Assembly: GCF_003058225.1 (NCBI RefSeq)
Contig: NZ_QBUG01000012.1
Span: 1 to 64,000, forward strand
Direction: 5' to 3'
DNA length: 64,000 nt
DNA from: Promicromonospora sp. AC04
Lineage (GTDB): Bacteria > Actinomycetota > Actinomycetes > Actinomycetales > Cellulomonadaceae
The notes beneath the pieces are model-generated. The model made no database searches, was not told the DNA's origin, and worked only from the letters and a program-made list of their open reading frames with translations. The position numbers and the translations under genes are program-made. Shown here one piece after another: positions 1 through 64,000 of this stretch; within the stretch, counting starts at the first letter, position 1; each line of letters starts with the position of its first letter.

Positions 1-78
1 GTCAGCAAAGCCACACCCCGCAAAGGGCCAAACAATTTGGCATTGACTATCAAGCACACTGTTGAGTTCTCAAACAAC
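1..78 (-). other. rRNA operon leader segment (16S gene just outside window)
   Basis: Read on the minus strand, this edge contains GTTTGAGAACTCAACAGTGT followed by an AT-richer stretch. Such a block is typical of actinobacterial rRNA leaders, where it takes part in pairing and RNase III processing before 16S. No 16S sequence lies inside the window, so the gene would start left of position 1. The identification rests on my memory of the conserved leader element and is not an alignment. Confidence 0.6.
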
Positions 79-139
79 CGACGCACACCGCCAGATCCGC
101 AACCATTCCGATCGCTTCACCGCCCGGGGCAGTTCCTCA

Positions 140-167
140 AACTTACCAGATTCTTTCGGCCGATCAA
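140..167 (-). promoter_or_regulatory. candidate rRNA operon promoter (proximal)
   Basis: Minus-strand TTGATC, a 16-nt spacer and TAAGTT lie about 65-90 nt before the leader element. The spacer is short and the hexamers only moderate, so this is a weak call supported mainly by its location. Confidence 0.3.
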
Positions 168-342
168 ATTCGCTTCCGTTCTCAGAACTGGAAGGAATTG
201 CAACCTGCCTGCCGAATTCGGCGACCTCATCGAATCCGGGGAACACGAAGTCCCTCGGTCTTGCGATGTGGGTTTCAACCCCGGCGCGGCCACCCAACCG
301 TTTCCGGTTGGTGTCCGTCTGCCCGTCGGGCTGACCTGGAGA

Positions 343-372
343 ACATTACACACGATCCCGCGTGTGCGCCAA
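343..372 (-). promoter_or_regulatory. candidate rRNA operon promoter (distal)
   Basis: On the minus strand there is TTGGCG, an 18-nt spacer, then TAATGT, pointing toward the rRNA leader at the left edge. The region between it and the leader shows no credible coding frame, which fits a multi-promoter rRNA upstream region. Confidence 0.4.
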
Positions 373-596
373 CTCAGCCGGGGTGGCCTGCGGCACAACG
401 TGTTTCCGCAGGTCAGCGCGCATTTGAACAGATCATGAAGCGACATCGAACAGCGCTTGTGACGGGGGCCACGCCCATGGGGTGCAGGTTCCCGTCGCGC
501 ACGTCTCGACGGCTGTCCTTTGCCCCGCACCGCACCAGCATTTTCCGGTACCCGCGTTTCGCTCGCCTGTCGGCAGCCGAGTACTACCTTCGTGTC

Positions 597-1268
597 GTGA
601 CACGCGAGCGCACAGCGGCGTCCCCTGCCGCCCCCGAGACACCAACAGCACCGAGCAGCGCACCGAGCACTGCAGAGAGCACTGCGGGGAGCACGGCACC
701 CCGCACGACCACGACGCGCCCCGGCGTCGTGCGCAGCGCGACCGTCAACGATGCGGCCGAAGCCGCGTGGCTCGCCGCCCTCACCTTCCCCCTCGCCTGC
801 CCGCCCGAGGCGTCGCGGTCGGAGATGGCCACGCACATCGCGCACAAGCTGACCCTCCCGCAGTTTCGCGAGTGGGCCACCAGCGACAGGCATGCGCTGC
901 TCGTGTACGACGACGGCAGCCAGCTGCTCGGCTATGCGCTCCTGATCCGCGGGACCCCTGAAGGTGTGGCCGAGGCCGACGCAGTCCGCGCGGCGAGCGG
1001 GCGCGGAGCCCCCTACGTCGAGCTGTCCAAGATCTACGTCCACCCAGAGGTGCAGGGGCGCGGCGTGGCGGGCGAGCTCATGCGGGCCGCCTCCGTCGTC
1101 GCGGCCGAGCTCGGCCCGGACCTGCCCTTCTGGCTGGCGACGAACGCGGCCAACCTGCGCGCCCAGGCCTTCTACCGCAAGAGCGGCTTCGAGGTGATCG
1201 GCAAGCGCACCTACCTCGTGGGTGGTCTGGAGCATGACGACGTCGTGCTCCTGCGGACCCGCCCGTAG
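597..1268 (+). CDS. GNAT family N-acetyltransferase
   Basis: A cytoplasmic acetyl-CoA-dependent acyltransferase of about 223 residues whose substrate cannot be told. The acetyl-CoA loop is visible as VHPEVQGRGVAGELM (about residues 147-161), preceded by the beta strand YVELSKIYV and followed by the usual C-terminal AxxFYxxxGFE pattern (AQAFYRKSGFEVIG). The first 40 residues are a Ser/Thr/Ala/Pro-rich tail. I chose GTG 597 because TACCTT lies 7 nt upstream, a leaderless arrangement, and the in-frame upstream stretch back to ATG 198 looks non-coding. No Shine-Dalgarno sequence is visible for either start. The gene stands alone, convergent with the sugar operon and closed by a strong hairpin at 1302-1337. 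The family call is firm; the start is uncertain. Confidence 0.8.
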   Translation: MTRERTAASPAAPETPTAPSSAPSTAESTAGSTAPRTTTTRPGVVRSATVNDAAEAAWLAALTFPLACPPEASRSEMATHIAHKLTLPQFREWATSDRHALLVYDDGSQLLGYALLIRGTPEGVAEADAVRAASGRGAPYVELSKIYVHPEVQGRGVAGELMRAASVVAAELGPDLPFWLATNAANLRAQAFYRKSGFEVIGKRTYLVGGLEHDDVVLLRTRP

Positions 1269-1301
1269 GCAGGGCAGGCAAGCCCGGTCCGCTCAGCAGA
1301 A

Positions 1302-1337
1302 GGGTGTGGCCGACGCCGGACGGCGTCGGCCACACCC
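1302..1337. terminator. bidirectional hairpin terminator
   Basis: A perfect 16-bp stem (GGGTGTGGCCGACGCC and its complement) with a 4-nt GGAC loop lies between the convergent GNAT gene and the 3' end of the sugar operon. There is no U-tract, as is usual in high-GC actinobacteria. Confidence 0.75.
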
Positions 1338-1342
1338 CTCAC

Positions 1343-1411
1343 GCGCTCGCTCAGCAACGCTTACTCACATGCGCTCGCTCAGCGGCGCGCACTCACACGC
1401 GCTCGCTCAGC
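1343..1411. repeat. three direct copies of GCGCTCGCTCAGC
   Basis: Identical 13-mers start at 1343, 1371 and 1399, exactly 28 nt apart, embedded in a degenerate unit containing ACTCAC. The array lies between the operon terminator and the stop codon of the Tat isomerase-like gene. Its function is unknown. Confidence 0.6.
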
Positions 1412-1420
1412 AGCCCTCAC

Positions 1421-2434
1421 TCAGCAGCGCTTGCTCCGCAGCGAGCGGACCTCGACGTAGGAGCGCTGGGCGTTGCCGAACGAGTCGGCCGGGTAGCCCG
1501 GCGCCGGGACCGTCGCTGCGTTGTCCTGCTCCCAGACGCCGTGCCGCTGCCCCCCGCCCGGGAGCGCCGACAGGAACTCGGTGTACGGCAGGTCGCCGAT
1601 CCCGAACTCCACCATGTCGTAGCCCGCGGAGCTCTCCGGGTTGACCTGCCCGTCCTTGAGGTGCAGGAGCGGGTACCGGTACGGGTTGCGCTTGATGTAG
1701 TCCACCGGCTCGAAGCCGGGGTACCGGTGCTGGCCCACGAAAGCCCAGAAGACGTCCATCTCGAGGAAGACGGTCCTCGGGTCGGTGTTGTCGTAGAAGA
1801 CGTCGTAGAGGCGCACGTCGGGGTCGTCGGTGGCGAAGCTGAACTCCCCGTCGTGGTTGTGCTGGTAGAACTTCAGGCCGCGAGCGCGCGCCGCCGCGCC
1901 GAAGCCGTTGAACTGCTCGGCCGCGGCGAGGTACCCCGCGACCGTGCGGTCCCCGGTCGGGGCCTGGGCCGTGCCGATGTGCTTCATGCCCAGGATCTCG
2001 GCGTTGTCGAGCTCGAGCTCCATGTTGTTCGCGAAGTCCGAGATGCCGCGGTGCGACCCGACGGCGCGCAGGTCGTTGTCGTCCAGCAACTGCCGGATCT
2101 CCTGCGGGGTTATCGCCCCGACCTGGCCCTGCGTGTACCCGGCGAACTCGACCTCCTTGTACCCGATGGCCGAGAGGCGTTCGAACACGGCGCGGAAGCC
2201 GAGCGAGGACACCTTGTCCCGGATCGAGTACAGCTGGATGCCGATGTTGCCCGGCGGCACGAGCACGCGGCCCCCGCCGGCGGCCGTGGTGGCGGCGGCC
2301 GTCGTCGGGGTGAGCGTGGAAGCTGCGGCGCTGCCCGCGAGGGCCGCGCCGGCGAGCGACGCCGCGCCCACGGCCACGGTGCCGCCAGCCAGCCTCAGGA
2401 AGTTCCTGCGGTCGACGTCAGTGCGTGGTTCCAT
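1421..2434 (-). CDS. Tat-exported sugar phosphate isomerase/epimerase-like (AP endonuclease 2 family) protein
   Basis: A 337-residue TIM-barrel protein of the xylose isomerase-like family, last gene of the operon. A twin-arginine signal is clear (DRRNFLRLAGGTVAVGAASL, residues 8-27), so it should act outside the membrane, which is unusual for this mostly cytoplasmic fold. Barrel motifs include IGIQLYSIRD, YKEVEFAGY, KFYQHNHDGEF and FLEMDVFWAF; the acidic and His residues there match the metal site of the family. Members near DUF1080 and Gfo/Idh/MocA genes act as 3-keto-glycoside lyases or epimerases, and I infer such a role. ATG 2434 shares its A with the TGA of the upstream dehydrogenase (TGATG), with a GGAG ribosome site upstream, so translation is coupled to a secreted partner. 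Confidence 0.85.
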   Translation of the reverse strand: MEPRTDVDRRNFLRLAGGTVAVGAASLAGAALAGSAAASTLTPTTAAATTAAGGGRVLVPPGNIGIQLYSIRDKVSSLGFRAVFERLSAIGYKEVEFAGYTQGQVGAITPQEIRQLLDDNDLRAVGSHRGISDFANNMELELDNAEILGMKHIGTAQAPTGDRTVAGYLAAAEQFNGFGAAARARGLKFYQHNHDGEFSFATDDPDVRLYDVFYDNTDPRTVFLEMDVFWAFVGQHRYPGFEPVDYIKRNPYRYPLLHLKDGQVNPESSAGYDMVEFGIGDLPYTEFLSALPGGGQRHGVWEQDNAATVPAPGYPADSFGNAQRSYVEVRSLRSKRC

Positions 2435-5088
2435 CACTGCTCTCCTTCGGTCCGAGCGGCCCCGGACGGGCCGGTCGAGTTCTGTTCGGCCGGCGGGGGC
2501 GTCCCGACGCCCTCGCCGACCATGGTCACCGTGTCGAGGTCGAGACCGCCGGTCGCCGTGATGTAGAGCGTCCCCGTGCGTTCGCGGTCGCGGAACGACA
2601 GCCCGACGTCGCGCCACGTGCGCGCGTTCACCTTGGCCGTCGCGAACGGCTTCGCCGTGGGCGAGCCCCAGCGCAGCTGGAGCGTGCCCCTGCCGCGTAC
2701 CGACGCGGTGGCGCTGTTGATGCCGGACAGGCTCACCCGCTCCATGGCGAGCGAGTCCCGTTTGCCCAGGCCGGCCACGTACGCGCCGGCCGAGGCCGCC
2801 TCGTCCTCGACCACCTCGGCGCCCTCGAGCGTCGCGTGCTCGGCCTCCTGCAGCTTGGGGTTCAGGCGCAGCGTCGCCTCGCCCGCGGCGGGCGGCAGGC
2901 CGTTGGCCCCGTTATCGGTGTAGGTGATGACGACGGCGCCGTACAGGTGCGCGCCCGCGCCGTGCTCCGGGGAGTTGGGATCGGTCGGGAAGACGCCCGT
3001 GCAGCCCGTGCCCGACACCTCGGGGTGCGCGTGCTGGTCGTGGCCGAGGCCGTAGGACCAGGCGACCCGCGTGCAGACGGTCTCGGTGCCGTCCTCGGCG
3101 TCCTCGGTGGACACCTGGAACGGGACGTCGTCGCCCCAGTCGAAGAACCCGCCGTCGGCCGGGAGGTCGACGGTGATCTCGGGCGCCTGGTTGCCCACGC
3201 TGATCGACGTCGAGGTCAGCGTCCGCTTCCCGCTGCCGTCTGTGACGCGCAGGCGAGCCGTGTAGACGCCGAGCTCCGTGTAGGTGTGGGTGACCTCGGG
3301 GCCGGTCAGGTCGAAGGTGCCGTCACCGTCGACGTCCCACTCGTAGGTGAGCGCGTCGCCGTCCGGGTCGCTCGACGCGGACGCGTCGAACGCGACCTCC
3401 AGCGGTGCGGACGACGACGACTCCGGCGTGGCCGTGAACGACGCCTGCGGCGCCTTGTTCCCCTCCGCGTAGTCGATCCGGTACAGGCCCGCGTCCGGGT
3501 TGGCCCGGAAGAAGCCGTCGCCGTACTCGAGCACGTACAGGGAGCCGTCCGGACCGAACTCGAGGTCCATCGGGTTGTCGTTGATCGGCATGCCGGCGGC
3601 CTGCAGATCGGCGTTGGGGAAGAAGTTCTCGATCTCGCCGACCTCGAACGTGGACCAGTCCACGCTGAACGCCGCGTAGTAGTCCTGGGAGAACTCGCCG
3701 AAGAACGCCTTGCCGTCCCAGACCGAAGGGAGCTTGCCCGGCGCGGTGTTCTCCGCGTCGTAGTGGTAGACCGGGCCGCCCATCGGGGCCTGGCCGCTGC
3801 CCGACCCGAAGTTCACGAGCTCGTCGCGTGGCTGCTGACCCGGCTGGTCCCCGTAGTAGACGGTCGCCGCGCGGGACGGCGGCAGGTCGATCAGGCCCGT
3901 GTTCCACCGGGAGCTGTTCTGCGGTGCCGCGCAGTCGAAGAACTCGCGCGGCGTCGCGGTCTCGAAGTTCCACTCGTTGTAGGCAGCGTTCGGCCCGTGA
4001 CAGTACGGCCAGCCGGAGTTGTGGGGGTCGTCGAGGCCGACGACGTTCCACTCCACGTAGCCCATCGGCCCACGGTCGGCGTTCGCCGCGGCGGCGTCGG
4101 GCCCGTAGTCGCCCCACGACAGGGAGCTGGTCTCCGGGTCCACCTCGATGCGGAACGGGTTGCGCACGCCCATCACGAAGATCTCGGGACGGGTGCCCTC
4201 GGTGCCCGGGGCGAACAGGTTGCCCTCGGGGATGTCGTAGGTGCTGCCCGCGCCCGGCGGGGCACCGGCCGGGATCTCGTCCTTCACGTCGATCCGCAGG
4301 ATCTTGCCCCGCAGGTCGTTCGTGTTGCCCGCGCCGCGACGCGAGTCGAAGCCCGGGTTCATGTTCGGCGCGTCGTTGTTCGGGGCGTACCCGCTGGCGC
4401 CCGGCGTGCCGGCCGGGGTGTTGTCACCGGTCGACAGGTAGAGATAACCCTCGCCGTCGAAGTCGATGTCCGCGCCGACGTGGCAGCACTGTCCTCGCTG
4501 CGTCGTGACGTCCAGGATCGGCTGCTCCGACGCGGGGTCGAGGGCGTCGCCCGTCCAGGTGAACTTCGACAGGCGGTTCACGCCCAGCCACCGGTCCCAG
4601 TAGCTCGCGTCCTCGCCGGCGGGCAGGGTGTTGGGTGCGTTGCCCGTCGGCGTGTCCGTCTCGCCGTCGCCGTCGGCGTCCCGCGGCGCGTACACGAGGT
4701 AGACCTCGTTGCTCGTGGCGAAGTCCGGCGCCAGGGCTATGCCCTGCAGGCCGTCCTCCGAGTTCGCGTACACGTCGAGGGTGTTGACGACCCTGGTGAC
4801 GCCCGTCGCCGGGTCGGTCAGGCGGACGTCGCCGTTGCGGGCCGTGTGGAGCACCCGCTGGTCGGGCAGCACCGCCATGTCGATCGGCTCACCGACGTCC
4901 TTGGTGAGCAGGATCTTCTCGTAGTTGGCCCAGTCGGTAGCGGCCGCGGCCGCGACGTCGTGGGCTTCGCCGTCGTGGGCGGACGCCGTCGGCGTGGCCA
5001 CGAGTGCCGCCCCGACCAACGCGGTCGCGGCGAGCGCCGCGAACGCCGTCTGATGCCGCGCATGAGCGCGTGCCTGGATACTCTTCAT
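2434..5088 (-). CDS. secreted PQQ-type (glucose/sorbosone) sugar dehydrogenase with PKD domain
   Basis: An 884-residue exported protein. An Ala-rich Sec signal occupies residues 1-38. A six-bladed beta-propeller of the soluble glucose/sorbosone dehydrogenase family follows (about 55-545), with EDGLQGIALAPDF, the paired-Cys GQCCHVGADIDF, NDLRGKILRI and MGVRNPFRIEVDP. Then comes a PKD domain (about 550-640; DPDGDALTYEWDVDGDG) and a C-terminal beta-sandwich resembling a family 6 carbohydrate-binding module (about 740-865). Relatives oxidise sugars with a quinone cofactor. C3 oxidation of glycosides is inferred from the neighbours, not from a diagnostic residue. The start has GAGGAG 10 nt upstream. 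A 174-nt gap separates it from the preceding isomerase-like gene, so an internal promoter is possible. Its stop overlaps the Tat isomerase-like start. Confidence 0.88.
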   Translation of the reverse strand: MKSIQARAHARHQTAFAALAATALVGAALVATPTASAHDGEAHDVAAAAATDWANYEKILLTKDVGEPIDMAVLPDQRVLHTARNGDVRLTDPATGVTRVVNTLDVYANSEDGLQGIALAPDFATSNEVYLVYAPRDADGDGETDTPTGNAPNTLPAGEDASYWDRWLGVNRLSKFTWTGDALDPASEQPILDVTTQRGQCCHVGADIDFDGEGYLYLSTGDNTPAGTPGASGYAPNNDAPNMNPGFDSRRGAGNTNDLRGKILRIDVKDEIPAGAPPGAGSTYDIPEGNLFAPGTEGTRPEIFVMGVRNPFRIEVDPETSSLSWGDYGPDAAAANADRGPMGYVEWNVVGLDDPHNSGWPYCHGPNAAYNEWNFETATPREFFDCAAPQNSSRWNTGLIDLPPSRAATVYYGDQPGQQPRDELVNFGSGSGQAPMGGPVYHYDAENTAPGKLPSVWDGKAFFGEFSQDYYAAFSVDWSTFEVGEIENFFPNADLQAAGMPINDNPMDLEFGPDGSLYVLEYGDGFFRANPDAGLYRIDYAEGNKAPQASFTATPESSSSAPLEVAFDASASSDPDGDALTYEWDVDGDGTFDLTGPEVTHTYTELGVYTARLRVTDGSGKRTLTSTSISVGNQAPEITVDLPADGGFFDWGDDVPFQVSTEDAEDGTETVCTRVAWSYGLGHDQHAHPEVSGTGCTGVFPTDPNSPEHGAGAHLYGAVVITYTDNGANGLPPAAGEATLRLNPKLQEAEHATLEGAEVVEDEAASAGAYVAGLGKRDSLAMERVSLSGINSATASVRGRGTLQLRWGSPTAKPFATAKVNARTWRDVGLSFRDRERTGTLYITATGGLDLDTVTMVGEGVGTPPPAEQNSTGPSGAARTEGEQ

Positions 5089-5227
5089 CCGTGATGCAGC
5101 TCCTCGTCGAGTTGGTCACGCCGGCCGGGTCCCGTCCGCATCCCATTCGTGCGGGGCCCGGTCTTCTACTCCCGCGTCGTACGGCGACGCCGGGGTGGTG
5201 CAGGTTCGTTCCTGGTCGTACCTCCCT

Positions 5228-5278
5228 GTCAGCGGGTCGGCCGCGTCAGCGGGTCGAGGACGTCAGCGGGTCGAGAAT
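5228..5278. repeat. three tandem 17-bp repeats at the isomerase stop codon
   Basis: GTCAGCGGGTCG begins at 5228, 5245 and 5262, an exact 17-nt period. The third copy contains the TGA stop of the cytoplasmic isomerase-like gene (5263-5265). The array sits in the 174-nt gap before the next operon gene. It could be a duplicated 3' end or a binding array; nothing else identifies it. Confidence 0.6.
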
Positions 5279-6264
5279 GCGGCGTCGAACGCCGAGTCCG
5301 GCGCGTCGTACGCGTGCGAGCGCACGAACTCGAGCGCCTCGGGTGCGCCGACGAGGCGGTCCATGCCCGCGTCCTCCCACTCGACGGAGATCGGGCCGTC
5401 GTAGCCGATCGTGTTGAGCATCCGGAACGCGTCCTCCCAGGGGACGTCGCCGTGCCCGGTCGACACGAAGTCCCAGCCGCGGCGCGGGTCGGCCCACGGC
5501 AGGTGCGACGACAGGCGGCCGTTCCGGCCGTTCGTCATGCGCTTCTTCGTGTCCTTGCAGTCCACGTGGTAGATCCGGTCCTTGAAGTCCCAGAGGAAGC
5601 TGACCGGGTCCAGGTCCTGCCACACCATGTGGCTGGGGTCCCAGTTGAGGCCGAACGCCTCGCGGTGGCCGATCGCCTCGAGCGTCCGGACGGTGGTCCA
5701 GTAGTCGTAGGCGATCTCGCTGGGGTGCACCTCGTGGGCGAACCGGACGCCGACCTCGTCGAACACGTCGAGGATCGGGTTCCAGCGGTCGGCGAAGTCC
5801 TGGTAGCCGGCCTCGATCGCGGCGTCGGAGACCGGCGGGAACATCGCCACGTACTTCCAGATCGCGGAGCCGGTGAAGCCGATGACCGTCTTCACCCCGA
5901 GCTTGGCGGCGAGGCGGGCGGTGTTCTTCATCTCTTCCGCCGCGCGCTGTCGCACGCCCTCGGGATCGCCGTCGCCCCACACCCGGTCCGACACGATGTC
6001 GCGGTGCCGCTGGTCGATCGGGTCGTCACAGACGGCCTGGCCCTTGAGGTGGTTGGAGATCGCCCACACCTTCAGACCGTGCCGCTCCAGCAGGTCGAGG
6101 CGCCCGGCGACGTACTCGTCGTCGTCCCAGCGCCACGGGTCCAGGTGGTCGCCCCAGCAGGCCAGCTCGAGTCCGTCGTAGCCCCACTCCGAGGCGAGGC
6201 GTGCCACCTCCTCGAGCGGTAGATCGGCCCACTGGCCGGTGAACAGGGTGATCGGTCGTGCCAT
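5263..6264 (-). CDS. cytoplasmic sugar phosphate isomerase/epimerase-like protein
   Basis: A 333-residue TIM-barrel protein of the xylose isomerase-like family with no signal peptide, so cytoplasmic, unlike its Tat-exported relative at the end of the operon. Visible family features are [20 protein letters not shown] at the N-terminus, [49 protein letters not shown], the metal-site segment [19 protein letters not shown] and [13 protein letters not shown]. The Glu/Asp/His set suggests a divalent-metal enzyme acting on a sugar or keto-sugar. The start has GGAGG 6 nt upstream. It lies inside the 3' end of the ThuA/dehydrogenase frame, which overlaps it by 193 nt. An intracellular lyase or epimerase step on imported 3-keto sugar is my inference. 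Confidence 0.88.
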
Positions 6265-9200
6265 GGTTTCCTCCGTCGTAGGTGCCTGGTCGGGGGGCGG
6301 GGCGACGGCGGCTGGTACGCCACGCCGTCCCCCACGAAGTCGAGCCAGTTCACGTTGGACTGGCCCGCCGTCTGCACGAAGTACAGCTTCCCGGTGCCTT
6401 CTGGGACGTCGTGCAGCTCGGCGGTGACGTCGGTGTACACCTGCCAGTCGCCCGTGGCCGGCACCGTCACGCTGCCGACCTCCGGGCCGTCGGGCGCGCC
6501 CCAGCGCACCGAGATCGGCCCGCCGCCGCTCGGCGAGGCCGCGCGCAGCGTGACCGCGTCGATCCCGTGGAGGCTGAGCGGTTCGTAGGCCCACCAGTCG
6601 TCGGGCTCGATGAACCCGATGTTCTGGCCGCCGCCCGCGCTGTCGCCCGTGCCCTCGCGCTGCACGCCGGGGTCGCCGCCGCTGGTCGAGCCCGCGAGCC
6701 GGCCGGTGTCGGTGAAGAACTCGGCCTGGAGCCGCTTGGGCTGCAGCACCTGCAGGTCGCTGCCGGTGAGCGGGATGCCCACCGCGCCGCCGTCGTCCGG
6801 GAACGTGGCCTCCAGCGTCCAGAAGAGGTTCGCCTCGGCGTCGTGACCACCGTCCGCGGCCGTCTGCAGCACGCCCGTGCAACCGGTCAGCTCCTCGATG
6901 GGGTGCGAGTGCGCGTCGTGGCCCAGGGAGGTGTACAGCGTGACGTCGGCGCAGTCCACCGTCCCGTCCGGGTCGTCGACGGTTATCTCGTACTGGACCT
7001 GGTCGCCCCAGGCGAAGATGCCGCCGTCGTCCGGGAACGTGATGGACACCGTGGGTGCGGTGTTGCCGACGACTATCGTCACGTTGGCCACCCCGGTCCC
7101 GCCCGCGGCATCCGTCGCGGTGAGCTGAGCCGTGTACGACCCGTTCTCCGTGTAGGTGTGCGCCGGGTCCGCCTCGGTCGACGTCGTCCCGTCGCCGAAG
7201 TCCCAGTGCAGCGTGAGGGGCTCGCCGGCGGGGTGGCGGGTGCCCTCGGAGGAGAACTGCACGGCCAGCGGGGCCGCGCCGTCGGTCACGTCGGCCGAGG
7301 CCTGCGCGATCGGCGACGGGTTCCCCTGGCTGTAGTCCACCCGGTAGACCCCGCTGGTGTCGTTGTTGCCGCCGAAGCCGGAGCCCCAGTCGATGACGTA
7401 CAGCGCGCCGTCGGGCCCGAAGTCCATGTCCATGGGCCGGTCGAAGCCCGCCGTGGGGTCCAGGACCCCGGGCAGCACCCGGTTGATGTCGACCAGGTCG
7501 TCCCGCTGGTCGCCGGCGAGCTGGAACGAGTAGACCTTGCCCTGGTTCCACTCGCCGAACAACGCCTTGCCGTCCCAGTAGGCCGGCCACTGCACGTCGG
7601 ACTCGAGCTCCGAGTCGAAGTCGTAGACCGGCCCGCCCATCGGCGCGCCGCCGCCCCCGATCTCGGGGAAGTCCGGGTTGCCGCCGTAGCCGTACCAGAC
7701 CTCCGCCTCCTGGGCGGGCGGCAGCTGGGTCAGGCCCGTGTTGCTCGGCGAGTCGTTGACGACGCCGCCCGCGCAGTCGAACGACGCACCGGACTCGCCG
7801 GTGGCGAAGTCGTAGTCGACGTACGCGTTGTTGGCGCCCGTGCAGTACGGCCAGCCGTAGAAGCCCGGCTCGCTGACCACGTTCCACTCGACGGTGCCAG
7901 CGGGCCCGCGGGCGGGGTCGGCAGCGCCCGCGTCGGGCCCGTAGTCGGCGACCAGGATGTTGTCGGTCGCCTGGTCCACGCCGATGCGGAACGGGTTGCG
8001 GAAGCCCATGGCGAAGATCTCGGGGCGCGTCAGCTCGGTCCCCGGCGCGAACATGTTGCCCTCGGGGATCGTGTACGAGCCGTCCCGCTCGGGGTGGATG
8101 CGCAGCACCTTGCCCCGCAGGTCGTTCGAGTTGGCCGCCGTGCGCTGCGCGTCGAAGTTCTCCCGGCCCGGCCGCTCGTCGATCGGGTCGTAGCCGCTCG
8201 ACTCGAACGGGTCGGTGTTGTCCCCGGTCACGAGCACGAGGTTGCCCTGGGAGTCGAACTGCATGTCGCCGCCCGCGTGGCAGCACCGCTCGCGCTGCGT
8301 GGGAACCTTCAGGACCGCCGCCTCGCTCGCCGGGTCGATCGTCCCGGCCGCCGGGTCGTAGGTGAACCGCGAGACCCGGTTGTGCGGGCCGTCCTCGCCG
8401 ACGTCCGCCGGCGACCAGTACAGGTAGACCCAGTGGTTCGTGGCGAAGCCGGGGTCGAGCACGATTCCCGTGAGGCCGTCCTCGTTGGCGAGCGTCACGT
8501 CCAGGGTCATGGCCGTGGTGGTCAGGTTCGTCTCCGGCGAGATCAGCTGCACCCGGCCGTCGCGTTCCACGTAGAACACCGTGCCGTCGGGCGCGACGTC
8601 GAGCATCATCGGGTTGGCCGTGTTCTCGTCCAGCGGCACCGTCTCGTAGCTCGCGTCCTGCGTCGCGTTGCAGTCCGAGTCGACGACGCCGGCGGCCGTC
8701 TGGATGCCGCCCAGCAGGTGCTCCTGGAACGCCGGCTCCGCGTACGACTCGTCCGTGTGCCCGCCGCCCGTGTACCAGGACCGGCCGCCGTCGTACACCT
8801 GGCACCAGGCGGTCGGGTGGTCGGCGCCCATCGCGCCCGAGCCGGGGTCGTAGCTGTCCTCGTCCAGGCTGGCCAGCACGTGCACGTCGCCACGCGGGTT
8901 GGACCGGAAGTTGTACCACTCGTCGTGCCGGTCCCAGCGGTCCGGCAGGTGCGCGGTGGAAGGGTGCGCGGGGTCCTCGACGTCGATCGTCGCGTCCTGG
9001 TTCGCCGGGTGGCTGAGGAAGTAGGCGCCCACCAGGTCGCCGTACCAGGGCCAGTCGTACTCGGTGTCCGACGCCGCGTGGATGCCCGCGTACCCGCCGC
9101 CACCCTGGATGTACCGCTCGAACGCGGCCTGCTGGCCGGCGTCGAGCACGTCGCCAGTGGTGGACAGGAAGACGACCACCTCGTAGTCGGCCAGGCCCTC

Positions 9201-9572
9201 GTCCGAGAAGACGCTCGGGTCCTCGGTGGCGGTGACCGTGAAGTCGTTCGCCGCGCCGAGCTGCGTGATCGCCTCGATGCCGACCGGGATCGAACCGTGC
9301 CGGAAGCCCGTCGTCCTGGAGAAGACGAGCGCGTCGAACGGTTCGGCATGGGCCGGCTTGTCAGGCTTCGGCGGCTTCGGTGGCTTCCCTGGCTTGTCGG
9401 GCTTCGCCGGGCTGCTCGCCGACCGGTCGGCGAGCCCGATGCTCGACGCCGTCTGGGGTGCCGCGGGCGGCTCGACCGCCGAGGCCAGCGCCGCCGGGAT
9501 GCCGAGGGCGGCCACGGCAGCCGCCGCGACCGCCGTCCGCAGGACACGGCGGGTTCGTTGCACGTTTCTCAC
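6072..9572 (-). CDS. secreted ThuA - sugar dehydrogenase - PKD - CBM multidomain protein
   Basis: A large exported protein (1166 codons as read). After an N-terminal signal ([19 protein letters not shown]) and a Lys/Pro linker come a ThuA-like domain (about 77-294; [34 protein letters not shown]), a glucose/sorbosone dehydrogenase propeller (about 307-751; [25 protein letters not shown]), a PKD domain (about 754-834; [12 protein letters not shown]) and a carbohydrate-binding-module-like sandwich (about 946-1082). ThuA proteins are linked to 3-keto-disaccharide use in rhizobia, which fits a role in 3-keto sugar formation or turnover. I chose GTG 9572 because GAGGAG lies 6 nt upstream; a TTG at 9620 is less likely. 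The frame finds no stop after the last domain and runs 193 nt into the next gene, so the last 80 or so residues may be spurious or follow an indel in a C-run near 6290. Confidence 0.82.
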
Positions 9573-9624
9573 CTGGAGCTCCTCATTGAGTCGGGTCAGT
9601 TCTCGTGCGGTGGTGCCCAAAAGC

Positions 9625-10821
9625 TCAGGACGTCAGGGGCACCCACCCCCCGCCGCCCGCTGAGCTGCGCTCGACGGCGTCCAGCACCCGCTGGACCTGC
9701 AGGCCGTCGCTGAACGACGGCGTCGGCTGTCGCCCGACGGCCAGGTCGCCCATCAGGTCCACCACCTGGTGCGTGAACGCGTGCTCGTAGCCGAGGCCGT
9801 GGCCCGGCGGCCACCACGCGCCGCCGTACGGGTGCTCCGGCTCCGTGACGATGATCCGGCGGAAGCCGGCGGTCTGCGGAGCCTCCTCCGCGTCGTAGAA
9901 GTGCAGCAGGTTCATGTCCTCGAAGTCGAAGGCCAGCGAGCCCTTCGACCCGTTGACCTCCAGCCGGATCGCGTTCTTGCGGCCCCAGGCGAAGCGCGTC
10001 GCCTCGAAGCTCGCCAGCCCGCCACCCGACAGCCGCCCGAGGAACACCGCGGCGTCGTCCACCGTCACCTTGCCCGTGCGGCCGCCGTCGGCCACACCCG
10101 ACAGGCCCGAGGACGACGCCGCCTCCGGGCGCTCGTGCACGAAGGTCTCGAGCAGGCCGCTCACCCCCGTGAGCGACTCGCCGGTGACGTACTGCGCCAG
10201 GTCCACCACGTGGGCGCCGATGTCGCCCAGGGCACCAGAGCCGGCCTTCTGCTTGTCGAGGCGCCAGGACATCGGCGCCTGCGGGTCCGCTATCCAGTCC
10301 TGCAGGTACTGCGCGCGCACGTGCCGCACCTGACCGATCCGGCCCTGCTCGACCAGCTGTCGGGCCAGGGCGATCGCGGGCACACGACGGTAGGTGAACC
10401 CCACCATCGCGAGCACGCCCCGCTCGGCCGCGGCCTCGGCGGCGGCGGCCATCGCCTCCGCCTCGGCCACGGTGTTGGCCAGCGGCTTCTCGCACAGGAC
10501 GTGCTTGCCCGCCTCCAGCGCGGCGATCGCGATCTCGGCGTGCGTGTCGCCGGGCGTACAGACGTCGACCAGCCCGACGTCGTCCCTGGTCAGCAGCTCG
10601 CGCCACCCGGTGACGGCGTCGTCCCAGCCCAGGCGCTCGGCCGCGGCGCGGACCGCCGAGGCGTCCCGCCCCGCGACCGCGCGCATGCGCGGCACGAGCG
10701 GCAGGTCGAAGAACCGCGGCGCCGTGCGCCAGGCCTGCGAGTGCGCCGCACCCATGAACGCGTAGCCGGCCATGCCGACCCCGAGCTCGCTGCTCGTACC
10801 AGTACTCGTACCGCTACTCAT
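9625..10821 (-). CDS. Gfo/Idh/MocA family oxidoreductase
   Basis: A 398-residue cytoplasmic NAD(P)-dependent dehydrogenase. The N-terminal Rossmann fold starts GVGMAGYAFMGAAHSQAW, followed by the family EKP motif (LCEKPLANTVAEAEA, about 110-124) and the C-terminal dimerisation sheet with DIGAHVVDLAQYVTGE, where the Asp and His correspond to the catalytic pair. Family members oxidise or reduce hydroxyls of sugars, often at C3. Next to ThuA, DUF1080 and isomerase-like genes the best guess is glycoside 3-oxidoreductase or 3-keto-sugar reductase, but the direction cannot be read from sequence. ATG 10821 has GGAGG upstream. The gene sits 75 nt after the sugar-binding lipoprotein and 52 nt before the ThuA fusion gene. 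Confidence 0.9.
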   Translation of the reverse strand: MSSGTSTGTSSELGVGMAGYAFMGAAHSQAWRTAPRFFDLPLVPRMRAVAGRDASAVRAAAERLGWDDAVTGWRELLTRDDVGLVDVCTPGDTHAEIAIAALEAGKHVLCEKPLANTVAEAEAMAAAAEAAAERGVLAMVGFTYRRVPAIALARQLVEQGRIGQVRHVRAQYLQDWIADPQAPMSWRLDKQKAGSGALGDIGAHVVDLAQYVTGESLTGVSGLLETFVHERPEAASSSGLSGVADGGRTGKVTVDDAAVFLGRLSGGGLASFEATRFAWGRKNAIRLEVNGSKGSLAFDFEDMNLLHFYDAEEAPQTAGFRRIIVTEPEHPYGGAWWPPGHGLGYEHAFTHQVVDLMGDLAVGRQPTPSFSDGLQVQRVLDAVERSSAGGGGWVPLTS

Positions 10822-10896
10822 ACCGCGCCTCCCCCCACTGTTCGCTCACCTGCCGTGTCGCACGCCCGAGCGGGCGTCGTCCGATCCGTCACCGCG

Positions 10897-11952
10897 TCAG
10901 GAGTCGAAGCCGATGGGCAGGTACTCCTCGACGTTGTCCGCCGTGACGACGGGCGCGAAGAGCTGGACCGTGCGCGGCACGCCGATCGATGCGAGGTCGC
11001 TCACCGTCTTGTTCTGGGCGACCAGGCGGGCGAGCTTGACGCCGTCCGCGGCCTGGGTGGAGGGGTAGATGACGGTCGCCTGGACGACGCTGTCACCGGA
11101 CTGGATCAGCTCCATCATGTTGCTGGACCCTGCGCCGCCCACGAGGAAGAACTCGTCGCGGCCGGCGTTCTCGATGGCGGCGAGCACGCCGACGCCCTGG
11201 TCGTCGTCGTGGTTCCAGATGGCGTCGATCTGGGGCTCGGCGGACAGCAGGTTCGCGGCCGCCTCCTCGCCACCCTCGACCGTGAAGTCGGCGGCGACGC
11301 GCGCGTCGACGTCGAGCCCGCAGTCGTCCAGGGCGTCCTTGAAGCCGTCACTGCGGTCGGTCGTCAGCGGCAGGGCATCGATACCGGCGATCTCCGCGAC
11401 CACCGCGTCCGGGTTGTCACCCAGCTGCTCGCAGATGTAGGTACCCGCGCTCACGCCCATGCCGTAGTTGTCGCCCAGCACCGTGGAGCGGGCGGCGAAC
11501 GGGCTGCTGAACTCGCGGTCCACGTTGATGACGGGGATGCCCGCCTCCATGGCCTCCAGTGCCACGTCCGTCAGGGCGGCGCCGTCGAACGGGAGGAGCA
11601 CGATCGCGTCGACCCCCTGCTCGATGAAGCCCTCGATCTGGCTGATCTGCACGTTGACGTCGTTGGTGCCCTCGGCGACCTGAAGATCGACGTCCTCGTA
11701 CTTCTCGGCCTCGGCCCGGGCCGCCGAGGTGATGGCGCCCATCCAGCCGTGGTCGGCGGCCGGGGCGGAGAACCCGATGACCACCTCGTCGCCGGGCTCG
11801 TCGTTCTCGGTCACCGTGACGGGGCCGGTGGCGGTCTCCTCGGTCTCGCGGGGCTCGTTGCTGGTGCAACCGGCGACGACGAGCGCGGTACACGCCACGG
11901 CGACGAGGGCGCCGGACACCCGGCGCGTGCGAACTGCGATAGACGAAGTCAT
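10897..11952 (-). CDS. sugar ABC transporter substrate-binding lipoprotein (ribose type)
   Basis: A 351-residue extracytoplasmic binding protein. The signal ends in the lipobox LVVAGC, so the mature protein is anchored by a lipidated Cys. The fold is the type 1 periplasmic-binding protein (RbsB-like): VVIGFSAPAADHGWMGAITS opens domain 1, GVDAIVLLPFDGAAL and GIPVINVDREF are the usual strands, and DAIWNHDDDQGVGVLAAIE belongs to domain 2. Asp and Arg residues there normally bind sugar hydroxyls. ATG 11952 was chosen over a GTG at 12042 because GGGAG lies 6 nt upstream and the signal peptide then begins properly. The gene is third in the operon after its ATPase and permease. The ligand is unknown; a 3-keto sugar or disaccharide is inferred from context. 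Confidence 0.93.
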   Translation of the reverse strand: MTSSIAVRTRRVSGALVAVACTALVVAGCTSNEPRETEETATGPVTVTENDEPGDEVVIGFSAPAADHGWMGAITSAARAEAEKYEDVDLQVAEGTNDVNVQISQIEGFIEQGVDAIVLLPFDGAALTDVALEAMEAGIPVINVDREFSSPFAARSTVLGDNYGMGVSAGTYICEQLGDNPDAVVAEIAGIDALPLTTDRSDGFKDALDDCGLDVDARVAADFTVEGGEEAAANLLSAEPQIDAIWNHDDDQGVGVLAAIENAGRDEFFLVGGAGSSNMMELIQSGDSVVQATVIYPSTQAADGVKLARLVAQNKTVSDLASIGVPRTVQLFAPVVTADNVEEYLPIGFDS

Positions 11953-12038
11953 GATGATCTCCCTTGATCCGGGGTGAAGCTGGTTGGCTGGCTGGGACAC
12001 GTACTCGGTTGTGTGCTGGCGCCGGGATGACGGCGAGC

Positions 12039-13016
12039 TCATGTGCTCGTCGCCTTCTCACGCGAGGCGAACCACTGCTGCAGCAGCACGGCGACCACGA
12101 TGATCGCGCCCTTGGCGATCGCCTGGACCGAGCTGTCGAGGTTGTTGAGGACGAAGATGTTGGTGAGCGTCGAGAAGATCAGGACGCCCAGGACGGTGCC
12201 GGTGATGGTGCCGCGGCCGCCGGCCAGCAGCGTGCCGCCCACGACGACCGCCGCGATGGCGTCCAGCTCGAGGAGCGTTCCGTGCGTCGAGGACCCGGCA
12301 GTGGTGCGGGCCAGCATGATCACGGCGCCGATTCCCGCCGTCAGCCCGGCGAGCCCGTACAGGTACAGGGTGTGCCGCTTGATCTTGATGCCCGCCAGGC
12401 GGGACGCCTCCGGGTTGCCACCCACCGCGACGGTGCGCCGTCCGAACGTCGTACGGTTCAGCAGGAACCACCCGGCGGCGGCGACCACGACGAAGATCCA
12501 GACGATCGTCGGCAGGCCCAGCGGGCGAGCCTGGAACACGTCGAAGAACGGCTCCACGTCGACGATCTGCGTGCGCCGTCCGGCGATGATCTCGGCGAGG
12601 CCGCGGGCCGCGGCCAGCATGGCGAGCGTCGCGATGAACGCCGGGACCTTGCCGTACGCGATGAGCGCGCCGTTCACCAGACCCGCGGCCAGGCCGACGG
12701 CCAGAGCGGTGACCACGATGACCCACCAGCCGTAGTCCTCGGCCATGTACTGGGTCGACAGGGTCGAGGCCCAGATCGATGCCAGGCCCAGCACCGCGCC
12801 CACCGACAGGTCGATGCCACCGGACGTGATGACGAAGGTCATGCCGATGCTCACCACGCCGGTCACTGCCGCGAGGCTGAGGATGGTGGTGAGGTTGCCG
12901 GGGCTCATGAATCGCTCGCCGGCGGTCACCGCTCCCACGACGACCAGGAGGATCAGGGCGAACACGAGGCCACCCATTCGCAGGGCTGGGCCCATGAGAC
13001 CCGATCGTGCGCTCAC
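12039..13016 (-). CDS. sugar ABC transporter permease (RbsC family)
   Basis: A 325-residue inner-membrane permease with about eight to ten hydrophobic segments (for example MGGLVFALILLVVVGAVTAG and TIVWIFVVVAAAGWFLL). The family signature SGGIDLSVGAVLGLASIWAS lies at about residues 64-83, and VAVGGNPEASRLAGIKIKRH is the cytoplasmic loop typical of ribose/xylose-type permeases. GTG 13016 overlaps the TGA of the ATPase gene by 4 nt (GTGA), with GGAAGG upstream, so the two are translationally coupled. One permease gene suggests a homodimer, as in the ribose system. Confidence 0.94.
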   Translation of the reverse strand: MSARSGLMGPALRMGGLVFALILLVVVGAVTAGERFMSPGNLTTILSLAAVTGVVSIGMTFVITSGGIDLSVGAVLGLASIWASTLSTQYMAEDYGWWVIVVTALAVGLAAGLVNGALIAYGKVPAFIATLAMLAAARGLAEIIAGRRTQIVDVEPFFDVFQARPLGLPTIVWIFVVVAAAGWFLLNRTTFGRRTVAVGGNPEASRLAGIKIKRHTLYLYGLAGLTAGIGAVIMLARTTAGSSTHGTLLELDAIAAVVVGGTLLAGGRGTITGTVLGVLIFSTLTNIFVLNNLDSSVQAIAKGAIIVVAVLLQQWFASREKATST

Positions 13017-14539
13017 GCGACACTTCCTTCCATGACCAGGTCGAGCACGGCGTGCTCGTCGATTTCGCGGGCCGGGCCCTCGTGGACCGCCTTGCCGTCG
13101 GAGATGACCAGCACGCGGTCCGCGAGGCCGAGCACCTCGGGGATCTCGCTGGACACGACGACCACGGCCGCGCCGTCGTCGGCCAGGCGGCGGATCAGGC
13201 TGTAGATCTCGGCGCGCGCGCCGACGTCGACGCCGCGGGTGGGCTCGTCGAGCAGGAGGACGCGGCAGCCGTGCACGAGCCAGCGGGCGAGCAGCGCCTT
13301 CTGCTGGTTGCCGCCCGACAGGGTGCGCGCGTTGCGGTCCACCGAGGCGGGCCGCAGGTCGAGCGCCTCGACCTGCTCACGCGCCGCGGCACGCTCGGCG
13401 CCCTCGTCGAGCAGTCCCCCGCGCGCGATACGCGCGAAGGTGGACAGGGTGATGTTGCGGTACACGGGCTCGTCCAAGAGCAGGCCCTGGCTCTTGCGCT
13501 CCTCGGGGCACAGGCCAACGCCTGCCGCGACGGCCGCGTCCACACCTGAACGCAGGCGCTTGCCGCCCACGCGCACGCTGCCCGACGTCGACCGCCGGGC
13601 CCCGTAGATCGTCTCCAGGATCTCGGAGCGGCCCGAACCGACCAGGCCCGCCAGGCCGACGATCTCGCCGGCCCGGACCGTGAGGGAAACGTCGTTGAAG
13701 ACGTCGCCGAGCCCGAGGTCCTCGACCTCCAGGACGGGCGCGGCGCCCTCCGGGACGCCGGGGCGGTCGGGGAACGCGTACTCGACCGCGCGGCCCGTCA
13801 TGAGCTTGATCAGGTCGTTCGTCGGCGTGTCCGCGACGAGGAGGCTCGTCGCGACGGTCCGGCCGTCCTTGAGCACGGTGATCCGGTCGCCGAGCTGCCG
13901 GATCTCCTCCAGCCGGTGCGAGATGTAGACGACGGCGACGCCGTCCGCGGTGAGCTCGCGCACGATGCGGTGGAGGTTGCCGACCTCCTCGGAGTCCAGC
14001 ACGGCAGACGGCTCGTCCATGACGACGACGCGCGCGTCGCGCGACAGCGCCCGGGCCAGCGAGACGATCTGCTTGCCCGCGGCGGGCAGGCGGCCGACCT
14101 CGCGGTGCGGCGTGATCTCCGGGTGCCCGAGGCGCTGCATGATCTCGCGGGTACGACGCGCGGCGTCGGACCGGCGGCTGACGCCGCCCCGCGCGAGCTC
14201 GTGCCCGAGGTAGATGTTCTCGGCGACGGTCAGGCCGTCCACGACGTCGAGCTCCTGATAGATCGTCGCGATGCCGAGCTTCAGGGCTGCGACGGGGTCC
14301 GGGATGGTGACCGGCTCCTCATCGAGCAGGATCTCGCCCGCCGTTGGCTGGTGGGCCCCGGCCAGGATCTTGATCAGGGTGGACTTGCCTGCCCCGTTCT
14401 GGCCCAGCAGGCAGTGCACCTCGCCGGGGCGGACCTCGAGGTCCACGCCGTCGAGCGCTCGCGCGCCGGGGAATTCCTTCACGATGCCACGCATACGCAG
14501 CAGAGGCTCCACCGCCTCATGGGGGTCCGCATCGACCAT
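13013..14539 (-). CDS. sugar ABC transporter ATP-binding protein (two NBDs, RbsA/MglA type)
   Basis: A 508-residue tandem ATPase. NBD1 has Walker A GQNGAGKST (about 45-53) and Walker B VVMDEPSAVLD, but its signature is weakened: where LSGGxxQ is expected there is LPAAGKQIVSLARAL. NBD2 shows the degenerate Walker A GLVGSGRSE usual in this family, signature LSGGNQQKALLARWL and Walker B LLLDEPTRGVD. It energises uptake through the adjacent permease. This is the first gene of the 13-kb operon. ATG 14539 follows a consensus-like promoter by only 6 nt after the -10 (TACGTT), so the mRNA should be leaderless; the open frame upstream of it antisense to the ROK gene is not real. Regulation by the divergent ROK protein is indicated by the operator at 14556-14583. 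Confidence 0.94.
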   Translation of the reverse strand: MVDADPHEAVEPLLRMRGIVKEFPGARALDGVDLEVRPGEVHCLLGQNGAGKSTLIKILAGAHQPTAGEILLDEEPVTIPDPVAALKLGIATIYQELDVVDGLTVAENIYLGHELARGGVSRRSDAARRTREIMQRLGHPEITPHREVGRLPAAGKQIVSLARALSRDARVVVMDEPSAVLDSEEVGNLHRIVRELTADGVAVVYISHRLEEIRQLGDRITVLKDGRTVATSLLVADTPTNDLIKLMTGRAVEYAFPDRPGVPEGAAPVLEVEDLGLGDVFNDVSLTVRAGEIVGLAGLVGSGRSEILETIYGARRSTSGSVRVGGKRLRSGVDAAVAAGVGLCPEERKSQGLLLDEPVYRNITLSTFARIARGGLLDEGAERAAAREQVEALDLRPASVDRNARTLSGGNQQKALLARWLVHGCRVLLLDEPTRGVDVGARAEIYSLIRRLADDGAAVVVVSSEIPEVLGLADRVLVISDGKAVHEGPAREIDEHAVLDLVMEGSVA

Positions 14540-14545
14540 GTATCG

Positions 14546-14583
14546 AACGTAGAGGGACTTTTGGCGATCGTCAAGCAAAAGTC
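14546..14583 (-). promoter_or_regulatory. promoter and ROK-type operator of the sugar operon
   Basis: Minus-strand promoter: TTGACG (14569-14574), a 17-nt spacer and TACGTT (14546-14551), then 6 nt to ATG. Over the -35 lies an inverted repeat with arms GACTTTTG (14556-14563) and CAAAAGTC (14576-14583), separated by 12 nt, a good size and position for a repressor operator. A 23/28 identical copy with the same promoter geometry is at 18978-19005. A third half-like GACTTTG lies at 14586-14592, toward the ROK gene. Confidence 0.8.
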
Positions 14584-14614
14584 GAGACTTTGTTGGCCAT
14601 GATTGACTAGAGAC

Positions 14615-15796
14615 ATGGTGGAAGTGGCACGAGAAGTGGTCCAGCAGGTACCCAAGGTGTCCGGGGCGGGCGATATGTTCCAGCTCCTGCGCGACGGGCG
14701 ACCCCGCACGCGAGCGGACCTCGCGGCCGTCACGGGGCAGGCGCGGTCGACGGTCGCGGCGCGCATCGACCTGCTCATGGCGGCGGGGCTCATCGCCCCG
14801 GCGGGCGAGGCGACGTCGACCGGCGGGCGGCCGCCCGCGACCTTCGCGTTCGCCCCGTCCGCCCAGGTCGTGCTGGGTGTCGACCTCGGTGCGACGCATG
14901 CGCGGCTCGCCGTGACCGACCTCGCCTCCAACATCCTGGCGCAGCGCGACCTGCCCCTGCTGATCACGGACGGGCCGGGTCCCGTGCTCGACCGGGTGGC
15001 CGAGACCGGTGCCGAGCTGCTGCGCGAGGCCGGCCGGTCCACCAGCGAGCTCGCCGGGGTCGGCGTCGGCCTGCCCGGGCCCGTGGAGCACGCCACCGGC
15101 AAGCCGAACAACCCGCCGATCATGCCGGGCTGGGACGACGCCGACGTCCCCGCGATCCTCGGCGCCCGGTTCCACGCGCCGGTGCTCGTGGACAACGACG
15201 TGAACATCATGGCCCTCGGCGAGCACCGGACGGCCTGGCCCGGCGTCGCCGACCTGCTGTTCGTCAAGGTCGCCACCGGTATCGGCGCCGGGATCATCGC
15301 CGACGGCGCGCTGCGGCGCGGCGCCCAGGGCTCCGCGGGCGACATCGGGCACGTCGCCGTCCCCGGCGTCACCGACATCGTGTGCCGGTGCGGCAACGTC
15401 GGGTGCCTGGAGGCCATCGCCAGCGGGCAGGCCGTCGCCAACAAGCTGGAGGGTGCGAAGACGCCCGCCGACGTCGTCGCGCTGGTGCGGTCGGGCGACG
15501 TCGCCGCGAGCCAGGCGGTCCGCCAGGCCGGCCGGGAGATCGGCGCGGTGCTCGCCACGAGCGTCAGCCTGCTCAACCCGTCGATGATCGTGATCGGCGG
15601 CATCCTGGCCGACGCCGGGGAGCACATCGTGGCCGGCATCCGCGAGGTGGTCTACCAGCGGTCCCTGCCCCTGGCGACCCAGCACCTGCGCATCGTCACG
15701 GCCCGCACCGGTACGCAGGCGGGTGTGCTCGGCGCGAGCGCCATGGCCGTGGACCAGGCGCTCTCCTCGGAGGCGGTAGACCGCCTGGTCGCCTGA
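14615..15796 (+). CDS. ROK family transcriptional regulator
   Basis: A 393-residue regulator. An N-terminal winged-helix region (about 20-70; RTRADLAAVTGQARSTVAARIDLL as two helices with the recognition segment ARSTVAARI) precedes a ROK sugar-kinase-like domain (from about 85; GVDLGATHARLAVTD). The ROK signature and zinc site are present as CRCGNVGCLEAIASG (about 256-270), with the Asp-Asn loop VDNDVNIMALGE. ROK repressors leave DNA when a sugar binds. Divergent to the ABC operon, it shares a 75-nt intergenic region holding the operator, so it most likely represses the operon, itself and the DUF1080 gene downstream. ATG 14615 lacks a clear ribosome site. A convergent hairpin at 15815-15885 ends it. 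Confidence 0.92.
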   Translation: MVEVAREVVQQVPKVSGAGDMFQLLRDGRPRTRADLAAVTGQARSTVAARIDLLMAAGLIAPAGEATSTGGRPPATFAFAPSAQVVLGVDLGATHARLAVTDLASNILAQRDLPLLITDGPGPVLDRVAETGAELLREAGRSTSELAGVGVGLPGPVEHATGKPNNPPIMPGWDDADVPAILGARFHAPVLVDNDVNIMALGEHRTAWPGVADLLFVKVATGIGAGIIADGALRRGAQGSAGDIGHVAVPGVTDIVCRCGNVGCLEAIASGQAVANKLEGAKTPADVVALVRSGDVAASQAVRQAGREIGAVLATSVSLLNPSMIVIGGILADAGEHIVAGIREVVYQRSLPLATQHLRIVTARTGTQAGVLGASAMAVDQALSSEAVDRLVA

Positions 15797-15814
15797 CCAC
15801 GCACCCCTCCCCCG

Positions 15815-15885
15815 CCGAGATAGAACCAGGGCGAGATGGAACCCCAGTAACGCTGGGGTTCCATCTCGCCCTGGTTCTATCTCGG
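15815..15885. terminator. 33-bp perfect palindromic terminator (GATAGAACC family)
   Basis: Perfect 33-bp arms (15815-15847 and 15853-15885) around a 5-nt loop TAACG lie between convergent genes. The arms begin CCGAGATAGAACCAGGGCGA, closely related to palindromes near 36225, 53992 and 57250, so this belongs to a dispersed family as well as being a terminator. Confidence 0.85.
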
Positions 15886-15890
15886 CAGGG

Positions 15891-18800
15891 TCAGTCCAGG
15901 TTCTTCACCCGGACGTCGCGGTAGTAGATCGTCTCCCCGCCCCCGTGGTTCTGGAGGCCCACGTACCCCTGGGCGAGGTCACGCGCAGGATCGGTGCTGA
16001 CGAAGTCGTTCACCAGCACCCCGTTGAGGAGGACCTTGATGGTCTGCCCCACTACCCGGATCTCGTAGGAGTTCCAGGAGCCCGGCGGGTTCAGCGCCCG
16101 CTCCACGGCCTCCGGGTCCGCACCCTGGAAGGTGTAGATCGCCCCGGTGGTGCGGTCTGGCTCGTCGCTCGCGTCGACCTGGATCTCGTAGCCCTGGTTC
16201 ACGGCGACCCACGGGTCGTTCCCCGGGTTCGGGAAGCCGACGAAGATGCCGCCGTTGTCGTCCTTCACGAGCTTCCAGTCCAGCTTGAGGCTGTACTGCC
16301 CCAGCTCCTGGCCCGTGTACCAGAGCAGACCCATTCCCCCGGTGCTGCGGATCGAGCAGTCGGCCTGGCGGCCGAACGAGCCGGCGCCCGCCAGGCGCCA
16401 CCCGTCAAGGGACTCCAGGGTGCCGTCGAACAGGGCCTGGTAGCCCCGCTCGTAGCGCTCCGGGGTGCAGATGTCCGCGGCGCCGGCCCCGACCTTGAGA
16501 GCGTCGAGGTTGACGTTGCCGTCGTCGTCCTCGTCGTAGCGCAGGGTGATCGTGTTGACGCCCTTCTTCAGCGGCAGGTCGCGTGTGGCCGTGGCCCACG
16601 TCTTCCAGTCGCCCGTGGACTCCAGCGCCCACGGCTCGACCTCCTGGCCGTTGACCAGCACCGATACCTCCTTGGTGCCCTGGAACGGGTTGGGACCGTT
16701 CGAGTAGCGCAGGCTCACGGGCTGGGTGCCCGTGCGCTTGACGGTGATGGTGAAGGTCGCCGAGGCGCCCGGGCTCGTGAAGCCGGCCGCGAATCCGGAG
16801 CCCGAGTACCCGCTGTGCTCGGTGGCCACGTTCGCGGAGCCGCGGAGCGTCGCCTCCTCGGCCTCGTGATACCCGCGCTCGGCGGGGGCCGTGTAGCCCG
16901 GGATCGCGTTGAGCGTGTACCAGGCCTCGGTGTTCCACAGCTCGCGGCCCTCGGCGTCCGCGAACGGGCGCGGGCTGCGCAGATGCACCACGCGGCCGGG
17001 CTCGAGCCCGTCCACGGTGAGCGTGACCTTCGTACGGTCGCGGGAGACCTTGGCGCCCGCGACGAACAGCGGCCGCTCGTCGATCTTCGGCCCGCCGTAG
17101 GCGCGCGTGGGCACGTAACGCCAGTGGTCCATCCGGTACGCCGCGTTGGGGTTCTCGGCGATCTTGGCCACCGCCTCGTCCGACAGCGGCTGCGTGTACT
17201 CGACCACGAACCCGTTCGTGATGGCGCGCATCTCGGTCATGTCGAAGGCGTCCTCGCCGTTCGGCACGAGCTTCTGCAGGCCGTAGCGCAGCTTGCCCGG
17301 CTCGCTCCAGTTACCGCCCTCGCCGATGCCGCCCACGTACAGGGCGCCGTCGGGCCCGACGACGGTGCGGTTGACGCCCGCCTCCAGACCGGCCGAGTGC
17401 CGGAACACCGCGCCCTGGTACTCGCCGTCGACCTGCTCCAGGAAGCCGCGCTGCAGGCCGCCGTAGGTGACGTCACCGAACACCAGCTGGCCCTCGTAGG
17501 GACCCTCCTCCAGCAGCACCGGCGCGCTCGGCGAGTTGCCGATCTCGTTCTGCGGCACCCACAGGGCCGGCGCCGACACGGGCTCGGCGTCGTACGGGCC
17601 CGAGGGGTTGGTGAAGTGGTTGAAGAACTTGCCCTCCTCGATGTGCACCAGCTTGGAGCTGGGCAGCCAGGCACCCTGGTTGTCCATCACGAACATCTCG
17701 CCGTCCGGGCCCTTGACCATGCCGTTGGGCGTGCGCAGACCGCCGGCGACGTACTCGACCTCACCGGTCCTGCGGTCGATCCGGATGGCCGTGCCGCGGT
17801 TCTCGGCGGGCTGCGGGTCCGTGGTGGCACCGCCGTTGTTGATGGCCACCGACAGGTTGACGTAGAAGTAATTCCTGTCGTGCAGCAGGCCGAAGGCGAA
17901 CTCGTGGAAGTTGCCGCCGAACGGCCACTCGGCCACGGTGCGGTGGTCGTCGTAGAAGCCGTCGCCGTCGGGGTCGGTGAGCTCGGTGAGCTTGTCGCGC
18001 TCGGAGACGTAGATCGACTCCCCGATCACGGCCACGCCCATCGGGTTGAACAGGTCGGTGGCGACCTTCTCGACGGTGACCTGGTCCTTGGAGGTGTCAC
18101 CGGTGACGTTGTCGAGCAGGAAGACCTCGCCCGGCTCCGGGTCCTCGACCCAGCCGCCGGGGCTCACCGAGCCGGACGTGAGCACGGCGAGGCGGTCGTC
18201 GTCGGTCCAGTCGAGTCCGGCGACCATGGGCTCGAAGCCCTCGGGTCGCAGGTCGGTGAGGGTGTAGCCCGGGTAGACGGAGTCGAGGCGCATGCCGTCG
18301 CCCGCCGACTCGTCCTGGCCCTCGCAGTACTTGGTGCCCGGGGCCGTAACGCGTACGACGCCGGCCTCGGTGCTCAGCACGCTCTGCGGGACGACGACGA
18401 AGTCGGTGGCACCCGGCGGCCGCCACTCGAGCCGGAGCACGTTGTCGCCCCCGTTCTCGAAGTACTCCACGCGCAGGTCGTGGAACCCGGCCTCGAGAGC
18501 TACGGTGCCCTCCTTCGGCTCCGCCCCGTGCAGGCCGTCATGGTCGATGACGACTTGGTCGTCGATGACCAGGCGCGAGCCGTCGTCGCTGGTGAGCCGG
18601 AACTCGTAGTTGCCGGCTGCCGGGACGTCCAGGTTGGCGAGCGCGTGGGCGATGAAGTGTTCGCTCATCCCGAAGTCCGCGTCCGTCGCGTAGTCGATGG
18701 TCGGGGCGAGCCGGTCGACGTTCGGGGTCTGACCCGAGCGGAGCGTGCACAGCTCGCTGAGATCGCGAGCCAGGTCGTAGGTGCGGAGGGTGACGCCTGG

Positions 18801-18932
18801 TTCCTGGGGCGGCAGATCGTCCGCCGCCGTCGCGGCGGGGACCGTCCCGGCCAGCATCACCGCTGTCAGTGCCACGGCGGTCGCGCCTGCGGCTGCCTGT
18901 CTCGTGCGGGAATTGGTTCCACGTTGTCGCAT
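15891..18932 (-). CDS. secreted PA14 - dehydrogenase propeller - CBM - DUF1080 protein
   Basis: A 1013-residue exported protein. Order: Sec signal (1-36); PA14 sugar-binding domain (about 50-195; YEFRLTSDDGSRLVIDDQVV); beta-propeller sugar dehydrogenase-like region (about 207-615; FGGNFHEFAFGLLHDRNYFY, GGLRTPNGMVKGPDGEMFV); CBM6/35-like sandwich (about 690-810); C-terminal DUF1080 domain (about 815-1012; GWRLAGAGSFGRQADCSIRS, DNGGIFVGFPNPGNDPW, GSWNSYEIRVVGQTIKVLLN). DUF1080 proteins hydrolyse or hydrate 3-keto-glycosides, so one polypeptide may both make and cleave the 3-keto sugar. ATG 18932 has GAGGAG 5 nt upstream. Its promoter carries the same operator as the ABC operon although it is transcribed separately beyond the convergent ROK gene. 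The dehydrogenase activity is inferred from fold; cofactor residues were not verified. Confidence 0.87.
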   Translation of the reverse strand: MRQRGTNSRTRQAAAGATAVALTAVMLAGTVPAATAADDLPPQEPGVTLRTYDLARDLSELCTLRSGQTPNVDRLAPTIDYATDADFGMSEHFIAHALANLDVPAAGNYEFRLTSDDGSRLVIDDQVVIDHDGLHGAEPKEGTVALEAGFHDLRVEYFENGGDNVLRLEWRPPGATDFVVVPQSVLSTEAGVVRVTAPGTKYCEGQDESAGDGMRLDSVYPGYTLTDLRPEGFEPMVAGLDWTDDDRLAVLTSGSVSPGGWVEDPEPGEVFLLDNVTGDTSKDQVTVEKVATDLFNPMGVAVIGESIYVSERDKLTELTDPDGDGFYDDHRTVAEWPFGGNFHEFAFGLLHDRNYFYVNLSVAINNGGATTDPQPAENRGTAIRIDRRTGEVEYVAGGLRTPNGMVKGPDGEMFVMDNQGAWLPSSKLVHIEEGKFFNHFTNPSGPYDAEPVSAPALWVPQNEIGNSPSAPVLLEEGPYEGQLVFGDVTYGGLQRGFLEQVDGEYQGAVFRHSAGLEAGVNRTVVGPDGALYVGGIGEGGNWSEPGKLRYGLQKLVPNGEDAFDMTEMRAITNGFVVEYTQPLSDEAVAKIAENPNAAYRMDHWRYVPTRAYGGPKIDERPLFVAGAKVSRDRTKVTLTVDGLEPGRVVHLRSPRPFADAEGRELWNTEAWYTLNAIPGYTAPAERGYHEAEEATLRGSANVATEHSGYSGSGFAAGFTSPGASATFTITVKRTGTQPVSLRYSNGPNPFQGTKEVSVLVNGQEVEPWALESTGDWKTWATATRDLPLKKGVNTITLRYDEDDDGNVNLDALKVGAGAADICTPERYERGYQALFDGTLESLDGWRLAGAGSFGRQADCSIRSTGGMGLLWYTGQELGQYSLKLDWKLVKDDNGGIFVGFPNPGNDPWVAVNQGYEIQVDASDEPDRTTGAIYTFQGADPEAVERALNPPGSWNSYEIRVVGQTIKVLLNGVLVNDFVSTDPARDLAQGYVGLQNHGGGETIYYRDVRVKNLD

Positions 18933-18967
18933 GAGCTCTCCTCGGTCGGCGTTGACCTTGCGGCTAG

Positions 18968-19005
18968 AACCTACGAGGACTTCTGTCGGACGTCAAGCAA
19001 AAGTT
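18968..19005 (-). promoter_or_regulatory. promoter and second ROK operator, DUF1080 gene
   Basis: Minus-strand TTGACG (rc at 18991-18996), a 17-nt spacer and TAGGTT (rc at 18968-18973), about 35 nt before the start codon. The overlapping 28-bp element at 18978-19005 (plus strand GACTTCTG ... CAAAAGTT) matches the operon operator at 23 of 28 positions and sits at the same distance (4 nt) from the -10. This ties both transcripts to one regulator. Confidence 0.78.
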
Positions 19006-19309
19006 GTCAGGAGATCATCGTTATGTTTGGAGCAGCGGTCCGGTCCAACGAACTCGGGGCCGAACCGCAGACGGCGAGTCCAAACAAGAGCTCAGGGACG
19101 CACAGCTTTCTGCTCGGCCGCCGGATAGACCCACAACTTGCTGTCGGTTCGGCGAGACCCGGGAGGCCGCCGAACCGCAACTCCCGAGTCGCGGCGAGCG
19201 CCGAACCGCCGGATCCGCGTCCAACAGGGCGCTCGTGGACGTACAACTTTCGGCTCGGCTGCCGGATGGACCGGCATCTTGCGGTTCGGGCGCGGTGGGG
19301 TGTCATCAG
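19006..19309. repeat. non-coding region with degenerate CCGAACCGCAAG repeats
   Basis: No gene is visible in 18933-19382 other than the promoter at its right-hand start. Copies of CCGAACCGC with trailing (A/C)GAGTC lie at 19060, 19170 and 19201, and an inverted GCGGTTCGG at 19281. The same unit forms a tandem array at 45831-46008. CGGCTC(G)GCCGCCGGAT-like blocks are also repeated here (about 19114 and 19250). Confidence 0.55.
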
Positions 19310-19347
19310 CTTGGGGTACCGATCCGGGCTGGATTCGGTACCCCAAG
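19310..19347. terminator. hairpin terminator of ligA
   Basis: 13-bp perfect arms (CTTGGGGTACCGA and complement) with a 12-nt loop, 36 nt beyond the ligA stop codon on the minus strand. Confidence 0.65.
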
Positions 19348-19382
19348 TCGTTCTCGAAGCGGTCCCCCGCGATCGCCGGCGA

Positions 19383-23469
<4,087 letters not shown>

Positions 23470-23496
23470 CGCCGTCGGGCGACGCTCCCGGCAGAC

Positions 23497-23528
23497 GCGG
23501 GCCCGGCCGATCCTTCGGCCGGGCCCGC
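23497..23528. terminator. GC-rich hairpin terminator
   Basis: 14-bp perfect arms (GCGGGCCCGGCCGA and complement) with a TCCT loop, extendable outward through CAGACGC/GCGTCTG with a bulge. It separates the convergent monooxygenase and conservon operons. Confidence 0.7.
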
Positions 23529-23587
23529 GGTGCGTCTGGGGCCAGGCCAGCGGTGCGTGCGACGACGACGCGCGTGCCGCGCACCCG

Positions 23588-24124
23588 TCAGAGACGCGCC
23601 GCCAGCCGGCCCTGCAACGGCGCGTAGTCGTGCTGCGGGAACACGGACGGGAACACCTCGAGCATGGTCGTGATGCTCTCCAGGTGCGGCCGGAGGCCCG
23701 GCTCGCGCAGCGAGACATCGACGAACAGCAGCTGCCACCCGAAGACGCCCTTGGTCAGCCGCAGGACGTCCAGGTACTCGGGATAGCTCAAGGCCAGGTC
23801 GTTGTACCGGGGCGCGTCCCTGACGAGGGCGAGGTACAGGTGCGGGAGGTGGAACTCCCCGTCGAGCGATCGCCCCGACGAGGTCGCGGAGGAGGCGAGC
23901 GACCACTCGCAGGAGAGGGACACGAACCGCAGCGCGCGCTCCAGGACCTCCGCGCTGAGGCGCACGTCGGTCAGGTGCGGCTCGCCGTCCGACAGCGGGT
24001 CGAAGGTCGCCAGCGGGAACGTGATGTCCTGCTGCTCCCAGGTCACGTCGAACAGCGGGCTGTCCACGAGCTCACCGATCGAGTCCGTCTGCAGGGTCTC
24101 GCTCCGCGTCAGGGTCTGCGTCAT
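23588..24124 (-). CDS. unknown protein of the conservon operon
   Basis: A 178-residue soluble protein I do not recognise. It has no signal or membrane segment. The N-terminus is polar (TQTLTRSETLQTDSIGELVD), then comes a mixed, aromatic-rich region (LRFVSLSCEWSLASS, HLPHLYLALVRDAPRYNDL, GVFGWQLLFVDVSL). ATG 24124 overlaps the TGA of the P450 gene by one base (TGATG), so it is coupled to it and ends the six-gene operon. A role with the P450 or as a partner of the conservon output is a contextual guess only. Codon usage matches the neighbours. Confidence 0.7.
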   Translation of the reverse strand: MTQTLTRSETLQTDSIGELVDSPLFDVTWEQQDITFPLATFDPLSDGEPHLTDVRLSAEVLERALRFVSLSCEWSLASSATSSGRSLDGEFHLPHLYLALVRDAPRYNDLALSYPEYLDVLRLTKGVFGWQLLFVDVSLREPGLRPHLESITTMLEVFPSVFPQHDYAPLQGRLAARL

Positions 24125-25380
24125 CAGCGCTCGGCCTGGCCCGTGCCCTCCGGGGACGTGAACCGGACCGGCAGGCTGCGCGGGTAGCGCGACCACGGCG
24201 AGACCGACATCTTGATCGAGTCCGACGACACCTTCAGCTCCATGTCGAGGATGCGGCGCAGCAGGGTGTCCACGGCGATGCGGCCGATGAGCGGGCCGAT
24301 CCGGTGCGCCGGGCACGCGTGCGCGCCCGCGCCCCACGTGAGATGGAACCGGCTGCCCAGCTCCTCCCACGGGTCGTCCGTGCGAATGGCCCGGTCGGCG
24401 TTCGCGGCCGCGACGGCGGGGACGAGGGCGTCGCCGAGCGCGATCCGGCGCCCGCCGAGCTCGCAGTCCTGCCGGGCGAACCGGGGCAGCACGTGCGGCG
24501 CGGGCGGGTTGCGCCGCGACACCTCGTCCAGCGCGTCGTCGAGGTCGAGGCGGCCGCGGCGCACGCGGGCGGCGAACGCCGGGTCGGTCAGGATCATGTG
24601 CAGCGTGCTCGCGATCCACGCGATCTCGGCGTCGTGCCCCAGGCTGAACATCACGCCGATCGAGGCCATGACCTCGACGTCGTTCGCATGGTTCGGGTGG
24701 TTCACCAGGGCGGTGGTCAGGTCCTCGCCCGGCTCCGCCCGGTGCGTCGCGACGAGCACCGCCAGCAGCGACTCCTGCTCGACGGCCGCCGCGCGCGCCT
24801 TCTCCTTGCCGGCGTACAGCGCCTCGGTGAGCTCGTGCATCTTGTTCCCGTCGGACAGGCTCATGCCGAACATCTCGGTCATGACCATCACGGGAACAGC
24901 CACCGCGTACTCGCTCACGAGGTCCGCCTCGCCGCGCGGCATCAGGCGGTCGATGATCGCCTCGCACGTCACCGCGACGGTGCGCGCCAGGCGCTTCTCG
25001 TCGACGGCGCCCAGTGCGTCGTCGAGCGGGGCGCGCAGCCGGCGCTGCTGCATCCCGTCGAGGAAGTAGGCGTTCTCCCGCGGGGCCAGGGCGGCGAACA
25101 CGCCCGAGTCCGCGGGCAGGGAGCGCTCCTTGACGTATCGCCAGTTGCGCGAGTTGCGGGAGAACAGCAACTCGTTGCGCATCACGCTGCTCGCCTCGTC
25201 GTACCCGAGGACGAGCCAGGCGGGAACGCCGGGCTCCAGGTCCATCGGGGCCACCGGACCCCAGTCGTCACGGAGCCGCTCGTAGAGCTTGTGCGGGTCC
25301 CGAGCCGTCGTGATGTCCGACAGCTGCATCCGGTCTGGAATGTCCTCCAGGCGCCGATACAGTCTGTTGGCCAATGTCAC
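24124..25380 (-). CDS. cytochrome P450 of the conservon (CvnE-like)
   Basis: A 418-residue soluble P450. The heme loop is visible as LTWGAGAHACPAHRIG (Cys ligand at about 359), although the normal Phe is replaced by Trp/Leu context and the post-Cys Gly by Ala. The K-helix ExxR is EVSRRNPPAP. The I-helix reads SIGVMFSLGHDAEIAW: the usual acid-Thr pair (Asp/Glu-Thr) is Asp-Ala-Glu, so oxygen activation may be atypical. GTG 25380 overlaps the CvnD stop by 4 nt (GTGA). In streptomycetes, P450s ending conservons associate with the CvnB-D membrane complex, which supports the placement; the substrate is unknown. Confidence 0.88.
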   Translation of the reverse strand: MTLANRLYRRLEDIPDRMQLSDITTARDPHKLYERLRDDWGPVAPMDLEPGVPAWLVLGYDEASSVMRNELLFSRNSRNWRYVKERSLPADSGVFAALAPRENAYFLDGMQQRRLRAPLDDALGAVDEKRLARTVAVTCEAIIDRLMPRGEADLVSEYAVAVPVMVMTEMFGMSLSDGNKMHELTEALYAGKEKARAAAVEQESLLAVLVATHRAEPGEDLTTALVNHPNHANDVEVMASIGVMFSLGHDAEIAWIASTLHMILTDPAFAARVRRGRLDLDDALDEVSRRNPPAPHVLPRFARQDCELGGRRIALGDALVPAVAAANADRAIRTDDPWEELGSRFHLTWGAGAHACPAHRIGPLIGRIAVDTLLRRILDMELKVSSDSIKMSVSPWSRYPRSLPVRFTSPEGTGQAER

Positions 25381-25988
25381 GCGTTGACCTTTTGGAACAC
25401 CGGGAAGGTCATGGCGTGCTCGACCAGGGTGATCAGGGTCAGGACGGCGGACGGCCGGTCGCGTGCGTCGCACTCCACGATGGGCGTCTCCGGCAGCAGG
25501 TCCAGCGCCGCGCGGACCCGCTCCAGCGGGTAGTCCGGCGAGTCCGGGAACTGGTTGACGACCACCGTGAACGGGATCTTGGTGTGCAGCTCGAGCTGGT
25601 CCAGAACCTCGAAGCTGTCCTCGAGGTGCCGGGTGTCGATCAGGACCAGCGCGCCGACGGCGCCGTCGGCCAGTCCCGCCCACAGATCCCAGAAGCGGCG
25701 CTGACCCGGGGTGCCGAACAGGTACAGGGCGATGTCGTCGGTCACGGTGATGCGACCGAAGTCCATCGCGACCGTCGTCGTCTCCTTGTTCGGCTGCCCC
25801 GGGTCGATGCCCACGCTGGCCGTGGTGATCCGCTCCTCGGTACGCAGCGGATCGATCTCGCTGACCGCGCCGATCAGTGTCGTCTTGCCCACCCCGAAAG
25901 CGCCCACGACGAGGATCTTGACCGACCGTGCAACGGTCGGCGCCAGATGCTGTCCAGGTGCAGTGCGGTCAGAGTTTGCGGAGTCCAT
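25377..25988 (-). CDS. cvnD: conservon GTP-binding protein CvnD
   Basis: A 203-residue small GTPase-like protein. The P-loop is GAFGVGKTT (about 29-37), switch II is FGTPGQRRFWDLWAG in which the usual DTPG Asp is replaced, and the base-specificity motif is VVNQF rather than NKxD; both changes are normal for CvnD/MglA-like conservon GTPases. It probably cycles at the membrane with the roadblock protein and the histidine kinase-like CvnA. The start overlaps the end of cvnC by 20 nt. Confidence 0.92.
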   Translation of the reverse strand: MDSANSDRTAPGQHLAPTVARSVKILVVGAFGVGKTTLIGAVSEIDPLRTEERITTASVGIDPGQPNKETTTVAMDFGRITVTDDIALYLFGTPGQRRFWDLWAGLADGAVGALVLIDTRHLEDSFEVLDQLELHTKIPFTVVVNQFPDSPDYPLERVRAALDLLPETPIVECDARDRPSAVLTLITLVEHAMTFPVFQKVNA

Positions 25989-26322
25989 CGAGAATCTTCT
26001 CCAGGATGTCCTTGCCGGGCAGGACGTGCGCTTGATGGTTGGAACGAATCGTCAGGTTCCCCGCGTCGACCAGGTCCGAGACCATGACCGTCACGAGACT
26101 TGCCGGTAGCTGCAGGTACGCCGCCACCTCTGCGAGCGCGAGCGTGCCGTGGCACAGCTGCACCAGCTCACGCTCGAGCCGCCCCGCCGTCGAGAGCACT
26201 GGCCGGCTCTCGACGGCGCGCAGCAGCGTTTCCGGTCGCAGAGTGTTCCGCGACGGGTGCGCACGCCCCGAGGTGAGTACGTACGAGCGCACCGGGTGGT
26301 CGCGGTACTCCTCGGTGTCCAT
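25969..26322 (-). CDS. cvnC: DUF742 protein CvnC
   Basis: A 117-residue DUF742 protein, third gene of the conservon. The domain is recognisable by RSYVLTSGRAHPSRNTL at the N-terminus and a winged-helix-like body (LCHGTLALAEVAAYLQLPAS, VMVSDLVDAGNLTIRS). Its biochemical role is not established; it belongs to the CvnA-D signalling complex. ATG 26322 lies 110 nt after the cvnB stop, the longest gap in the operon. The gap holds no other frame. Confidence 0.9.
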   Translation of the reverse strand: MDTEEYRDHPVRSYVLTSGRAHPSRNTLRPETLLRAVESRPVLSTAGRLERELVQLCHGTLALAEVAAYLQLPASLVTVMVSDLVDAGNLTIRSNHQAHVLPGKDILEKILDGLRKL

Positions 26323-26432
26323 CCCCTCGCCCCCTGTCGGTCGGTCAGGTATCGGTCGAGCTGGTGGTGCCTTGAACCCCCGGGCCGCGTAGGGCTCGAG
26401 TACTGCTTTCCGAGACGACGCCGGAGACGGGC

Positions 26433-26846
26433 TCAGTTGGAGATCCGCTCCGTGCCCAGCGTGCGTTCCCCGATCATGAGGACCTGGGCCTGCATCTGCT
26501 GGGCAATCAGCGCCGGGTCGATCACCGTGTCCGTGACGACCGCGAGGCGGGAGCCGTCGCCGGCCCCTCGGACAAAGAGGAACCCGCCGTCGTACTCCAC
26601 CATCACCTGGCGGATCGTGTCACTGTTCCCGAACTCCCTGGCCATTCCGATCCCCAGTGCAGCAAGTCCGGCACATGCCGCGGCTACCTTGTCGGCCACG
26701 TCCAGCGGGGTCTGTTCCGTCCGAACCTTCATCAGCCCGTCCGAGGTGAGCACCACAACATGCTTGACACCCCGTACCCCACTGATGAGCTCGAGCATCC
26801 AGCTGTTGCCGTCGGTGCTCGTCATGCCGTCGGCCTGCGTAGTCAT
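26433..26846 (-). CDS. cvnB: roadblock/LC7 protein CvnB
   Basis: A 137-residue roadblock/LC7-fold protein. The characteristic helix-strand pattern SWMLELISGVRGVKHVVVLTSDGLM is followed by ADKVAAACAGLAALGIGMA and the strand pair GGFLFVRGAGDGSRLAVVTD. Roadblock proteins act as GTPase-activating or scaffold partners of MglA-type GTPases, here CvnD. ATG 26846 overlaps the cvnA stop (ATGA); an internal ATG eight codons in is a weaker alternative. Confidence 0.92.
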   Translation of the reverse strand: MTTQADGMTSTDGNSWMLELISGVRGVKHVVVLTSDGLMKVRTEQTPLDVADKVAAACAGLAALGIGMAREFGNSDTIRQVMVEYDGGFLFVRGAGDGSRLAVVTDTVIDPALIAQQMQAQVLMIGERTLGTERISN

Positions 26847-28525
26847 CGGTCCTCCGAAGTTCCGCCGGCTCCAGCCGACGGTTCGCTGCTGTCAGGTGAG
26901 TCCCCGAACCGGGCCTCGCTCGAGCTGAAGAAGGCGCCCATCCACTCACCGGCCTCTTCGGCCGTCTGAGCGGGGCCAGGAGCTTCGGTACGGGGCTCCT
27001 GTCTGGTCTCGGTCCGGTCGTCGGGCAAGTCCGTCTCTCCACGGCGTGACCGCCGCTGCGGAAGCGCAGCCGGCTCGGGGAACTCTTCGTCCTCAGGGCG
27101 GGCTCGCCCAGGGCGTAGGGGCAGCTCGCCAGGGGCCTTCACCTGGGCACCGGCCACGGGCGTCTCCTCCTCGTCGACCACGTCGCCGGCCACGCTCAGC
27201 GGCTCGACGGGCAGCACGGTCACGGCGTCGGGCGCCGCGGGCGCGGGCCACTCGTCGTCGTCGGCAGGCTTCGCGGTGGGCAGCTCGGGCGCGAGCGGCG
27301 CCTCGACGACAGCAGTGGCAGCTCGGCTGGACGCCAGCGCCGCGACCCCGGTGGAGGGCATGCTGGCGCTCGGCAGGGTCGCCGACGGCGTGAGCATGCC
27401 CGACGGCACGACGGCCTCGGTGAGCTCGGCCGGAATCATGACGATGGCGCGGAGCCCGCCGTACACCGACTCGGTGACGTCCACGCGGAAGCCGTGGCGA
27501 CGCGCGTAGGTACCGACCACGGCGAGGCCCGTCTGCGGGATCTCGCCCAGCTCGGTGATGCTGATCTCGCGCTTGCCGGAGGCGATGTCGCGCGCCTGCT
27601 CGAGCTGCTTGAGGTCGAGGCCGACGCCGCAGTCGTCGATCTCGACGACGGCGCCCCGCTGCACCTGGCGCAGCGCGACGAGCACCTGCGTGGTCGGCGG
27701 GGAGGACTGCGTTGCGTTGGACAGCAGCTCGGCCACGAGGTGGATGAGCGGCTCGACGATGCGCGCCGAGACGGCGACGCCGGGGTCACCCGACACCTCG
27801 ACCCGGTGGAACGCCGTGATGCGGCTGGCTGCGCCCTTGACGACGTCGGGCAGCGGGAGCGGCTCGCTCCACTGCTGGCCCGGCCACTCGCCGCACAGGG
27901 CCGCGAGGCTCTGGGCCTGGCGGGCCTGCTGGGCCGCCGCGTGGTCGACGCGCATGGAGGTCTGCAGGATGTCCGCGTCGGTGGGGTGGCGCTGCACCAT
28001 GCGCGCCGCCTCCTCCTGGATGCGGTGCGCGGCGGCCTGGACCTTGCGGCTCAGGGCGACCACGGCGACCTGGACCGCGTCGCGGCGCGCGACGCGCTCC
28101 TCCTGCACCCGGGCGAGCATCGCGGCGGCCTCGTCGAGACGAGCCTGCGCGCGGGAGTCACCCGGAAGGTGCGGGAGGGGAGGGGCGGGCTCGCTGTCGA
28201 GGAACGCGGGCAGCTGCTCCTTCGCCAGGGCGTCGAGGGCGGTGGAGGCCGCCTCGGCGCGCTCCTCGGCCCGGCGGTACGCGAGGACCAGTTCGTCGTG
28301 CGCGGCCATGTCGTCCCGTGAGGACCGCGCGGCGATCAGTGCGGCCGCAACGGCCAGACCGACGGCGGCGATGCCGACGAGCCATGCGGGCCACGTGGAG
28401 CTGGCGCCCGTGGCAGTGAAAAGGACGGGTGCTACGAGTACGTAAGCAAGCACGCCGGCGACGCACACCCAGGGTGCAACCTGGCGCAGCCTGCTCGGCG
28501 GAGGAGAAGAAGACATCGAGCTCAC
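26843..28525 (-). CDS. cvnA: conservon sensor histidine kinase-like protein CvnA
   Basis: A 560-residue membrane protein. Two hydrophobic segments lie near the N-terminus (about 16-36 and 45-66), followed by a coiled, Ala/Glu-rich region (about 75-190). Then comes a HATPase_c domain (about 265-370) with N box ELLSNATQSS, DDCGVGL and GLAVVGTYARRHG. A phospho-accepting His box of classical kinases is not evident. The last 190 residues are Pro/Glu/Ala-rich and look disordered. GTG 28525 was preferred to ATG 28516 because a GGGGG tract lies 9 nt upstream. It is the first gene of cvnA-B-C-D-P450-unknown, with overlaps at most junctions. Confidence 0.9.
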   Translation of the reverse strand: MSSMSSSPPPSRLRQVAPWVCVAGVLAYVLVAPVLFTATGASSTWPAWLVGIAAVGLAVAAALIAARSSRDDMAAHDELVLAYRRAEERAEAASTALDALAKEQLPAFLDSEPAPPLPHLPGDSRAQARLDEAAAMLARVQEERVARRDAVQVAVVALSRKVQAAAHRIQEEAARMVQRHPTDADILQTSMRVDHAAAQQARQAQSLAALCGEWPGQQWSEPLPLPDVVKGAASRITAFHRVEVSGDPGVAVSARIVEPLIHLVAELLSNATQSSPPTTQVLVALRQVQRGAVVEIDDCGVGLDLKQLEQARDIASGKREISITELGEIPQTGLAVVGTYARRHGFRVDVTESVYGGLRAIVMIPAELTEAVVPSGMLTPSATLPSASMPSTGVAALASSRAATAVVEAPLAPELPTAKPADDDEWPAPAAPDAVTVLPVEPLSVAGDVVDEEETPVAGAQVKAPGELPLRPGRARPEDEEFPEPAALPQRRSRRGETDLPDDRTETRQEPRTEAPGPAQTAEEAGEWMGAFFSSSEARFGDSPDSSEPSAGAGGTSEDR

Positions 28526-28895
28526 CGAGCCGATCCCCCTAAGAGTTGTCTCGTCAGAGTTTGGGAAGCCCGGACACGGCGAAAACCGCAGCCTGCTCCA
28601 CGAACTCGGCTGAAGGAGGCGAACAACCCCCTGGAGTGCAGTTTCTACCACAGGGCGTCCCACGCGTGGAAGGGCAGGAGCGTGGTGCGACGAGCGAAAA
28701 TAAGTGCCAATGAGGATTGTGGACGGCCCTAGGCCTGGTAACGCCTCAAAACAGCAAAAATCGGGCACACAAGATTCAGGTGCACGGCAAGCGGCACGAC
28801 GGCGGCGACGGGGCGGGTCTCGCCGTCCGAGGGGTTCGTGAGGGTCTGTGGAAAACGTCGGCGGACTCTCCGACCGGCCGCGTAGGGTGCTCTCC
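28526..28895. promoter_or_regulatory. divergent intergenic region, conservon / prolyl oligopeptidase
   Basis: No gene is seen. A minus-strand promoter candidate for the conservon is TTCCAC (rc at 28666-28671), an 18-nt spacer and TAGAAA (rc at 28642-28647), giving a leader of about 110 nt. For the plus-strand peptidase a leaderless -10 TAGGGT lies at 28883-28888. An AT-richer patch at 28697-28780 may hold further sites. Confidence 0.4.
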
Positions 28896-31055
28896 ATGAG
28901 CGTCGAGCACACCCAGACCGCACCCCGAACCGCTCTCCCGGCAACCCCCCTCGACCCCACCGCGACCGACCCGTTCGCGTGGCTCGAGGACGTCGAGGGC
29001 GACACCGCCCTGGACTGGGTGCGCGAGCGCAACACGCACAGTGCGGCCGCCCTCGGCGGCCCCGCCTTCGCCGAGACCGAGCGGGCGGTACGCGAGGTCC
29101 TCGACTCGGACGACAAGATCCCGCACGTCTCGAAGGTCGGCGAGCACTACTACAACTTCTGGCAGGACGCCGAGCACGAGCGCGGCCTGTGGCGCCGCAC
29201 CACGCTCGACTCCTACCGGACCGCCGAGCCCGAGTGGGAGACCGTCCTCGACCTCGACGCCCTCGCGGAGCAGGAGGGCGAGAGCTGGGTCTGGCACGGC
29301 GCGAGCGTCCTGCGCCCGACGCCGGAGCAGCTCGCGGCGGGCGAGCCCCGCCGGCACGCGCTGGTCGACCTGTCGCCCGGCGGCTCCGACTCGGACGTGA
29401 CGCGCGAGTTCGACCTGGTCACCAAGCAGTTCGTGACGGAGGCCGACGGCGGGTTCGTCCGGGCCCAGGCCAAGGGCGGGCTGGCGTGGGTCGACGCCGA
29501 CACGGTGTACGTGCACACGGACTTCGGCGCGGGCACGATGACGCCGTCGGGCTACCCCCGGCAGGTGAAGCGGTGGCGCCGCGGGACCCCTCTGGCCGAG
29601 GCGACCCTCGTCTACGAGGGCACCGAGCAGGACATGTACATCAGCGCGTCCCGCTCGCACACCCCGGGCTTCGAGCGGGACCTGGTGCACCGCGCGCTGC
29701 GGTTCTACGCCAACGAGACGTACCTGGCCACGAACGTGGGCACGCCCGAGCAGACCCTCACCAAGATCGACGTGCCCGACTCGGCGAACGTCGGCCTGCA
29801 CCGCGAGTGGATGCTGGTGCGGCTGCGCGACGACTGGGCGCTCGGCGACACGACCCACCGCGCCGGGTCCCTGCTGGCCGCCCCCTTCGACGACTTCATG
29901 GCCGGGTCCCGCGACCTGACGGTCCTCTTCGAGCCGACGGCGACGACGTCGCTCGCCGGGATCACCTGGACCCGGAACCACCTCGTGCTCAACGTGCTCG
30001 ACGACGTGAAGAACCTGCTGCACGTGCTGACGCCGCCGGCCTCGCCGGCCGGCGAGTGGGTCCCCTCCGACCTCCCCGTGGGCGGCGAGCTGCTCACGGT
30101 CGGCGTCGGCGCCGTGGACGTCGTCGACTCCGACGACGTCTGGGTGGTCACCACCGGGTACCTGACGCCGTCGACGCTGGCGCGCACCACCGTCGTCGGT
30201 CCCGGCGAGGAGCCCGGGACGCCCGAGGTGCTCAAGTCCGCGCCGTCGTACTTCGAGGCGGCGGGCCTGGAGGTCCGCCAGCAGTTCACGGAGTCGGACG
30301 ACGGCACGCGCGTCCCGTACTTCGTCGTCGGCCGGGCGGACCTCGTCTCCGGGGCGGCCGGCCCGGCGCCGACCCTGCTGTGGGGCTACGGCGGGTTCGA
30401 GCACGCGATCCTGCCCGGCTACTCGGGCACGGTCGGACGCGCGTGGCTGGACCGCGGCGGGGTGTACGCCGTGGCCAACATCCGCGGCGGCGGCGAGTAC
30501 GGGCCGGCCTGGCACCAGGCCGCGCTGAAGGCGAACCGGCACAAGGCGTACGAGGACTTCGCCGCCGTCGCGCGCGACCTCGTCGCCCAGGGCATCACCG
30601 TCCCCGCGCGGCTCGGGATGGAGGGCCGCTCCAACGGCGGGCTGCTCGCCGGCAACATGCTGACGCAGTACCCGGAGCTGTTCGGGGCGATCATCGTGGG
30701 TGTGCCGCTGCTGGACATGAAGCGGTACTCGCACCTGCTCGCGGGCGCGTCGTGGATGGCCGAGTACGGCGACCCGGACACCGACGACTGGGAGTTCGTG
30801 CGGACGTTCTCGCCGTATCACCTGTTCGACGCCGCGCGGGAGTACCCGCCGGTGCTGTTCACGACGTCGACCAAGGACGACCGCGTGCACCCCGGCCACG
30901 CCCGCAAGATGGCGGCGCTCATGCTGGCCGCGGGCAAGGACGTGACGTACTACGAGAACATCGAGGGCGGCCACGGCGGGGCGGCGAACAACGCGCAGGC
31001 GGCCTACATGGCGGCCACGCACTGGACGTTCCTGTGGCAACGCCTGGCCGCCTGA
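28896..31055 (+). CDS. S9 family prolyl oligopeptidase
   Basis: A 719-residue serine peptidase of the prolyl oligopeptidase family without a signal, so probably cytoplasmic, cleaving short proline-containing peptides. The N-terminal part (DPFAWLEDVEGDTALDWVRE, about 25-44) and beta-propeller lead to a C-terminal alpha/beta hydrolase. There, the nucleophile is GRSNGGLLAG, the oxyanion/strand element is IRGGGEYGPAWH, the acid is in TKDDRVHPGHA and the His is in IEGGHGGA. ATG 28896 lies 7 nt after TAGGGT, suggesting a leaderless transcript; no ribosome site is seen. It sits between the conservon and the DUF559-like gene in the accessory block and ends at a palindromic terminator. Confidence 0.93.
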   Translation: MSVEHTQTAPRTALPATPLDPTATDPFAWLEDVEGDTALDWVRERNTHSAAALGGPAFAETERAVREVLDSDDKIPHVSKVGEHYYNFWQDAEHERGLWRRTTLDSYRTAEPEWETVLDLDALAEQEGESWVWHGASVLRPTPEQLAAGEPRRHALVDLSPGGSDSDVTREFDLVTKQFVTEADGGFVRAQAKGGLAWVDADTVYVHTDFGAGTMTPSGYPRQVKRWRRGTPLAEATLVYEGTEQDMYISASRSHTPGFERDLVHRALRFYANETYLATNVGTPEQTLTKIDVPDSANVGLHREWMLVRLRDDWALGDTTHRAGSLLAAPFDDFMAGSRDLTVLFEPTATTSLAGITWTRNHLVLNVLDDVKNLLHVLTPPASPAGEWVPSDLPVGGELLTVGVGAVDVVDSDDVWVVTTGYLTPSTLARTTVVGPGEEPGTPEVLKSAPSYFEAAGLEVRQQFTESDDGTRVPYFVVGRADLVSGAAGPAPTLLWGYGGFEHAILPGYSGTVGRAWLDRGGVYAVANIRGGGEYGPAWHQAALKANRHKAYEDFAAVARDLVAQGITVPARLGMEGRSNGGLLAGNMLTQYPELFGAIIVGVPLLDMKRYSHLLAGASWMAEYGDPDTDDWEFVRTFSPYHLFDAAREYPPVLFTTSTKDDRVHPGHARKMAALMLAAGKDVTYYENIEGGHGGAANNAQAAYMAATHWTFLWQRLAA

Positions 31056-31068
31056 CGCCGGACGACGA

Positions 31069-31103
31069 CACTGACTCGGCGCATTCAAGTCGCCGAGTCA
31101 GTG
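31069..31103. terminator. palindrome, CTGACTCGGCG family copy 1
   Basis: 13-bp perfect arms (CACTGACTCGGCG and complement) with the 9-nt loop CATTCAAGT, directly after the peptidase stop. Near-identical elements flank the other side of the next gene (32272-32356). Confidence 0.7.
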
Positions 31104-31162
31104 GCATTGTCCGACCCGCTGACTGACTCGACGCTCTCCGGACGCCGAGGCAGTCGGCGGGT

Positions 31163-32193
31163 TCATCGTCCGTGCTGGCGACGGCGGTCCACGATCGCCC
31201 GGCGCAGGACGAGCTCGAGATGCCCTGGTCGTCCACGTCCGCCCACGACAGGTCCACGATCCACCAGCCCGCCTCCATGAGCGCCTGCGCTCGCACGGAC
31301 TGGTCGCGCTGCCTGGCGTCCGGATCGCCGTACGAGCCACCCGAGAACTTCACTGCGCCGTTGAACTCGAAACCGATCCGGAGATCCGACCATCCGCAGT
31401 CCACCCAGTAGACGCCACGCCGCGTCGCCACCGGGATCTGGGTCTCCGGCCGCCGGTGCCGTAGGCGCCTGGCCGCTAGGTAGGCCAGCACCTCGCCGGG
31501 CGAGGCGCAACCCGGTTCGACGGCGGCGGCGACCTCGCGCGCTCTGACAATCCCTCGTGCGCCACCCATCTCGTCCAGCAGCTCGCCGACCAACTTCGGG
31601 TTCGCTCCAAGGCGGAAGGCTGACGTGGCCAGCACGACGCCGCTCTCGAACGACAGCATGCGCGCACAGTCCACAACCGTTCGTTCGAGGGCCGTGACGG
31701 GTATCTCGTCGACTACCGCGCGGTCCCGCAGGGGCAACGCCGTCCAGTGCTTGCGCACGTCGCCGTCCGCCCCCCTTGCGACGTGTGGCTTGACGAGGTA
31801 CGTCACGTGGACGGTCTCGGACGTGCGGTAGGTCCAGCACCGGTGCAGAAGCGCCGCCGTCGTGTGGCTGAACCACAGGTCCACGCTCGATGCCTCCACG
31901 ACCCCGCGCACACGACGCATCATCACGATCTCGGTGTCCCGGCTCGCGCGCCCGGACGGTACGAACGGCCTGAGGTAGACGCCCCGGCGCATCCGGTCCA
32001 GCCGGCCGGCGCGAGCGTCCTCTGCGAGCCTCCTCCGTTCGCCCCGCTGGTATGGCACTGCCCGGGGAACGGTCGGACGGTCCGCCCGATCCGCGGAGTG
32101 CATCCGCGCGGTGGGGTCGGTGCCGTCGCGTCTGGCCTGCTGCCACCGAGCGATATGCCGCAGGTTGCCCACGTAGTCAGGTTCTCGTGTCAC
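31163..32193 (-). CDS. AbiEi-antitoxin-like / DUF559-type protein, C-terminal frameshift
   Basis: A protein with an N-terminal winged-helix segment typical of AbiEi-like proteins (RRGVYLRPFVPS, LWFSHTTAALLHRC) and a C-terminal restriction-endonuclease-like DUF559 half (VDCGWSDLRIGFEFNGAVKF, RAQALMEAGWWIVDLSWADV). As read, the frame shifts after DVDDQG and runs to 30919, antisense into the peptidase gene, with a nonsensical tail. Adding one base near 31218-31222 restores HLELVLRRAIVDRRRQHGR and a stop at 31163, the expected end. Either a real mutation or a sequence error explains this. GTG 32193 is the start; the ribosome site is not evident. No partner toxin lies nearby, so calling it a toxin-antitoxin pair is unjustified. 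Confidence 0.75.
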
Positions 32194-32271
32194 CCAACAA
32201 TATTGGCCATCAATCCAGCGGAAGGAGCAACATCGAACATAAACCTGTGGAAAACTTCGAGAGGAACCAGA

Positions 32272-32356
32272 TGACTGACTCGGGAACTCGGCGGCGTCGA
32301 GTCAGTCAGCATGTCGGGCCGGGTGACTGACTCGGCGCATTCAGTCGCCGAGTCAG
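32272..32356. repeat. palindromes, CTGACTCGGCG family copies 2 and 3
   Basis: Two adjacent inverted repeats. 32272-32308 has 11-bp arms TGACTGACTCG and a 15-nt loop. 32327-32356 has 11-bp arms CTGACTCGGCG and an 8-nt loop CATTCAGT, almost identical to the element at 31069-31103. They lie just beyond the stop of the metE-like gene, where the second could act as terminator. Confidence 0.7.
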
Positions 32357-32370
32357 AAGCCTGGTCGCCG

Positions 32371-33408
32371 TCACGCCTCCGATTTCTCCGCCAGGGCCTC
32401 CGCCACGCGGCCGAGGTTGGCCAGCTCCGCCCGATGCTCGTCCGTCGAGCCGAGCGCCCTCCGGGGCGCGGCCAGCAGCGTCACGTCGTCGAGCTGCGCC
32501 GCGGGCAGGCCGATCCGCCGCCACGGCACCCCGACGAGGTCGGCGAGCTGGCCGAGCGCCGGCCCCGCGCACTGTGAGATCTGCGCCGGCGGCAGGCCGG
32601 CCCACAGCTTCGTGCCGCGCTCCATCGCGCGGGCGATCAGCTCCCAGGCGTTCTCGTTCCAGCCACCCGGCCCGACGTCGGCCAGGTCGAGCCCCAGCGC
32701 GTCCGCACCAGCGAGCACCACTGGCGGCACCCCCACCCACGTGCTGCCGAGGTGCACCACCGAGCGTGCGCCCGCGTCCCGCACCGCCGCGAGCACCGGC
32801 TCCAGGCCCTCGACGATCTCCGGCCCTGCCACCGCCCGCAGCCGCGAGAACCCGGAGAACGTCGGCAGCACGCCCGCGTGCACCTGGCCGAGCAGCGGCT
32901 CCGCGAGCTGCACCGTCACCTGGGCGCCGGGCACCTGGGCAACGATGTCCGACATGAGCGTGGGCAGACCGTCGGCGAGCGCGAGGGCCAGGCTGTTGCG
33001 GGCGCCGCCGTCGGCCAGGACGCGGTCCCCTCGGGCCGACCACAGCTGGGCAGCCAGCGTCCAGGGCCCCAGGACCTCCACGGTGAGCGGTCCCACGTGG
33101 CCGTGCGCCGCGATGGCGAGCGCGCCGAGGTCCTCGCGCCAGAACGCCTCGGCCCGCCGCGCGTCCGCGCCGGGGCGCTCGGTGAGCTTCCAGCCGTGCG
33201 GGCCCAGCTCGACGGGCATCTCGGTCAGGAGCGCCGCCGTCCGCCCGAGGGCGTCGGCGCCCGGGCCACGCTGCGTCAGCTGCGTCAGGAACGGCACAGC
33301 GTCGACGCCTGTCGGCAGCTCCGCGAGCTCACCCAGCGCCAGCTGCTGCGCCTCGAGCACGTCGCGCTCGCCTCCTGGCCATGGCCCGTGCCCGCTCACA
33401 GCAGTCAT
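32371..33408 (-). CDS. cobalamin-independent methionine synthase-like protein (Rv3015c type)
   Basis: A 345-residue protein of the MetE C-terminal-domain-like family, a TIM barrel (LTVEVLGPWTLAAQLW, GARSVVHLGSTWVGVPPVV, GTKLWAGLPPAQISQCAGPA). It is half the size of true MetE and lacks its N-terminal barrel, so methionine synthesis is doubtful; the family is conserved beside mnmA and ligA in actinobacteria. ATG 33408 has GGGGAG 6 nt upstream. It follows mnmA across a 135-nt gap that contains a 25-bp palindrome, so it may have its own promoter. Confidence 0.85.
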   Translation of the reverse strand: MTAVSGHGPWPGGERDVLEAQQLALGELAELPTGVDAVPFLTQLTQRGPGADALGRTAALLTEMPVELGPHGWKLTERPGADARRAEAFWREDLGALAIAAHGHVGPLTVEVLGPWTLAAQLWSARGDRVLADGGARNSLALALADGLPTLMSDIVAQVPGAQVTVQLAEPLLGQVHAGVLPTFSGFSRLRAVAGPEIVEGLEPVLAAVRDAGARSVVHLGSTWVGVPPVVLAGADALGLDLADVGPGGWNENAWELIARAMERGTKLWAGLPPAQISQCAGPALGQLADLVGVPWRRIGLPAAQLDDVTLLAAPRRALGSTDEHRAELANLGRVAEALAEKSEA

Positions 33409-33455
33409 CGCTCTCCCCGTTCAGATGTTCAGGTTTAGTGCCTTGCTCGGCGAGA

Positions 33456-33513
33456 TCGGTCCGTTGCCATGAGATCGGTCAATCAATGGACCGATCTCAT
33501 GGCAACGGACCGA
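33456..33513. terminator. 25-bp perfect palindrome after mnmA
   Basis: Perfect 25-bp arms (33456-33480 and 33489-33513) around AATCAATG, starting 30 nt past the mnmA stop. The sequence (TCGGTCCGTTGCCATGAG...) is unrelated to the other palindrome families of the window. Confidence 0.75.
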
Positions 33514-33543
33514 GATCAACGGGTTCGGTCAATTGCCAAGGGG

Positions 33544-34884
33544 CTACTGCGGCGCTGGGGCCCGCCACGCCCGGGAGACCGTCGCCTGGCCCAGCACCCG
33601 CGTGCCGCGGTACACCACCACTGACTGGCCCGGCGCGACGCCGCGCAGCGGAGCTCCGGTCAGCTCGATCTCCATGCCAGGTGCGGCCACTCCCGTCCCA
33701 GCGGCGGACGACGCCGACCGCTCACCGTCCGCTACGCCGTCACCATACGCGTCGCCGACCGGGGCGATGGACCGCACTCGCGCCGGGACGGGGGCACCGT
33801 GCGCCCGGACCTGCACCTCGGCGTCGAACCAGCCGTCCGGATCGGGGAGAACCTCTCCGAGTGCCTCGACCGGCTCGACCGACGAAACCGTGTCGGCCGG
33901 CTCGACCGACGAAACCATCTCGACCGACGAGGCCGTCTCGGCCTGCGAGGCCGCCCCGACCAACACCGGCGGCTCGAGCACCCCGTCGAACCAGAGTGCC
34001 TTCTCCCCCGCGATCCGGTCCACGCTCAGCAGCTCGGCGGGCCCCACGACCACGGTGTTCGTCGCGGGCTGCACGTCCACCACGTACCGCGCCCGGCCGT
34101 CCTCGGCCGGGCGGCCCAGGGCGAGACCGCGCCGCTGGCCCACGGTGAACGCGTAGGCGCCGTCGTGCTCGCCCACCACCTCGCCGTCGGTGTCGACCAC
34201 GGAGCCCGGCCGGGAGCCCAGGCGGGACTGCAGGAAACCGCGGGTGTCACCGTCGGCCACGAAGCAGATGTCGTAGGAGTCGGGCTTGGCGGAGACCGAC
34301 AGACCGCGCTTCGCCGCCTCGGCGCGCACCTCGTCCTTGGACGCGAACCCGCCCAGCGGGAACATCGCGCGCGCCAGCCGGTCCGGGCCGGCTACCGCCA
34401 GCACGTACGACTGGTCCTTGGCGTCGTTCGGCGAGCGGTGCAGCTCGCGCACGGTGCGCCGCCCGCCGTCGGGCAGCGCGACCTCGCGCGTCTCGATCTG
34501 CGCGTAGTGGCCCGTCGCGACGGCGTCGAACCCGAGGGCCGTCGCCTTGTCGAGCAGGGCCTCGAACTTGATGTGCTCGTTGCAGCGCACGCACGGGTTG
34601 GGCGTGCGGCCCGCCTCGTACTCCGACAGGAAGTCGGCCACCACCGTGTCCTCGAACCGCTCGGACAGGTCCCACACGTAGTACGGGATGCCGAGCACGT
34701 CGGCGGCCCGGCGGGCGTCGCCCGCGTCCTCGATGGAGCAGCAGCCGCGCGAGCCCGTGCGGAACTGGTCCCGGTTGCGGGACAGCGCCATGTGCACGCC
34801 CACGACGTCGTGCCCCGCCTCCACGGCCAGCGCGGCCGCGACCGCGGAGTCCACGCCGCCCGACATGGCGGCGAGCACCCTCAT
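33544..34884 (-). CDS. mnmA: tRNA-specific 2-thiouridylase MnmA with low-complexity inserts
   Basis: Makes 2-thiouridine at the tRNA wobble position with sulfur relayed from the cysteine desulfurase encoded just upstream. The PP-loop is [15 protein letters not shown] at the N-terminus; the catalytic Cys pair lies in [14 protein letters not shown] and in [14 protein letters not shown]. At 446 residues it exceeds the usual 360-380. One extra segment is an acidic repeat around residues 308-345 with three SSVE units in the C-terminal beta-barrel region; another is [20 protein letters not shown] at about 373-392. ATG 34884 overlaps the desulfurase stop (ATGA), so the two are coupled. Confidence 0.96.
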
Positions 34885-36167
34885 GCCGTGCCTCCCATCG
34901 CACGCCCGGAGACCAGGCCCGCGGCCTGCGCCCGCGCCACGACCTGCGGCAGCGCGGCCACGAGCCGGTCGACGTCGGACTGGGTGGACGTCGCCCCGAG
35001 CGTGAAGCGCAGGGCGCCACGGGCCTCGGCCTCGGGCACGCCCATCGCGAGCAGCACGTGCGAGGGCTGGGGCACGCCCGCCTGGCACGCCGAGCCCGTG
35101 GACGCCTGCACGCCCGCCGAGTCCAGCAGGTAGAGCAGCGAGTCGCCCTCCGCGCCCGGGAAGGTGAAGTGCGCGTTCCCCGGCAGCCGCTCGCCCGACG
35201 CCGGGTCGGGGCCCCGCAGCTCGGCGGAGGGCGCGGCGGCGCTCACCCGGGCGACGAGATCGTCGCGCAGGGCGGCCAGCCGGGCCGCGCGGTCGGGCAG
35301 GCAGTCGACGGCGTGGCGCGCGGCGACGCCGAAGGCCGCGATCGAGGCGGCGTCGAGCGTGCCCGAACGCACGCCACGCTCCTGGCCGCCGCCGTGGATC
35401 ACCGCGTCGAGCGCCAGGTCGCGCTTGGCGAGCAGGGCGCCGACGCCGACGGGGCCGCCGAGCTTGTGGCCGGTGACTGTCATGGCGTCCACGCCCGACT
35501 CGGTGAAGTCGACCTCGGCCTGGCCGACGGCCTGTACCGCGTCGGTGTGCACGGGGATGCCGTACGGTCGCGCCGCGCGCACGACGTCGCGGATGGGCTG
35601 GACCGTGCCGACCTCGTTGTTGGCCCACATGACGCTGATCAGGGCCGTCTCGGTGGCGTGGGCGGCGAGGTCGGCGCGCAGGGCGTCGAGGTCGAGCCGG
35701 CCCTCGGCGTCGACGGGCAGGAGCACGATGTCCGCGCCGGCGTGGCCCGCCAGCCAGAACGCGGGGTCGAGCACGGCGTGGTGCTCCACCGCGGAGACGA
35801 GGATCCGGGTGCGGCACGGGTCCTGCGCGCGGCGCCCCCAGAAGATGCCCTTGATCGCCAGGTTGTCCGCCTCGGTGCCGCCGGACGTGAAGATGACCTC
35901 GCTGGGCCGCGCGCCCAGCGACTTCGCCAGCGTCTCCCGCGCCTCCTCGACGGCACGCCGCGACGTCCGGCCGGCGGAGTGCAGCGACGACGCGTTGCCG
36001 GTGCGCTGCGCCTCTGCGACGTACGCCGCGAGCGCCGCGGCCGACATGGGCGTGGTCGCGGCGTGGTCGAGGTACGCGCTCTCGGGCTCTCGGGTCGGCT
36101 CACCGTGCGCGCCGCTCGCGATCAGGGGCTTGCGCGCGGAGTCAGGGGGCGGGTTGGTCACGGTCAT
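34881..36167 (-). CDS. cysteine desulfurase (IscS/NifS class I)
   Basis: A PLP enzyme of 428 residues that strips sulfur from cysteine. Family motifs are [24 protein letters not shown], the His-rich VSAVEHHAV, and the PLP Lys in [15 protein letters not shown]. Then RSGTLD follows and the catalytic Cys loop [14 protein letters not shown], which is followed by PSHVL as in class I proteins. It supplies sulfur to MnmA, whose start overlaps its stop. ATG 36167 is the likely start (TTG 36170 is the alternative). Upstream are palindromes at 36204-36286 separating it from phoX. Confidence 0.95.
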
Positions 36168-36203
36168 CAAGTCTACGAACGCCCGAGGGCCCCGATCGCA
36201 TCC

Positions 36204-36286
36204 CGCGGATGTGACATCCGCGAAGTAGAACCGCAGCGAAGCAGTACCGCGGCTTCCACTGCGGTTCGACTTCGCTGCGGTTCTAC
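36204..36286. terminator. nested palindromes between phoX and desulfurase
   Basis: Two adjacent structures. CGCGGATG-TGA-CATCCGCG lies at 36204-36222. A 17-bp perfect stem (GTAGAACCGCAGCGAAG at 36225-36241 with 36270-36286) encloses a smaller ACCGC/GCGGT hairpin. The GTAGAACC core links it to the palindromes at 15815, 53992 and 57250. Confidence 0.7.
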
Positions 36287-36301
36287 CTCGCTGTCGCGGG
36301 G

Positions 36302-38464
36302 TCAGCGGTTGCGGTAGACCTGTACCACCGTCGGGCGGGGGCCGCTGAAGTCGCCGGCCTCCGGGGTGGTGCCCGCTGCGACGTAGTCCGGGAAGTAGGA
36401 GTCCGGCGACTCGTACGAACCGCTCTCGCCCGGGTGCTGCACGTTCACGTAGACCATGCCGTCACGGGAGTCGACCAGCGGCCCGCAGGTCTCGGCGCCA
36501 GCGGGCACCGAGAGGAACTGCTGGACGTGGCCACGCTCCCGGCCGGCGACCGGCACCTTGAACAGGCCGTCGCACTTGGCGATCGAGGACGAGCTCGGCT
36601 GGCCGTCGGTCGAGATCCAGAGGTTGCCCTCGGCGTCGAACGCCAGGTTGTCCGGGCACGAGATCGGCGACACCCGCTCGCGCGGGTAGCCGGAGAAGTA
36701 CGTGCCCTCGACGGCGGGGTCGCCCGCGACGATCAGCAGGTTCCACGTGAAGCGGGTGGAGGTCTGGTCGCCGGACGGGATGATCTCGACCACGTGGCCG
36801 TCCCGGTTGCCGTTTGTGGTGACGCCGCCCACGACCTTGCGGTTGCGCGGGTTGGGCTCGGTGGGGCCCTCGACCGCGTTGCCGGGGGTGCGGCCCGAGT
36901 TGTTGGTGCAGGCCACGTAGATGCGACCCGTGACCGGGCTGATCTCGACGTCCTCCGGCCGGTCCATCTTGGTGGCGCCGACGGCGTCCGCGGCCAGTCG
37001 GGTGTAGACCAGCACCTCCTCGACGGACATGCCGGGCACCTTGCTGGCGCCGTCGACCACGAGGGGCAGCCACTGGCCGGAGCCGTCGAAGGCGCCGTCG
37101 GACGGGACCGCGCCCGAGCCGTCGATCTCGGCGGCCGGCGAGTCGCCGGTGAACTTCGCGACGTACAGGTCGCCGTCGGACAGGAGTGTCTTGTTGTGGG
37201 CGCGGGCCCACCGGGAGTCGCCCTTGGCCACGCGGCCTGAGGACACGAACTTGTAGATGTAGTCGAACGCCTGGTCGTCACCCATGTACGCGACGGCGTG
37301 GCCGCGGCTGGACAGGGTGACGTTGGCGCCCTCGTGCTTGAACCGGCCCATCGCGGTGTGCTTGACGGGCTTCGCCTGCGGGTCGTACGGGTCGAGCTCG
37401 ACGATCCAGCCGAAGCGGTTGGCCTCGTTCTCGTAGCCCTCCGACTGGGCGAAGCGCGGCTCGTCGGCCTCCCAGCCGTAGCTGGTGGAGGTGGTGATGC
37501 CGTAGCGGGCGTCGGCGGTCGGGTTGGCTCCGGCGGCCACGAAGTAGCCGTTGAAGTTCTCCTCGCCCGACAGGACGGTGCCCCACGGCGTGGTGCCGCC
37601 GGCGCAGTTGTTCATGGTGCCAAGGACGCGGGTGCCCGTGGGGTCCGCGGCGGTCTTGAGCAGGTCGGAGCCGGCCGCGGGGCCGTCGACGACGAACTCG
37701 GTGCCCAGGTGGATGCGGCGGTTGAGGGGGCTGATCCGCTGGTAGTCCCACGGCTTGCCCGTCGCGCGGCGCCGGACCTCGACGACGGCCATGCCGTGCG
37801 CGGCGCGCTCGATCGCGCGGGAGTACGCGTTCTTGGTGCGGCTGCCGTCGGCGGCGGTGTCCCAGTACTTCGCCGTGGGCGGGAACATGATCTCGGCGTT
37901 GGTGTACTCCTGGTTCGACACCAGGATCCCGCGGGTGCCACGGTGCTTCTCGCCGGGGCTGATCGGGAGGATGTCGAGGTAGTCGCAGTTGTAGCCGAAC
38001 TGCTTGGCCTGCTGCTCCGGCGACTGGTTGTTCGGGTCGAAGGTGCGTGCGCCCGGGAGGATCGGGTCACCCCAGCGGATGATCGGGTCCCAGGTGTAGC
38101 CCTCGGGCACCACCAGCGCGTCGACGTCGACGGGCTGCGGGTCGATCGCACCGAAGGCGAGCCCCTGGCCGTAGCCGGTCCCGGGGAGACGCCCCTCGGG
38201 CAGGGTCGCGGCGGCGGCCGACGGCGCACCGGCGCCCTGTGCGCCGATCACCACGGCACCGGCGGCGACCGCCAGCGTGCCGAGCATGGCGCGGCGCGAC
38301 AGCACCGAGCTCACGACATCCTTGAAGTACTCGTTGGCGCTCTCGTTGGGAGCGGGGTGGAGGCACGCGTCATTGCACTTGAGCCGACACGTGACGGGGC
38401 TGCGCTTGCCGCGCGCGTGCGTGTGCACCGTCAGCAGCGGGCGGTTCTCAGGGGCGATCGTCAT
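36302..38464 (-). CDS. phoX: PhoX family alkaline phosphatase
   Basis: A 720-residue exported phosphatase of the PhoX/DUF839 family, which in characterised members uses calcium and iron. The N-terminal Cys-rich block VTCRLKCNDACLHPAPNES is the PhoX hallmark. A Tat-type signal follows internally (SRRAMLGTLAVAAGAVVIG), then the beta-propeller with ILVSNQEYTN, NNCAGGTTPWGTVLSGEENF, MGRFKHEGANV, DRPEDVEISP and SCPDNLAFDAEGNLW. These carry the metal-binding Glu, Asp and Cys. ATG 38464 has GGAGA 8 nt upstream. It should act at the cell surface, releasing phosphate. PHO-box-like repeats at 38549-38581 point to control by PhoP. Confidence 0.94.
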   Translation of the reverse strand: MTIAPENRPLLTVHTHARGKRSPVTCRLKCNDACLHPAPNESANEYFKDVVSSVLSRRAMLGTLAVAAGAVVIGAQGAGAPSAAAATLPEGRLPGTGYGQGLAFGAIDPQPVDVDALVVPEGYTWDPIIRWGDPILPGARTFDPNNQSPEQQAKQFGYNCDYLDILPISPGEKHRGTRGILVSNQEYTNAEIMFPPTAKYWDTAADGSRTKNAYSRAIERAAHGMAVVEVRRRATGKPWDYQRISPLNRRIHLGTEFVVDGPAAGSDLLKTAADPTGTRVLGTMNNCAGGTTPWGTVLSGEENFNGYFVAAGANPTADARYGITTSTSYGWEADEPRFAQSEGYENEANRFGWIVELDPYDPQAKPVKHTAMGRFKHEGANVTLSSRGHAVAYMGDDQAFDYIYKFVSSGRVAKGDSRWARAHNKTLLSDGDLYVAKFTGDSPAAEIDGSGAVPSDGAFDGSGQWLPLVVDGASKVPGMSVEEVLVYTRLAADAVGATKMDRPEDVEISPVTGRIYVACTNNSGRTPGNAVEGPTEPNPRNRKVVGGVTTNGNRDGHVVEIIPSGDQTSTRFTWNLLIVAGDPAVEGTYFSGYPRERVSPISCPDNLAFDAEGNLWISTDGQPSSSSIAKCDGLFKVPVAGRERGHVQQFLSVPAGAETCGPLVDSRDGMVYVNVQHPGESGSYESPDSYFPDYVAAGTTPEAGDFSGPRPTVVQVYRNR

Positions 38465-38504
38465 CGGAGGTTCTCCGGTCCGAGCTGGGGGGTAGGTCGT
38501 CGTC

Positions 38505-38581
38505 AACCTAGGAGCAGGCGGTGTCTCGCCCACGAAAGGTCCGGTACGTCCAGGTGAACGCGAGGTGTCCAGGAGGTGGGA
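38505..38581 (-). promoter_or_regulatory. PHO-box array and -10 of phoX
   Basis: On the minus strand three 11-nt units run head to tail: TCCCACCTCCT, GGACACCTCGC, GTTCACCTGGA (38581 down to 38549). Each carries CACCT at the same place; the third matches the PhoP consensus GTTCACC. A possible -10, TAGGTT, lies at 38505-38510 with no good -35, as expected for an activator-dependent promoter. Confidence 0.72.
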
Positions 38582-38591
38582 CGGTCGATCT

Positions 38592-39710
38592 TCACCCGAG
38601 GATGGCGCGGCTCGTGACGTCGCGCCACCCCTCGGCGCGGAGCAGCTGCTCCGCGCCCCGCGACCGCAGCCCGCGCTCGCACACCACCACCACCGGCCCG
38701 TCGACGGGGTGGTCCAGCAGCTCGGGCGGGAAGGTCCCGGCCGCCAGGTCCTCCAGCCGCGCGAAGACCGCGCCGGGCACGGCGCCCGGCCGCAGCCCGA
38801 CGTCGAGCAGCAGCACGCCCGGCCCGCTCGGCGCCGCCGGTACCGGGTCCGCGTCGGCAGCGGCCGGAACCGGCGTCGCGCCCGCAACCCTCGCGTCCGC
38901 AGCAGGCGAGCCCTCCTCCGCGGTGCCATCGGAAGGGCCTGACGGCGGCGCGGCCAGCTCGATCGTGTCCCACGCGGAGGTGCGCGCGTCGTAGGCCAGC
39001 AGGCGGCCCAGCGCCGGCTCACCCGTACCGGTCAGGACCTTGACGGCCTCGACCGCCATCGTCGAGCCCACGACGCCGCACGCCGGGCTGAGCACGCCCA
39101 CCGTCGCACACGACTCCCCCTCGTCCGGCTGCGGGCCGAACACGTCCGGGTAGGTGATCGCTCGCCCGTCCGGCGCCGCCGACCAAAACACGCTGACCTG
39201 GCCGTCCCAGCCCAGCACGGTGCCCCAGACGACGGGTAGGCCGAGGCTCGCCGCGGCGTCGGACACGGCGTAGCGCGTCTCGAACGTGTCCGAGCCGTCG
39301 ACCACCAGGTGGTATCCACCGAGGATCGCGGCGGCGTTGTCGCGGGTCAGCCGCTCGCGGTGGGCGATCACCTCGACGTCCGGGGCCAGCCCGCGCAGCA
39401 CGTCGGCGGCCGACGTCGTCTTGGCGCGCCCGACGTCGGCCACCGAGTGCAGCACCTGGCGCTGCAGGTTGGAGGCGTCGACGACGTCGTCGTCCACGAT
39501 GCCGAGCGTGCCGACGCCCGCCGCGGCGAGGTACTGGAGCACCGGCGACCCGAGGCCGCCCGCGCCCACCACGACGACCCGCGACGCGGCGAGGCGCTCC
39601 TGCGCCGCCATGCCGAACCCGTCGAGCAGGAGGTGCCGCGCGGCCCTGCGCCGCTCGGCGGGCGCCAAGCGGCCCTCGACGGGCGCAAGCTGCGGCGGGA
39701 ACGTCTCCAT
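38592..39710 (-). CDS. ThiF/MoeB-type adenylyltransferase with rhodanese domain
   Basis: A 372-residue E1-like enzyme that adenylates and thiolates a small sulfur-carrier protein. The nucleotide fold is VVVVGAGGLGSPVLQYLAAA (about 44-63) with DDDVVDASNLQRQVLH; the MoeB-type loop SCATVGVLSPACGVVGSTMA carries the conserved Cys. A Pro/Ala linker leads to a C-terminal rhodanese domain (about 285-372) whose active Cys is in VVVVCERGLRSRGA. The paired CxxC zinc motifs of E. coli MoeB are not visible, as in actinobacterial MoeZ. No ThiS or MoaD partner is in the window. The start is ATG 39710 (or GTG 39713). Confidence 0.88.
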   Translation of the reverse strand: METFPPQLAPVEGRLAPAERRRAARHLLLDGFGMAAQERLAASRVVVVGAGGLGSPVLQYLAAAGVGTLGIVDDDVVDASNLQRQVLHSVADVGRAKTTSAADVLRGLAPDVEVIAHRERLTRDNAAAILGGYHLVVDGSDTFETRYAVSDAAASLGLPVVWGTVLGWDGQVSVFWSAAPDGRAITYPDVFGPQPDEGESCATVGVLSPACGVVGSTMAVEAVKVLTGTGEPALGRLLAYDARTSAWDTIELAAPPSGPSDGTAEEGSPAADARVAGATPVPAAADADPVPAAPSGPGVLLLDVGLRPGAVPGAVFARLEDLAAGTFPPELLDHPVDGPVVVVCERGLRSRGAEQLLRAEGWRDVTSRAILG

Positions 39711-39758
39711 CACGTCATTCCACCACGTCGCGGGTCTTGGTTGTGAGCCTCCGCGAGC

Positions 39759-40736
39759 TCAGCCCTTGTGCTTGCGGATCTCCGCCGCGGCCTGCGGGAG
39801 GACGTCCGCCAGCTGGCCCACCACCGCGAAGTCGCAGATCTCGAAGATCGGCGCCTCCGGGTCGCTGTTCACCGCGACGATCACCTGGGACGCCTGCATG
39901 CCGCCGCGGTGGTGCGGAGCGCCCGAGATGCCCGCGCCGATGTAGACGCGCGGGGCGACCGTGACGCCGGTCTGCCCCACGTAGGAGTCCCACCAGCCCT
40001 CGAACGCCGCGTCGCGGGACGCGCCGACGGCGGCGCCGAGCGCGTCCGCGAGGTCCTCGACCGGGCCGAAGTCGCCCTCGGTGCCGCGCCCGCCGGCCAC
40101 CACGATCGCCGCCTGGTCCAGCGGCGGCCGGCCGCTCGTGTCGGCCTTGACCTCACGGGACAGCAGCGTCACCGGGGACGGGGCCACCTCGACGGCAAAA
40201 CCCTCGGTCACGGGCTCGACGGCGGCGGCGACGGGCTGCGCGACCGCGGAGTTCGCCCGGACGGTCACCACCGCGACGTCCGTGGTCACCGCGCACTCGG
40301 TGTCCCACGAGCCGGCGAAGACACGCTTGCCTGCCACGATCCGGCCGTCCGCCTCGCGCACGGAGGCGGCGTCGATGACGAGGCCCGCGCCCAGCTCGTG
40401 GGAAGCGAGCGCCGCGGCCTCCTTCGCGGCGAACGACGTGGGCAGCAGCACCACGTCGGCGTCGGTGAGGCGCACGGCGGCGGCCAGAGCGGCGGCGACG
40501 ACGGCGGGCAGGTGCCGCTCGTCGCCGCTCACGCAGGCGCCGTCGCGGGCGGGCTCGGCCTGGTGCACGGTCTCGATGCCGTAGGCGCCGAGCTGGGCCA
40601 GCACCTCGACGGTGGGTGCCTCCAGGGTGACGGCCTCGACCCGGCCGAGGCCGCGGGCGATGGTGAGCAGCTCGAGCGTGCTGGTGCGGACCTCGGTCGC
40701 GGGGTCGAGCAGGACCAGGACTGTGCGGTTGGTCAT
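39759..40736 (-). CDS. etfA: electron transfer flavoprotein alpha subunit
   Basis: A 325-residue ETF alpha subunit that binds FAD and passes electrons from acyl-CoA and other dehydrogenases to the respiratory chain. The C-terminal FAD domain is clear: AAIVVAGGRGTEGDF, YIGAGISGAPHHRGGM and VIVAVNSDPEAPIFEICDFA, then VGQLADVLP. In the third motif the usual GAIQH is GAPHH. It follows etfB by 14 nt and forms a heterodimer with it. Confidence 0.95.
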   Translation of the reverse strand: MTNRTVLVLLDPATEVRTSTLELLTIARGLGRVEAVTLEAPTVEVLAQLGAYGIETVHQAEPARDGACVSGDERHLPAVVAAALAAAVRLTDADVVLLPTSFAAKEAAALASHELGAGLVIDAASVREADGRIVAGKRVFAGSWDTECAVTTDVAVVTVRANSAVAQPVAAAVEPVTEGFAVEVAPSPVTLLSREVKADTSGRPPLDQAAIVVAGGRGTEGDFGPVEDLADALGAAVGASRDAAFEGWWDSYVGQTGVTVAPRVYIGAGISGAPHHRGGMQASQVIVAVNSDPEAPIFEICDFAVVGQLADVLPQAAAEIRKHKG

Positions 40737-40750
40737 CGGGTGTCTCTCTC

Positions 40751-41563
40751 TCAGACCAGGTCGTTGCGGATCAGGAAGTCGGCCAGCGCCACGCCGCCCT
40801 CACCCTTGTCGGTGACGAGCTCCACCTCGGGGCGCGCCGGGCGGGGGGCCGCCGACAGCGTCTCGGTGCGGGCGCCCGCGCTGCCCGCCGCGGCGGGGTC
40901 GAGCCCGAGGTCGGCCGGGGACCACACCTCGATCTCCTTGCTGCGGGCGGCCATGATGAGCTTGAAGCCCGGGAAGCGCGGCTGGTTGGCCGAGTCCGTC
41001 ACGGACAGGACGGCGGGCAGCGGGCCGGAGAGCTGCTCGGTGACGTCGTCGATCTCGCGGGTGATGGTGAGCACGCCGCCCGCCAGCTCGACCTTCATGG
41101 CGAGGTTCAGGGTGGGCAGGCCGAGCTCGGCGCCGAGCAGCGTCGGGACCACGGAGCCCAGGCCGTCCAGCGCCGCCATGCCGGTCACCACGAGGTCCAC
41201 GGGGGACTCCTCGCCGAGCTTGCGGACGGCCGCGGCGAGCACCGCGGCGGTGCCGAAGTAGTCGGAGCCGGCCAGGGCGTCGTCGGACACGCGGATGCCG
41301 CGGTCAACGCCCAGCTGGAACGCCTTGCGGAGCGCGACGTCGCCGTCGAGCCCGGCCATGGTGACGACCACCACCTCGCCGTCGGACGGCCCGATGCGGC
41401 CGGACTCCCGCTCGGCCTCGACGAGCTGGAGGGCCGCCTCGATAGCGTTCTCGTCCAGCTCGTTGAGGGTGCCCTCGCCGGCGTTCCGCACGACCCGGCC
41501 GTCGTCGAAACCGCGGTCCGTGTTGATGTCCGGGACGTACTTGGCGGTGACCACTATGCGCAT
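40751..41563 (-). CDS. etfB: electron transfer flavoprotein beta subunit
   Basis: A 270-residue ETF beta subunit, partner of EtfA. Motifs: MRIVVTAKYVPDI at the N-terminus, LNELDENAIEAALQL, and the ETF beta signature region VTREIDD-like (LTITREIDDVTEQLSGPLPA) with the recognition segment RFPGFKLIMAARSKE. ATG 41563 lies 7 nt downstream of TACCGT, so the transcript looks leaderless. It opens the block etfB-etfA-ThiF and is divergent from glgX. Confidence 0.95.
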   Translation of the reverse strand: MRIVVTAKYVPDINTDRGFDDGRVVRNAGEGTLNELDENAIEAALQLVEAERESGRIGPSDGEVVVVTMAGLDGDVALRKAFQLGVDRGIRVSDDALAGSDYFGTAAVLAAAVRKLGEESPVDLVVTGMAALDGLGSVVPTLLGAELGLPTLNLAMKVELAGGVLTITREIDDVTEQLSGPLPAVLSVTDSANQPRFPGFKLIMAARSKEIEVWSPADLGLDPAAAGSAGARTETLSAAPRPARPEVELVTDKGEGGVALADFLIRNDLV

Positions 41564-41635
41564 GGGGTTTACGGTACGACGTCGGGCGGTGCGGGACTGA
41601 TTCGGTCCACGGACGCGCCTGCGACGATTGGGGGC
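41564..41635. promoter_or_regulatory. divergent etfB / glgX promoter region
   Basis: Minus strand: -10 TACCGT (rc at 41571-41576) 7 nt before the etfB ATG. Plus strand: GACGAT 7 nt before the glgX ATG. Both suggest leaderless transcripts. No clear -35 elements are seen. Confidence 0.45.
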
Positions 41636-43948
41636 ATGGTGCAGTCACGACGAGCAGAACCGCAGCGTGCCCCGGGCGACCCGGCGCCCCGGCCGGTCGT
41701 CCGGCCGCTCATCCGGCCGACGGCACGCCGCAGCCACGTCCCGCCGCTCGGCGTGTACGTCACGCCCGACGGCGGGATCGACGCCGCCGTCCTCGCGTCC
41801 CACGCGACCGCCGTCGACCTGTGCCTGATCGACGTCACGGACCCGGCCCTGGACGAGCACGACCCGCGCCGGTACACCGAGCGCCGGTTCGAGATGGTGG
41901 GCCCCGTGTACGGGGTCTGGCACACGCACGTCCCGGACGTCGCGCCGGGCCAGCGGTACGGCTTCCGCGTGTACGGGCCGTGGGACCCGCGCGCGGGGAT
42001 GCGGCACAACCCGGCCAAGCTCCTGGTCGACCCGTACGCCCGCGGGTTCGCGGGCCGGCTGCGGTACGGGCCCGAGGTGATCGGCTCCGTGAGCACGGAG
42101 CACGAGGGCGGCTGGTGGCTCGGCGATCCCTACGGCGCGGCGGACGGCACCGACTCGCTGGCGTACGTGCCGCACTCCGTCGTCCTCGGGAAGCTGCCGC
42201 CGCCTCCTCCGCTCACGCGGCCGCGCGTGCCCTGGGCCGACACCGTGGTCTACGAGGCGCACGTGCGCGGCCTGACGATGCTGCGCGAGGACGTCCCGGC
42301 CGAGCTGCGCGGCACGTACGCGGGGGCGGCCCACCCGGCCGTCGTCGAGCACCTGCTGAGCCTGGGCGTGACCACGCTGGAGCTGCTGCCGATCCACAAG
42401 AGCGTGGCCGAGCCGCGGCTCGCCGCTCACGGGCAGACCAACTACTGGGGCTACAACACGCTCGGCTTCTTCGCGCCCAACGCGGCCTACGCGACCCGGG
42501 CCGCCCAGGACCAGGGCGCGGAGGCCGTGCTCGACGAGGTGCGCGGCATGGTGCACCTGCTGCACCAGGCGGGTATCGAGGTGCTGCTCGACGTGGTCTA
42601 CAACCACACCTGCGAAGGCGGCGACGACAGCCTGCACCTGGCCTGGCGCGGCCTCGACAACCCCGTCTACTACCTGCACGACGGCGCCTCGCCCGCCGCG
42701 CTGGCGGACGTCACGGGTACGGGCAACTCGCTGGACTTCCGGCGGCCGCGGGTCATCCAGATGGCCCTGGACTCCCTGCGGTACTGGGCCGAGACGGTCG
42801 GCGTGGACGGGTACCGGTTCGACCTCGCGGTGACTCTGGGCCGTGACGCCGTCGGCTTCGACCCGGACCACCCGTTCCTGGTGGCGCTGCAGACGGACCC
42901 GGTGCTGTCGGGCCTCAAGCTCGTGGCCGAGCCCTGGGACGTGGGGCCCGGCGGATGGCAGACGGGGTCGTTCCCGCCGCCGATGGCGGAGTGGAACGAC
43001 CGGTTCCGCGACGCCGTGCGCGGGTTCTGGCTGGACGCGCCCAAGCAGGGCGTGCGCGGGCAGGAGATGCGCGGCCTGCGCGACCTGGCCACGCGGCTGG
43101 CCGGGAGCGCCGACCTGTTCGGGCCGGGCGACCCGCCGCTCGTGCGCGGGCCCGTGGCGTCGGTCAACTACGTGACGGCGCACGACGGCTTCACGCTCGC
43201 CGACCTCGTGGCCTACGACCACAAGCACAACGAGGGCAACGGTGAGGACAACCGCGACGGGTCGGACAACAACCTGTCGTGGAACCACGGGATCGAGGGC
43301 CACACCCCGCTGGGCGACGACGCCACGACGGAGCCCTGGCAGGCGATCGTGCCGCCCCGTCGCAGGTCGCAGCGCAACCTGCTGGGCACCCTGCTGCTCG
43401 CGGCCGGCACCCCGATGCTCACGGCGGGTGACGAGTTCGGCCGCACCCAGGGCGGCAACAACAACGCGTACGTCCAGAACAACGAGGTCTCCTGGCTGCG
43501 GTGGGCGCTGGACGACGCCGCCACCGACCTCCTGGAGACCACGCGCTACCTGCTGCGGCTGCGGCGGGAGCACCCGGCGCTGCGCGCCGACTCGTTCTAC
43601 CTCGGCTCGCCCAGGCCGAACGAGTCCGACCCGGACCTGCTCTGGTTCTCCGAGACAGGGGCGCCCATGGATCCGGACACCTGGAACCAGCCCGGCCGGC
43701 GGGTGCTGCAGATGCTGCGGCCGGGGCCGGCCGTGGGCGACGCGGACGTCCTGCTCGTGATCAACGGCGGCCTGGCCGACGTCGAGGTGACGCTGCCGCA
43801 GCCCCGCCCCGAATGCACGCCATGGGAGCTGGTGTGGGACTCCGCCTGGGACGCCCCCGAGGTGCCCGACGACGAGGCCGGCCCCCGGACGTCGGTGACT
43901 CTGGACGCGCTCAACATCCACGTGCTGCTCTCGCCGGGCTCCGCCTGA
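41636..43948 (+). CDS. glgX: glycogen debranching enzyme GlgX
   Basis: A 770-residue GH13 isoamylase-type enzyme that hydrolyses alpha-1,6 branches in glycogen. The N-terminal CBM48-like part (GPVYGVWHTHVPDVAPGQRY) precedes the barrel: TNYWGYNTLGFFAPN, the region I strand LLDVVYNHT, the nucleophile Asp in VDGYRFDLAVTLGRD, the acid Glu in KLVAEPWDVGPGGW and the third Asp in NYVTAHDGFTL. The GlgX signature GDEFGRTQGGNNNAYVQNN is complete. A Pro/Arg-rich stretch of about 35 residues precedes the domain. It is alone in its transcript, ending at a palindromic terminator. Confidence 0.96.
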   Translation: MVQSRRAEPQRAPGDPAPRPVVRPLIRPTARRSHVPPLGVYVTPDGGIDAAVLASHATAVDLCLIDVTDPALDEHDPRRYTERRFEMVGPVYGVWHTHVPDVAPGQRYGFRVYGPWDPRAGMRHNPAKLLVDPYARGFAGRLRYGPEVIGSVSTEHEGGWWLGDPYGAADGTDSLAYVPHSVVLGKLPPPPPLTRPRVPWADTVVYEAHVRGLTMLREDVPAELRGTYAGAAHPAVVEHLLSLGVTTLELLPIHKSVAEPRLAAHGQTNYWGYNTLGFFAPNAAYATRAAQDQGAEAVLDEVRGMVHLLHQAGIEVLLDVVYNHTCEGGDDSLHLAWRGLDNPVYYLHDGASPAALADVTGTGNSLDFRRPRVIQMALDSLRYWAETVGVDGYRFDLAVTLGRDAVGFDPDHPFLVALQTDPVLSGLKLVAEPWDVGPGGWQTGSFPPPMAEWNDRFRDAVRGFWLDAPKQGVRGQEMRGLRDLATRLAGSADLFGPGDPPLVRGPVASVNYVTAHDGFTLADLVAYDHKHNEGNGEDNRDGSDNNLSWNHGIEGHTPLGDDATTEPWQAIVPPRRRSQRNLLGTLLLAAGTPMLTAGDEFGRTQGGNNNAYVQNNEVSWLRWALDDAATDLLETTRYLLRLRREHPALRADSFYLGSPRPNESDPDLLWFSETGAPMDPDTWNQPGRRVLQMLRPGPAVGDADVLLVINGGLADVEVTLPQPRPECTPWELVWDSAWDAPEVPDDEAGPRTSVTLDALNIHVLLSPGSA

Positions 43949-43958
43949 CCCGTCTGGT

Positions 43959-44015
43959 TGTGGGCGCGACCGTTGCGCCCAAACCGGACGGATAGTCGCA
44001 ACGGTCGCGCCCACA
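43959..44015. terminator. 19-bp palindromic terminator after glgX
   Basis: Perfect 19-bp arms (TGTGGGCGCGACCGTTGCG and complement) with a 19-nt loop, 10 nt beyond the glgX stop. Confidence 0.7.
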
Positions 44016-44086
44016 GCCAAGGGATTCACCCATGGTGTGGTCCGGCGCTGGTACCACCGGGGGTGCGTCGTGGTTACAGTGCGCTC

Positions 44087-45802
44087 ATGACTGACTCCGT
44101 CTCCAACAACGACGTTGCCGCAGCGGTCGACACCGACGTCATCGTCATCGGCGCCGGGCTGTCCGGTCTCGTCACCGCGACCGAGCTGACCGCAGCGGGC
44201 AAGCGGGTGATCCTGCTCGACCAGGAGCCGGCAGCGTCGCTGGGCGGGCAGGCGTGGTGGTCGTTCGGCGGGCTGTTCCTCGTCGACTCCCCCGAGCAGC
44301 GGCGCCTCAAGGTCAAGGACTCGTTCGACCTCGCGTTCGCCGACTGGCTGGGCTCCGCCCAGTTCTCGCCGGGGGCCGACCGCGGCGAGGGTCCTGACCG
44401 GTTCGGGTACCGGTGGGCCAAGGGCTTCGTCGAGTTCGCCGCGGGCGACCTGCGACCGTGGCTGCACGCCAAAGGCGTGCGCTGGTTCCCGCTGGTGCAG
44501 TGGGCGGAGCGCGGCGGTTACCCCGCCGGCGGGCACGGCAACTCGGTGCCGCGTTTCCACGTCACGTGGGGCACGGGCCCCGCCGTCGTCGAGCCGTTCG
44601 TGGCCGCGGCGCACGAGGCGAACCGGGCCGGGCTGCTCGACCTGCGCTTCCGGCACCGGGTCACGTCCCTGGTCGTCACGGACGGCCGCGTCACCGGCGT
44701 GCGCGCGGAGATCCTCGCGGACGACGACGCCGGGCGCGGCGAGCCCTCCAGCCGCGCGGTGACCGGCGAGGTGGAGCTGTCGGCACAGGCCGTCGTCGTC
44801 GCGAGCGGCGGCATCGGCGCGAACCACGACCTGGCTCGCGCCCGCTGGTCCGCCGACGCCGGGCACCTTCCGGAGCGGATGCTGTCGGGCGTGCCGGACT
44901 CGACGGACGGGCTCATGCTCGGCGTCGCGGAGGCCTCGGGAGCGGCCCTTGTGCACGAGGACCGCATGTGGCACTACCCGGAGGGCATCGCGAACCACTC
45001 GCCGGTCTGGTCGAAGCACGGCATCCGGATCCTGCCCGGCCCGTCCTCCCTGTGGCTCGACGCCGACGGCAGCCGCCTGCCCGGCCCGCTGTTCCCGGGC
45101 TTCGACGCGCTCGGCGCGCTGCAGCACGTGACCACGCGCGGCGACGACCACTCCTGGTTCGTGCTGAACAAGACGATCATGGAGAAGGAGTTCGCGCTGT
45201 CGGGCTCCGAGCAGAACCCCGACCTGACCGGGAAGTCGGTGCCCCTCCTGCTGGAGCGCGTGCGTGGGAGGTCGGTGCCGGTGCGGACCTTCGCGGAGCA
45301 GTCGGACGAGTTCCTCTGGGCCAACTCGCCTGCCGAGCTCGCCGGGAAGATGAACGCCCTCACCGAGGCGACGCCCGGGTCCTCGGGACACATCGACGGC
45401 GAGGCGCTGGCCGCCCTCATCGCGGCCCGGGACGCGCAGGTCGCGACCGGGCTGGGCAAGGACCCGCAGGTCGTGGCGACGGCGGCCGCACGGCACTTCA
45501 TCGTGGACAAGGCGATCCGCGTGTCGCCGCCGCGCGCCCTCAGCGACCCCAAGGACGGGCCGCTGCTCGCCGTCCGGCTGTCGGTGCTGACCCGCAAGAC
45601 GCTCGGCGGCCTGTGGTGCGACGAGACCGGCCGCGCCCTGACCCCGTCCGGCGACGTGCTGGAGGGCCTGTGGGCAGTGGGCGAGGCCGCGGGCTTCGGC
45701 GGCGGCGGCGCACACGGCCACCGCGCGCTGGAGGGCACGTTCCTGGGCGGCTGCCTCTTCACGGGCCGAACAACTGGCCGCGCCCTGGCTGACGCGCTGT
45801 AG
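44087..45802 (+). CDS. FAD-binding dehydrogenase (COG3573 type)
   Basis: A 571-residue flavoprotein related to fumarate reductase and 3-oxosteroid dehydrogenase flavoproteins. The FAD motif is VIVIGAGLSGLVTATELTAA (about 18-37), followed by the family block LGGQAWWSFGGLFLVDSPEQ. The C-terminal FAD segment is GLWAVGEAAGFGGGGAHGHR, then ALEGTFLGGCLFTG. The acceptor and substrate are unknown; steroid use is not supported by neighbours. ATG 44087 lies 6 nt after TACAGT, a leaderless arrangement. It is monocistronic, flanked by the glgX terminator and a long repeat region. Confidence 0.88.
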   Translation: MTDSVSNNDVAAAVDTDVIVIGAGLSGLVTATELTAAGKRVILLDQEPAASLGGQAWWSFGGLFLVDSPEQRRLKVKDSFDLAFADWLGSAQFSPGADRGEGPDRFGYRWAKGFVEFAAGDLRPWLHAKGVRWFPLVQWAERGGYPAGGHGNSVPRFHVTWGTGPAVVEPFVAAAHEANRAGLLDLRFRHRVTSLVVTDGRVTGVRAEILADDDAGRGEPSSRAVTGEVELSAQAVVVASGGIGANHDLARARWSADAGHLPERMLSGVPDSTDGLMLGVAEASGAALVHEDRMWHYPEGIANHSPVWSKHGIRILPGPSSLWLDADGSRLPGPLFPGFDALGALQHVTTRGDDHSWFVLNKTIMEKEFALSGSEQNPDLTGKSVPLLLERVRGRSVPVRTFAEQSDEFLWANSPAELAGKMNALTEATPGSSGHIDGEALAALIAARDAQVATGLGKDPQVVATAAARHFIVDKAIRVSPPRALSDPKDGPLLAVRLSVLTRKTLGGLWCDETGRALTPSGDVLEGLWAVGEAAGFGGGGAHGHRALEGTFLGGCLFTGRTTGRALADAL

Positions 45803-46151
45803 CCGATCTGCCCACCGGCGCCGAACCGCAAGTTCCGAGTCCCCGACGTGAGCCGAACCGCAGGTTGCGAGTCCCACCGGACCCCGAACCGCAAGACGTG
45901 AGTCCCACCGGACGCCGAACCGCAGGTTACCGGTCCCCACCGGACGCCGAACCGCAAGGTACGAGTCGATCCGGGCGCCGAGCCGAAGGGTGCGAGTCGA
46001 TCCGGGTACGGATGGACCCGGTTGTTTCGGTTCGACGCCGAGGTCCATGGCCAAGTTGCGGTTCGGCGGCCCGGCCGTCAGGCCAACCGACCCTTGAGCG
46101 GCGGGTCGGCCGGCTGCACCGGGTGATCTCCGGACGGGCCAGCGCGGGCTG
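45803..46151. repeat. non-coding region with tandem CCGAACCGCAAG array
   Basis: Six degenerate copies of a unit of about 31 nt start at 45831, 45853, 45884, 45915, 45947 and 45978. The unit reads roughly CCGAACCGCAAGTTGCGAGT followed by CCCACCGGACG. An inverted copy (TTGCGGTTCGGCGG) is at 46056. Related copies occur at 19060-19290. I see no gene, no conserved frame and no CRISPR-like spacer pattern. Confidence 0.65.
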
Positions 46152-46223
46152 ACTTGGGTTCAGCAGGCCCAATGAGTCCATGAAGCCCGGGGGACCGGTC
46201 TCAAAGAGCCTGCTGAATCAAGT
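46152..46223. terminator. imperfect hairpin downstream of tyrA
   Basis: Arms of 16-17 nt (ACTTGGGTTCAGCAGGC and GCCTGCTGAATCAAGT) with two defects and a 39-nt loop, 28 nt past the tyrA stop on the minus strand. Confidence 0.45.
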
Positions 46224-46251
46224 TCAAGAGCGGCCCGCCGACGGGCGGGGG

Positions 46252-47598
46252 CTACCGGAGCAGGGCCTTGCCGTCCTTCAGGGCGATCACTACCGCGCCC
46301 CGGGCACAGCGGGCCACCAGCTCCGCGGGCCAGTCGCCCGTCAGCGGCACCGTCTCGACATCCGCGCCGACGCCGGAGCCGGCGGCCGCGTCGCCCGGGT
46401 GCAGCCCCGTCACGCGGGAACCGCCCGGGCGGCCGAGCCGCTCCCGCACCGGGTCGGGGCGGTCGAAGAACCAGTGCGTCGGCGCGTTGGAGTCCAGCGC
46501 CTCCGCGAGCCGCTCCAGGTCCCGGGCGGCGAGCCTGAGCACGGGGGCGACCCAGGCGGCGTTCTCGGTCACCATCGCCTCGGTGCGGCGCGGGTCGGTG
46601 AGGCCCACCCGGGTGCCGTCCCGGAAGGAACCCGCGGCGAGCCGCAGCGCGAGGTCACGCACCGGGGCACCCGCCACGGCCCCGAGGAGCTGGTTGGCCA
46701 GCACGTGCGGCACATGTGACACGAGGGCGGCCGCCTCATCGTGCAGCTCGTCGGTGAGCACCGCGGCCGTCCCGCCCAGGGGGCCCGTGACCAGGCGCAG
46801 CACCAGCTCCAGGCGGGCCGGGTCGGTTCCGGCCATGCCTGCCGCCCCGACCCCGACCACGCCTCCTCCAGCCATATCGGCCACACCGGACGCGCCAGCA
46901 CCAGCACCGCCACCAGGGCCAGCAGGGCCAGCAGGGCCAGCAGGGCCAGCAGGGCCAGCAGGGCCAGCAGCGTCAGCGCCACCAGCACCAGCACCGCCAC
47001 CAACACCGCCACCAACACCGCCAGAGCCACCTGCACCTGCACCTGCACCTGCACCTGCACCAACACCGCCAGTGCCACCCGCACCTGCACCAGACACAAC
47101 ACTGCCAGCACCAGCACCAGCACCAGCACCAGACACCGCACCCCCCGCCGCGTACGTAACCGCCCACGGAATCCCCTGCATCAGCCCCGCGGACGACGCC
47201 GCGAACCCGCTTCGCTCCGTCCCCGACATGGGGTGCGCCCCCACGTAGCGGTCACCCAGCCCGGCCTCGACGACGGCCTCCCGCACGGGCGCCTTCACCG
47301 AGCCGACGTCGGTCACCGTCGGGTCCCAGCCCGGCTCGCCGGCCAGCGCCTCGGCGAGCTCCCCCGCGACGGATCGCATGGCGCGCAGGGGCGCGGCGAG
47401 CACCACGACGTCGGGCCGCTGCAGGGCGAGCCCGCTGACGTCGTCGGCCACCGTGAGGCCCGCCGCCCGGGCGTCCTCGGCCGACGACGGGTCGGTGGTG
47501 ACCACGGGCACGCCCGCCGCCTGCAGGGCGCGGGCCAGGGAGCCGCCGATCAGGCCGAGCCCGATGATGCCGACCCGCGCCGCGCCGATGCCGCTCAC
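46252..47598 (-). CDS. tyrA: prephenate dehydrogenase TyrA with Gly/Ala-rich insertion
   Basis: Converts prephenate to 4-hydroxyphenylpyruvate for tyrosine synthesis. The NAD site is IIGLGLIGGSLARAL; the catalytic His block is YVGAHPMSGTERSGF; the helical domain has LVSHVPHVLANQLLGA and ALRLAAGSFRDGTRV. Between them (about residues 153-256) lies a stretch made almost only of Gly, Ala, Ser, Val and Pro. It includes GAGAG runs and a collagen-like (GPA) run encoded by 9-bp DNA repeats at 46912-46965 and 6-bp repeats near 47030-47065. At 448 residues it is longer than usual because of this. GTG 47598 overlaps the pheA stop (GTGA). Confidence 0.93.
   Translation of the reverse strand: MSGIGAARVGIIGLGLIGGSLARALQAAGVPVVTTDPSSAEDARAAGLTVADDVSGLALQRPDVVVLAAPLRAMRSVAGELAEALAGEPGWDPTVTDVGSVKAPVREAVVEAGLGDRYVGAHPMSGTERSGFAASSAGLMQGIPWAVTYAAGGAVSGAGAGAGAGSVVSGAGAGGTGGVGAGAGAGAGAGGSGGVGGGVGGGAGAGGADAAGPAGPAGPAGPAGPAGPGGGAGAGASGVADMAGGGVVGVGAAGMAGTDPARLELVLRLVTGPLGGTAAVLTDELHDEAAALVSHVPHVLANQLLGAVAGAPVRDLALRLAAGSFRDGTRVGLTDPRRTEAMVTENAAWVAPVLRLAARDLERLAEALDSNAPTHWFFDRPDPVRERLGRPGGSRVTGLHPGDAAAGSGVGADVETVPLTGDWPAELVARCARGAVVIALKDGKALLR
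46912..46965. repeat. six 9-bp tandem repeats inside tyrA
   Basis: Units of AGCAGGGCC (first copy ACCAGGGCC) in phase with the reading frame, encoding Gly-Pro-Ala on the minus strand. A second array of CCTGCA hexamers, encoding Ala-Gly, lies near 47030-47065. Confidence 0.85.
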
Positions 47599-48587
47599 CA
47601 CAGCAGTCCCCGCTCGCGCGCCTCGGCCGAGTCCGACGCCGACACCGAGCCGACCGGGACATGGTCCGGGTCGAGCACGCCGTCGAGCGCCGCGAAGGAC
47701 CCGCCGGCCGGGAGCAGGCCGAGCGTCTTGAGGGAGTCGCCCGCGGCGAGCAGGTCGCTCAGGACGTCCCGGGCGCCCGGGTCCCACGGCGCCTCGTCGA
47801 GCGTCACCACGAACACGTACTTGCTCTGCTGCGCCTTGAGCGGCCGGGTGATCAGGCTCGACATGTTCACGCCCCGGTCGCCGAACGCGGCGGTGATCCG
47901 CGCCAGCACGCCCGGCCCGGTCACCACGGGGGTGATCGCCAGCATCGTCTTCCACGCCGTCACGCCGGCGGCGCGCGACCGCGCCAGGTGCGCACCGGCC
48001 TCGCCCCGCCTGGTCAGGACGAGGAACCGGGTGCGGCCGCCGCGGAAGTCCTCCACCGCCTTCGCGTACGTCTCCAGCCCGTACAGCTCGCCGCAGATCG
48101 TGGGGCCCAGCGCGATCGTCCCGGGCCCGGCATCGCGGCAGGCCGCCGCGTTGGACGACGCCGGGGCGGTCGCCAGCCCGGTGCTCGTCACGAAGCCCGC
48201 GCACTGGGCCAGACCGTGCGGGTGCGCGGACACCTCCGTCAGCTCGCCGTGGCCGGGGCGCACGAACGCGTCGAACGACACGTCTAGCGTCACCTCGTCC
48301 ACGGCGACGACGTCCGCGCTCGACAGCAGGGCGTCCAGCGACGGCACCACGTAGCCCTCGACGGAGGACTCGATGGCGACCACGCCGACGTCGGCGCCGC
48401 CGGCCGCCACGGCGTCGTGCACGTCCTTGACGGTGTCGAGCGGTTCGGCGGCGACGTCGTCGGCGGAGCTCCCGGACGCCGCGTGCAGCCGGGCCCACTC
48501 CAGTGCCGCCTGGTGGGTGAACGTGCCCTCCGGGCCCAGGTACGCGACGCGGGTGCCGTGCTCGGCAGGGCCACCCGGCACCGTCAT
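47595..48587 (-). CDS. pheA: prephenate dehydratase PheA
   Basis: A 330-residue enzyme converting prephenate to phenylpyruvate. It opens with VAYLGPEGTFTHQAAL; VGVVAIESSVEGYVVPSLD follows, and the catalytic TRF motif is in GGRTRFLVLTRR (about 182). A C-terminal ACT domain (GVLARITAAFGDRGVNMSSL) would bind phenylalanine; the usual ESRP reads ITRP. ATG 48587 overlaps the stop of the preceding ACT-like gene (ATGA), and its own stop overlaps the tyrA start, so three aromatic genes are translated as a coupled unit. ATG 48593 is an alternative start. Confidence 0.95.
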   Translation of the reverse strand: MTVPGGPAEHGTRVAYLGPEGTFTHQAALEWARLHAASGSSADDVAAEPLDTVKDVHDAVAAGGADVGVVAIESSVEGYVVPSLDALLSSADVVAVDEVTLDVSFDAFVRPGHGELTEVSAHPHGLAQCAGFVTSTGLATAPASSNAAACRDAGPGTIALGPTICGELYGLETYAKAVEDFRGGRTRFLVLTRRGEAGAHLARSRAAGVTAWKTMLAITPVVTGPGVLARITAAFGDRGVNMSSLITRPLKAQQSKYVFVVTLDEAPWDPGARDVLSDLLAAGDSLKTLGLLPAGGSFAALDGVLDPDHVPVGSVSASDSAEARERGLLW

Positions 48588-49423
48588 GCCCATCGCGGGG
48601 TCAGGGCGTCCGGCCCGGGCACGAAGGCCTCGCCCGGCAGCACGGCCAGCGTGCGGTGCGCGACGCCGCGCTCGGTGAGCGCGGCGACCAGGTCGGTCAG
48701 CGCGTCCGACGTCGGGCAGGAGAACGACGCGAAGAACACGTGGGGCCCGCCCGACGACGGCTGGCTGCGCAGGTGGTCCAGGTCGAGCCCGGCGTCGGCG
48801 ATGACCGCGAGGGTGGGCTGCAGGGAGCCGAGGTGGTCGTCGGCCGGGCCGAACGCGAGCCACACCTGCGCGGGTTCGGTGAACTCCGGCCAGTTGTCGC
48901 GGGACTCCAGCAGCCCGTACCAGACGGGGCCGCCCTCGGCGAGGGCCGCGCTGTCCGGGAGCTCCGCGAAGCCCGCTGGAACCCGCGACCGCTCGATGAC
49001 CAGGGATCCGCCCTCGCCCGCCAGCGCTATGCGCTCCTCGACGGTCGCGCGCGTCGGCACCAGGCGGGGGCTCACGCCGAGGCCGCGCAGCACGCTCGCG
49101 CAGTCCCGCATACCGGCCTCGTCGATGACCACCTGGCCCACCGTGGCACCCGCGCCGACCCACACCCACTGGCCGGGCACGGCCACCGCGGCCGTCACGA
49201 TGAGCGACGAGGCGCCCTCCAGGAGCGCGCGCTCGAGGCCCGGCGCCGGGTGCTCCGGGTGTCCCAGGTGCACCACGGCCGCCAGGGCCTCGATGCTCGC
49301 GACCGTGGCGAGCGTGTCCGCCGTGGTGCCGAGGTCCAGCAGCTCGACCGGGTCGTTCCAACCCGCCATCCGCGCGGCAAGCACCGCATGCGCGGGAGAC
49401 TCCCGCTCGCTACGTCCAAGCAT
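48584..49423 (-). CDS. prephenate dehydratase/ACT-like protein of unknown activity
   Basis: A 279-residue cytoplasmic protein heading the aromatic operon. Its C-terminal 90 residues resemble the ACT domain of PheA (GSLQPTLAVIADAGLDLDHL, then RSQPSSGGPHVFFASFSCP, with RSQP in place of ESRP). The middle (GGSLVIERSRVPAGFAELPD, WYGLLES) vaguely follows the second PheA lobe, but no TRF motif is present, so it is probably not catalytic as a dehydratase. A regulatory partner for PheA or TyrA is my guess. ATG 49423 lies 6 nt after TAGGTT (rc at 49430-49435), so it seems leaderless. Its stop overlaps the pheA start. Confidence 0.72.
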   Translation of the reverse strand: MLGRSERESPAHAVLAARMAGWNDPVELLDLGTTADTLATVASIEALAAVVHLGHPEHPAPGLERALLEGASSLIVTAAVAVPGQWVWVGAGATVGQVVIDEAGMRDCASVLRGLGVSPRLVPTRATVEERIALAGEGGSLVIERSRVPAGFAELPDSAALAEGGPVWYGLLESRDNWPEFTEPAQVWLAFGPADDHLGSLQPTLAVIADAGLDLDHLRSQPSSGGPHVFFASFSCPTSDALTDLVAALTERGVAHRTLAVLPGEAFVPGPDALTPRWA

Positions 49424-49464
49424 GTGCGCAACCTACCGCCGGTCGCCCGTCAGAGCCTCACGGC

Positions 49465-52400
49465 TCAGTCGCAGACAACCGGGTTGTCCGGGTTGTAGGA
49501 GTGGCTGAACGAGTTCTCCTTGACCACCTGGCCGTTGTGGAGGACCTTGCGGGAGACGGTGACGGAGAAGCCGTCCTCGCCACCGGGGTACGGCTCGCAG
49601 TCCGCCGAGGAGTCGTGGATCGTCGTCTTCGGCACGATGTTCCGCTTGTCGCTCGTGTTCTCCTGCACCGTGTAGTACTTGGTGCTCCAGATCCGGACCG
49701 TGAGCTGGCCGCCCGACACGAAGGACTGCATGACCGCGCCGTACGGGGTGTCGTTGGTGAACTTCATGTCCTTGGCGCCCACGTAGATCGTGGCCTCGCG
49801 TCCCGGTGGGTAGCGCGGGAACCAGTAGGAGTGCGCGTGGTGCTCGACGTCGTCGAACCCGGCGAAGAAGCCCGCGTTGAACGAGGTGGTGGCCATCTGC
49901 GAGAGACCGCCGCCCACCGCCTCCACGTGCTCGCCGTTCTCGACGACGCCCGCGTCGAAGTACCCGTTCTCGAGCGTGATCGGTGCGAGCGCCTCCAGCA
50001 GGGAGAACGTCTCGCCCGGCTTGATGAGGTTGCCCGTGATCATCTGCGCGCCACGCACCAGGTTCTGCGTGCGCACCGGCTCGTTCGTCAGCGGCGTGCT
50101 GAACTCCGAGACGATCTCCTTGACGCCCAGGGCCTTCAGCGAGTCGACGGTGTCCTTCGGGTCCTGCTCGACGAGCTCCACCGACGTCTCACGGTCGTCG
50201 CCCGTCGCGGCGATCCGCACGGCCTTGCCCGCCTCGGTGGGATCGAGCGTGGTGCCGGTCTTGCCCGCGACGACCGTCGGCTTGCCGCCGGCGAACTCGA
50301 AGTGGGCGTCGGACGGGACCTCCAGCAGGTTGGTCGTGGCGTCGACGATCGCCGCGACCGTCGCCTCCCGGTCCACGATGGTGACGAGCTGGTCGTCCTG
50401 CTGCTCGAACCGGAACAGCCCGGCGAGGACCTCGGGCGCCAGCACCGGCTTCTGACCGCCCACGGACACCGTGACCGGCTCCGAGACGATCTTCTGCGCC
50501 ACCGCGAAGCTGTCGTCCGTCTGCGTCTGCGTGATGACCGGCTGCACCGGCTCGATCGGCAGGTCGAAGGGGCCGTCCTGGTTCAGCCAGCGCTCCTGGA
50601 TGATGCGCGAGGTCTCGCTCGCGACGATCCGCGAGCCCTCCTTCGGGTCCGTCTTGACCGCCTGCCCGTCGACGAACGAAACAGTGCCGTCCACGGGCTC
50701 CACGGCGAGCGACTCCTCGAGGCCCGCCACCGCGGCGTCGAACTTCTCGGTGTCGATGGCCAGGACCAGCTCCTGCTCGGAGCCGCCGAACATGTGCGCC
50801 CACATCCGCATCGGGCTCAGCGAGAACCCGGTGAGCCCGGCCGCCGTCGCCTCGGCGTCGATCGCGAGACCGCTGGGCTTCGGGGAGAGCTGGGCCTTCC
50901 CCTCGCCCGCGGTGAGCTCGATCGGCTCCTTGATGCGCGGGGCGAGCTGCTCCGTCAGCGCGGACGCCGCCTCGGCCTGCGTCATCCCGCCGACGTCGAC
51001 GCCGGCCACCGTGGTCTCACGCGGCACCGTGTCGCTCACGCTCCACGACACCAGGGCGTAGATCGCGAACAGCACGACGGCACCCAGCACCGAGAACAGC
51101 GCGATCTTGGGGCCCCGGCTCGGGGCGCCGTCGCCGGCGAGGCCGAAGAAGCCGCCCTGGCCTGCCGCGCCCGGGCCGGTCGAGCCACCCGGCCCGAACG
51201 GGCCACCGGGGCCGGTGGGGCTGCCGGGTGCGCCCGGACCGCCGGGGCCCGCCGGGGGGATCGCCTGCGGCGTCGCCTCGGACCGCGTCGGCGCCCAGGG
51301 GCGCGCTACGCGCTGGATCGCGCCGGTCAGCGGCTTGAGGAACGGAATCTGGCCGGCATCCGGCGGGGGCACCGTACCCGGGTCCGACGGCGGGGCGGGC
51401 GGCACCGTGCCCGGGCGCGAGGGGAGCGTGGACGACGGGACCGACGGCGGTACGGGCACCGGGGAAGACGCTGCTGCGGCGGTTGCCGCGGCTGCTGTGC
51501 TGGCGGCTGCGGGACTGGCGGCTGCCGGGCTCGCGGCTGCCGGGCTCGCGGCTGCCGAGCTGGCCGCTGCCGCCGGGCTGGCCGCTGCCGAGCTGGCCGC
51601 TGCCGCTGCAGGCGCCACGGTGTCAGGCGCCGGTGCGTCGGGAACTACGGCGTCGGAAACTGCTGATTCGGGTGCCGCCGCGTCAGGTGCTGCCGATTCT
51701 GGTGCTGCCGGCGCGTCGGGTGCTGCCGCGCCCGAGGCGGTCGAGTCCGGGGCAGCCGAATCTGCCGGGGCAGCCTCAGCGGCCACCGGGGCGACCGCCG
51801 CCTTGTCTGCCGGGGCGCCCGCCGCCGTCGTGTCCGGTGCGGCCGAGCCTGTCTCGGCGTCCGACGAACCTGGCACCGAATCGGCGCCCGGAGCGGAATC
51901 GGCCGCGGGAGCCGGGCCGGCGACCGGACCGGATCCAGCAGCGGAGACCGCCGCCGCGCCAGCCGCGCCTGCCACCACCCCCGCCGCGGCTCCTGCCGCT
52001 GCCGCTGCGGGCGCCACTGTCTCGGTTGCCGACTCGGCGGGAGTGGCATCCGCCGTCGTGTCGGGGGTCTTGCTCGCGTCTGTCACGTCTGGTGCCTGTC
52101 CTACCGTCGAGGCGGCCGGCGTCGTGCCCGGCCTCGTGGAGTCCTGCGGCCGCGTGCTCTGCCTTCCGGCGCTCGACCCGGAGCCGCTCTTGGGCGGCCG
52201 GTCGAACGCGAAGACACGCGGGGTGTACCCGCTCCTGGGCTTGGACGCCTTGGTCGCCGGCGTCGCGAGCTTCTCGACGACGGTCTGCAGCACAGCGACC
52301 TGGTCCGGGCTGTCCGTGCCTGGTTCGGCGGGGTCGTTCGTGGGGTCCGGCTTGCTCGCGGAGTCCGGCACGCTCGGGGCGGCGGACGCCGCTGTGCTCC

Positions 52401-52731
52401 TCGGCGTGCTCCCGGGCGCGACCGGCGCCCCCGTGGACGGTGCGACGGGGACCTGCGGGGCCTTCGAGGGCTCGGACTGCTCCGGAGTGGTCACGGGTTC
52501 GACCTTCTCTGCGGATCGGGGGGCCGGCTGAGCGGTCGGACGACCGGCCGGTACTGCGGGCTGTGCGGCCCTGGGGGCCGCCTGCCGCGCCTGGGGTTGC
52601 GGTGCCCGTCGAGGCACGCTGCCAGGGCGTTTCTGGGACAAGCGAGGAGCCATCGCCGGGGCAGGCTTGATCCCGGCGTTCTCGTCTGATGTCGGCTCGA
52701 GCGGTTCGTCACGCTCGGTCGGCTGACCCAT
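49465..52731 (-). CDS. VanW family protein with long disordered N-terminal region
   Basis: A 1088-residue cell-envelope protein. The first 540 residues are Ala/Pro/Ser/Glu-rich and cytoplasmic, with arrays such as (S)PAAAS repeats and a Gly/Pro block (PGGPGAPGSPTGPGGPFGPG). One transmembrane segment follows (about 542-565; ALFSVLGAVVLFAIYALVSW). Outside are a YoaR-like repeat region (VPRETTVAGVDVGGMTQAEA; PVTVSVGGQKPVLAPEVLAG) and a C-terminal VanW domain (about 880-1060; GNLIKPGETFSLLEAL, EAVGGGLSQMATTSFNAGFF). VanW was named from a vancomycin cluster, but its function is unknown; a peptidoglycan-linked role is inferred. ATG 52731 has GGAG 7 nt upstream. GC-rich tandem DNA repeats encode the N-terminal arrays (around 51480-51610). 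Confidence 0.9.
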   Translation of the reverse strand: MGQPTERDEPLEPTSDENAGIKPAPAMAPRLSQKRPGSVPRRAPQPQARQAAPRAAQPAVPAGRPTAQPAPRSAEKVEPVTTPEQSEPSKAPQVPVAPSTGAPVAPGSTPRSTAASAAPSVPDSASKPDPTNDPAEPGTDSPDQVAVLQTVVEKLATPATKASKPRSGYTPRVFAFDRPPKSGSGSSAGRQSTRPQDSTRPGTTPAASTVGQAPDVTDASKTPDTTADATPAESATETVAPAAAAAGAAAGVVAGAAGAAAVSAAGSGPVAGPAPAADSAPGADSVPGSSDAETGSAAPDTTAAGAPADKAAVAPVAAEAAPADSAAPDSTASGAAAPDAPAAPESAAPDAAAPESAVSDAVVPDAPAPDTVAPAAAAASSAAASPAAAASSAAASPAAASPAAASPAAASTAAAATAAAASSPVPVPPSVPSSTLPSRPGTVPPAPPSDPGTVPPPDAGQIPFLKPLTGAIQRVARPWAPTRSEATPQAIPPAGPGGPGAPGSPTGPGGPFGPGGSTGPGAAGQGGFFGLAGDGAPSRGPKIALFSVLGAVVLFAIYALVSWSVSDTVPRETTVAGVDVGGMTQAEAASALTEQLAPRIKEPIELTAGEGKAQLSPKPSGLAIDAEATAAGLTGFSLSPMRMWAHMFGGSEQELVLAIDTEKFDAAVAGLEESLAVEPVDGTVSFVDGQAVKTDPKEGSRIVASETSRIIQERWLNQDGPFDLPIEPVQPVITQTQTDDSFAVAQKIVSEPVTVSVGGQKPVLAPEVLAGLFRFEQQDDQLVTIVDREATVAAIVDATTNLLEVPSDAHFEFAGGKPTVVAGKTGTTLDPTEAGKAVRIAATGDDRETSVELVEQDPKDTVDSLKALGVKEIVSEFSTPLTNEPVRTQNLVRGAQMITGNLIKPGETFSLLEALAPITLENGYFDAGVVENGEHVEAVGGGLSQMATTSFNAGFFAGFDDVEHHAHSYWFPRYPPGREATIYVGAKDMKFTNDTPYGAVMQSFVSGGQLTVRIWSTKYYTVQENTSDKRNIVPKTTIHDSSADCEPYPGGEDGFSVTVSRKVLHNGQVVKENSFSHSYNPDNPVVCD

Positions 52732-52943
52732 CGGCACGCTCCGTGCAACTACCCGAGACGCGGGCTCTCCGCGTCCCCCAAGGGCGCACCGGACCCGCGG
52801 CGAATCCGCTGGACGGGGCCGCCCTGCCGGGCATCCTATCGAGCGAGAATCCTGCCCAAGGCCTCGTACTGGACGCCCCGAGGTGGAGGTTCTGTATCAA
52901 TCCTGCTCACCATCCTGAATCACTCTGCAAAGAACCGCAGACC

Positions 52944-53342
52944 TCAGGCAACAGGCTGATTTCGCCGCGCCGGGACCTCGGCGAACCACGACGACGGCAG
53001 GAACGCGACGACCGCCAGGACCGCCACCCCCACGTACGACCAGACCATGCCGAGCACGCCCGCCGGGACGATGACGTCGCCCCCGGAGCCCGGCAGCGAC
53101 AGGGCCTGCACCATGGCGACCCAGCCCACGCCGAACCCGAGCAGCGTGCCATAGCCGGCCCAGGCGCGCGAGAGCACGCCGGCCGCCGCCGTCAAAGCGA
53201 GCGCGAGGATCAGTCCGAGGTGCCAGGGCTCGTCGCCGTACCGGTGCACAACGGTCCCCAGGCCGCCCATGACGACGCCGAGCGCCACGGCCAGGAGGGT
53301 GCGCACGATCGTTCGTCCGAGGTGTCGTCCGGGTGAGTTCAC
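52944..53342 (-). CDS. small integral membrane protein, unknown function
   Basis: A 132-residue protein with four predicted membrane spans: IVRTLLAVALGVVMGGLGTV, LGLILALALTAAAGVLSRAW, GYGTLLGFGVGWVAMVQALS and GMVWSYVGVAVLAVVAFLPS, with a basic N-terminus. I recognise no family. GTG 53342 lies 6 nt after GAGAAT, possibly leaderless. It is divergent from the LURP-one-like gene. The 212 nt between it and the VanW gene hold no visible feature. Confidence 0.75.
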   Translation of the reverse strand: MNSPGRHLGRTIVRTLLAVALGVVMGGLGTVVHRYGDEPWHLGLILALALTAAAGVLSRAWAGYGTLLGFGVGWVAMVQALSLPGSGGDVIVPAGVLGMVWSYVGVAVLAVVAFLPSSWFAEVPARRNQPVA

Positions 53343-53400
53343 CCAGCCATTCTCCCGTATTCATCTGGGAGGACACTGCAAGTGTGGAACACTCCGGCGG

Positions 53401-53970
53401 GTGAATACGCTCCAGGCACAGACGCAGCTCATCATCCGACAGCGGATCCGCTTGATGGTCAACCAGTACGAGGTGCGCGGCGCGCAGCCCGACGGCTCCG
53501 AGGGCGACCTCTACGCGTTCGCTCAGCAGAAGCGCATGGCGTTCCGCGAGCAGGTCACGCTCTACGCCGACGAGAACAAGCAGGAGGCAGTGCTCGGCTT
53601 CAAGGCCCGCCAGGTGATCGACCTCGGCGCGACCTACGACGTGGTCGACGCGGGCGGCAGCCCGATCGGCTCGTTCCGCAAGGACTTCGCCAAGTCGCTG
53701 CTGCGCAGCACCTGGCACATCGACCAGCCCGACCTCGGCACCGTCACGGGGAGCGAGCGCAGCATGGCGGTCGCCGTGATCCGTCGGCTCGTCGAGGCGG
53801 CCTGGCTGCCGTATCACTTCGACTTCACGATCGAGGGCCGCCCGGCCTTCACCGTGGAGAAGAAGTGGGGCCTGCGCGACCGCTACGTCGTGAACGTCCA
53901 GGACCCGCGGCTCGACCGCCGGCTCGTGACCGCCATGGCGATCGGCCTGGACGCCTTCCAGCAGCGCTGA
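53401..53970 (+). CDS. LURP-one-related (scramblase-like) protein
   Basis: A 189-residue soluble protein with the single-domain beta-barrel of the LURP-one/Tubby-like family. It shows LIIRQRIRLMVNQYEVRG at the N-terminus, LLGFKARQ-like strand (AVLGFKARQVIDLGATYDVV), PIGSFRKDFAKSLLRSTWHI and the final KKWGLRDRYVVNVQDPRLDRR with a closing amphipathic helix (LVTAMAIGLDAFQQR). Bacterial members have no settled function. GTG 53401 is the best start; an internal ATG at about residue 19 is possible. It ends at a palindrome shared with the mshB 3' end. Confidence 0.85.
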   Translation: MNTLQAQTQLIIRQRIRLMVNQYEVRGAQPDGSEGDLYAFAQQKRMAFREQVTLYADENKQEAVLGFKARQVIDLGATYDVVDAGGSPIGSFRKDFAKSLLRSTWHIDQPDLGTVTGSERSMAVAVIRRLVEAAWLPYHFDFTIEGRPAFTVEKKWGLRDRYVVNVQDPRLDRRLVTAMAIGLDAFQQR

Positions 53971-53991
53971 TCCCGCCGTTCGCCAAGACAG

Positions 53992-54053
53992 CTCCGCCGA
54001 GATAGAACCGTGGCGAGAAAGAACCCACTCGCCATGGTTCTATCTCGGCGGAG
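53992..54053. terminator. palindromic terminator (GATAGAACC family) overlapping mshB stop
   Basis: 26-bp arms (53992-54017 and 54028-54053) with one G-T mismatch and a 10-nt loop, between convergent genes. The right arm supplies the last codons and the TAG stop of mshB. The core CCGAGATAGAACC equals that of the 15815 palindrome. Confidence 0.8.
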
Positions 54054-55086
54054 TGACGAGGTAGGTCTCGGTCGTGAGGATCGGGGCCAGCACGTCGTTG
54101 GACAGGGCGTACCAGCCGACGACGGGGCCCTCGGGACGCGGCAGGACGGTCGCGTGCTGGACCTGCGTGGCGTGGGCCCGTAGCGCGGCGATCAACCGGT
54201 CCGCCACCAGCCCGATGTCGACCTGCACCACCTCGGGCCCCGAGGTCGCCGTGTCCAGGTCGTCCTTCGCGAACGGCGGCAGGTCCTCCCAGGGATCGGC
54301 GAACGTGAGGCCGGCGGCCGCGGCGAGCGCGCCCGCCTCAGGCAGGTCCGCGAGCAGTGCCCGCGCCTCGCGCACCTCGGCCGCCCGGGCGACGGCCTGC
54401 CACAGCTCGGCACCCGCCCATGGTTCGTCCCGCCGCCCGACGCCGGGGGCCGGCTCCCCGTCAGCTGCCTGCGCGCCGCCGCCGTCGGGCCGCCAGGCCG
54501 GGTCCGCCGCGAGCTCCAGCGCACGGACCGTCACCGCGTGCGTACGCACGTGGTCGGGGTGCCCGTAGCCCCCGCCGGGCTCGTAGGTCGCGACGACGGC
54601 GGGGCGTCGCGCGCGGATCAGCATCGCGAGCCGGCCCGCGGGCTCGTCGAGCGGCACCCGCGCGAACGCCGTCGGCGGCGAGTCCGGCGCGGGGCCGGCG
54701 ACGCCGGGCGCGGCCCAGGCCATCCCGGAGTCCTCGTACCGCACCCCACCGGACGGATCAGATCCATGGGTGGCCCCGGCGACCGGTGCGTCCGAGAACG
54801 GGACGGCATCGAGGAAGGTCTGCTCGATCGCGCCGACGTCGCCGCCGGCCAGCTCCGCCAGCGCCCCCGCCAGCTCGGTCTCCCGGTAGGCGCCCAGCGC
54901 GGGCCCGTCGCCCTCGAGACCGGCCAGCCCCTCCGACGTCGTGCCGGGAAGGGCGATGACCTCGCCCCGTTCCCCGCGCGTGCACGTCACGACAAGGGCG
55001 GGCCGCCCGGCGGCCGCCCAGGTCGCCAGCAGCCCCCCGGTCGACAGCGTCTCGTCGTCGGGATGCGCATGCACGGCCAACAACAC
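54040..55086 (-). CDS. mshB: N-acetyl-GlcN-inositol deacetylase MshB (mycothiol synthesis)
   Basis: A zinc deacetylase making GlcN-Ins, a mycothiol precursor, which marks the host as an actinomycete. Zinc ligands are in LLAVHAHPDDETLSTGGLL and in GGGYGHPDHVRTHAV (third His); TCTRGERGEV is the substrate loop. An acidic, poorly conserved insert lies at about 110-160. Mature length is near 348. I prefer GTG 55086, right before the first strand, because the in-frame ATG 55134 lies inside the loop of a palindrome (55097-55156); TTG or GTG starts are also possible. It could also be a related Mca-type amidase, but the length and motifs favour MshB. Confidence 0.88.
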   Translation of the reverse strand: MLLAVHAHPDDETLSTGGLLATWAAAGRPALVVTCTRGERGEVIALPGTTSEGLAGLEGDGPALGAYRETELAGALAELAGGDVGAIEQTFLDAVPFSDAPVAGATHGSDPSGGVRYEDSGMAWAAPGVAGPAPDSPPTAFARVPLDEPAGRLAMLIRARRPAVVATYEPGGGYGHPDHVRTHAVTVRALELAADPAWRPDGGGAQAADGEPAPGVGRRDEPWAGAELWQAVARAAEVREARALLADLPEAGALAAAAGLTFADPWEDLPPFAKDDLDTATSGPEVVQVDIGLVADRLIAALRAHATQVQHATVLPRPEGPVVGWYALSNDVLAPILTTETYLVTPPR

Positions 55087-55096
55087 CCCAAAAGCA

Positions 55097-55156
55097 CTGA
55101 GTGCTGGATTTTCGCCCAGAAGACGAGCCTTCATCGGGCGAATATCCAGCACTCAG
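55097..55156. terminator. 21-bp palindrome between typA and mshB
   Basis: 21-bp arms (55097-55117 and 55136-55156) with one mismatch and an 18-nt loop, 13 nt past the typA stop. The arm core is CTGAGTGCTGGAT. If it terminates typA transcription, mshB needs its own promoter or a leaderless start. Confidence 0.7.
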
Positions 55157-55168
55157 CGAGGGGGACGG

Positions 55169-57124
55169 TCAGTTGCGCTTGGCGCGGGCCGTCGCTCGGG
55201 CGCGGTCCGTGGCGTTCAGGAGCACCTTGCGGATGCGGACTACCTCCGGGGTCACCTCGACGCACTCGTCCTCCTGGGCGAACTCCAGGGACTCCTCCAG
55301 CGTGAGCTTGCGCGGCGGGATCAGGTTCTCGAAGTTGTCGGCGGTGGCCGACCGCATGTTCGTCAGCTTCTTTTCCTTGGTGATGTTGACGTCCATGTCC
55401 TCGTTGCGCGAGTTCTCGCCGACGATCATGCCCTCGTACACCTCCTGCGTGGGGTCCACGAAGAAGGAGCCGCGCTCCTGCAGGTTGATCATGGCGAACG
55501 GCGTCACCTTGCCGGAGCGGTCGGCGACGAGCGAGCCGGTGTTGCGCGACTCGATCGGGCCGTGCCAGGGCTCGTAGCCCTCGGAGATCGACGCCGCGAT
55601 ACCCGTACCGCGGGTGTCGGTCAGGAACTGCGTGCGGAAGCCGATGAGGCCGCGCGCCGGGACCATGAACTCCATGCGGACCCAGCCGGTGCCGTGGTTC
55701 GTCATGGTCTCCATGCGGCCCTTGCGCTGCGCGAGGAGCTGCGTGACGGCGCCGAGGTACTCCTCGGGCACGTCGATGGTCATCCGCTCCATCGGCTCGT
55801 GGATCTTGCCGTCGATCGTCTTGGTGACGACCTGCGGCTTGCCCACCGTGAGCTCGAAACCCTCGCGGCGCATCTGCTCGACGAGGATGGCCAGGGCCAG
55901 CTCGCCGCGGCCCTGCACCTCCCAGGCGTCGGGACGCTCGGTCGGGAGGACCTTCAGGGAGACGTTACCGACGAGCTCGGCGTCGAGGCGGTCCTTCACC
56001 TGGCGGGCGGTGACCTTGTGGCCCTTGCCGCCCTTGCCCGCGAGCGGGGAGGTGTTGATACCGATGGTCATCGAGATCGCCGGGTCGTCGACGGTGATGA
56101 GCGGCAGCGGGCGCGGGTCGTCGATGTCGGTGAGGGTCTCGCCGATCATGATGTCCGCGATACCGGCGACGGCGACGATCTCGCCGGGGCCTGCCTTGTC
56201 GGTCGGCACGCGGTCGAGCGCCTTGGTCTCCAGCAGCTCGGTGATCTTCACGCTCTGCAGGGTGCCGTCGTGCCGGGCCCACGCGACGTTCTGGCCCTTG
56301 GTCAGGGTGCCGTTGTGGATGCGCAGCAGCGCGAGACGCCCGAGGAACGGCGACGCGTCGAGGTTGGTGACGTGCGCCTGCAGCGGCACGCCCTCCTCGT
56401 AGGTCGGGGCCGGGATCTTCTCGAGGATGGTCGCGAACAGCGGCTCAAGGTCCTCGTTGGCGGGCAGGCCGCCGTCGGCGGGCTGGTCCGTGGAGGCGCG
56501 GCCGGCCTTGGCCGACGCGTACACGACCGGCACGTCGAGGATGGCGTCCAGGTCGAGGTCGTCGACCTCGTCGGACAGGTCGCCGGCGAGGCCGAGCAGC
56601 AGGTCGGTGGTCTCGGCGACCACCTCGGTGATGCGCGCGTCGGGGCGGTCCACCTTGTTCACGACGACGATGACCGGCAGCTTCGCGGCCAGCGCCTTGC
56701 GCAGCACGAAGCGGGTCTGGGGCAGCGGGCCCTCGGACGCGTCGACGAGCAGCACGACGCCGTCGACCATCGACAGGCCGCGCTCGACCTCACCGCCGAA
56801 GTCGGCGTGGCCCGGGGTGTCGATCACGTTGATAGTGATGCCCTCGGGCTGGCCGTTCTCCGCCGCCGCGGGGCCGGCGTACCGGATCGCGGTGTTCTTG
56901 GCGAGGATGGTGATGCCCTTCTCGCGCTCCAGGTCGCCCGAGTCCATCACGCGGTCCTCGAGGTGCTGGCGGGCACCGAAGGACCCCGACTGCCTGAGCA
57001 TGGCGTCCACGAGCGTGGTCTTGCCATGGTCGACGTGGGCCACGATCGCGACGTTACGCAGGTCGGATCGGGTCGCACGGGCCGAGGTCGGCGCGGTTGC
57101 AGGCACGGTCACGGAAGCACTCAT
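55169..57124 (-). CDS. typA: translational GTPase TypA/BipA
   Basis: A 651-residue ribosome-binding GTPase linked to stress adaptation and 50S maturation. G1 is AHVDHGKTT, switch II is DTPGHADFGGEVER, G4 is NKVD. Domains II (PLQAHVTNLDASPFLGRLAL), III/V (EVQGRGELALAILVEQMRRE) and the C-terminal domain (GLIGFRTQFLTDTRGTG, ENSRNEDMDVNITKEKKLTN) are complete. ATG 57124 was chosen over TTG 57142. A possible -10 TAAGAT (rc at 57188-57193) lies about 65 nt upstream. It ends at a palindrome before mshB. Confidence 0.97.
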   Translation of the reverse strand: MSASVTVPATAPTSARATRSDLRNVAIVAHVDHGKTTLVDAMLRQSGSFGARQHLEDRVMDSGDLEREKGITILAKNTAIRYAGPAAAENGQPEGITINVIDTPGHADFGGEVERGLSMVDGVVLLVDASEGPLPQTRFVLRKALAAKLPVIVVVNKVDRPDARITEVVAETTDLLLGLAGDLSDEVDDLDLDAILDVPVVYASAKAGRASTDQPADGGLPANEDLEPLFATILEKIPAPTYEEGVPLQAHVTNLDASPFLGRLALLRIHNGTLTKGQNVAWARHDGTLQSVKITELLETKALDRVPTDKAGPGEIVAVAGIADIMIGETLTDIDDPRPLPLITVDDPAISMTIGINTSPLAGKGGKGHKVTARQVKDRLDAELVGNVSLKVLPTERPDAWEVQGRGELALAILVEQMRREGFELTVGKPQVVTKTIDGKIHEPMERMTIDVPEEYLGAVTQLLAQRKGRMETMTNHGTGWVRMEFMVPARGLIGFRTQFLTDTRGTGIAASISEGYEPWHGPIESRNTGSLVADRSGKVTPFAMINLQERGSFFVDPTQEVYEGMIVGENSRNEDMDVNITKEKKLTNMRSATADNFENLIPPRKLTLEESLEFAQEDECVEVTPEVVRIRKVLLNATDRARATARAKRN

Positions 57125-57249
57125 TTCCAGAAGGGGAGTCAAGGTGCGCGGACTCTGGTCCGAGCGGACCGGTCTCGCGGCAGCACTATCTTACCCGTGA
57201 ATCGAAATCCCCAGGTGTCGACCGTGTCACTGTGCGGTGAACACCCACG

Positions 57250-57337
57250 CCGAAGTAGAACCAGGGCAAAGTAGAACTGCGGCGAGATAGAAGCTGAGCG
57301 GTAGCCGCCCTGGTTCTGTCTCGCCGCAGTTCTACTT
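57250..57337. terminator. composite palindrome downstream of peptide transporter operon
   Basis: 19-bp perfect arms (57269-57287 and 57319-57337; AAGTAGAACTGCGGCGAGA) surround a 31-nt loop. An alternative pairing joins AGTAGAACCAGGGC (from 57254) with GCCCTGGTTCTGTC (to 57320), so two mutually exclusive hairpins are possible. It belongs to the TAGAACC family. Confidence 0.65.
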
Positions 57338-57354
57338 CGGTGCAGAGGAGCGGG

Positions 57355-59100
57355 TCAGCCGCCGATCTCCAGGCTCGCGCCCGGGATCGCCGCCAGCAGG
57401 TCCCGCGTGTACTCCTGCTGCGGGTTGTCGAACACCTCGTCGGTGGTCGCGTGCTCCACGATGCTCCCGTCCTTCATCACGGCCACGAGGTCGGCGATCT
57501 GCCGGACCACTGCCAGGTCGTGCGTGATGAACAGGAAGGACAGCCCCAGCTCGGCCTGCAGGTCGTTGAGCAGCGTCAGGATCTGCGCCTGGACCAGCAC
57601 GTCGAGCGCCGAGACGGCCTCGTCGAGCACGAGCACCTCGGGCTTGAGCGCCAGCGCACGCGCGATCGCGATGCGCTGCCGCTGCCCGCCCGACAGCTCG
57701 TTCGGGAACCGTCGCATCGTCGCCTGCGGCAGCGACACCATGTCGAGCAGCTCGCGGACGCGTGCCTCGCGGGCCTTCCGGTCGCCCACCCGGTGCAGGA
57801 CGAGCGGCTCCTCGATCGAGCGGAAGATCGAGTAGGTCGGGTCCAGCGAGCCGTACGGGTTCTGGAACACCGGCTGCACCCGGCGGCGCAGCGCGAACTG
57901 CTCCTTCGGGGACATCGTCGCCACGTCGTTGCCGTCGAACATGACGGTGCCCGACGTCGGCTCGAGCAGTCCCAGCACCATGTTGGCCGCCGTGGACTTG
58001 CCGGAGCCGGACTCCCCCACCAGGGCGAGGGTGTGGCCCTTGGGCAGCACGAAGTCGATGCTGTCCACCGCCGTGAAGTCGGTGTGCGCGCCGGGCCGCG
58101 AACCACGGATGTGGAACACCTTGGTCAGGTCCTTCGCCACGACGACGTCGGGGGCAGCGGCCTCCACCTCGTCCGCATGCTCGGCGAGCAGGTCCTCGGC
58201 CTCCGTGCCGCGCTCGTGCGCGGACTGGATGCGGCGCGAGGCCAGCGACGGGGCCGAGGCCACGAGCCGCTTGGTGTACTCGTGCTGCGGGTCCTTGAGG
58301 ATCTGCGCCGCCGGGCCGGACTCCACGACCTTGCCCTTGTACATCACCACGAGGTGCTCGGCACGCTCGGCGGCCAGGCCCAGATCGTGCGTGATGAACA
58401 GGACCGCGGTGCCGAGCTCGGCGGTGAGGCCCTCCAGGTGGTCCAGGATCGTCTTCTGCACCGTGACGTCGAGGGCCGACGTCGGCTCGTCCGCGATGAG
58501 CAGCTTCGGCCGCGAGGCCAGGCCGATCGCGATGAGCGCACGCTGGCGCATGCCGCCCGAGAACTCGTGCGGGAACTGGCGGGCGCGGCGCGCGGCGTCG
58601 GGCAGGCCGGCCTCGCCGAGCAGCTCGGCGACGCGCGCGCTGCGCTCCGCCCTGCTGCCCGGGAAGCCGTTGGCGACCAGGGCCTCGTCGATCTGCGCAC
58701 CGATGCGCCACACCGGGTTCAGGTTGGACATCGGGTCCTGCGGCACCAGGCCGATCTCGCGGCCGCGCAGGTCCTCGACCTGCTTGCGCTTCAGGCCGAC
58801 GAGCTCGCGCCCGCCGAACGAGATGGACCCGCCGGTCACCTTGCCGGTGCCGGGCAGCAGGTCGATGATCGCGTGCGCGGTGGTCGACTTGCCGGAGCCC
58901 GACTCCCCAACGATCGCCACGGACTGGCCCGGGTAGACCGTGAGGTCAACGCCGCGCACGGCGTCGACCGTGCCGGTGGCCGTGGTGAACGAGATCTGCA
59001 GGTCCTTGATCTCGAGCAGCGGGGTGCTGTCGTCGGGCTTCTCGGCGGGCACCGGGGCGTCCTCGGTGGTTCCGTCGGTGAGGGTGATCGTGGTGGTCAT
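57355..59100 (-). CDS. oligopeptide ABC transporter ATPase, DppD-DppF fusion
   Basis: A 581-residue protein with two complete NBDs, combining the two ATPases that enteric bacteria encode separately. NBD1 (about 28-280): Walker A GESGSGKST, signature EFSGGMRQRALIA, Walker B LLIADEPTSALD. NBD2 (about 320-570): GESGSGKST, signature LSGGQRQRIAIA, Walker B LVLDEAVSALD in which the usual Pro after Glu is Ala. Each ends with an OppD/F-type tail (PQHEYTKRLVASAPSL; PQQEYTRDLLAAIPGA). ATG 59100 overlaps the upstream permease stop (ATGA). It powers uptake with the two permeases and binding lipoprotein. Confidence 0.95.
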   Translation of the reverse strand: MTTTITLTDGTTEDAPVPAEKPDDSTPLLEIKDLQISFTTATGTVDAVRGVDLTVYPGQSVAIVGESGSGKSTTAHAIIDLLPGTGKVTGGSISFGGRELVGLKRKQVEDLRGREIGLVPQDPMSNLNPVWRIGAQIDEALVANGFPGSRAERSARVAELLGEAGLPDAARRARQFPHEFSGGMRQRALIAIGLASRPKLLIADEPTSALDVTVQKTILDHLEGLTAELGTAVLFITHDLGLAAERAEHLVVMYKGKVVESGPAAQILKDPQHEYTKRLVASAPSLASRRIQSAHERGTEAEDLLAEHADEVEAAAPDVVVAKDLTKVFHIRGSRPGAHTDFTAVDSIDFVLPKGHTLALVGESGSGKSTAANMVLGLLEPTSGTVMFDGNDVATMSPKEQFALRRRVQPVFQNPYGSLDPTYSIFRSIEEPLVLHRVGDRKAREARVRELLDMVSLPQATMRRFPNELSGGQRQRIAIARALALKPEVLVLDEAVSALDVLVQAQILTLLNDLQAELGLSFLFITHDLAVVRQIADLVAVMKDGSIVEHATTDEVFDNPQQEYTRDLLAAIPGASLEIGG

Positions 59101-60059
59101 CGCTTCCTCGCCTTCGGGTCGAGGGCGTCGCGCACGACGTCGCCCAGCATGATGAAGCCGAGCACGGTGAAGGCGAGTGCCGCGGCCGGGTAGAACATGA
59201 TCTCCGGGTTGGTGCGGATCGAGGCACGCCCGTTCGACAGGTCACCACCCCAGGAGACGGTGGACGGGTCCAGGCCGATGCCGAGGAACGTCAGCGTGGC
59301 CTCGGCCACGATGAAGGTGCCGAGTGCCACCGTGGAGTACACGATGATCGGCGCCGAGGAGTTGGGCAGGACGTGCCGCCAGAGGATGGCGCCACGACTC
59401 ATGCCCAGGGCCTTCGCCGCCGTGACGAACTCGTTGTTCTTCACGCTGAGCACTGCACCACGGGTGATGCGGGCGATGGTGGTCCAGCCGAAGGAGGCCA
59501 GCACCAGCGCCACTGCCAGCGCACTGCGCGACGGCACGATGCTGAGGATCACGATCGCGGCGAGCACGAACGGCACGGCGAAGAAGATGTCCGTGATGCG
59601 CGACAGGATCGTGTCGGTCCAGCCGCCGTAGTAGCCGGCGATGGCGCCGACGACCGTGCCAAGCACGACCACGAAGACCGTGGTGAGCAGGCCGACCGTC
59701 ACCGAAGCCTTGGCCCCGTAGAGCGTCCGCGCGTAGATGTCACAGCCGATCTTGTCGGTACCGAAGATGTGCTCGCGCGACGGCGGCAGCAACGAGTCCG
59801 CCAGGACGCACCCCGAGCGCGGGAGCTGGTCCGTGAACAAGCCCGGGGCGATGGAGATCACCACCACGACCAGGATCATCGCGGCCGAGATCCAGAAGAG
59901 CGGGCGGTGGCTCATGTCCCGCCAGGCGTCGCGCCACATGCTCGACGGCGCCTCGTCGGTGACCACGGCATCGACGACACCGACGGTGACGTCCTCGGGT
60001 GCGGCCACGTAGTGGCCCTGGCCCGGACGCGGGGCCTTGTCGTAGCGGTTCTCAGGCAT
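59097..60059 (-). CDS. oligopeptide ABC transporter permease (DppC type)
   Basis: A 320-residue inner-membrane permease with about six spans after a polar N-terminus of 50 residues (first span about LFWISAAMILVVVVISIAPG). The coupling-helix EAA motif is EFVTAAKALGMSRGAILWRHVLPNS, split here as AKALGMSRGAILWRH; GTDKIGCDIYARTLYGAK is the typical DppC segment. It overlaps DppB by 8 nt and the ATPase by 4 nt, so the operon is tightly packed. Confidence 0.95.
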   Translation of the reverse strand: MPENRYDKAPRPGQGHYVAAPEDVTVGVVDAVVTDEAPSSMWRDAWRDMSHRPLFWISAAMILVVVVISIAPGLFTDQLPRSGCVLADSLLPPSREHIFGTDKIGCDIYARTLYGAKASVTVGLLTTVFVVVLGTVVGAIAGYYGGWTDTILSRITDIFFAVPFVLAAIVILSIVPSRSALAVALVLASFGWTTIARITRGAVLSVKNNEFVTAAKALGMSRGAILWRHVLPNSSAPIIVYSTVALGTFIVAEATLTFLGIGLDPSTVSWGGDLSNGRASIRTNPEIMFYPAAALAFTVLGFIMLGDVVRDALDPKARKR

Positions 60060-60978
60060 AACGGATCCTCGGGTCCAGGACGGCGTACAGCAGGTCCACG
60101 AGCAGGTTGGCGACGATGTAGACCAGCACGATCACGGTCGACATCGTCACGATCGTGACGGACTCGCCGCGCTGGATCGCCTCGAAGAGCGTGCCGCCGA
60201 CACCGTTGATGTTGAAGATGCCCTCGGTGACGATGGAGCCCGTCATGAGGTTGCCCAGGTCCACGCCGATGAACGTGACAACAGGGATGAGCGAGTTGCG
60301 CAGCACGTGCCGGGAGACCACCTTGTCGCGCGGCAGGCCCTTGGCACTCGCGGTGCGCACGAAGTCGGCAGTGACGTTCTCGATCACCGAGGTGCGGGTC
60401 AGGCGCAGGATCTGGGCGAACGACGTCGTCGCGAGCACGATGGCCGGCATGAGCAGACTGTAGAAGTCGGGATCTCGGCCCGCGGTGACGGGCAGCCAGT
60501 CGAGGTTGACGCCCACGACGATCTGCAGCACCAGGCCGGTGACGAACGTCGGCAGCGCGATGAGCAGCAGGCTCAGCACCAGCACGCTGGAGTCGAAGAG
60601 CTTGCCCTTGCGGATCCCGGCGAACAGGCCGAAGCCGATGCCGAAGACCGTCTCGATGACGAGCGCCATGATCGCGAGCTGGAACGTGATGGGCAGGGCT
60701 TCGGCCACGACCTCGGCCACCGGGCGGCCGGTGAAGGTGTCGCCGAGGTCGAACGTGAAGATGCCCCTGAGGTAGTACAGGTACTGCACGATGAAGGGCT
60801 GGTCCAGGTGGAACTGGGCGCGGATCTGCTGCTGCACGGCCTCGGGCAGCCCGCGCTCACCGCCCAGCCCGGCCACGGGATCACCCGGGCGCAGGAAGAC
60901 CAGTGCGTAGAGCAGAAGTGTGGCGCCGATAAACACAGGGATCACCTGCAGCAACCGGCGTCCGAGATACCAAAGCAT
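60052..60978 (-). CDS. oligopeptide ABC transporter permease (DppB type)
   Basis: A 308-residue permease with six spans, starting directly in the first (LGRRLLQVIPVFIGATLLLY). The DppB signature RPGDPVAGLGGER and the EAA loop FVRTASAKGLPRDKVVSRHV are present. ATG 60978 has AAGGAG 8 nt upstream. It follows the binding-protein gene across a 151-nt gap with a hairpin, which likely lowers transport gene expression relative to the lipoprotein. Confidence 0.95.
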   Translation of the reverse strand: MLWYLGRRLLQVIPVFIGATLLLYALVFLRPGDPVAGLGGERGLPEAVQQQIRAQFHLDQPFIVQYLYYLRGIFTFDLGDTFTGRPVAEVVAEALPITFQLAIMALVIETVFGIGFGLFAGIRKGKLFDSSVLVLSLLLIALPTFVTGLVLQIVVGVNLDWLPVTAGRDPDFYSLLMPAIVLATTSFAQILRLTRTSVIENVTADFVRTASAKGLPRDKVVSRHVLRNSLIPVVTFIGVDLGNLMTGSIVTEGIFNINGVGGTLFEAIQRGESVTIVTMSTVIVLVYIVANLLVDLLYAVLDPRIRYA

Positions 60979-61053
60979 CGAAATTCTCCTTGGGCGGTTT
61001 CAGCGAACCATTCTCCCGGACAACTTCCGGGCGGCGCGCCGTTGCACATTGCA

Positions 61054-61084
61054 AGGCGGGGCACGCGTCGCGCGTACCCCGCCT
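61054..61084. terminator. attenuating hairpin between binding protein and permease genes
   Basis: 14-bp arms (AGGCGGGGCACGCG with CGCGTACCCCGCCT) with one mismatch and a TCG loop, 45 nt beyond the lipoprotein stop. Such hairpins commonly allow partial read-through in transporter operons. Confidence 0.6.
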
Positions 61085-61129
61085 CACCTGGAGCGAAGCG
61101 TCACGCCGGAGGTCCGGTCGTGATCAGGC

Positions 61130-62800
61130 TCACTCCGACTTGGTCACCTGGTACAGGATCGGGTCGCTGTCCCAGCCGAACACGACGTTCTCGACGGCCT
61201 CGGACCAGCCGCCCGTCGCGTTGTTGTACCAGAGCGGGATGCCCGGCATGTCCTGGAACAGGATCGTCTGGGCTTCCTTGTAGAGCTCGATCGCCGCGTC
61301 GGGGTCGGTCTCGCCGTTGGCCTCGGTGAGCTTGGCGTCGAACTCCTCGCTCGAGTAGCCCATGTCGTTCGAGCCGGCGCCCGTGCCGTAGATCGGCCCG
61401 AGGAAGTTGCTCATGGCCGGGTAGTCGGCCTGCCAGCCGCCACGGAAGAGCCCCTTGATCTCGTTGTTGTCACGCGCGTCGAGGAACTCGTCGAACGTGG
61501 GGTACGCGTCGAACTCGCAGTCGATGCCGAGCGTGTCGCGGATGCCGTTGCAGACCGGGTCGATCCACGACTGGTGGTCGCTGTCCGCGTTGGACGCGAT
61601 GTACAGGGGCTCGTCACCCCAGGGCTCGATCGCCTCGGCCTCGTCCCAGAGCGCCTTGGCGCCCTCGGGGTCGTAGTCGAGCACCTCGTTGCCCTCGACG
61701 TCGTCGCTCCAGCCGTTGATGACGGGAGAGGTGAAGTCGGTGGCCGGGGTGCGCGAGCCGGAGAAGACGGTCTCGGTGACCTGGTCACGGTCGATCGCCA
61801 TGGAGATGGCCTGGCGGCGCATGAGGCCCGCCTCGCCCTGGAAGCCCTCGACGTACTCGGGAACGTTGATCACCTGGATCACCGCGGCGGGCTGGTTGAC
61901 CGCGCGGTCGCCCAGCTCGTCCTCGAACGTGCCGAATGCCGACGCCGGGACGTTGGTGACGATGTCCAGGTTGCCGTCGAGCAGGTCGTTGTACGCCGAG
62001 TCCTCGTCGGTGTAGGCCACCAGGTCGACGCCGCCGTTCTGCGGCACCCGGTCACCCTCGTACGACTCGTTCGGGCGCAGCTCGATGAGCGAGTTGTGCT
62101 CCCAGGTCTCCAGGACGTACGGGCCGTTGCCGATCGGGGCCTCGCCGGCCGCCTCCGGGTCCTCGAAGAAGGACTCGGGCAGCGGGTAGAACGCCGAGTA
62201 GCCCAGCCGCAGCGGGAAGTCCGACTCCGGCTGCGAGAGCGTCACGGTGAACTCGGTGTCGCTGACGACCTCGAGACCGGACAGCGTCTCGGAGGCAGGC
62301 ACCTCGCCCTCCTTGGGCGCGCCCTCGGCGTCCAGCTGGTCCTCCGCGAACTGCACGTCCTCGAAGCCCGCGATCGGCTCGAAGAAGTAGCTCAGGTTCT
62401 GCGCGTTGGGCCCGTAGGCGCCGTAGTTCCACGCGTCCACGAAGCTCTGCGCCGTGACCGGCGTGCCGTCCGAGAACGTCCATCCGTCCTTGAGCGTGAC
62501 GGTCCAGACCACGTTGTCGTCCGACTCGATCGACTCGGCGACCTCGTTGTGCACGACGCCCTCGGCGTCGTAGTAGACGAGCCCGGCGAAGATGTTGCCG
62601 GTGACCTTGGATCCGAAGACCTCGTTGGTCATGGTCGGGATGATCGGGTTCTGCGGCTCACCGTTGCCGACGGTCACGATGCCGGTGCTCGCGCCCTCGG
62701 CAGGTGGCTCTTCGCCGCCGCCACCGCCGCAAGCGGTCAGCACGAGCGACGAGGCGAGGGCGAATGCGCCCAGCCCCAAAAGTCGCTTTCGAGGTGTCAC
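61130..62800 (-). CDS. oligopeptide ABC transporter substrate-binding lipoprotein
   Basis: A 556-residue family 5 solute-binding protein. The signal ends in the lipobox VLTAC, followed by a Gly run, so it is membrane-anchored outside. The SBP_bac_5 domain shows NIFAGLVYYDAEGVV, WTVTLKDGWTFSDGTPVTAQ, IGNGPYVLETWEHNSLIELR and MRRQAISMAIDRDQV. The ligand is probably a peptide, not certain. GTG 62800 was chosen because AGGAGG lies 4 nt upstream; the longer frame to 62872 has no signal-like N-terminus. Confidence 0.94.
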   Translation of the reverse strand: MTPRKRLLGLGAFALASSLVLTACGGGGGEEPPAEGASTGIVTVGNGEPQNPIIPTMTNEVFGSKVTGNIFAGLVYYDAEGVVHNEVAESIESDDNVVWTVTLKDGWTFSDGTPVTAQSFVDAWNYGAYGPNAQNLSYFFEPIAGFEDVQFAEDQLDAEGAPKEGEVPASETLSGLEVVSDTEFTVTLSQPESDFPLRLGYSAFYPLPESFFEDPEAAGEAPIGNGPYVLETWEHNSLIELRPNESYEGDRVPQNGGVDLVAYTDEDSAYNDLLDGNLDIVTNVPASAFGTFEDELGDRAVNQPAAVIQVINVPEYVEGFQGEAGLMRRQAISMAIDRDQVTETVFSGSRTPATDFTSPVINGWSDDVEGNEVLDYDPEGAKALWDEAEAIEPWGDEPLYIASNADSDHQSWIDPVCNGIRDTLGIDCEFDAYPTFDEFLDARDNNEIKGLFRGGWQADYPAMSNFLGPIYGTGAGSNDMGYSSEEFDAKLTEANGETDPDAAIELYKEAQTILFQDMPGIPLWYNNATGGWSEAVENVVFGWDSDPILYQVTKSE

Positions 62801-63003
62801 GTGTCCTCCTGGGTAGCAGTTCACTCCGGCCCGGCGGACGCCGTCCGGAGCGATGCGGGCGCATCTTTGCACCCCGTGGTATCAGACCTAACGTAGCCGC
62901 TCAGCGCAGATGCCGATGACCACTCCGCGAGAAACGCCACCGAGTTGTGACCATCCTGGTATATGGGGGTAACACCAGGTAACAGTTCTGACCAGGTGGT
63001 TCT
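62801..63003. promoter_or_regulatory. upstream region of binding-protein gene with CCTGGT repeats
   Basis: On the minus strand CCTGGT occurs twice directly and once inverted (ACCAGG) within 62958-62999, spaced 17-20 nt. These could be an operator for the transporter. A tentative -10 TACGTT lies near 62894-62899. No gene is present. Confidence 0.3.
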
Positions 63004-63024
63004 CACACCCGTAACACGGGCGTG
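63004..63024. terminator. hairpin terminator after ABC ATPase gene
   Basis: 9-bp arms (CACACCCGT with ACGGGCGTG, one wobble pair) and a 3-nt loop, 23 nt past the ATPase stop on the minus strand. Confidence 0.5.
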
Positions 63025-63046
63025 GCAAGGGCCCTCATCAGGAAAT

Positions 63047-63763
63047 TCACCCGTTGCCTGAGGCCACCACACGCCCGTCGTGCAGCTCCACCACCCGATC
63101 GGCGCGGGCCATCAGCTCCGGATCGTGCGTGGAGACGACGGCGGCCACGCCGCGCTCGTGCACCACCCGAGCCAGCAGGTCCATCACCACAGCTGCCGTG
63201 CCCGAGTCGAGCTGTCCGGTCGGCTCGTCCGCGAGCAGCACCTCCGGGTCCGCCACCAGCGCGCGGGCGATGCCCACCCGCTGCTGCTGCCCGCCCGACA
63301 GCTCGTACGGCCGCTGCTTCGCGTGCTCCGCCAGCCCGACGGCGTCCAGCGCCTCGGCGACGCGCCGCGAGCGCTCGGCCGCCGGGGTGCGCCGCAGCCG
63401 CAGCGGGACCTCGACGTTCTCCGCCGCCGACAGCACGGGCACCAGCCCGAACGACTGGAACACGTAGCCGATCCGGTCGCGGCGCGCGGCGAGCACTGCC
63501 TTCTCCCCCAGCGCGGTCAGCTCGGCATCACCGAGCCACACGCTGCCCGACGTCGGACGGTCCAGCCCGCCGAGCAGGTTCAGCAGCGTCGTCTTGCCCG
63601 AACCGGACGGGCCGCGCACCACGAGCAGCTCACCCGCGGCCACCTCCAGCGCGGCGTCCGCCAGGGCGCGCACCTCGCCGGCGCCGGTCCCGAACACCCG
63701 CGTGAGGCCCTCGGCGCGCAGGACGGTGCGCGCCGGGGTACGTGTCGAAGCGGTGGTCGTCAT
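63047..63763 (-). CDS. ABC transporter ATP-binding protein (MacB/LolD type)
   Basis: A 238-residue ATPase. Walker A GPSGSGKTT, Q-loop VFQSFGLVPVLSAAENVEVP, signature LSGGQQQRVGIARAL, Walker B VLLADEPTGQLD and switch His in VVSTHDPEL. The VPVLSAAENV segment is typical of ATPases pairing with FtsX/MacB permeases, presumably encoded beyond the right edge. ATG 63763 has GAGGAGG 4 nt upstream and overlaps the stop of the upstream gene (ATGA). Confidence 0.94.
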   Translation of the reverse strand: MTTTASTRTPARTVLRAEGLTRVFGTGAGEVRALADAALEVAAGELLVVRGPSGSGKTTLLNLLGGLDRPTSGSVWLGDAELTALGEKAVLAARRDRIGYVFQSFGLVPVLSAAENVEVPLRLRRTPAAERSRRVAEALDAVGLAEHAKQRPYELSGGQQQRVGIARALVADPEVLLADEPTGQLDSGTAAVVMDLLARVVHERGVAAVVSTHDPELMARADRVVELHDGRVVASGNG

Positions 63764-64000
63764 CGGTCCTCCTCGGGCTGGGTCTCGGCATGCCTGGCCG
63801 CCGGGCTCGGTCCGACCGCCGGGCTCGCGCGAGCCGGGTCGGGCTGGGCCGCGGGGCCCGGCGCCGCCGGCCACACGCCCACGTGGTCCGGCTCCAGCGC
63901 CAGCCGCACCCGGTCGCGCAGGTCGAGGGCGTGGACGAAGTCCTGGGGCAGCTGCATGCGGCCCACCCGGTCGAGCACCGCGAACTCCTCCGACACGTGC
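63760..64000 (-). CDS. partial CDS, C-terminal tail of an ABC ATPase-like protein
   Basis: Only the last 79 codons lie in the window; the 5' part is beyond the right edge. The segment EEFAVLDRVGRMQLPQDFVHAL then RDRVRLALEPDHVGVWP is a conserved C-terminal tail of many actinobacterial ABC ATPases that precede FtsX-type permeases, followed here by a Pro/Ala-rich end. A GTG at 63996 could be mistaken for a start, but the frame continues upstream. Its stop overlaps the next ATPase start. Confidence 0.7.
   Translation of the reverse strand, partial: HVSEEFAVLDRVGRMQLPQDFVHALDLRDRVRLALEPDHVGVWPAAPGPAAQPDPARASPAVGPSPAARHAETQPEEDR

Follow-up and report, generated by a model that had tools for sequence, protein, structure and literature searches.

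How might an actinomycete take glycosides apart when the genes it regulates together include no recognisable glycoside hydrolase? The question is raised by a 64,000-nucleotide stretch of the Promicromonospora sp. AC04 genome (the window), in which an initial annotation had described nine co-regulated genes and a ROK regulator, proposing that they serve 3-keto-type glycoside breakdown outside the cell. ORF reading and Pfam searches recovered the ROK gene and all nine further genes (positions 1421-19005, Table 1), which confirmed the gene set, and Pfam gave no match to a glycoside hydrolase family in these genes. ThuA and DUF1080, however, are not separate genes as had been described, but domains fused to propellers. 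Of the three dehydrogenase-like propellers two pass the Pfam cut-off for GSDH, whereas the third was matched only by DUF7133 (23.7 bits, cut-off 27). The CBM_6 match of GSDH2 was likewise sub-threshold (21.1 bits, cut-off 28.9). The start codon of TIMb (ATG, 2434) overlaps the stop codon of the preceding gene, and the last approximately 64 codons of the ThuA-GSDH gene overlap the TIMa gene in a different frame. The latter overlap probably does not reflect a sequencing error, since the same arrangement is present in another genome (G191, locus L069). The ThuA-GSDH protein has 1163 aa here compared to 1870 aa in a congener (L065), the C-terminal modules of which are missing here. The hairpin between the ROK and DUF1080 genes is a possible two-way terminator. 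Signal peptides and Tat motifs were called by eye throughout.

Table 1. Positions of the regulon features in the window.
Feature	Position	Strand	Basis
Secreted AP_endonuc_2 TIM barrel (TIMb)	1421..2434	-	Pfam PF01261; Tat-type RRNFLR, by eye; PDB sequence matches 8tcd/8tcr/8tcs
Secreted GSDH propeller - PKD - CBM6-like protein (GSDH2)	2434..5088	-	GSDH 85.7 bits; CCH motif
AP_endonuc_2 TIM barrel without signal peptide (TIMa), 2-hydroxy-3-keto-glucal hydratase-like	5263..6264	-	Pfam; PDB 8ro4, 2zds
Secreted ThuA - GSDH propeller - PKD - CBM6	6072..9563	-	Pfam; congener form P0013/L065; AF2 model of GSDH domain
Gfo/Idh/MocA oxidoreductase without signal peptide, levoglucosan-dehydrogenase-like	9625..10821	-	Pfam; NCBIfam NF052479; PDB 4h3v, 6a3f
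Ribose-type sugar-binding protein (SBP)	10897..11952	-	Peripla_BP_4
Sugar ABC permease	12039..13016	-	BPD_transp_2
Sugar ABC ATPase, two ABC_tran stretches	13013..14512	-	Pfam
Operator 1, between divergent ATPase and ROK genes	14556..14583	+	Pattern search
ROK-family regulator with winged HTH	14603..15796	+	Pfam; NCBIfam NagC/Mlc-like match below cut-off
Near-perfect hairpin, 38-nt arms, between convergent ROK and DUF1080 genes	15810..15890	.	Repeated palindrome of genome
Secreted PA14 - propeller (DUF7133-like, sub-threshold) - CBM35/6 - DUF1080	15891..18932	-	PF06439 (3-keto-disaccharide hydrolase family) 132.4 bits
Operator 2, upstream of DUF1080 protein gene	18978..19005	+	Pattern search

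The two operators in the window are near-identical copies of one site, which is 28 nt long and has arms in inverted orientation (GACTTTTG...CAAAAGTC). The search pattern was derived from these two sites themselves, and 100 shuffles yielded 0 matches. Across the whole genome (6.85 Mb) the search returned the two window sites and a third copy at C7:370176; no further copies appeared when the 27-nt pattern, in which 23 bases are fixed, was allowed up to 3 mismatches, and the reversed control gave 0. The third copy heads an operon outside the window whose products are a small laccase of the two-domain type (SLAC), a fusion protein with the order ThuA-GSDH-PKD-DUF1080 and a secreted cupredoxin, and this operator-headed operon was found in 13 of 13 Promicromonospora genomes (that of AC04 and 12 congeners). 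In two other genera of the family, 29 of the 30 loci read carry a site of this kind in the gap that separates the relatives of ROK and ATPase, and the operator adjoins rok in the 12 congeners and in Georgenia, where it occupies the ATPase/ROK, GSDH2 and SLAC promoters. It also stands upstream of a run of TIM barrel, SLAC and fusion genes in an Isoptericola MAG. As in a ROK regulon, an HTH-bearing regulator is combined with a conserved site that recurs at the regulator's promoter and at those of its presumed targets, and the placement of the operator beside rok argues for the proposed ROK control; the ROK protein is probably a repressor that would bind at, and thereby control, three promoters.

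The third operon offers a candidate electron acceptor, in the form of laccase and cupredoxin, which was missing from the initial model. The regulon laccase contains two cupredoxin domains with all type 1, 2 and 3 copper ligands, in this respect resembling the two-domain small laccases SLAC (3cg8) and that of Amycolatopsis (3t9w), and a twin-arginine motif (SRRSILTG) was recognised by eye. All 61 of the laccase ORFs called retain the 10 His and the single Cys that bind copper, and the His/Cys/His/Met set is kept in 72 of 72 cupredoxins. When the third operon is included, six enzyme-like proteins and one copper protein carry secretion signals, as judged by eye, compared to one Gfo enzyme and one TIM barrel without. 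This distribution makes it plausible that oxidation and cleavage have moved outside the cell, as had been suggested.

With regard to the chemistry, homology supports a relation to 3-keto-glycoside pathways. The closest characterised kin of the Gfo enzyme is levoglucosan dehydrogenase 6a3f (E 3e-93), and its score with the NCBIfam model for that enzyme (NF052479) was 373 bits, below the cut-off of 650. TIMa matched 2-hydroxy-3-keto-glucal hydratase 8ro4 (E 4e-34) and 2zds (E 5e-169), and its alignment to 8ro4 pairs a Glu, an Asp, a His and a Glu, which we take to be the likely metal ligands. The DUF1080 protein in the window belongs to PF06439 by its Pfam score (132 bits), and a second copy of the domain is found in the third-operon fusion (113 bits, Pfam). 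One characterised DUF1080 member is, however, an endo-xanthanase/lichenase (PMC9007349), and such a non-keto hydrolase in the family counts against the 3-keto reading. TIMa and the Gfo enzyme could also be read as inosose dehydratase and inositol dehydrogenase of a cyclitol (inositol-type) regulon, and both gave NCBIfam matches in that direction (IolE 44 bits, cut-off 290; IolG 108 bits, cut-off 355). These scores are far below the cut-offs, however, enzymes of 3-keto pathways match better, and it is hard to see what CBMs, DUF1080 and ThuA would do in the use of inositol; we therefore regard this explanation as very improbable.

The propellers raise the question of the cofactor. The six-bladed GSDH fold is present, including in the third-operon fusion (Pfam), and an AF2 model of the GSDH domain of the ThuA-GSDH protein (pLDDT 78.6) fits PQQ sugar dehydrogenases, with 2ism, 1c9u and 2g8s among its Foldseek matches; the hedgehog-interacting protein (HHIP) was also among the propeller fold matches. 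A putative catalytic His (H126), an Arg-Asn pair (R219/N220) and a GPD loop do not vary among the 34 propellers compared (34 of 34); on alignment to sGDH the His and the Arg-Asn pair fall on H144, R228 and N229, the catalytic His and an Arg-Asn pair near PQQ. A vicinal Cys-Cys beside the catalytic His is invariant as well (CCH motif). The sGDH residues that we take to anchor the PQQ carboxylates are K377, R406 and R408. In the alignments the Lys gives way to Asn, Ser or Gln, and Met stands where the second Arg would be, while the first Arg is kept in two ThuA-GSDH proteins and lost in GSDH2 and the fusion. Moreover, a profile search for pqqC returned 0 matches in the strain's own genome. The same search is able to detect PqqC, as it scored above the cut-off in 15 of 42 other fusion genomes (not above in 27). 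PQQ synthesis by the host is not strictly required, since uptake is possible. Taken together, the mostly lost anchors and the failure to find pqqC make PQQ use doubtful and leave both the redox role of the propellers and their proposed quinone-type nature putative, although they retain the GSDH fold, its catalytic His and its Arg-Asn pair.

The mostly lost anchors and the failure to find pqqC, together with the match to HHIP, a GSDH-fold binder, would fit propellers that had lost their redox function and just bound or cleaved carbohydrate, the Gfo enzyme oxidising the substrate in the cytoplasm as in known pathways. We consider this quite improbable: the invariance of the putative catalytic His, the Arg-Asn pair and the GPD loop speaks against it, and the single Gfo enzyme would need to oxidise the substrate and also carry out the final reduction, whereas the levoglucosan pathway uses two enzymes (LgdA and LgdC). 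The fungal enzyme CcSDH is, moreover, PQQ-dependent although several PQQ residues are missing (PMC4133262). That aldose dehydrogenases (2ism, 1c9u, 2g8s) were the best fold and sequence matches could instead indicate ordinary extracellular aldose dehydrogenases that act at C1 of free aldoses or of sugar ends, with DUF1080 and the TIM barrels acting separately. The direct fusion that places the propeller in a single polypeptide with ThuA and DUF1080, and the co-regulation with a levoglucosan-dehydrogenase-like and a 2-hydroxy-3-keto-glucal hydratase-like enzyme, speak against this, and we judge it unlikely.

The association with laccase extends beyond the genus. Among the best 80 loci with the fusion, which show several gene orders, a SLAC relative was present in 76 and SLAC plus cupredoxin in 74; no SLAC was found in the stretch read at the other four, two of which begin at a contig end. 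In some of the 80 loci the laccase relative is just 42-49% identical. The operator was present in only 8 of the 80 (Promicromonospora, Isoptericola, Georgenia) and was not found in those of Micromonospora, Amycolatopsis or Streptomyces. In the converse search, by SLAC alone, ThuA, GSDH, DUF1080 and cupredoxin lay within approximately 10 kb in 46 of 54 loci (46 of 50 genomes); GSDH was not found nearby in 7 of the 54 and at least one partner was missing in 8. In L177 and in loci of Streptomyces and Peterkaempfera, the laccase-fusion set is adjoined by relatives of the ATPase, Gfo and ROK genes, and in Georgenia by those of ATPase, ROK and GSDH2. Over 277 residues the crystallised Amycolatopsis laccase 3t9w has exactly the sequence of the laccase of such a locus (L115), to which the regulon laccase is 66% identical; the regulon laccase is 57% identical to the laccase of L185 (near 3cg8). 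Term look-ups in the accessible portions of published laccase papers returned no ThuA, GSDH or DUF1080 partner.

Phenol oxidation by SLAC in vitro was counted against laccase as an electron sink. Laccase and cupredoxin might rather act on phenolic aglycones, in which case phenolic plant glycosides or lignin-carbohydrate would be dismantled, DUF1080, ThuA and the TIM barrels freeing a phenol that laccase oxidises or polymerises. The S. coelicolor small laccase oxidises 12 of 23 tested substrates including caffeic acid, ferulic acid and flavonols (PMC3918160), mutation of the laccase SilA in S. ipomoeae lowered lignin solubilisation and reduced respiration on wheat straw by about 40% (PMC5675413), and a flavonoid glucoside is a substrate of a known 3-keto eliminase (PMC10628242). 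This explanation is nevertheless rather unlikely in our estimate, as the strictly conserved type-1 copper protein encoded in the laccase operon would be left without a clear role and the dehydrogenase-like propeller without an electron acceptor.

We favour extracellular 3-keto-type glycoside cleavage in which electrons pass from propeller to cupredoxin to laccase to O2 and the products are imported, hydrated and reduced, a scheme for which we see an even chance; the initial interpretation is partly supported. With the ROK protein governing the three promoters, secreted GSDH-type propellers, held on carbohydrate by their fused ThuA, CBM, PA14 and DUF1080 modules, would oxidise glycosides, most likely at C3. 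DUF1080 would then split the 3-keto-glycoside, perhaps helped by TIMb, while electrons would leave via the cupredoxin to the laccase, which would reduce O2. The ribose-type ABC transporter would import the keto-sugar or 2-hydroxy-3-keto-glucal, TIMa would hydrate it and the Gfo enzyme would reduce the product to a normal hexose.

Parts of this scheme have counterparts elsewhere. The 3-keto glycan pathway of Bacteroides (BT2156-BT2159) and Alistipes, described in Nature in 2024, reportedly uses the same DUF1080, AP_endonuc_2 and Gfo families, and we take the TIMb matches 8tcd and 8tcr to be structures from that work; it is not known to include a secreted propeller, cupredoxin or laccase, unlike the present set. 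The levoglucosan pathway (LgdA/LgdB1/LgdB2/LgdC) similarly combines in one cluster a C3 dehydrogenase, an eliminase and a hydratase of the sugar-phosphate-isomerase type, a reductase and a sugar ABC transporter, but its oxidation is NAD-linked by LgdA, and the cluster legend names no DUF1080, propeller or laccase (PMC7676230); here one Gfo enzyme and one TIM barrel lack signal peptides whereas six enzyme-like proteins are secreted. In the Caulobacter 3'-ketolactose pathway, oxidation and a proposed DUF1080 cleavage are also extracytoplasmic, but the dehydrogenase is the membrane-bound LacABC (PMC9007349) instead of a secreted GSDH propeller with cupredoxin and laccase. The AA12 enzyme CcSDH shares the extracellular GSDH fold, a CBM, an attached electron-transfer module and missing PQQ residues; it carries cytochrome b, whereas here cupredoxin and laccase are separate and ThuA and DUF1080 are fused (PMC4133262).

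Small laccases have been subjects of crystallography and engineering for many years, and many PDB entries were among our sequence matches. Yet the functions of most characterised bacterial laccases are said to remain unknown (PMC3527528), and the roles of two-domain oxidases were still called poorly understood in 2026 (PMC13151041). Apparent co-regulation with secreted sugar-oxidising and sugar-splitting proteins and a copper carrier suggests a job for bacterial small laccases, and the linkage in 46 of the 50 genomes with the SLAC loci searched supplies concrete, testable partners: a sugar dehydrogenase, a cupredoxin and 3-keto-glycoside hydrolase domains. Tentatively, and with less than even confidence, we propose that actinomycete small laccases serve to terminate a respiratory chain outside the cell, fed via cupredoxin by a C3-oxidising ThuA-GSDH-DUF1080 enzyme with perhaps a non-PQQ cofactor, at the site that carries the vicinal Cys-Cys, and delivering electrons to O2, lignin oxidation being a side activity. 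If true, this would amount to an oxidative opening of glycosidic bonds outside a Gram-positive cell.

GC-frame analysis combined with Pfam identified nine minus-strand genes and rok on the plus strand in the window region, which confirms the gene set listed in the initial annotation. ThuA and DUF1080, counted there as genes of their own, proved to be parts of larger proteins: ThuA is fused with a GSDH propeller, PKD and CBM6 (6072-9563), and DUF1080 is the C-terminal part of a PA14-propeller-CBM protein (15891-18932). Two of the three proposed propellers scored above the GSDH cut-off and the third did not. The accompanying interpretation, in which glycosides are oxidised and cleaved outside the cell, is partly supported, and it is extended by a laccase/cupredoxin operon (see below).

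The ThuA-GSDH protein is short in the window strain (window 6072-6270) and in genome G191, and its match in G189 spans 840 nt only. In locus L065 (13391-16582) it reaches 1870 aa and includes two LamG-like (DUF1349/GH43_C2) modules; the next gene there encodes a small secreted protein that looks membrane-anchored and has no Pfam match. Relative to the window strain, nine congener loci carry about 3 kb extra ahead of TIMa (the AP_endonuc_2 TIM barrel without signal peptide). A near-perfect hairpin of a REP-like family lies between convergent genes at window 15810-15890 (-82.6 kcal/mol, z -12.8), with matches at about 16 further genomic places (36 in total, counting both strands). Elsewhere in the same genome (G000:C1:664086-664906) a DUF1080 match falls into two pieces, each in its own open frame; the gene may be broken, or the sequence may contain an error.

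Operator sites in the genome of Promicromonospora sp. AC04
Feature	Position	Description
Operator 1	14556-14583	28-nt site, inverted arms
Operator 2	18978-19005	28-nt site, inverted arms
Third operator	C7:370176-370202	about 230 nt upstream of a three-gene run

The operator pattern had no matches in 100 shuffles. Throughout the whole 6.85 Mb genome its 27-nt form occurred three times at up to 3 mismatches, and the same search with the reversed pattern gave no match. Three genes follow the third site. One encodes a Tat-type multicopper oxidase of two domains, for which small laccases are the closest solved relatives (3t9w, E 1e-128); the others encode a ThuA (F5/8C insert)-GSDH-PKD-DUF1080 fusion and a secreted protein that combines a plastocyanin-type domain with OmpL47-type repeats. 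The regulon is probably larger than the window cluster and would include this operon on contig C7. The third site leads to the same three genes in all 12 other Promicromonospora genomes, and 12 of the 13 genomes of the genus have the two-site main cluster; the exception is G189, in which the ATPase/rok site is present and the second was not found at up to 3 mismatches. Two weak operator-like sites with 3 mismatches (G189 C1:1231319 and G194 C20:9033) have no window-regulon gene nearby, apart from a partial ATPase match (45%) in locus L062, and were attributed to chance or other regulation. About 5 kb from the former (locus L061, G189:C1:1226000-1238000) lies a TIM barrel that we take to be ebo-cluster-like; it resembles an extra one in Amycolatopsis xylanica (L133:3361-5807), which, together with a phosphodiesterase-type gene, precedes both TIMa and the laccase operon.

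Relatives of the fusion were collected by scanning genome contigs with a propeller alignment, and the best 80 of at least 577 were kept. A small-laccase relative, in some cases just 42-49% identical, was present in 76 of these best 80, and both laccase and cupredoxin in 74 within the stretch examined. The four loci lacking a laccase (L099, L112, L125 and L154) lacked the cupredoxin as well, the fusion beginning at the contig end in L112 and L125; two more lacked only the cupredoxin. Laccase was upstream and cupredoxin downstream in 46 of the 80, both were upstream on the same strand in 16 and both downstream in three, while the cupredoxin was upstream on the opposite strand in eight and, with laccase upstream, downstream on the opposite strand in one. 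Such varied gene order indicates that the linkage has outlived rearrangement. A secreted-looking protein without a Pfam match directly follows the cupredoxin in L095 (14232-15245), and its cluster recurs in 16 of the best 80 loci.

In the converse search the laccase was the query and the fusion was not used. Matches came from 5 of 149 genomes at the level of the phylum and from 49 of 394 at that of the class (own genome included), and the 50 matched genomes other than our own yielded 54 small-laccase loci. GSDH, ThuA and DUF1080 were each found in 47 of these and a cupredoxin domain in 49; all four occurred in 46 loci, or 46 of the 50 genomes. GSDH was missing from L192, L204, L205, L208, L211, L212 and L213, of which L204, L205 and L208 had a cupredoxin. 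No cupredoxin was present in L167, which a contig end truncates. These counts are not independent, since about half of the 50 genomes belong to one genus (f5 g30) and some are also among the 80 (overlapping loci L160/L158, L164/L147 and L167/L144). In that genus the parts of the set are separated and rearranged. In L185, for instance, ThuA-GSDH stands divergent to the laccase and is followed by cupredoxin and DUF1080; the laccase is most similar to 5lhl and 3cg8, the latter being S. coelicolor SLAC. Over 277 residues the laccase of Amycolatopsis tucumanensis (L115) is identical to the solved structure 3t9w, and the gene order there is fusion-cupredoxin-laccase-TIM barrel. The tie of small laccases to the ThuA/GSDH/DUF1080/cupredoxin set is general.

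Independently of operators, the laccase set also adjoins relatives of the window cluster. These are ATPase and Gfo/Idh/MocA (64-70%) and ROK (43-44%) in four Peterkaempfera and Streptomyces loci (L092, L096, L104, L111), and ATPase, ROK and the secreted GSDH-PKD-CBM6-like protein GSDH2 (60-76%) in Georgenia (L131). In Amycolatopsis, L141 and loci like it have ThuA-GSDH at about 48% and TIMa at 77% identity. In L177 the set immediately follows a run of ThuA-GSDH, TIMa, Gfo, sugar-binding protein, permease, ATPase and ROK.

The operator itself occurs in 133 of 221 genomes of the wider family, own genus counted, with no reversed pattern among the matches listed. In 29 of 30 loci from two other genera (L019-L048, genera g2 and g4, part of all matched places) it is flanked by relatives of rok and ATPase with 66-79% identity. 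Georgenia thermotolerans (L131) carries it at three promoters, those of ATPase/rok, GSDH2 and the laccase, and an Isoptericola MAG (L090) has it ahead of consecutive TIM barrel, laccase and fusion genes. Within the 80 fusion loci, the best of at least 577 relatives, ten sites in eight loci were restricted to Promicromonospora, Isoptericola and Georgenia; the reversed control gave none, and the loci of Micromonospora, Amycolatopsis and Streptomyces yielded no copy of the operator. ROK control is therefore not claimed for the other lineages of this set, and regulation in the latter three genera must be different. Sites in G113 and G117 (genus g6) head partly different genes, and one locus (L077) has a site without any regulon gene. 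The second operator in G117 (L076 15531-19901) and G113 (L078 1-2226) heads genes for an extra Gfo enzyme and for an ABC transporter, with 36-48% identity; regulon content therefore varies.

With regard to sugar chemistry, Gfo matched 4h3v, named oxidoreductase only, and 6a3f (entry name 'putative dehydrogenase'), which we take to be levoglucosan dehydrogenase; against the NCBIfam levoglucosan model it scored 373 bits, under the cut-off. TIMa matched the 2-hydroxy-3-keto-glucal hydratase 8ro4 (E 4e-34) and 2zds, and the secreted barrel TIMb 8tcd, 8tcr and 8tcs. An inositol operon was kept only as a rival reading. According to PMC9007349, DUF1080 members include the 3-ketotrehalose hydrolase BT2157, the proposed periplasmic 3'-ketolactose hydrolase CCNA_01705 and the endo-xanthanase/lichenase THTE_1561. 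The levoglucosan pathway, as described in PMC7676230, employs two dehydrogenases and two isomerase-type enzymes, whereas here there is one of each without a signal peptide (assigned by eye), which agrees with oxidation and cleavage outside the cell.

An AF2 model of the propeller from 34 sequences (pLDDT 78.6, pTM 0.87), used in place of a poor one from 20 sequences (pLDDT 57), matched the PQQ sugar dehydrogenases 2ism, 1c9u and 2g8s, followed by HHIP and AA12. A simple C1 aldose oxidase was kept only as a rival to extracellular 3-keto chemistry. The quinone-type dehydrogenase of the initial annotation is a possible but doubtful reading. Invariant in all 34 domains are the His aligned to the sGDH catalytic His, a Cys-Cys directly before it, an Arg-Asn pair and a GPD loop. 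In sGDH a Lys and two Arg hold the PQQ carboxylates; the places of the Lys and the second Arg are changed here, and among the proteins aligned only those of the ThuA-GSDH type retain the first Arg. A PqqC search of our own genome gave no match, but the control genomes gave none either; in 42 genomes, part of those behind the 80 fusion loci, it matched in 16 (15 over the cut-off). PQQ uptake from outside is possible. Since, moreover, a fungal enzyme of the GSDH fold without several PQQ residues is PQQ-dependent according to PMC4133262, PQQ may still be the cofactor despite the altered anchors and the PqqC result.

All 61 laccase ORFs called retain the full set of copper ligands (10 His and 1 Cys), and all 72 cupredoxins retain their His/Cys/His/Met; a search of the PDB yielded no hit for the cupredoxin. 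The triad would be explained most simply if the cupredoxin, as a type-1 copper carrier, passed electrons from the dehydrogenase to the oxidase; a pure phenol-oxidation system was kept only as a rival. Term look-ups in laccase papers revealed no ThuA/GSDH/DUF1080/cupredoxin-type genomic partner. Our literature search, with most subscription journals outside its reach, retrieved no paper on ThuA with sorbosone dehydrogenase and no useful one on ThuA/ThuB; for laccase with DUF1080, where a single xanthan review came up, and for related topics, no title or abstract opening described the link. We regard the tie between small laccases and the ThuA/GSDH/DUF1080/cupredoxin set as the most valuable result.
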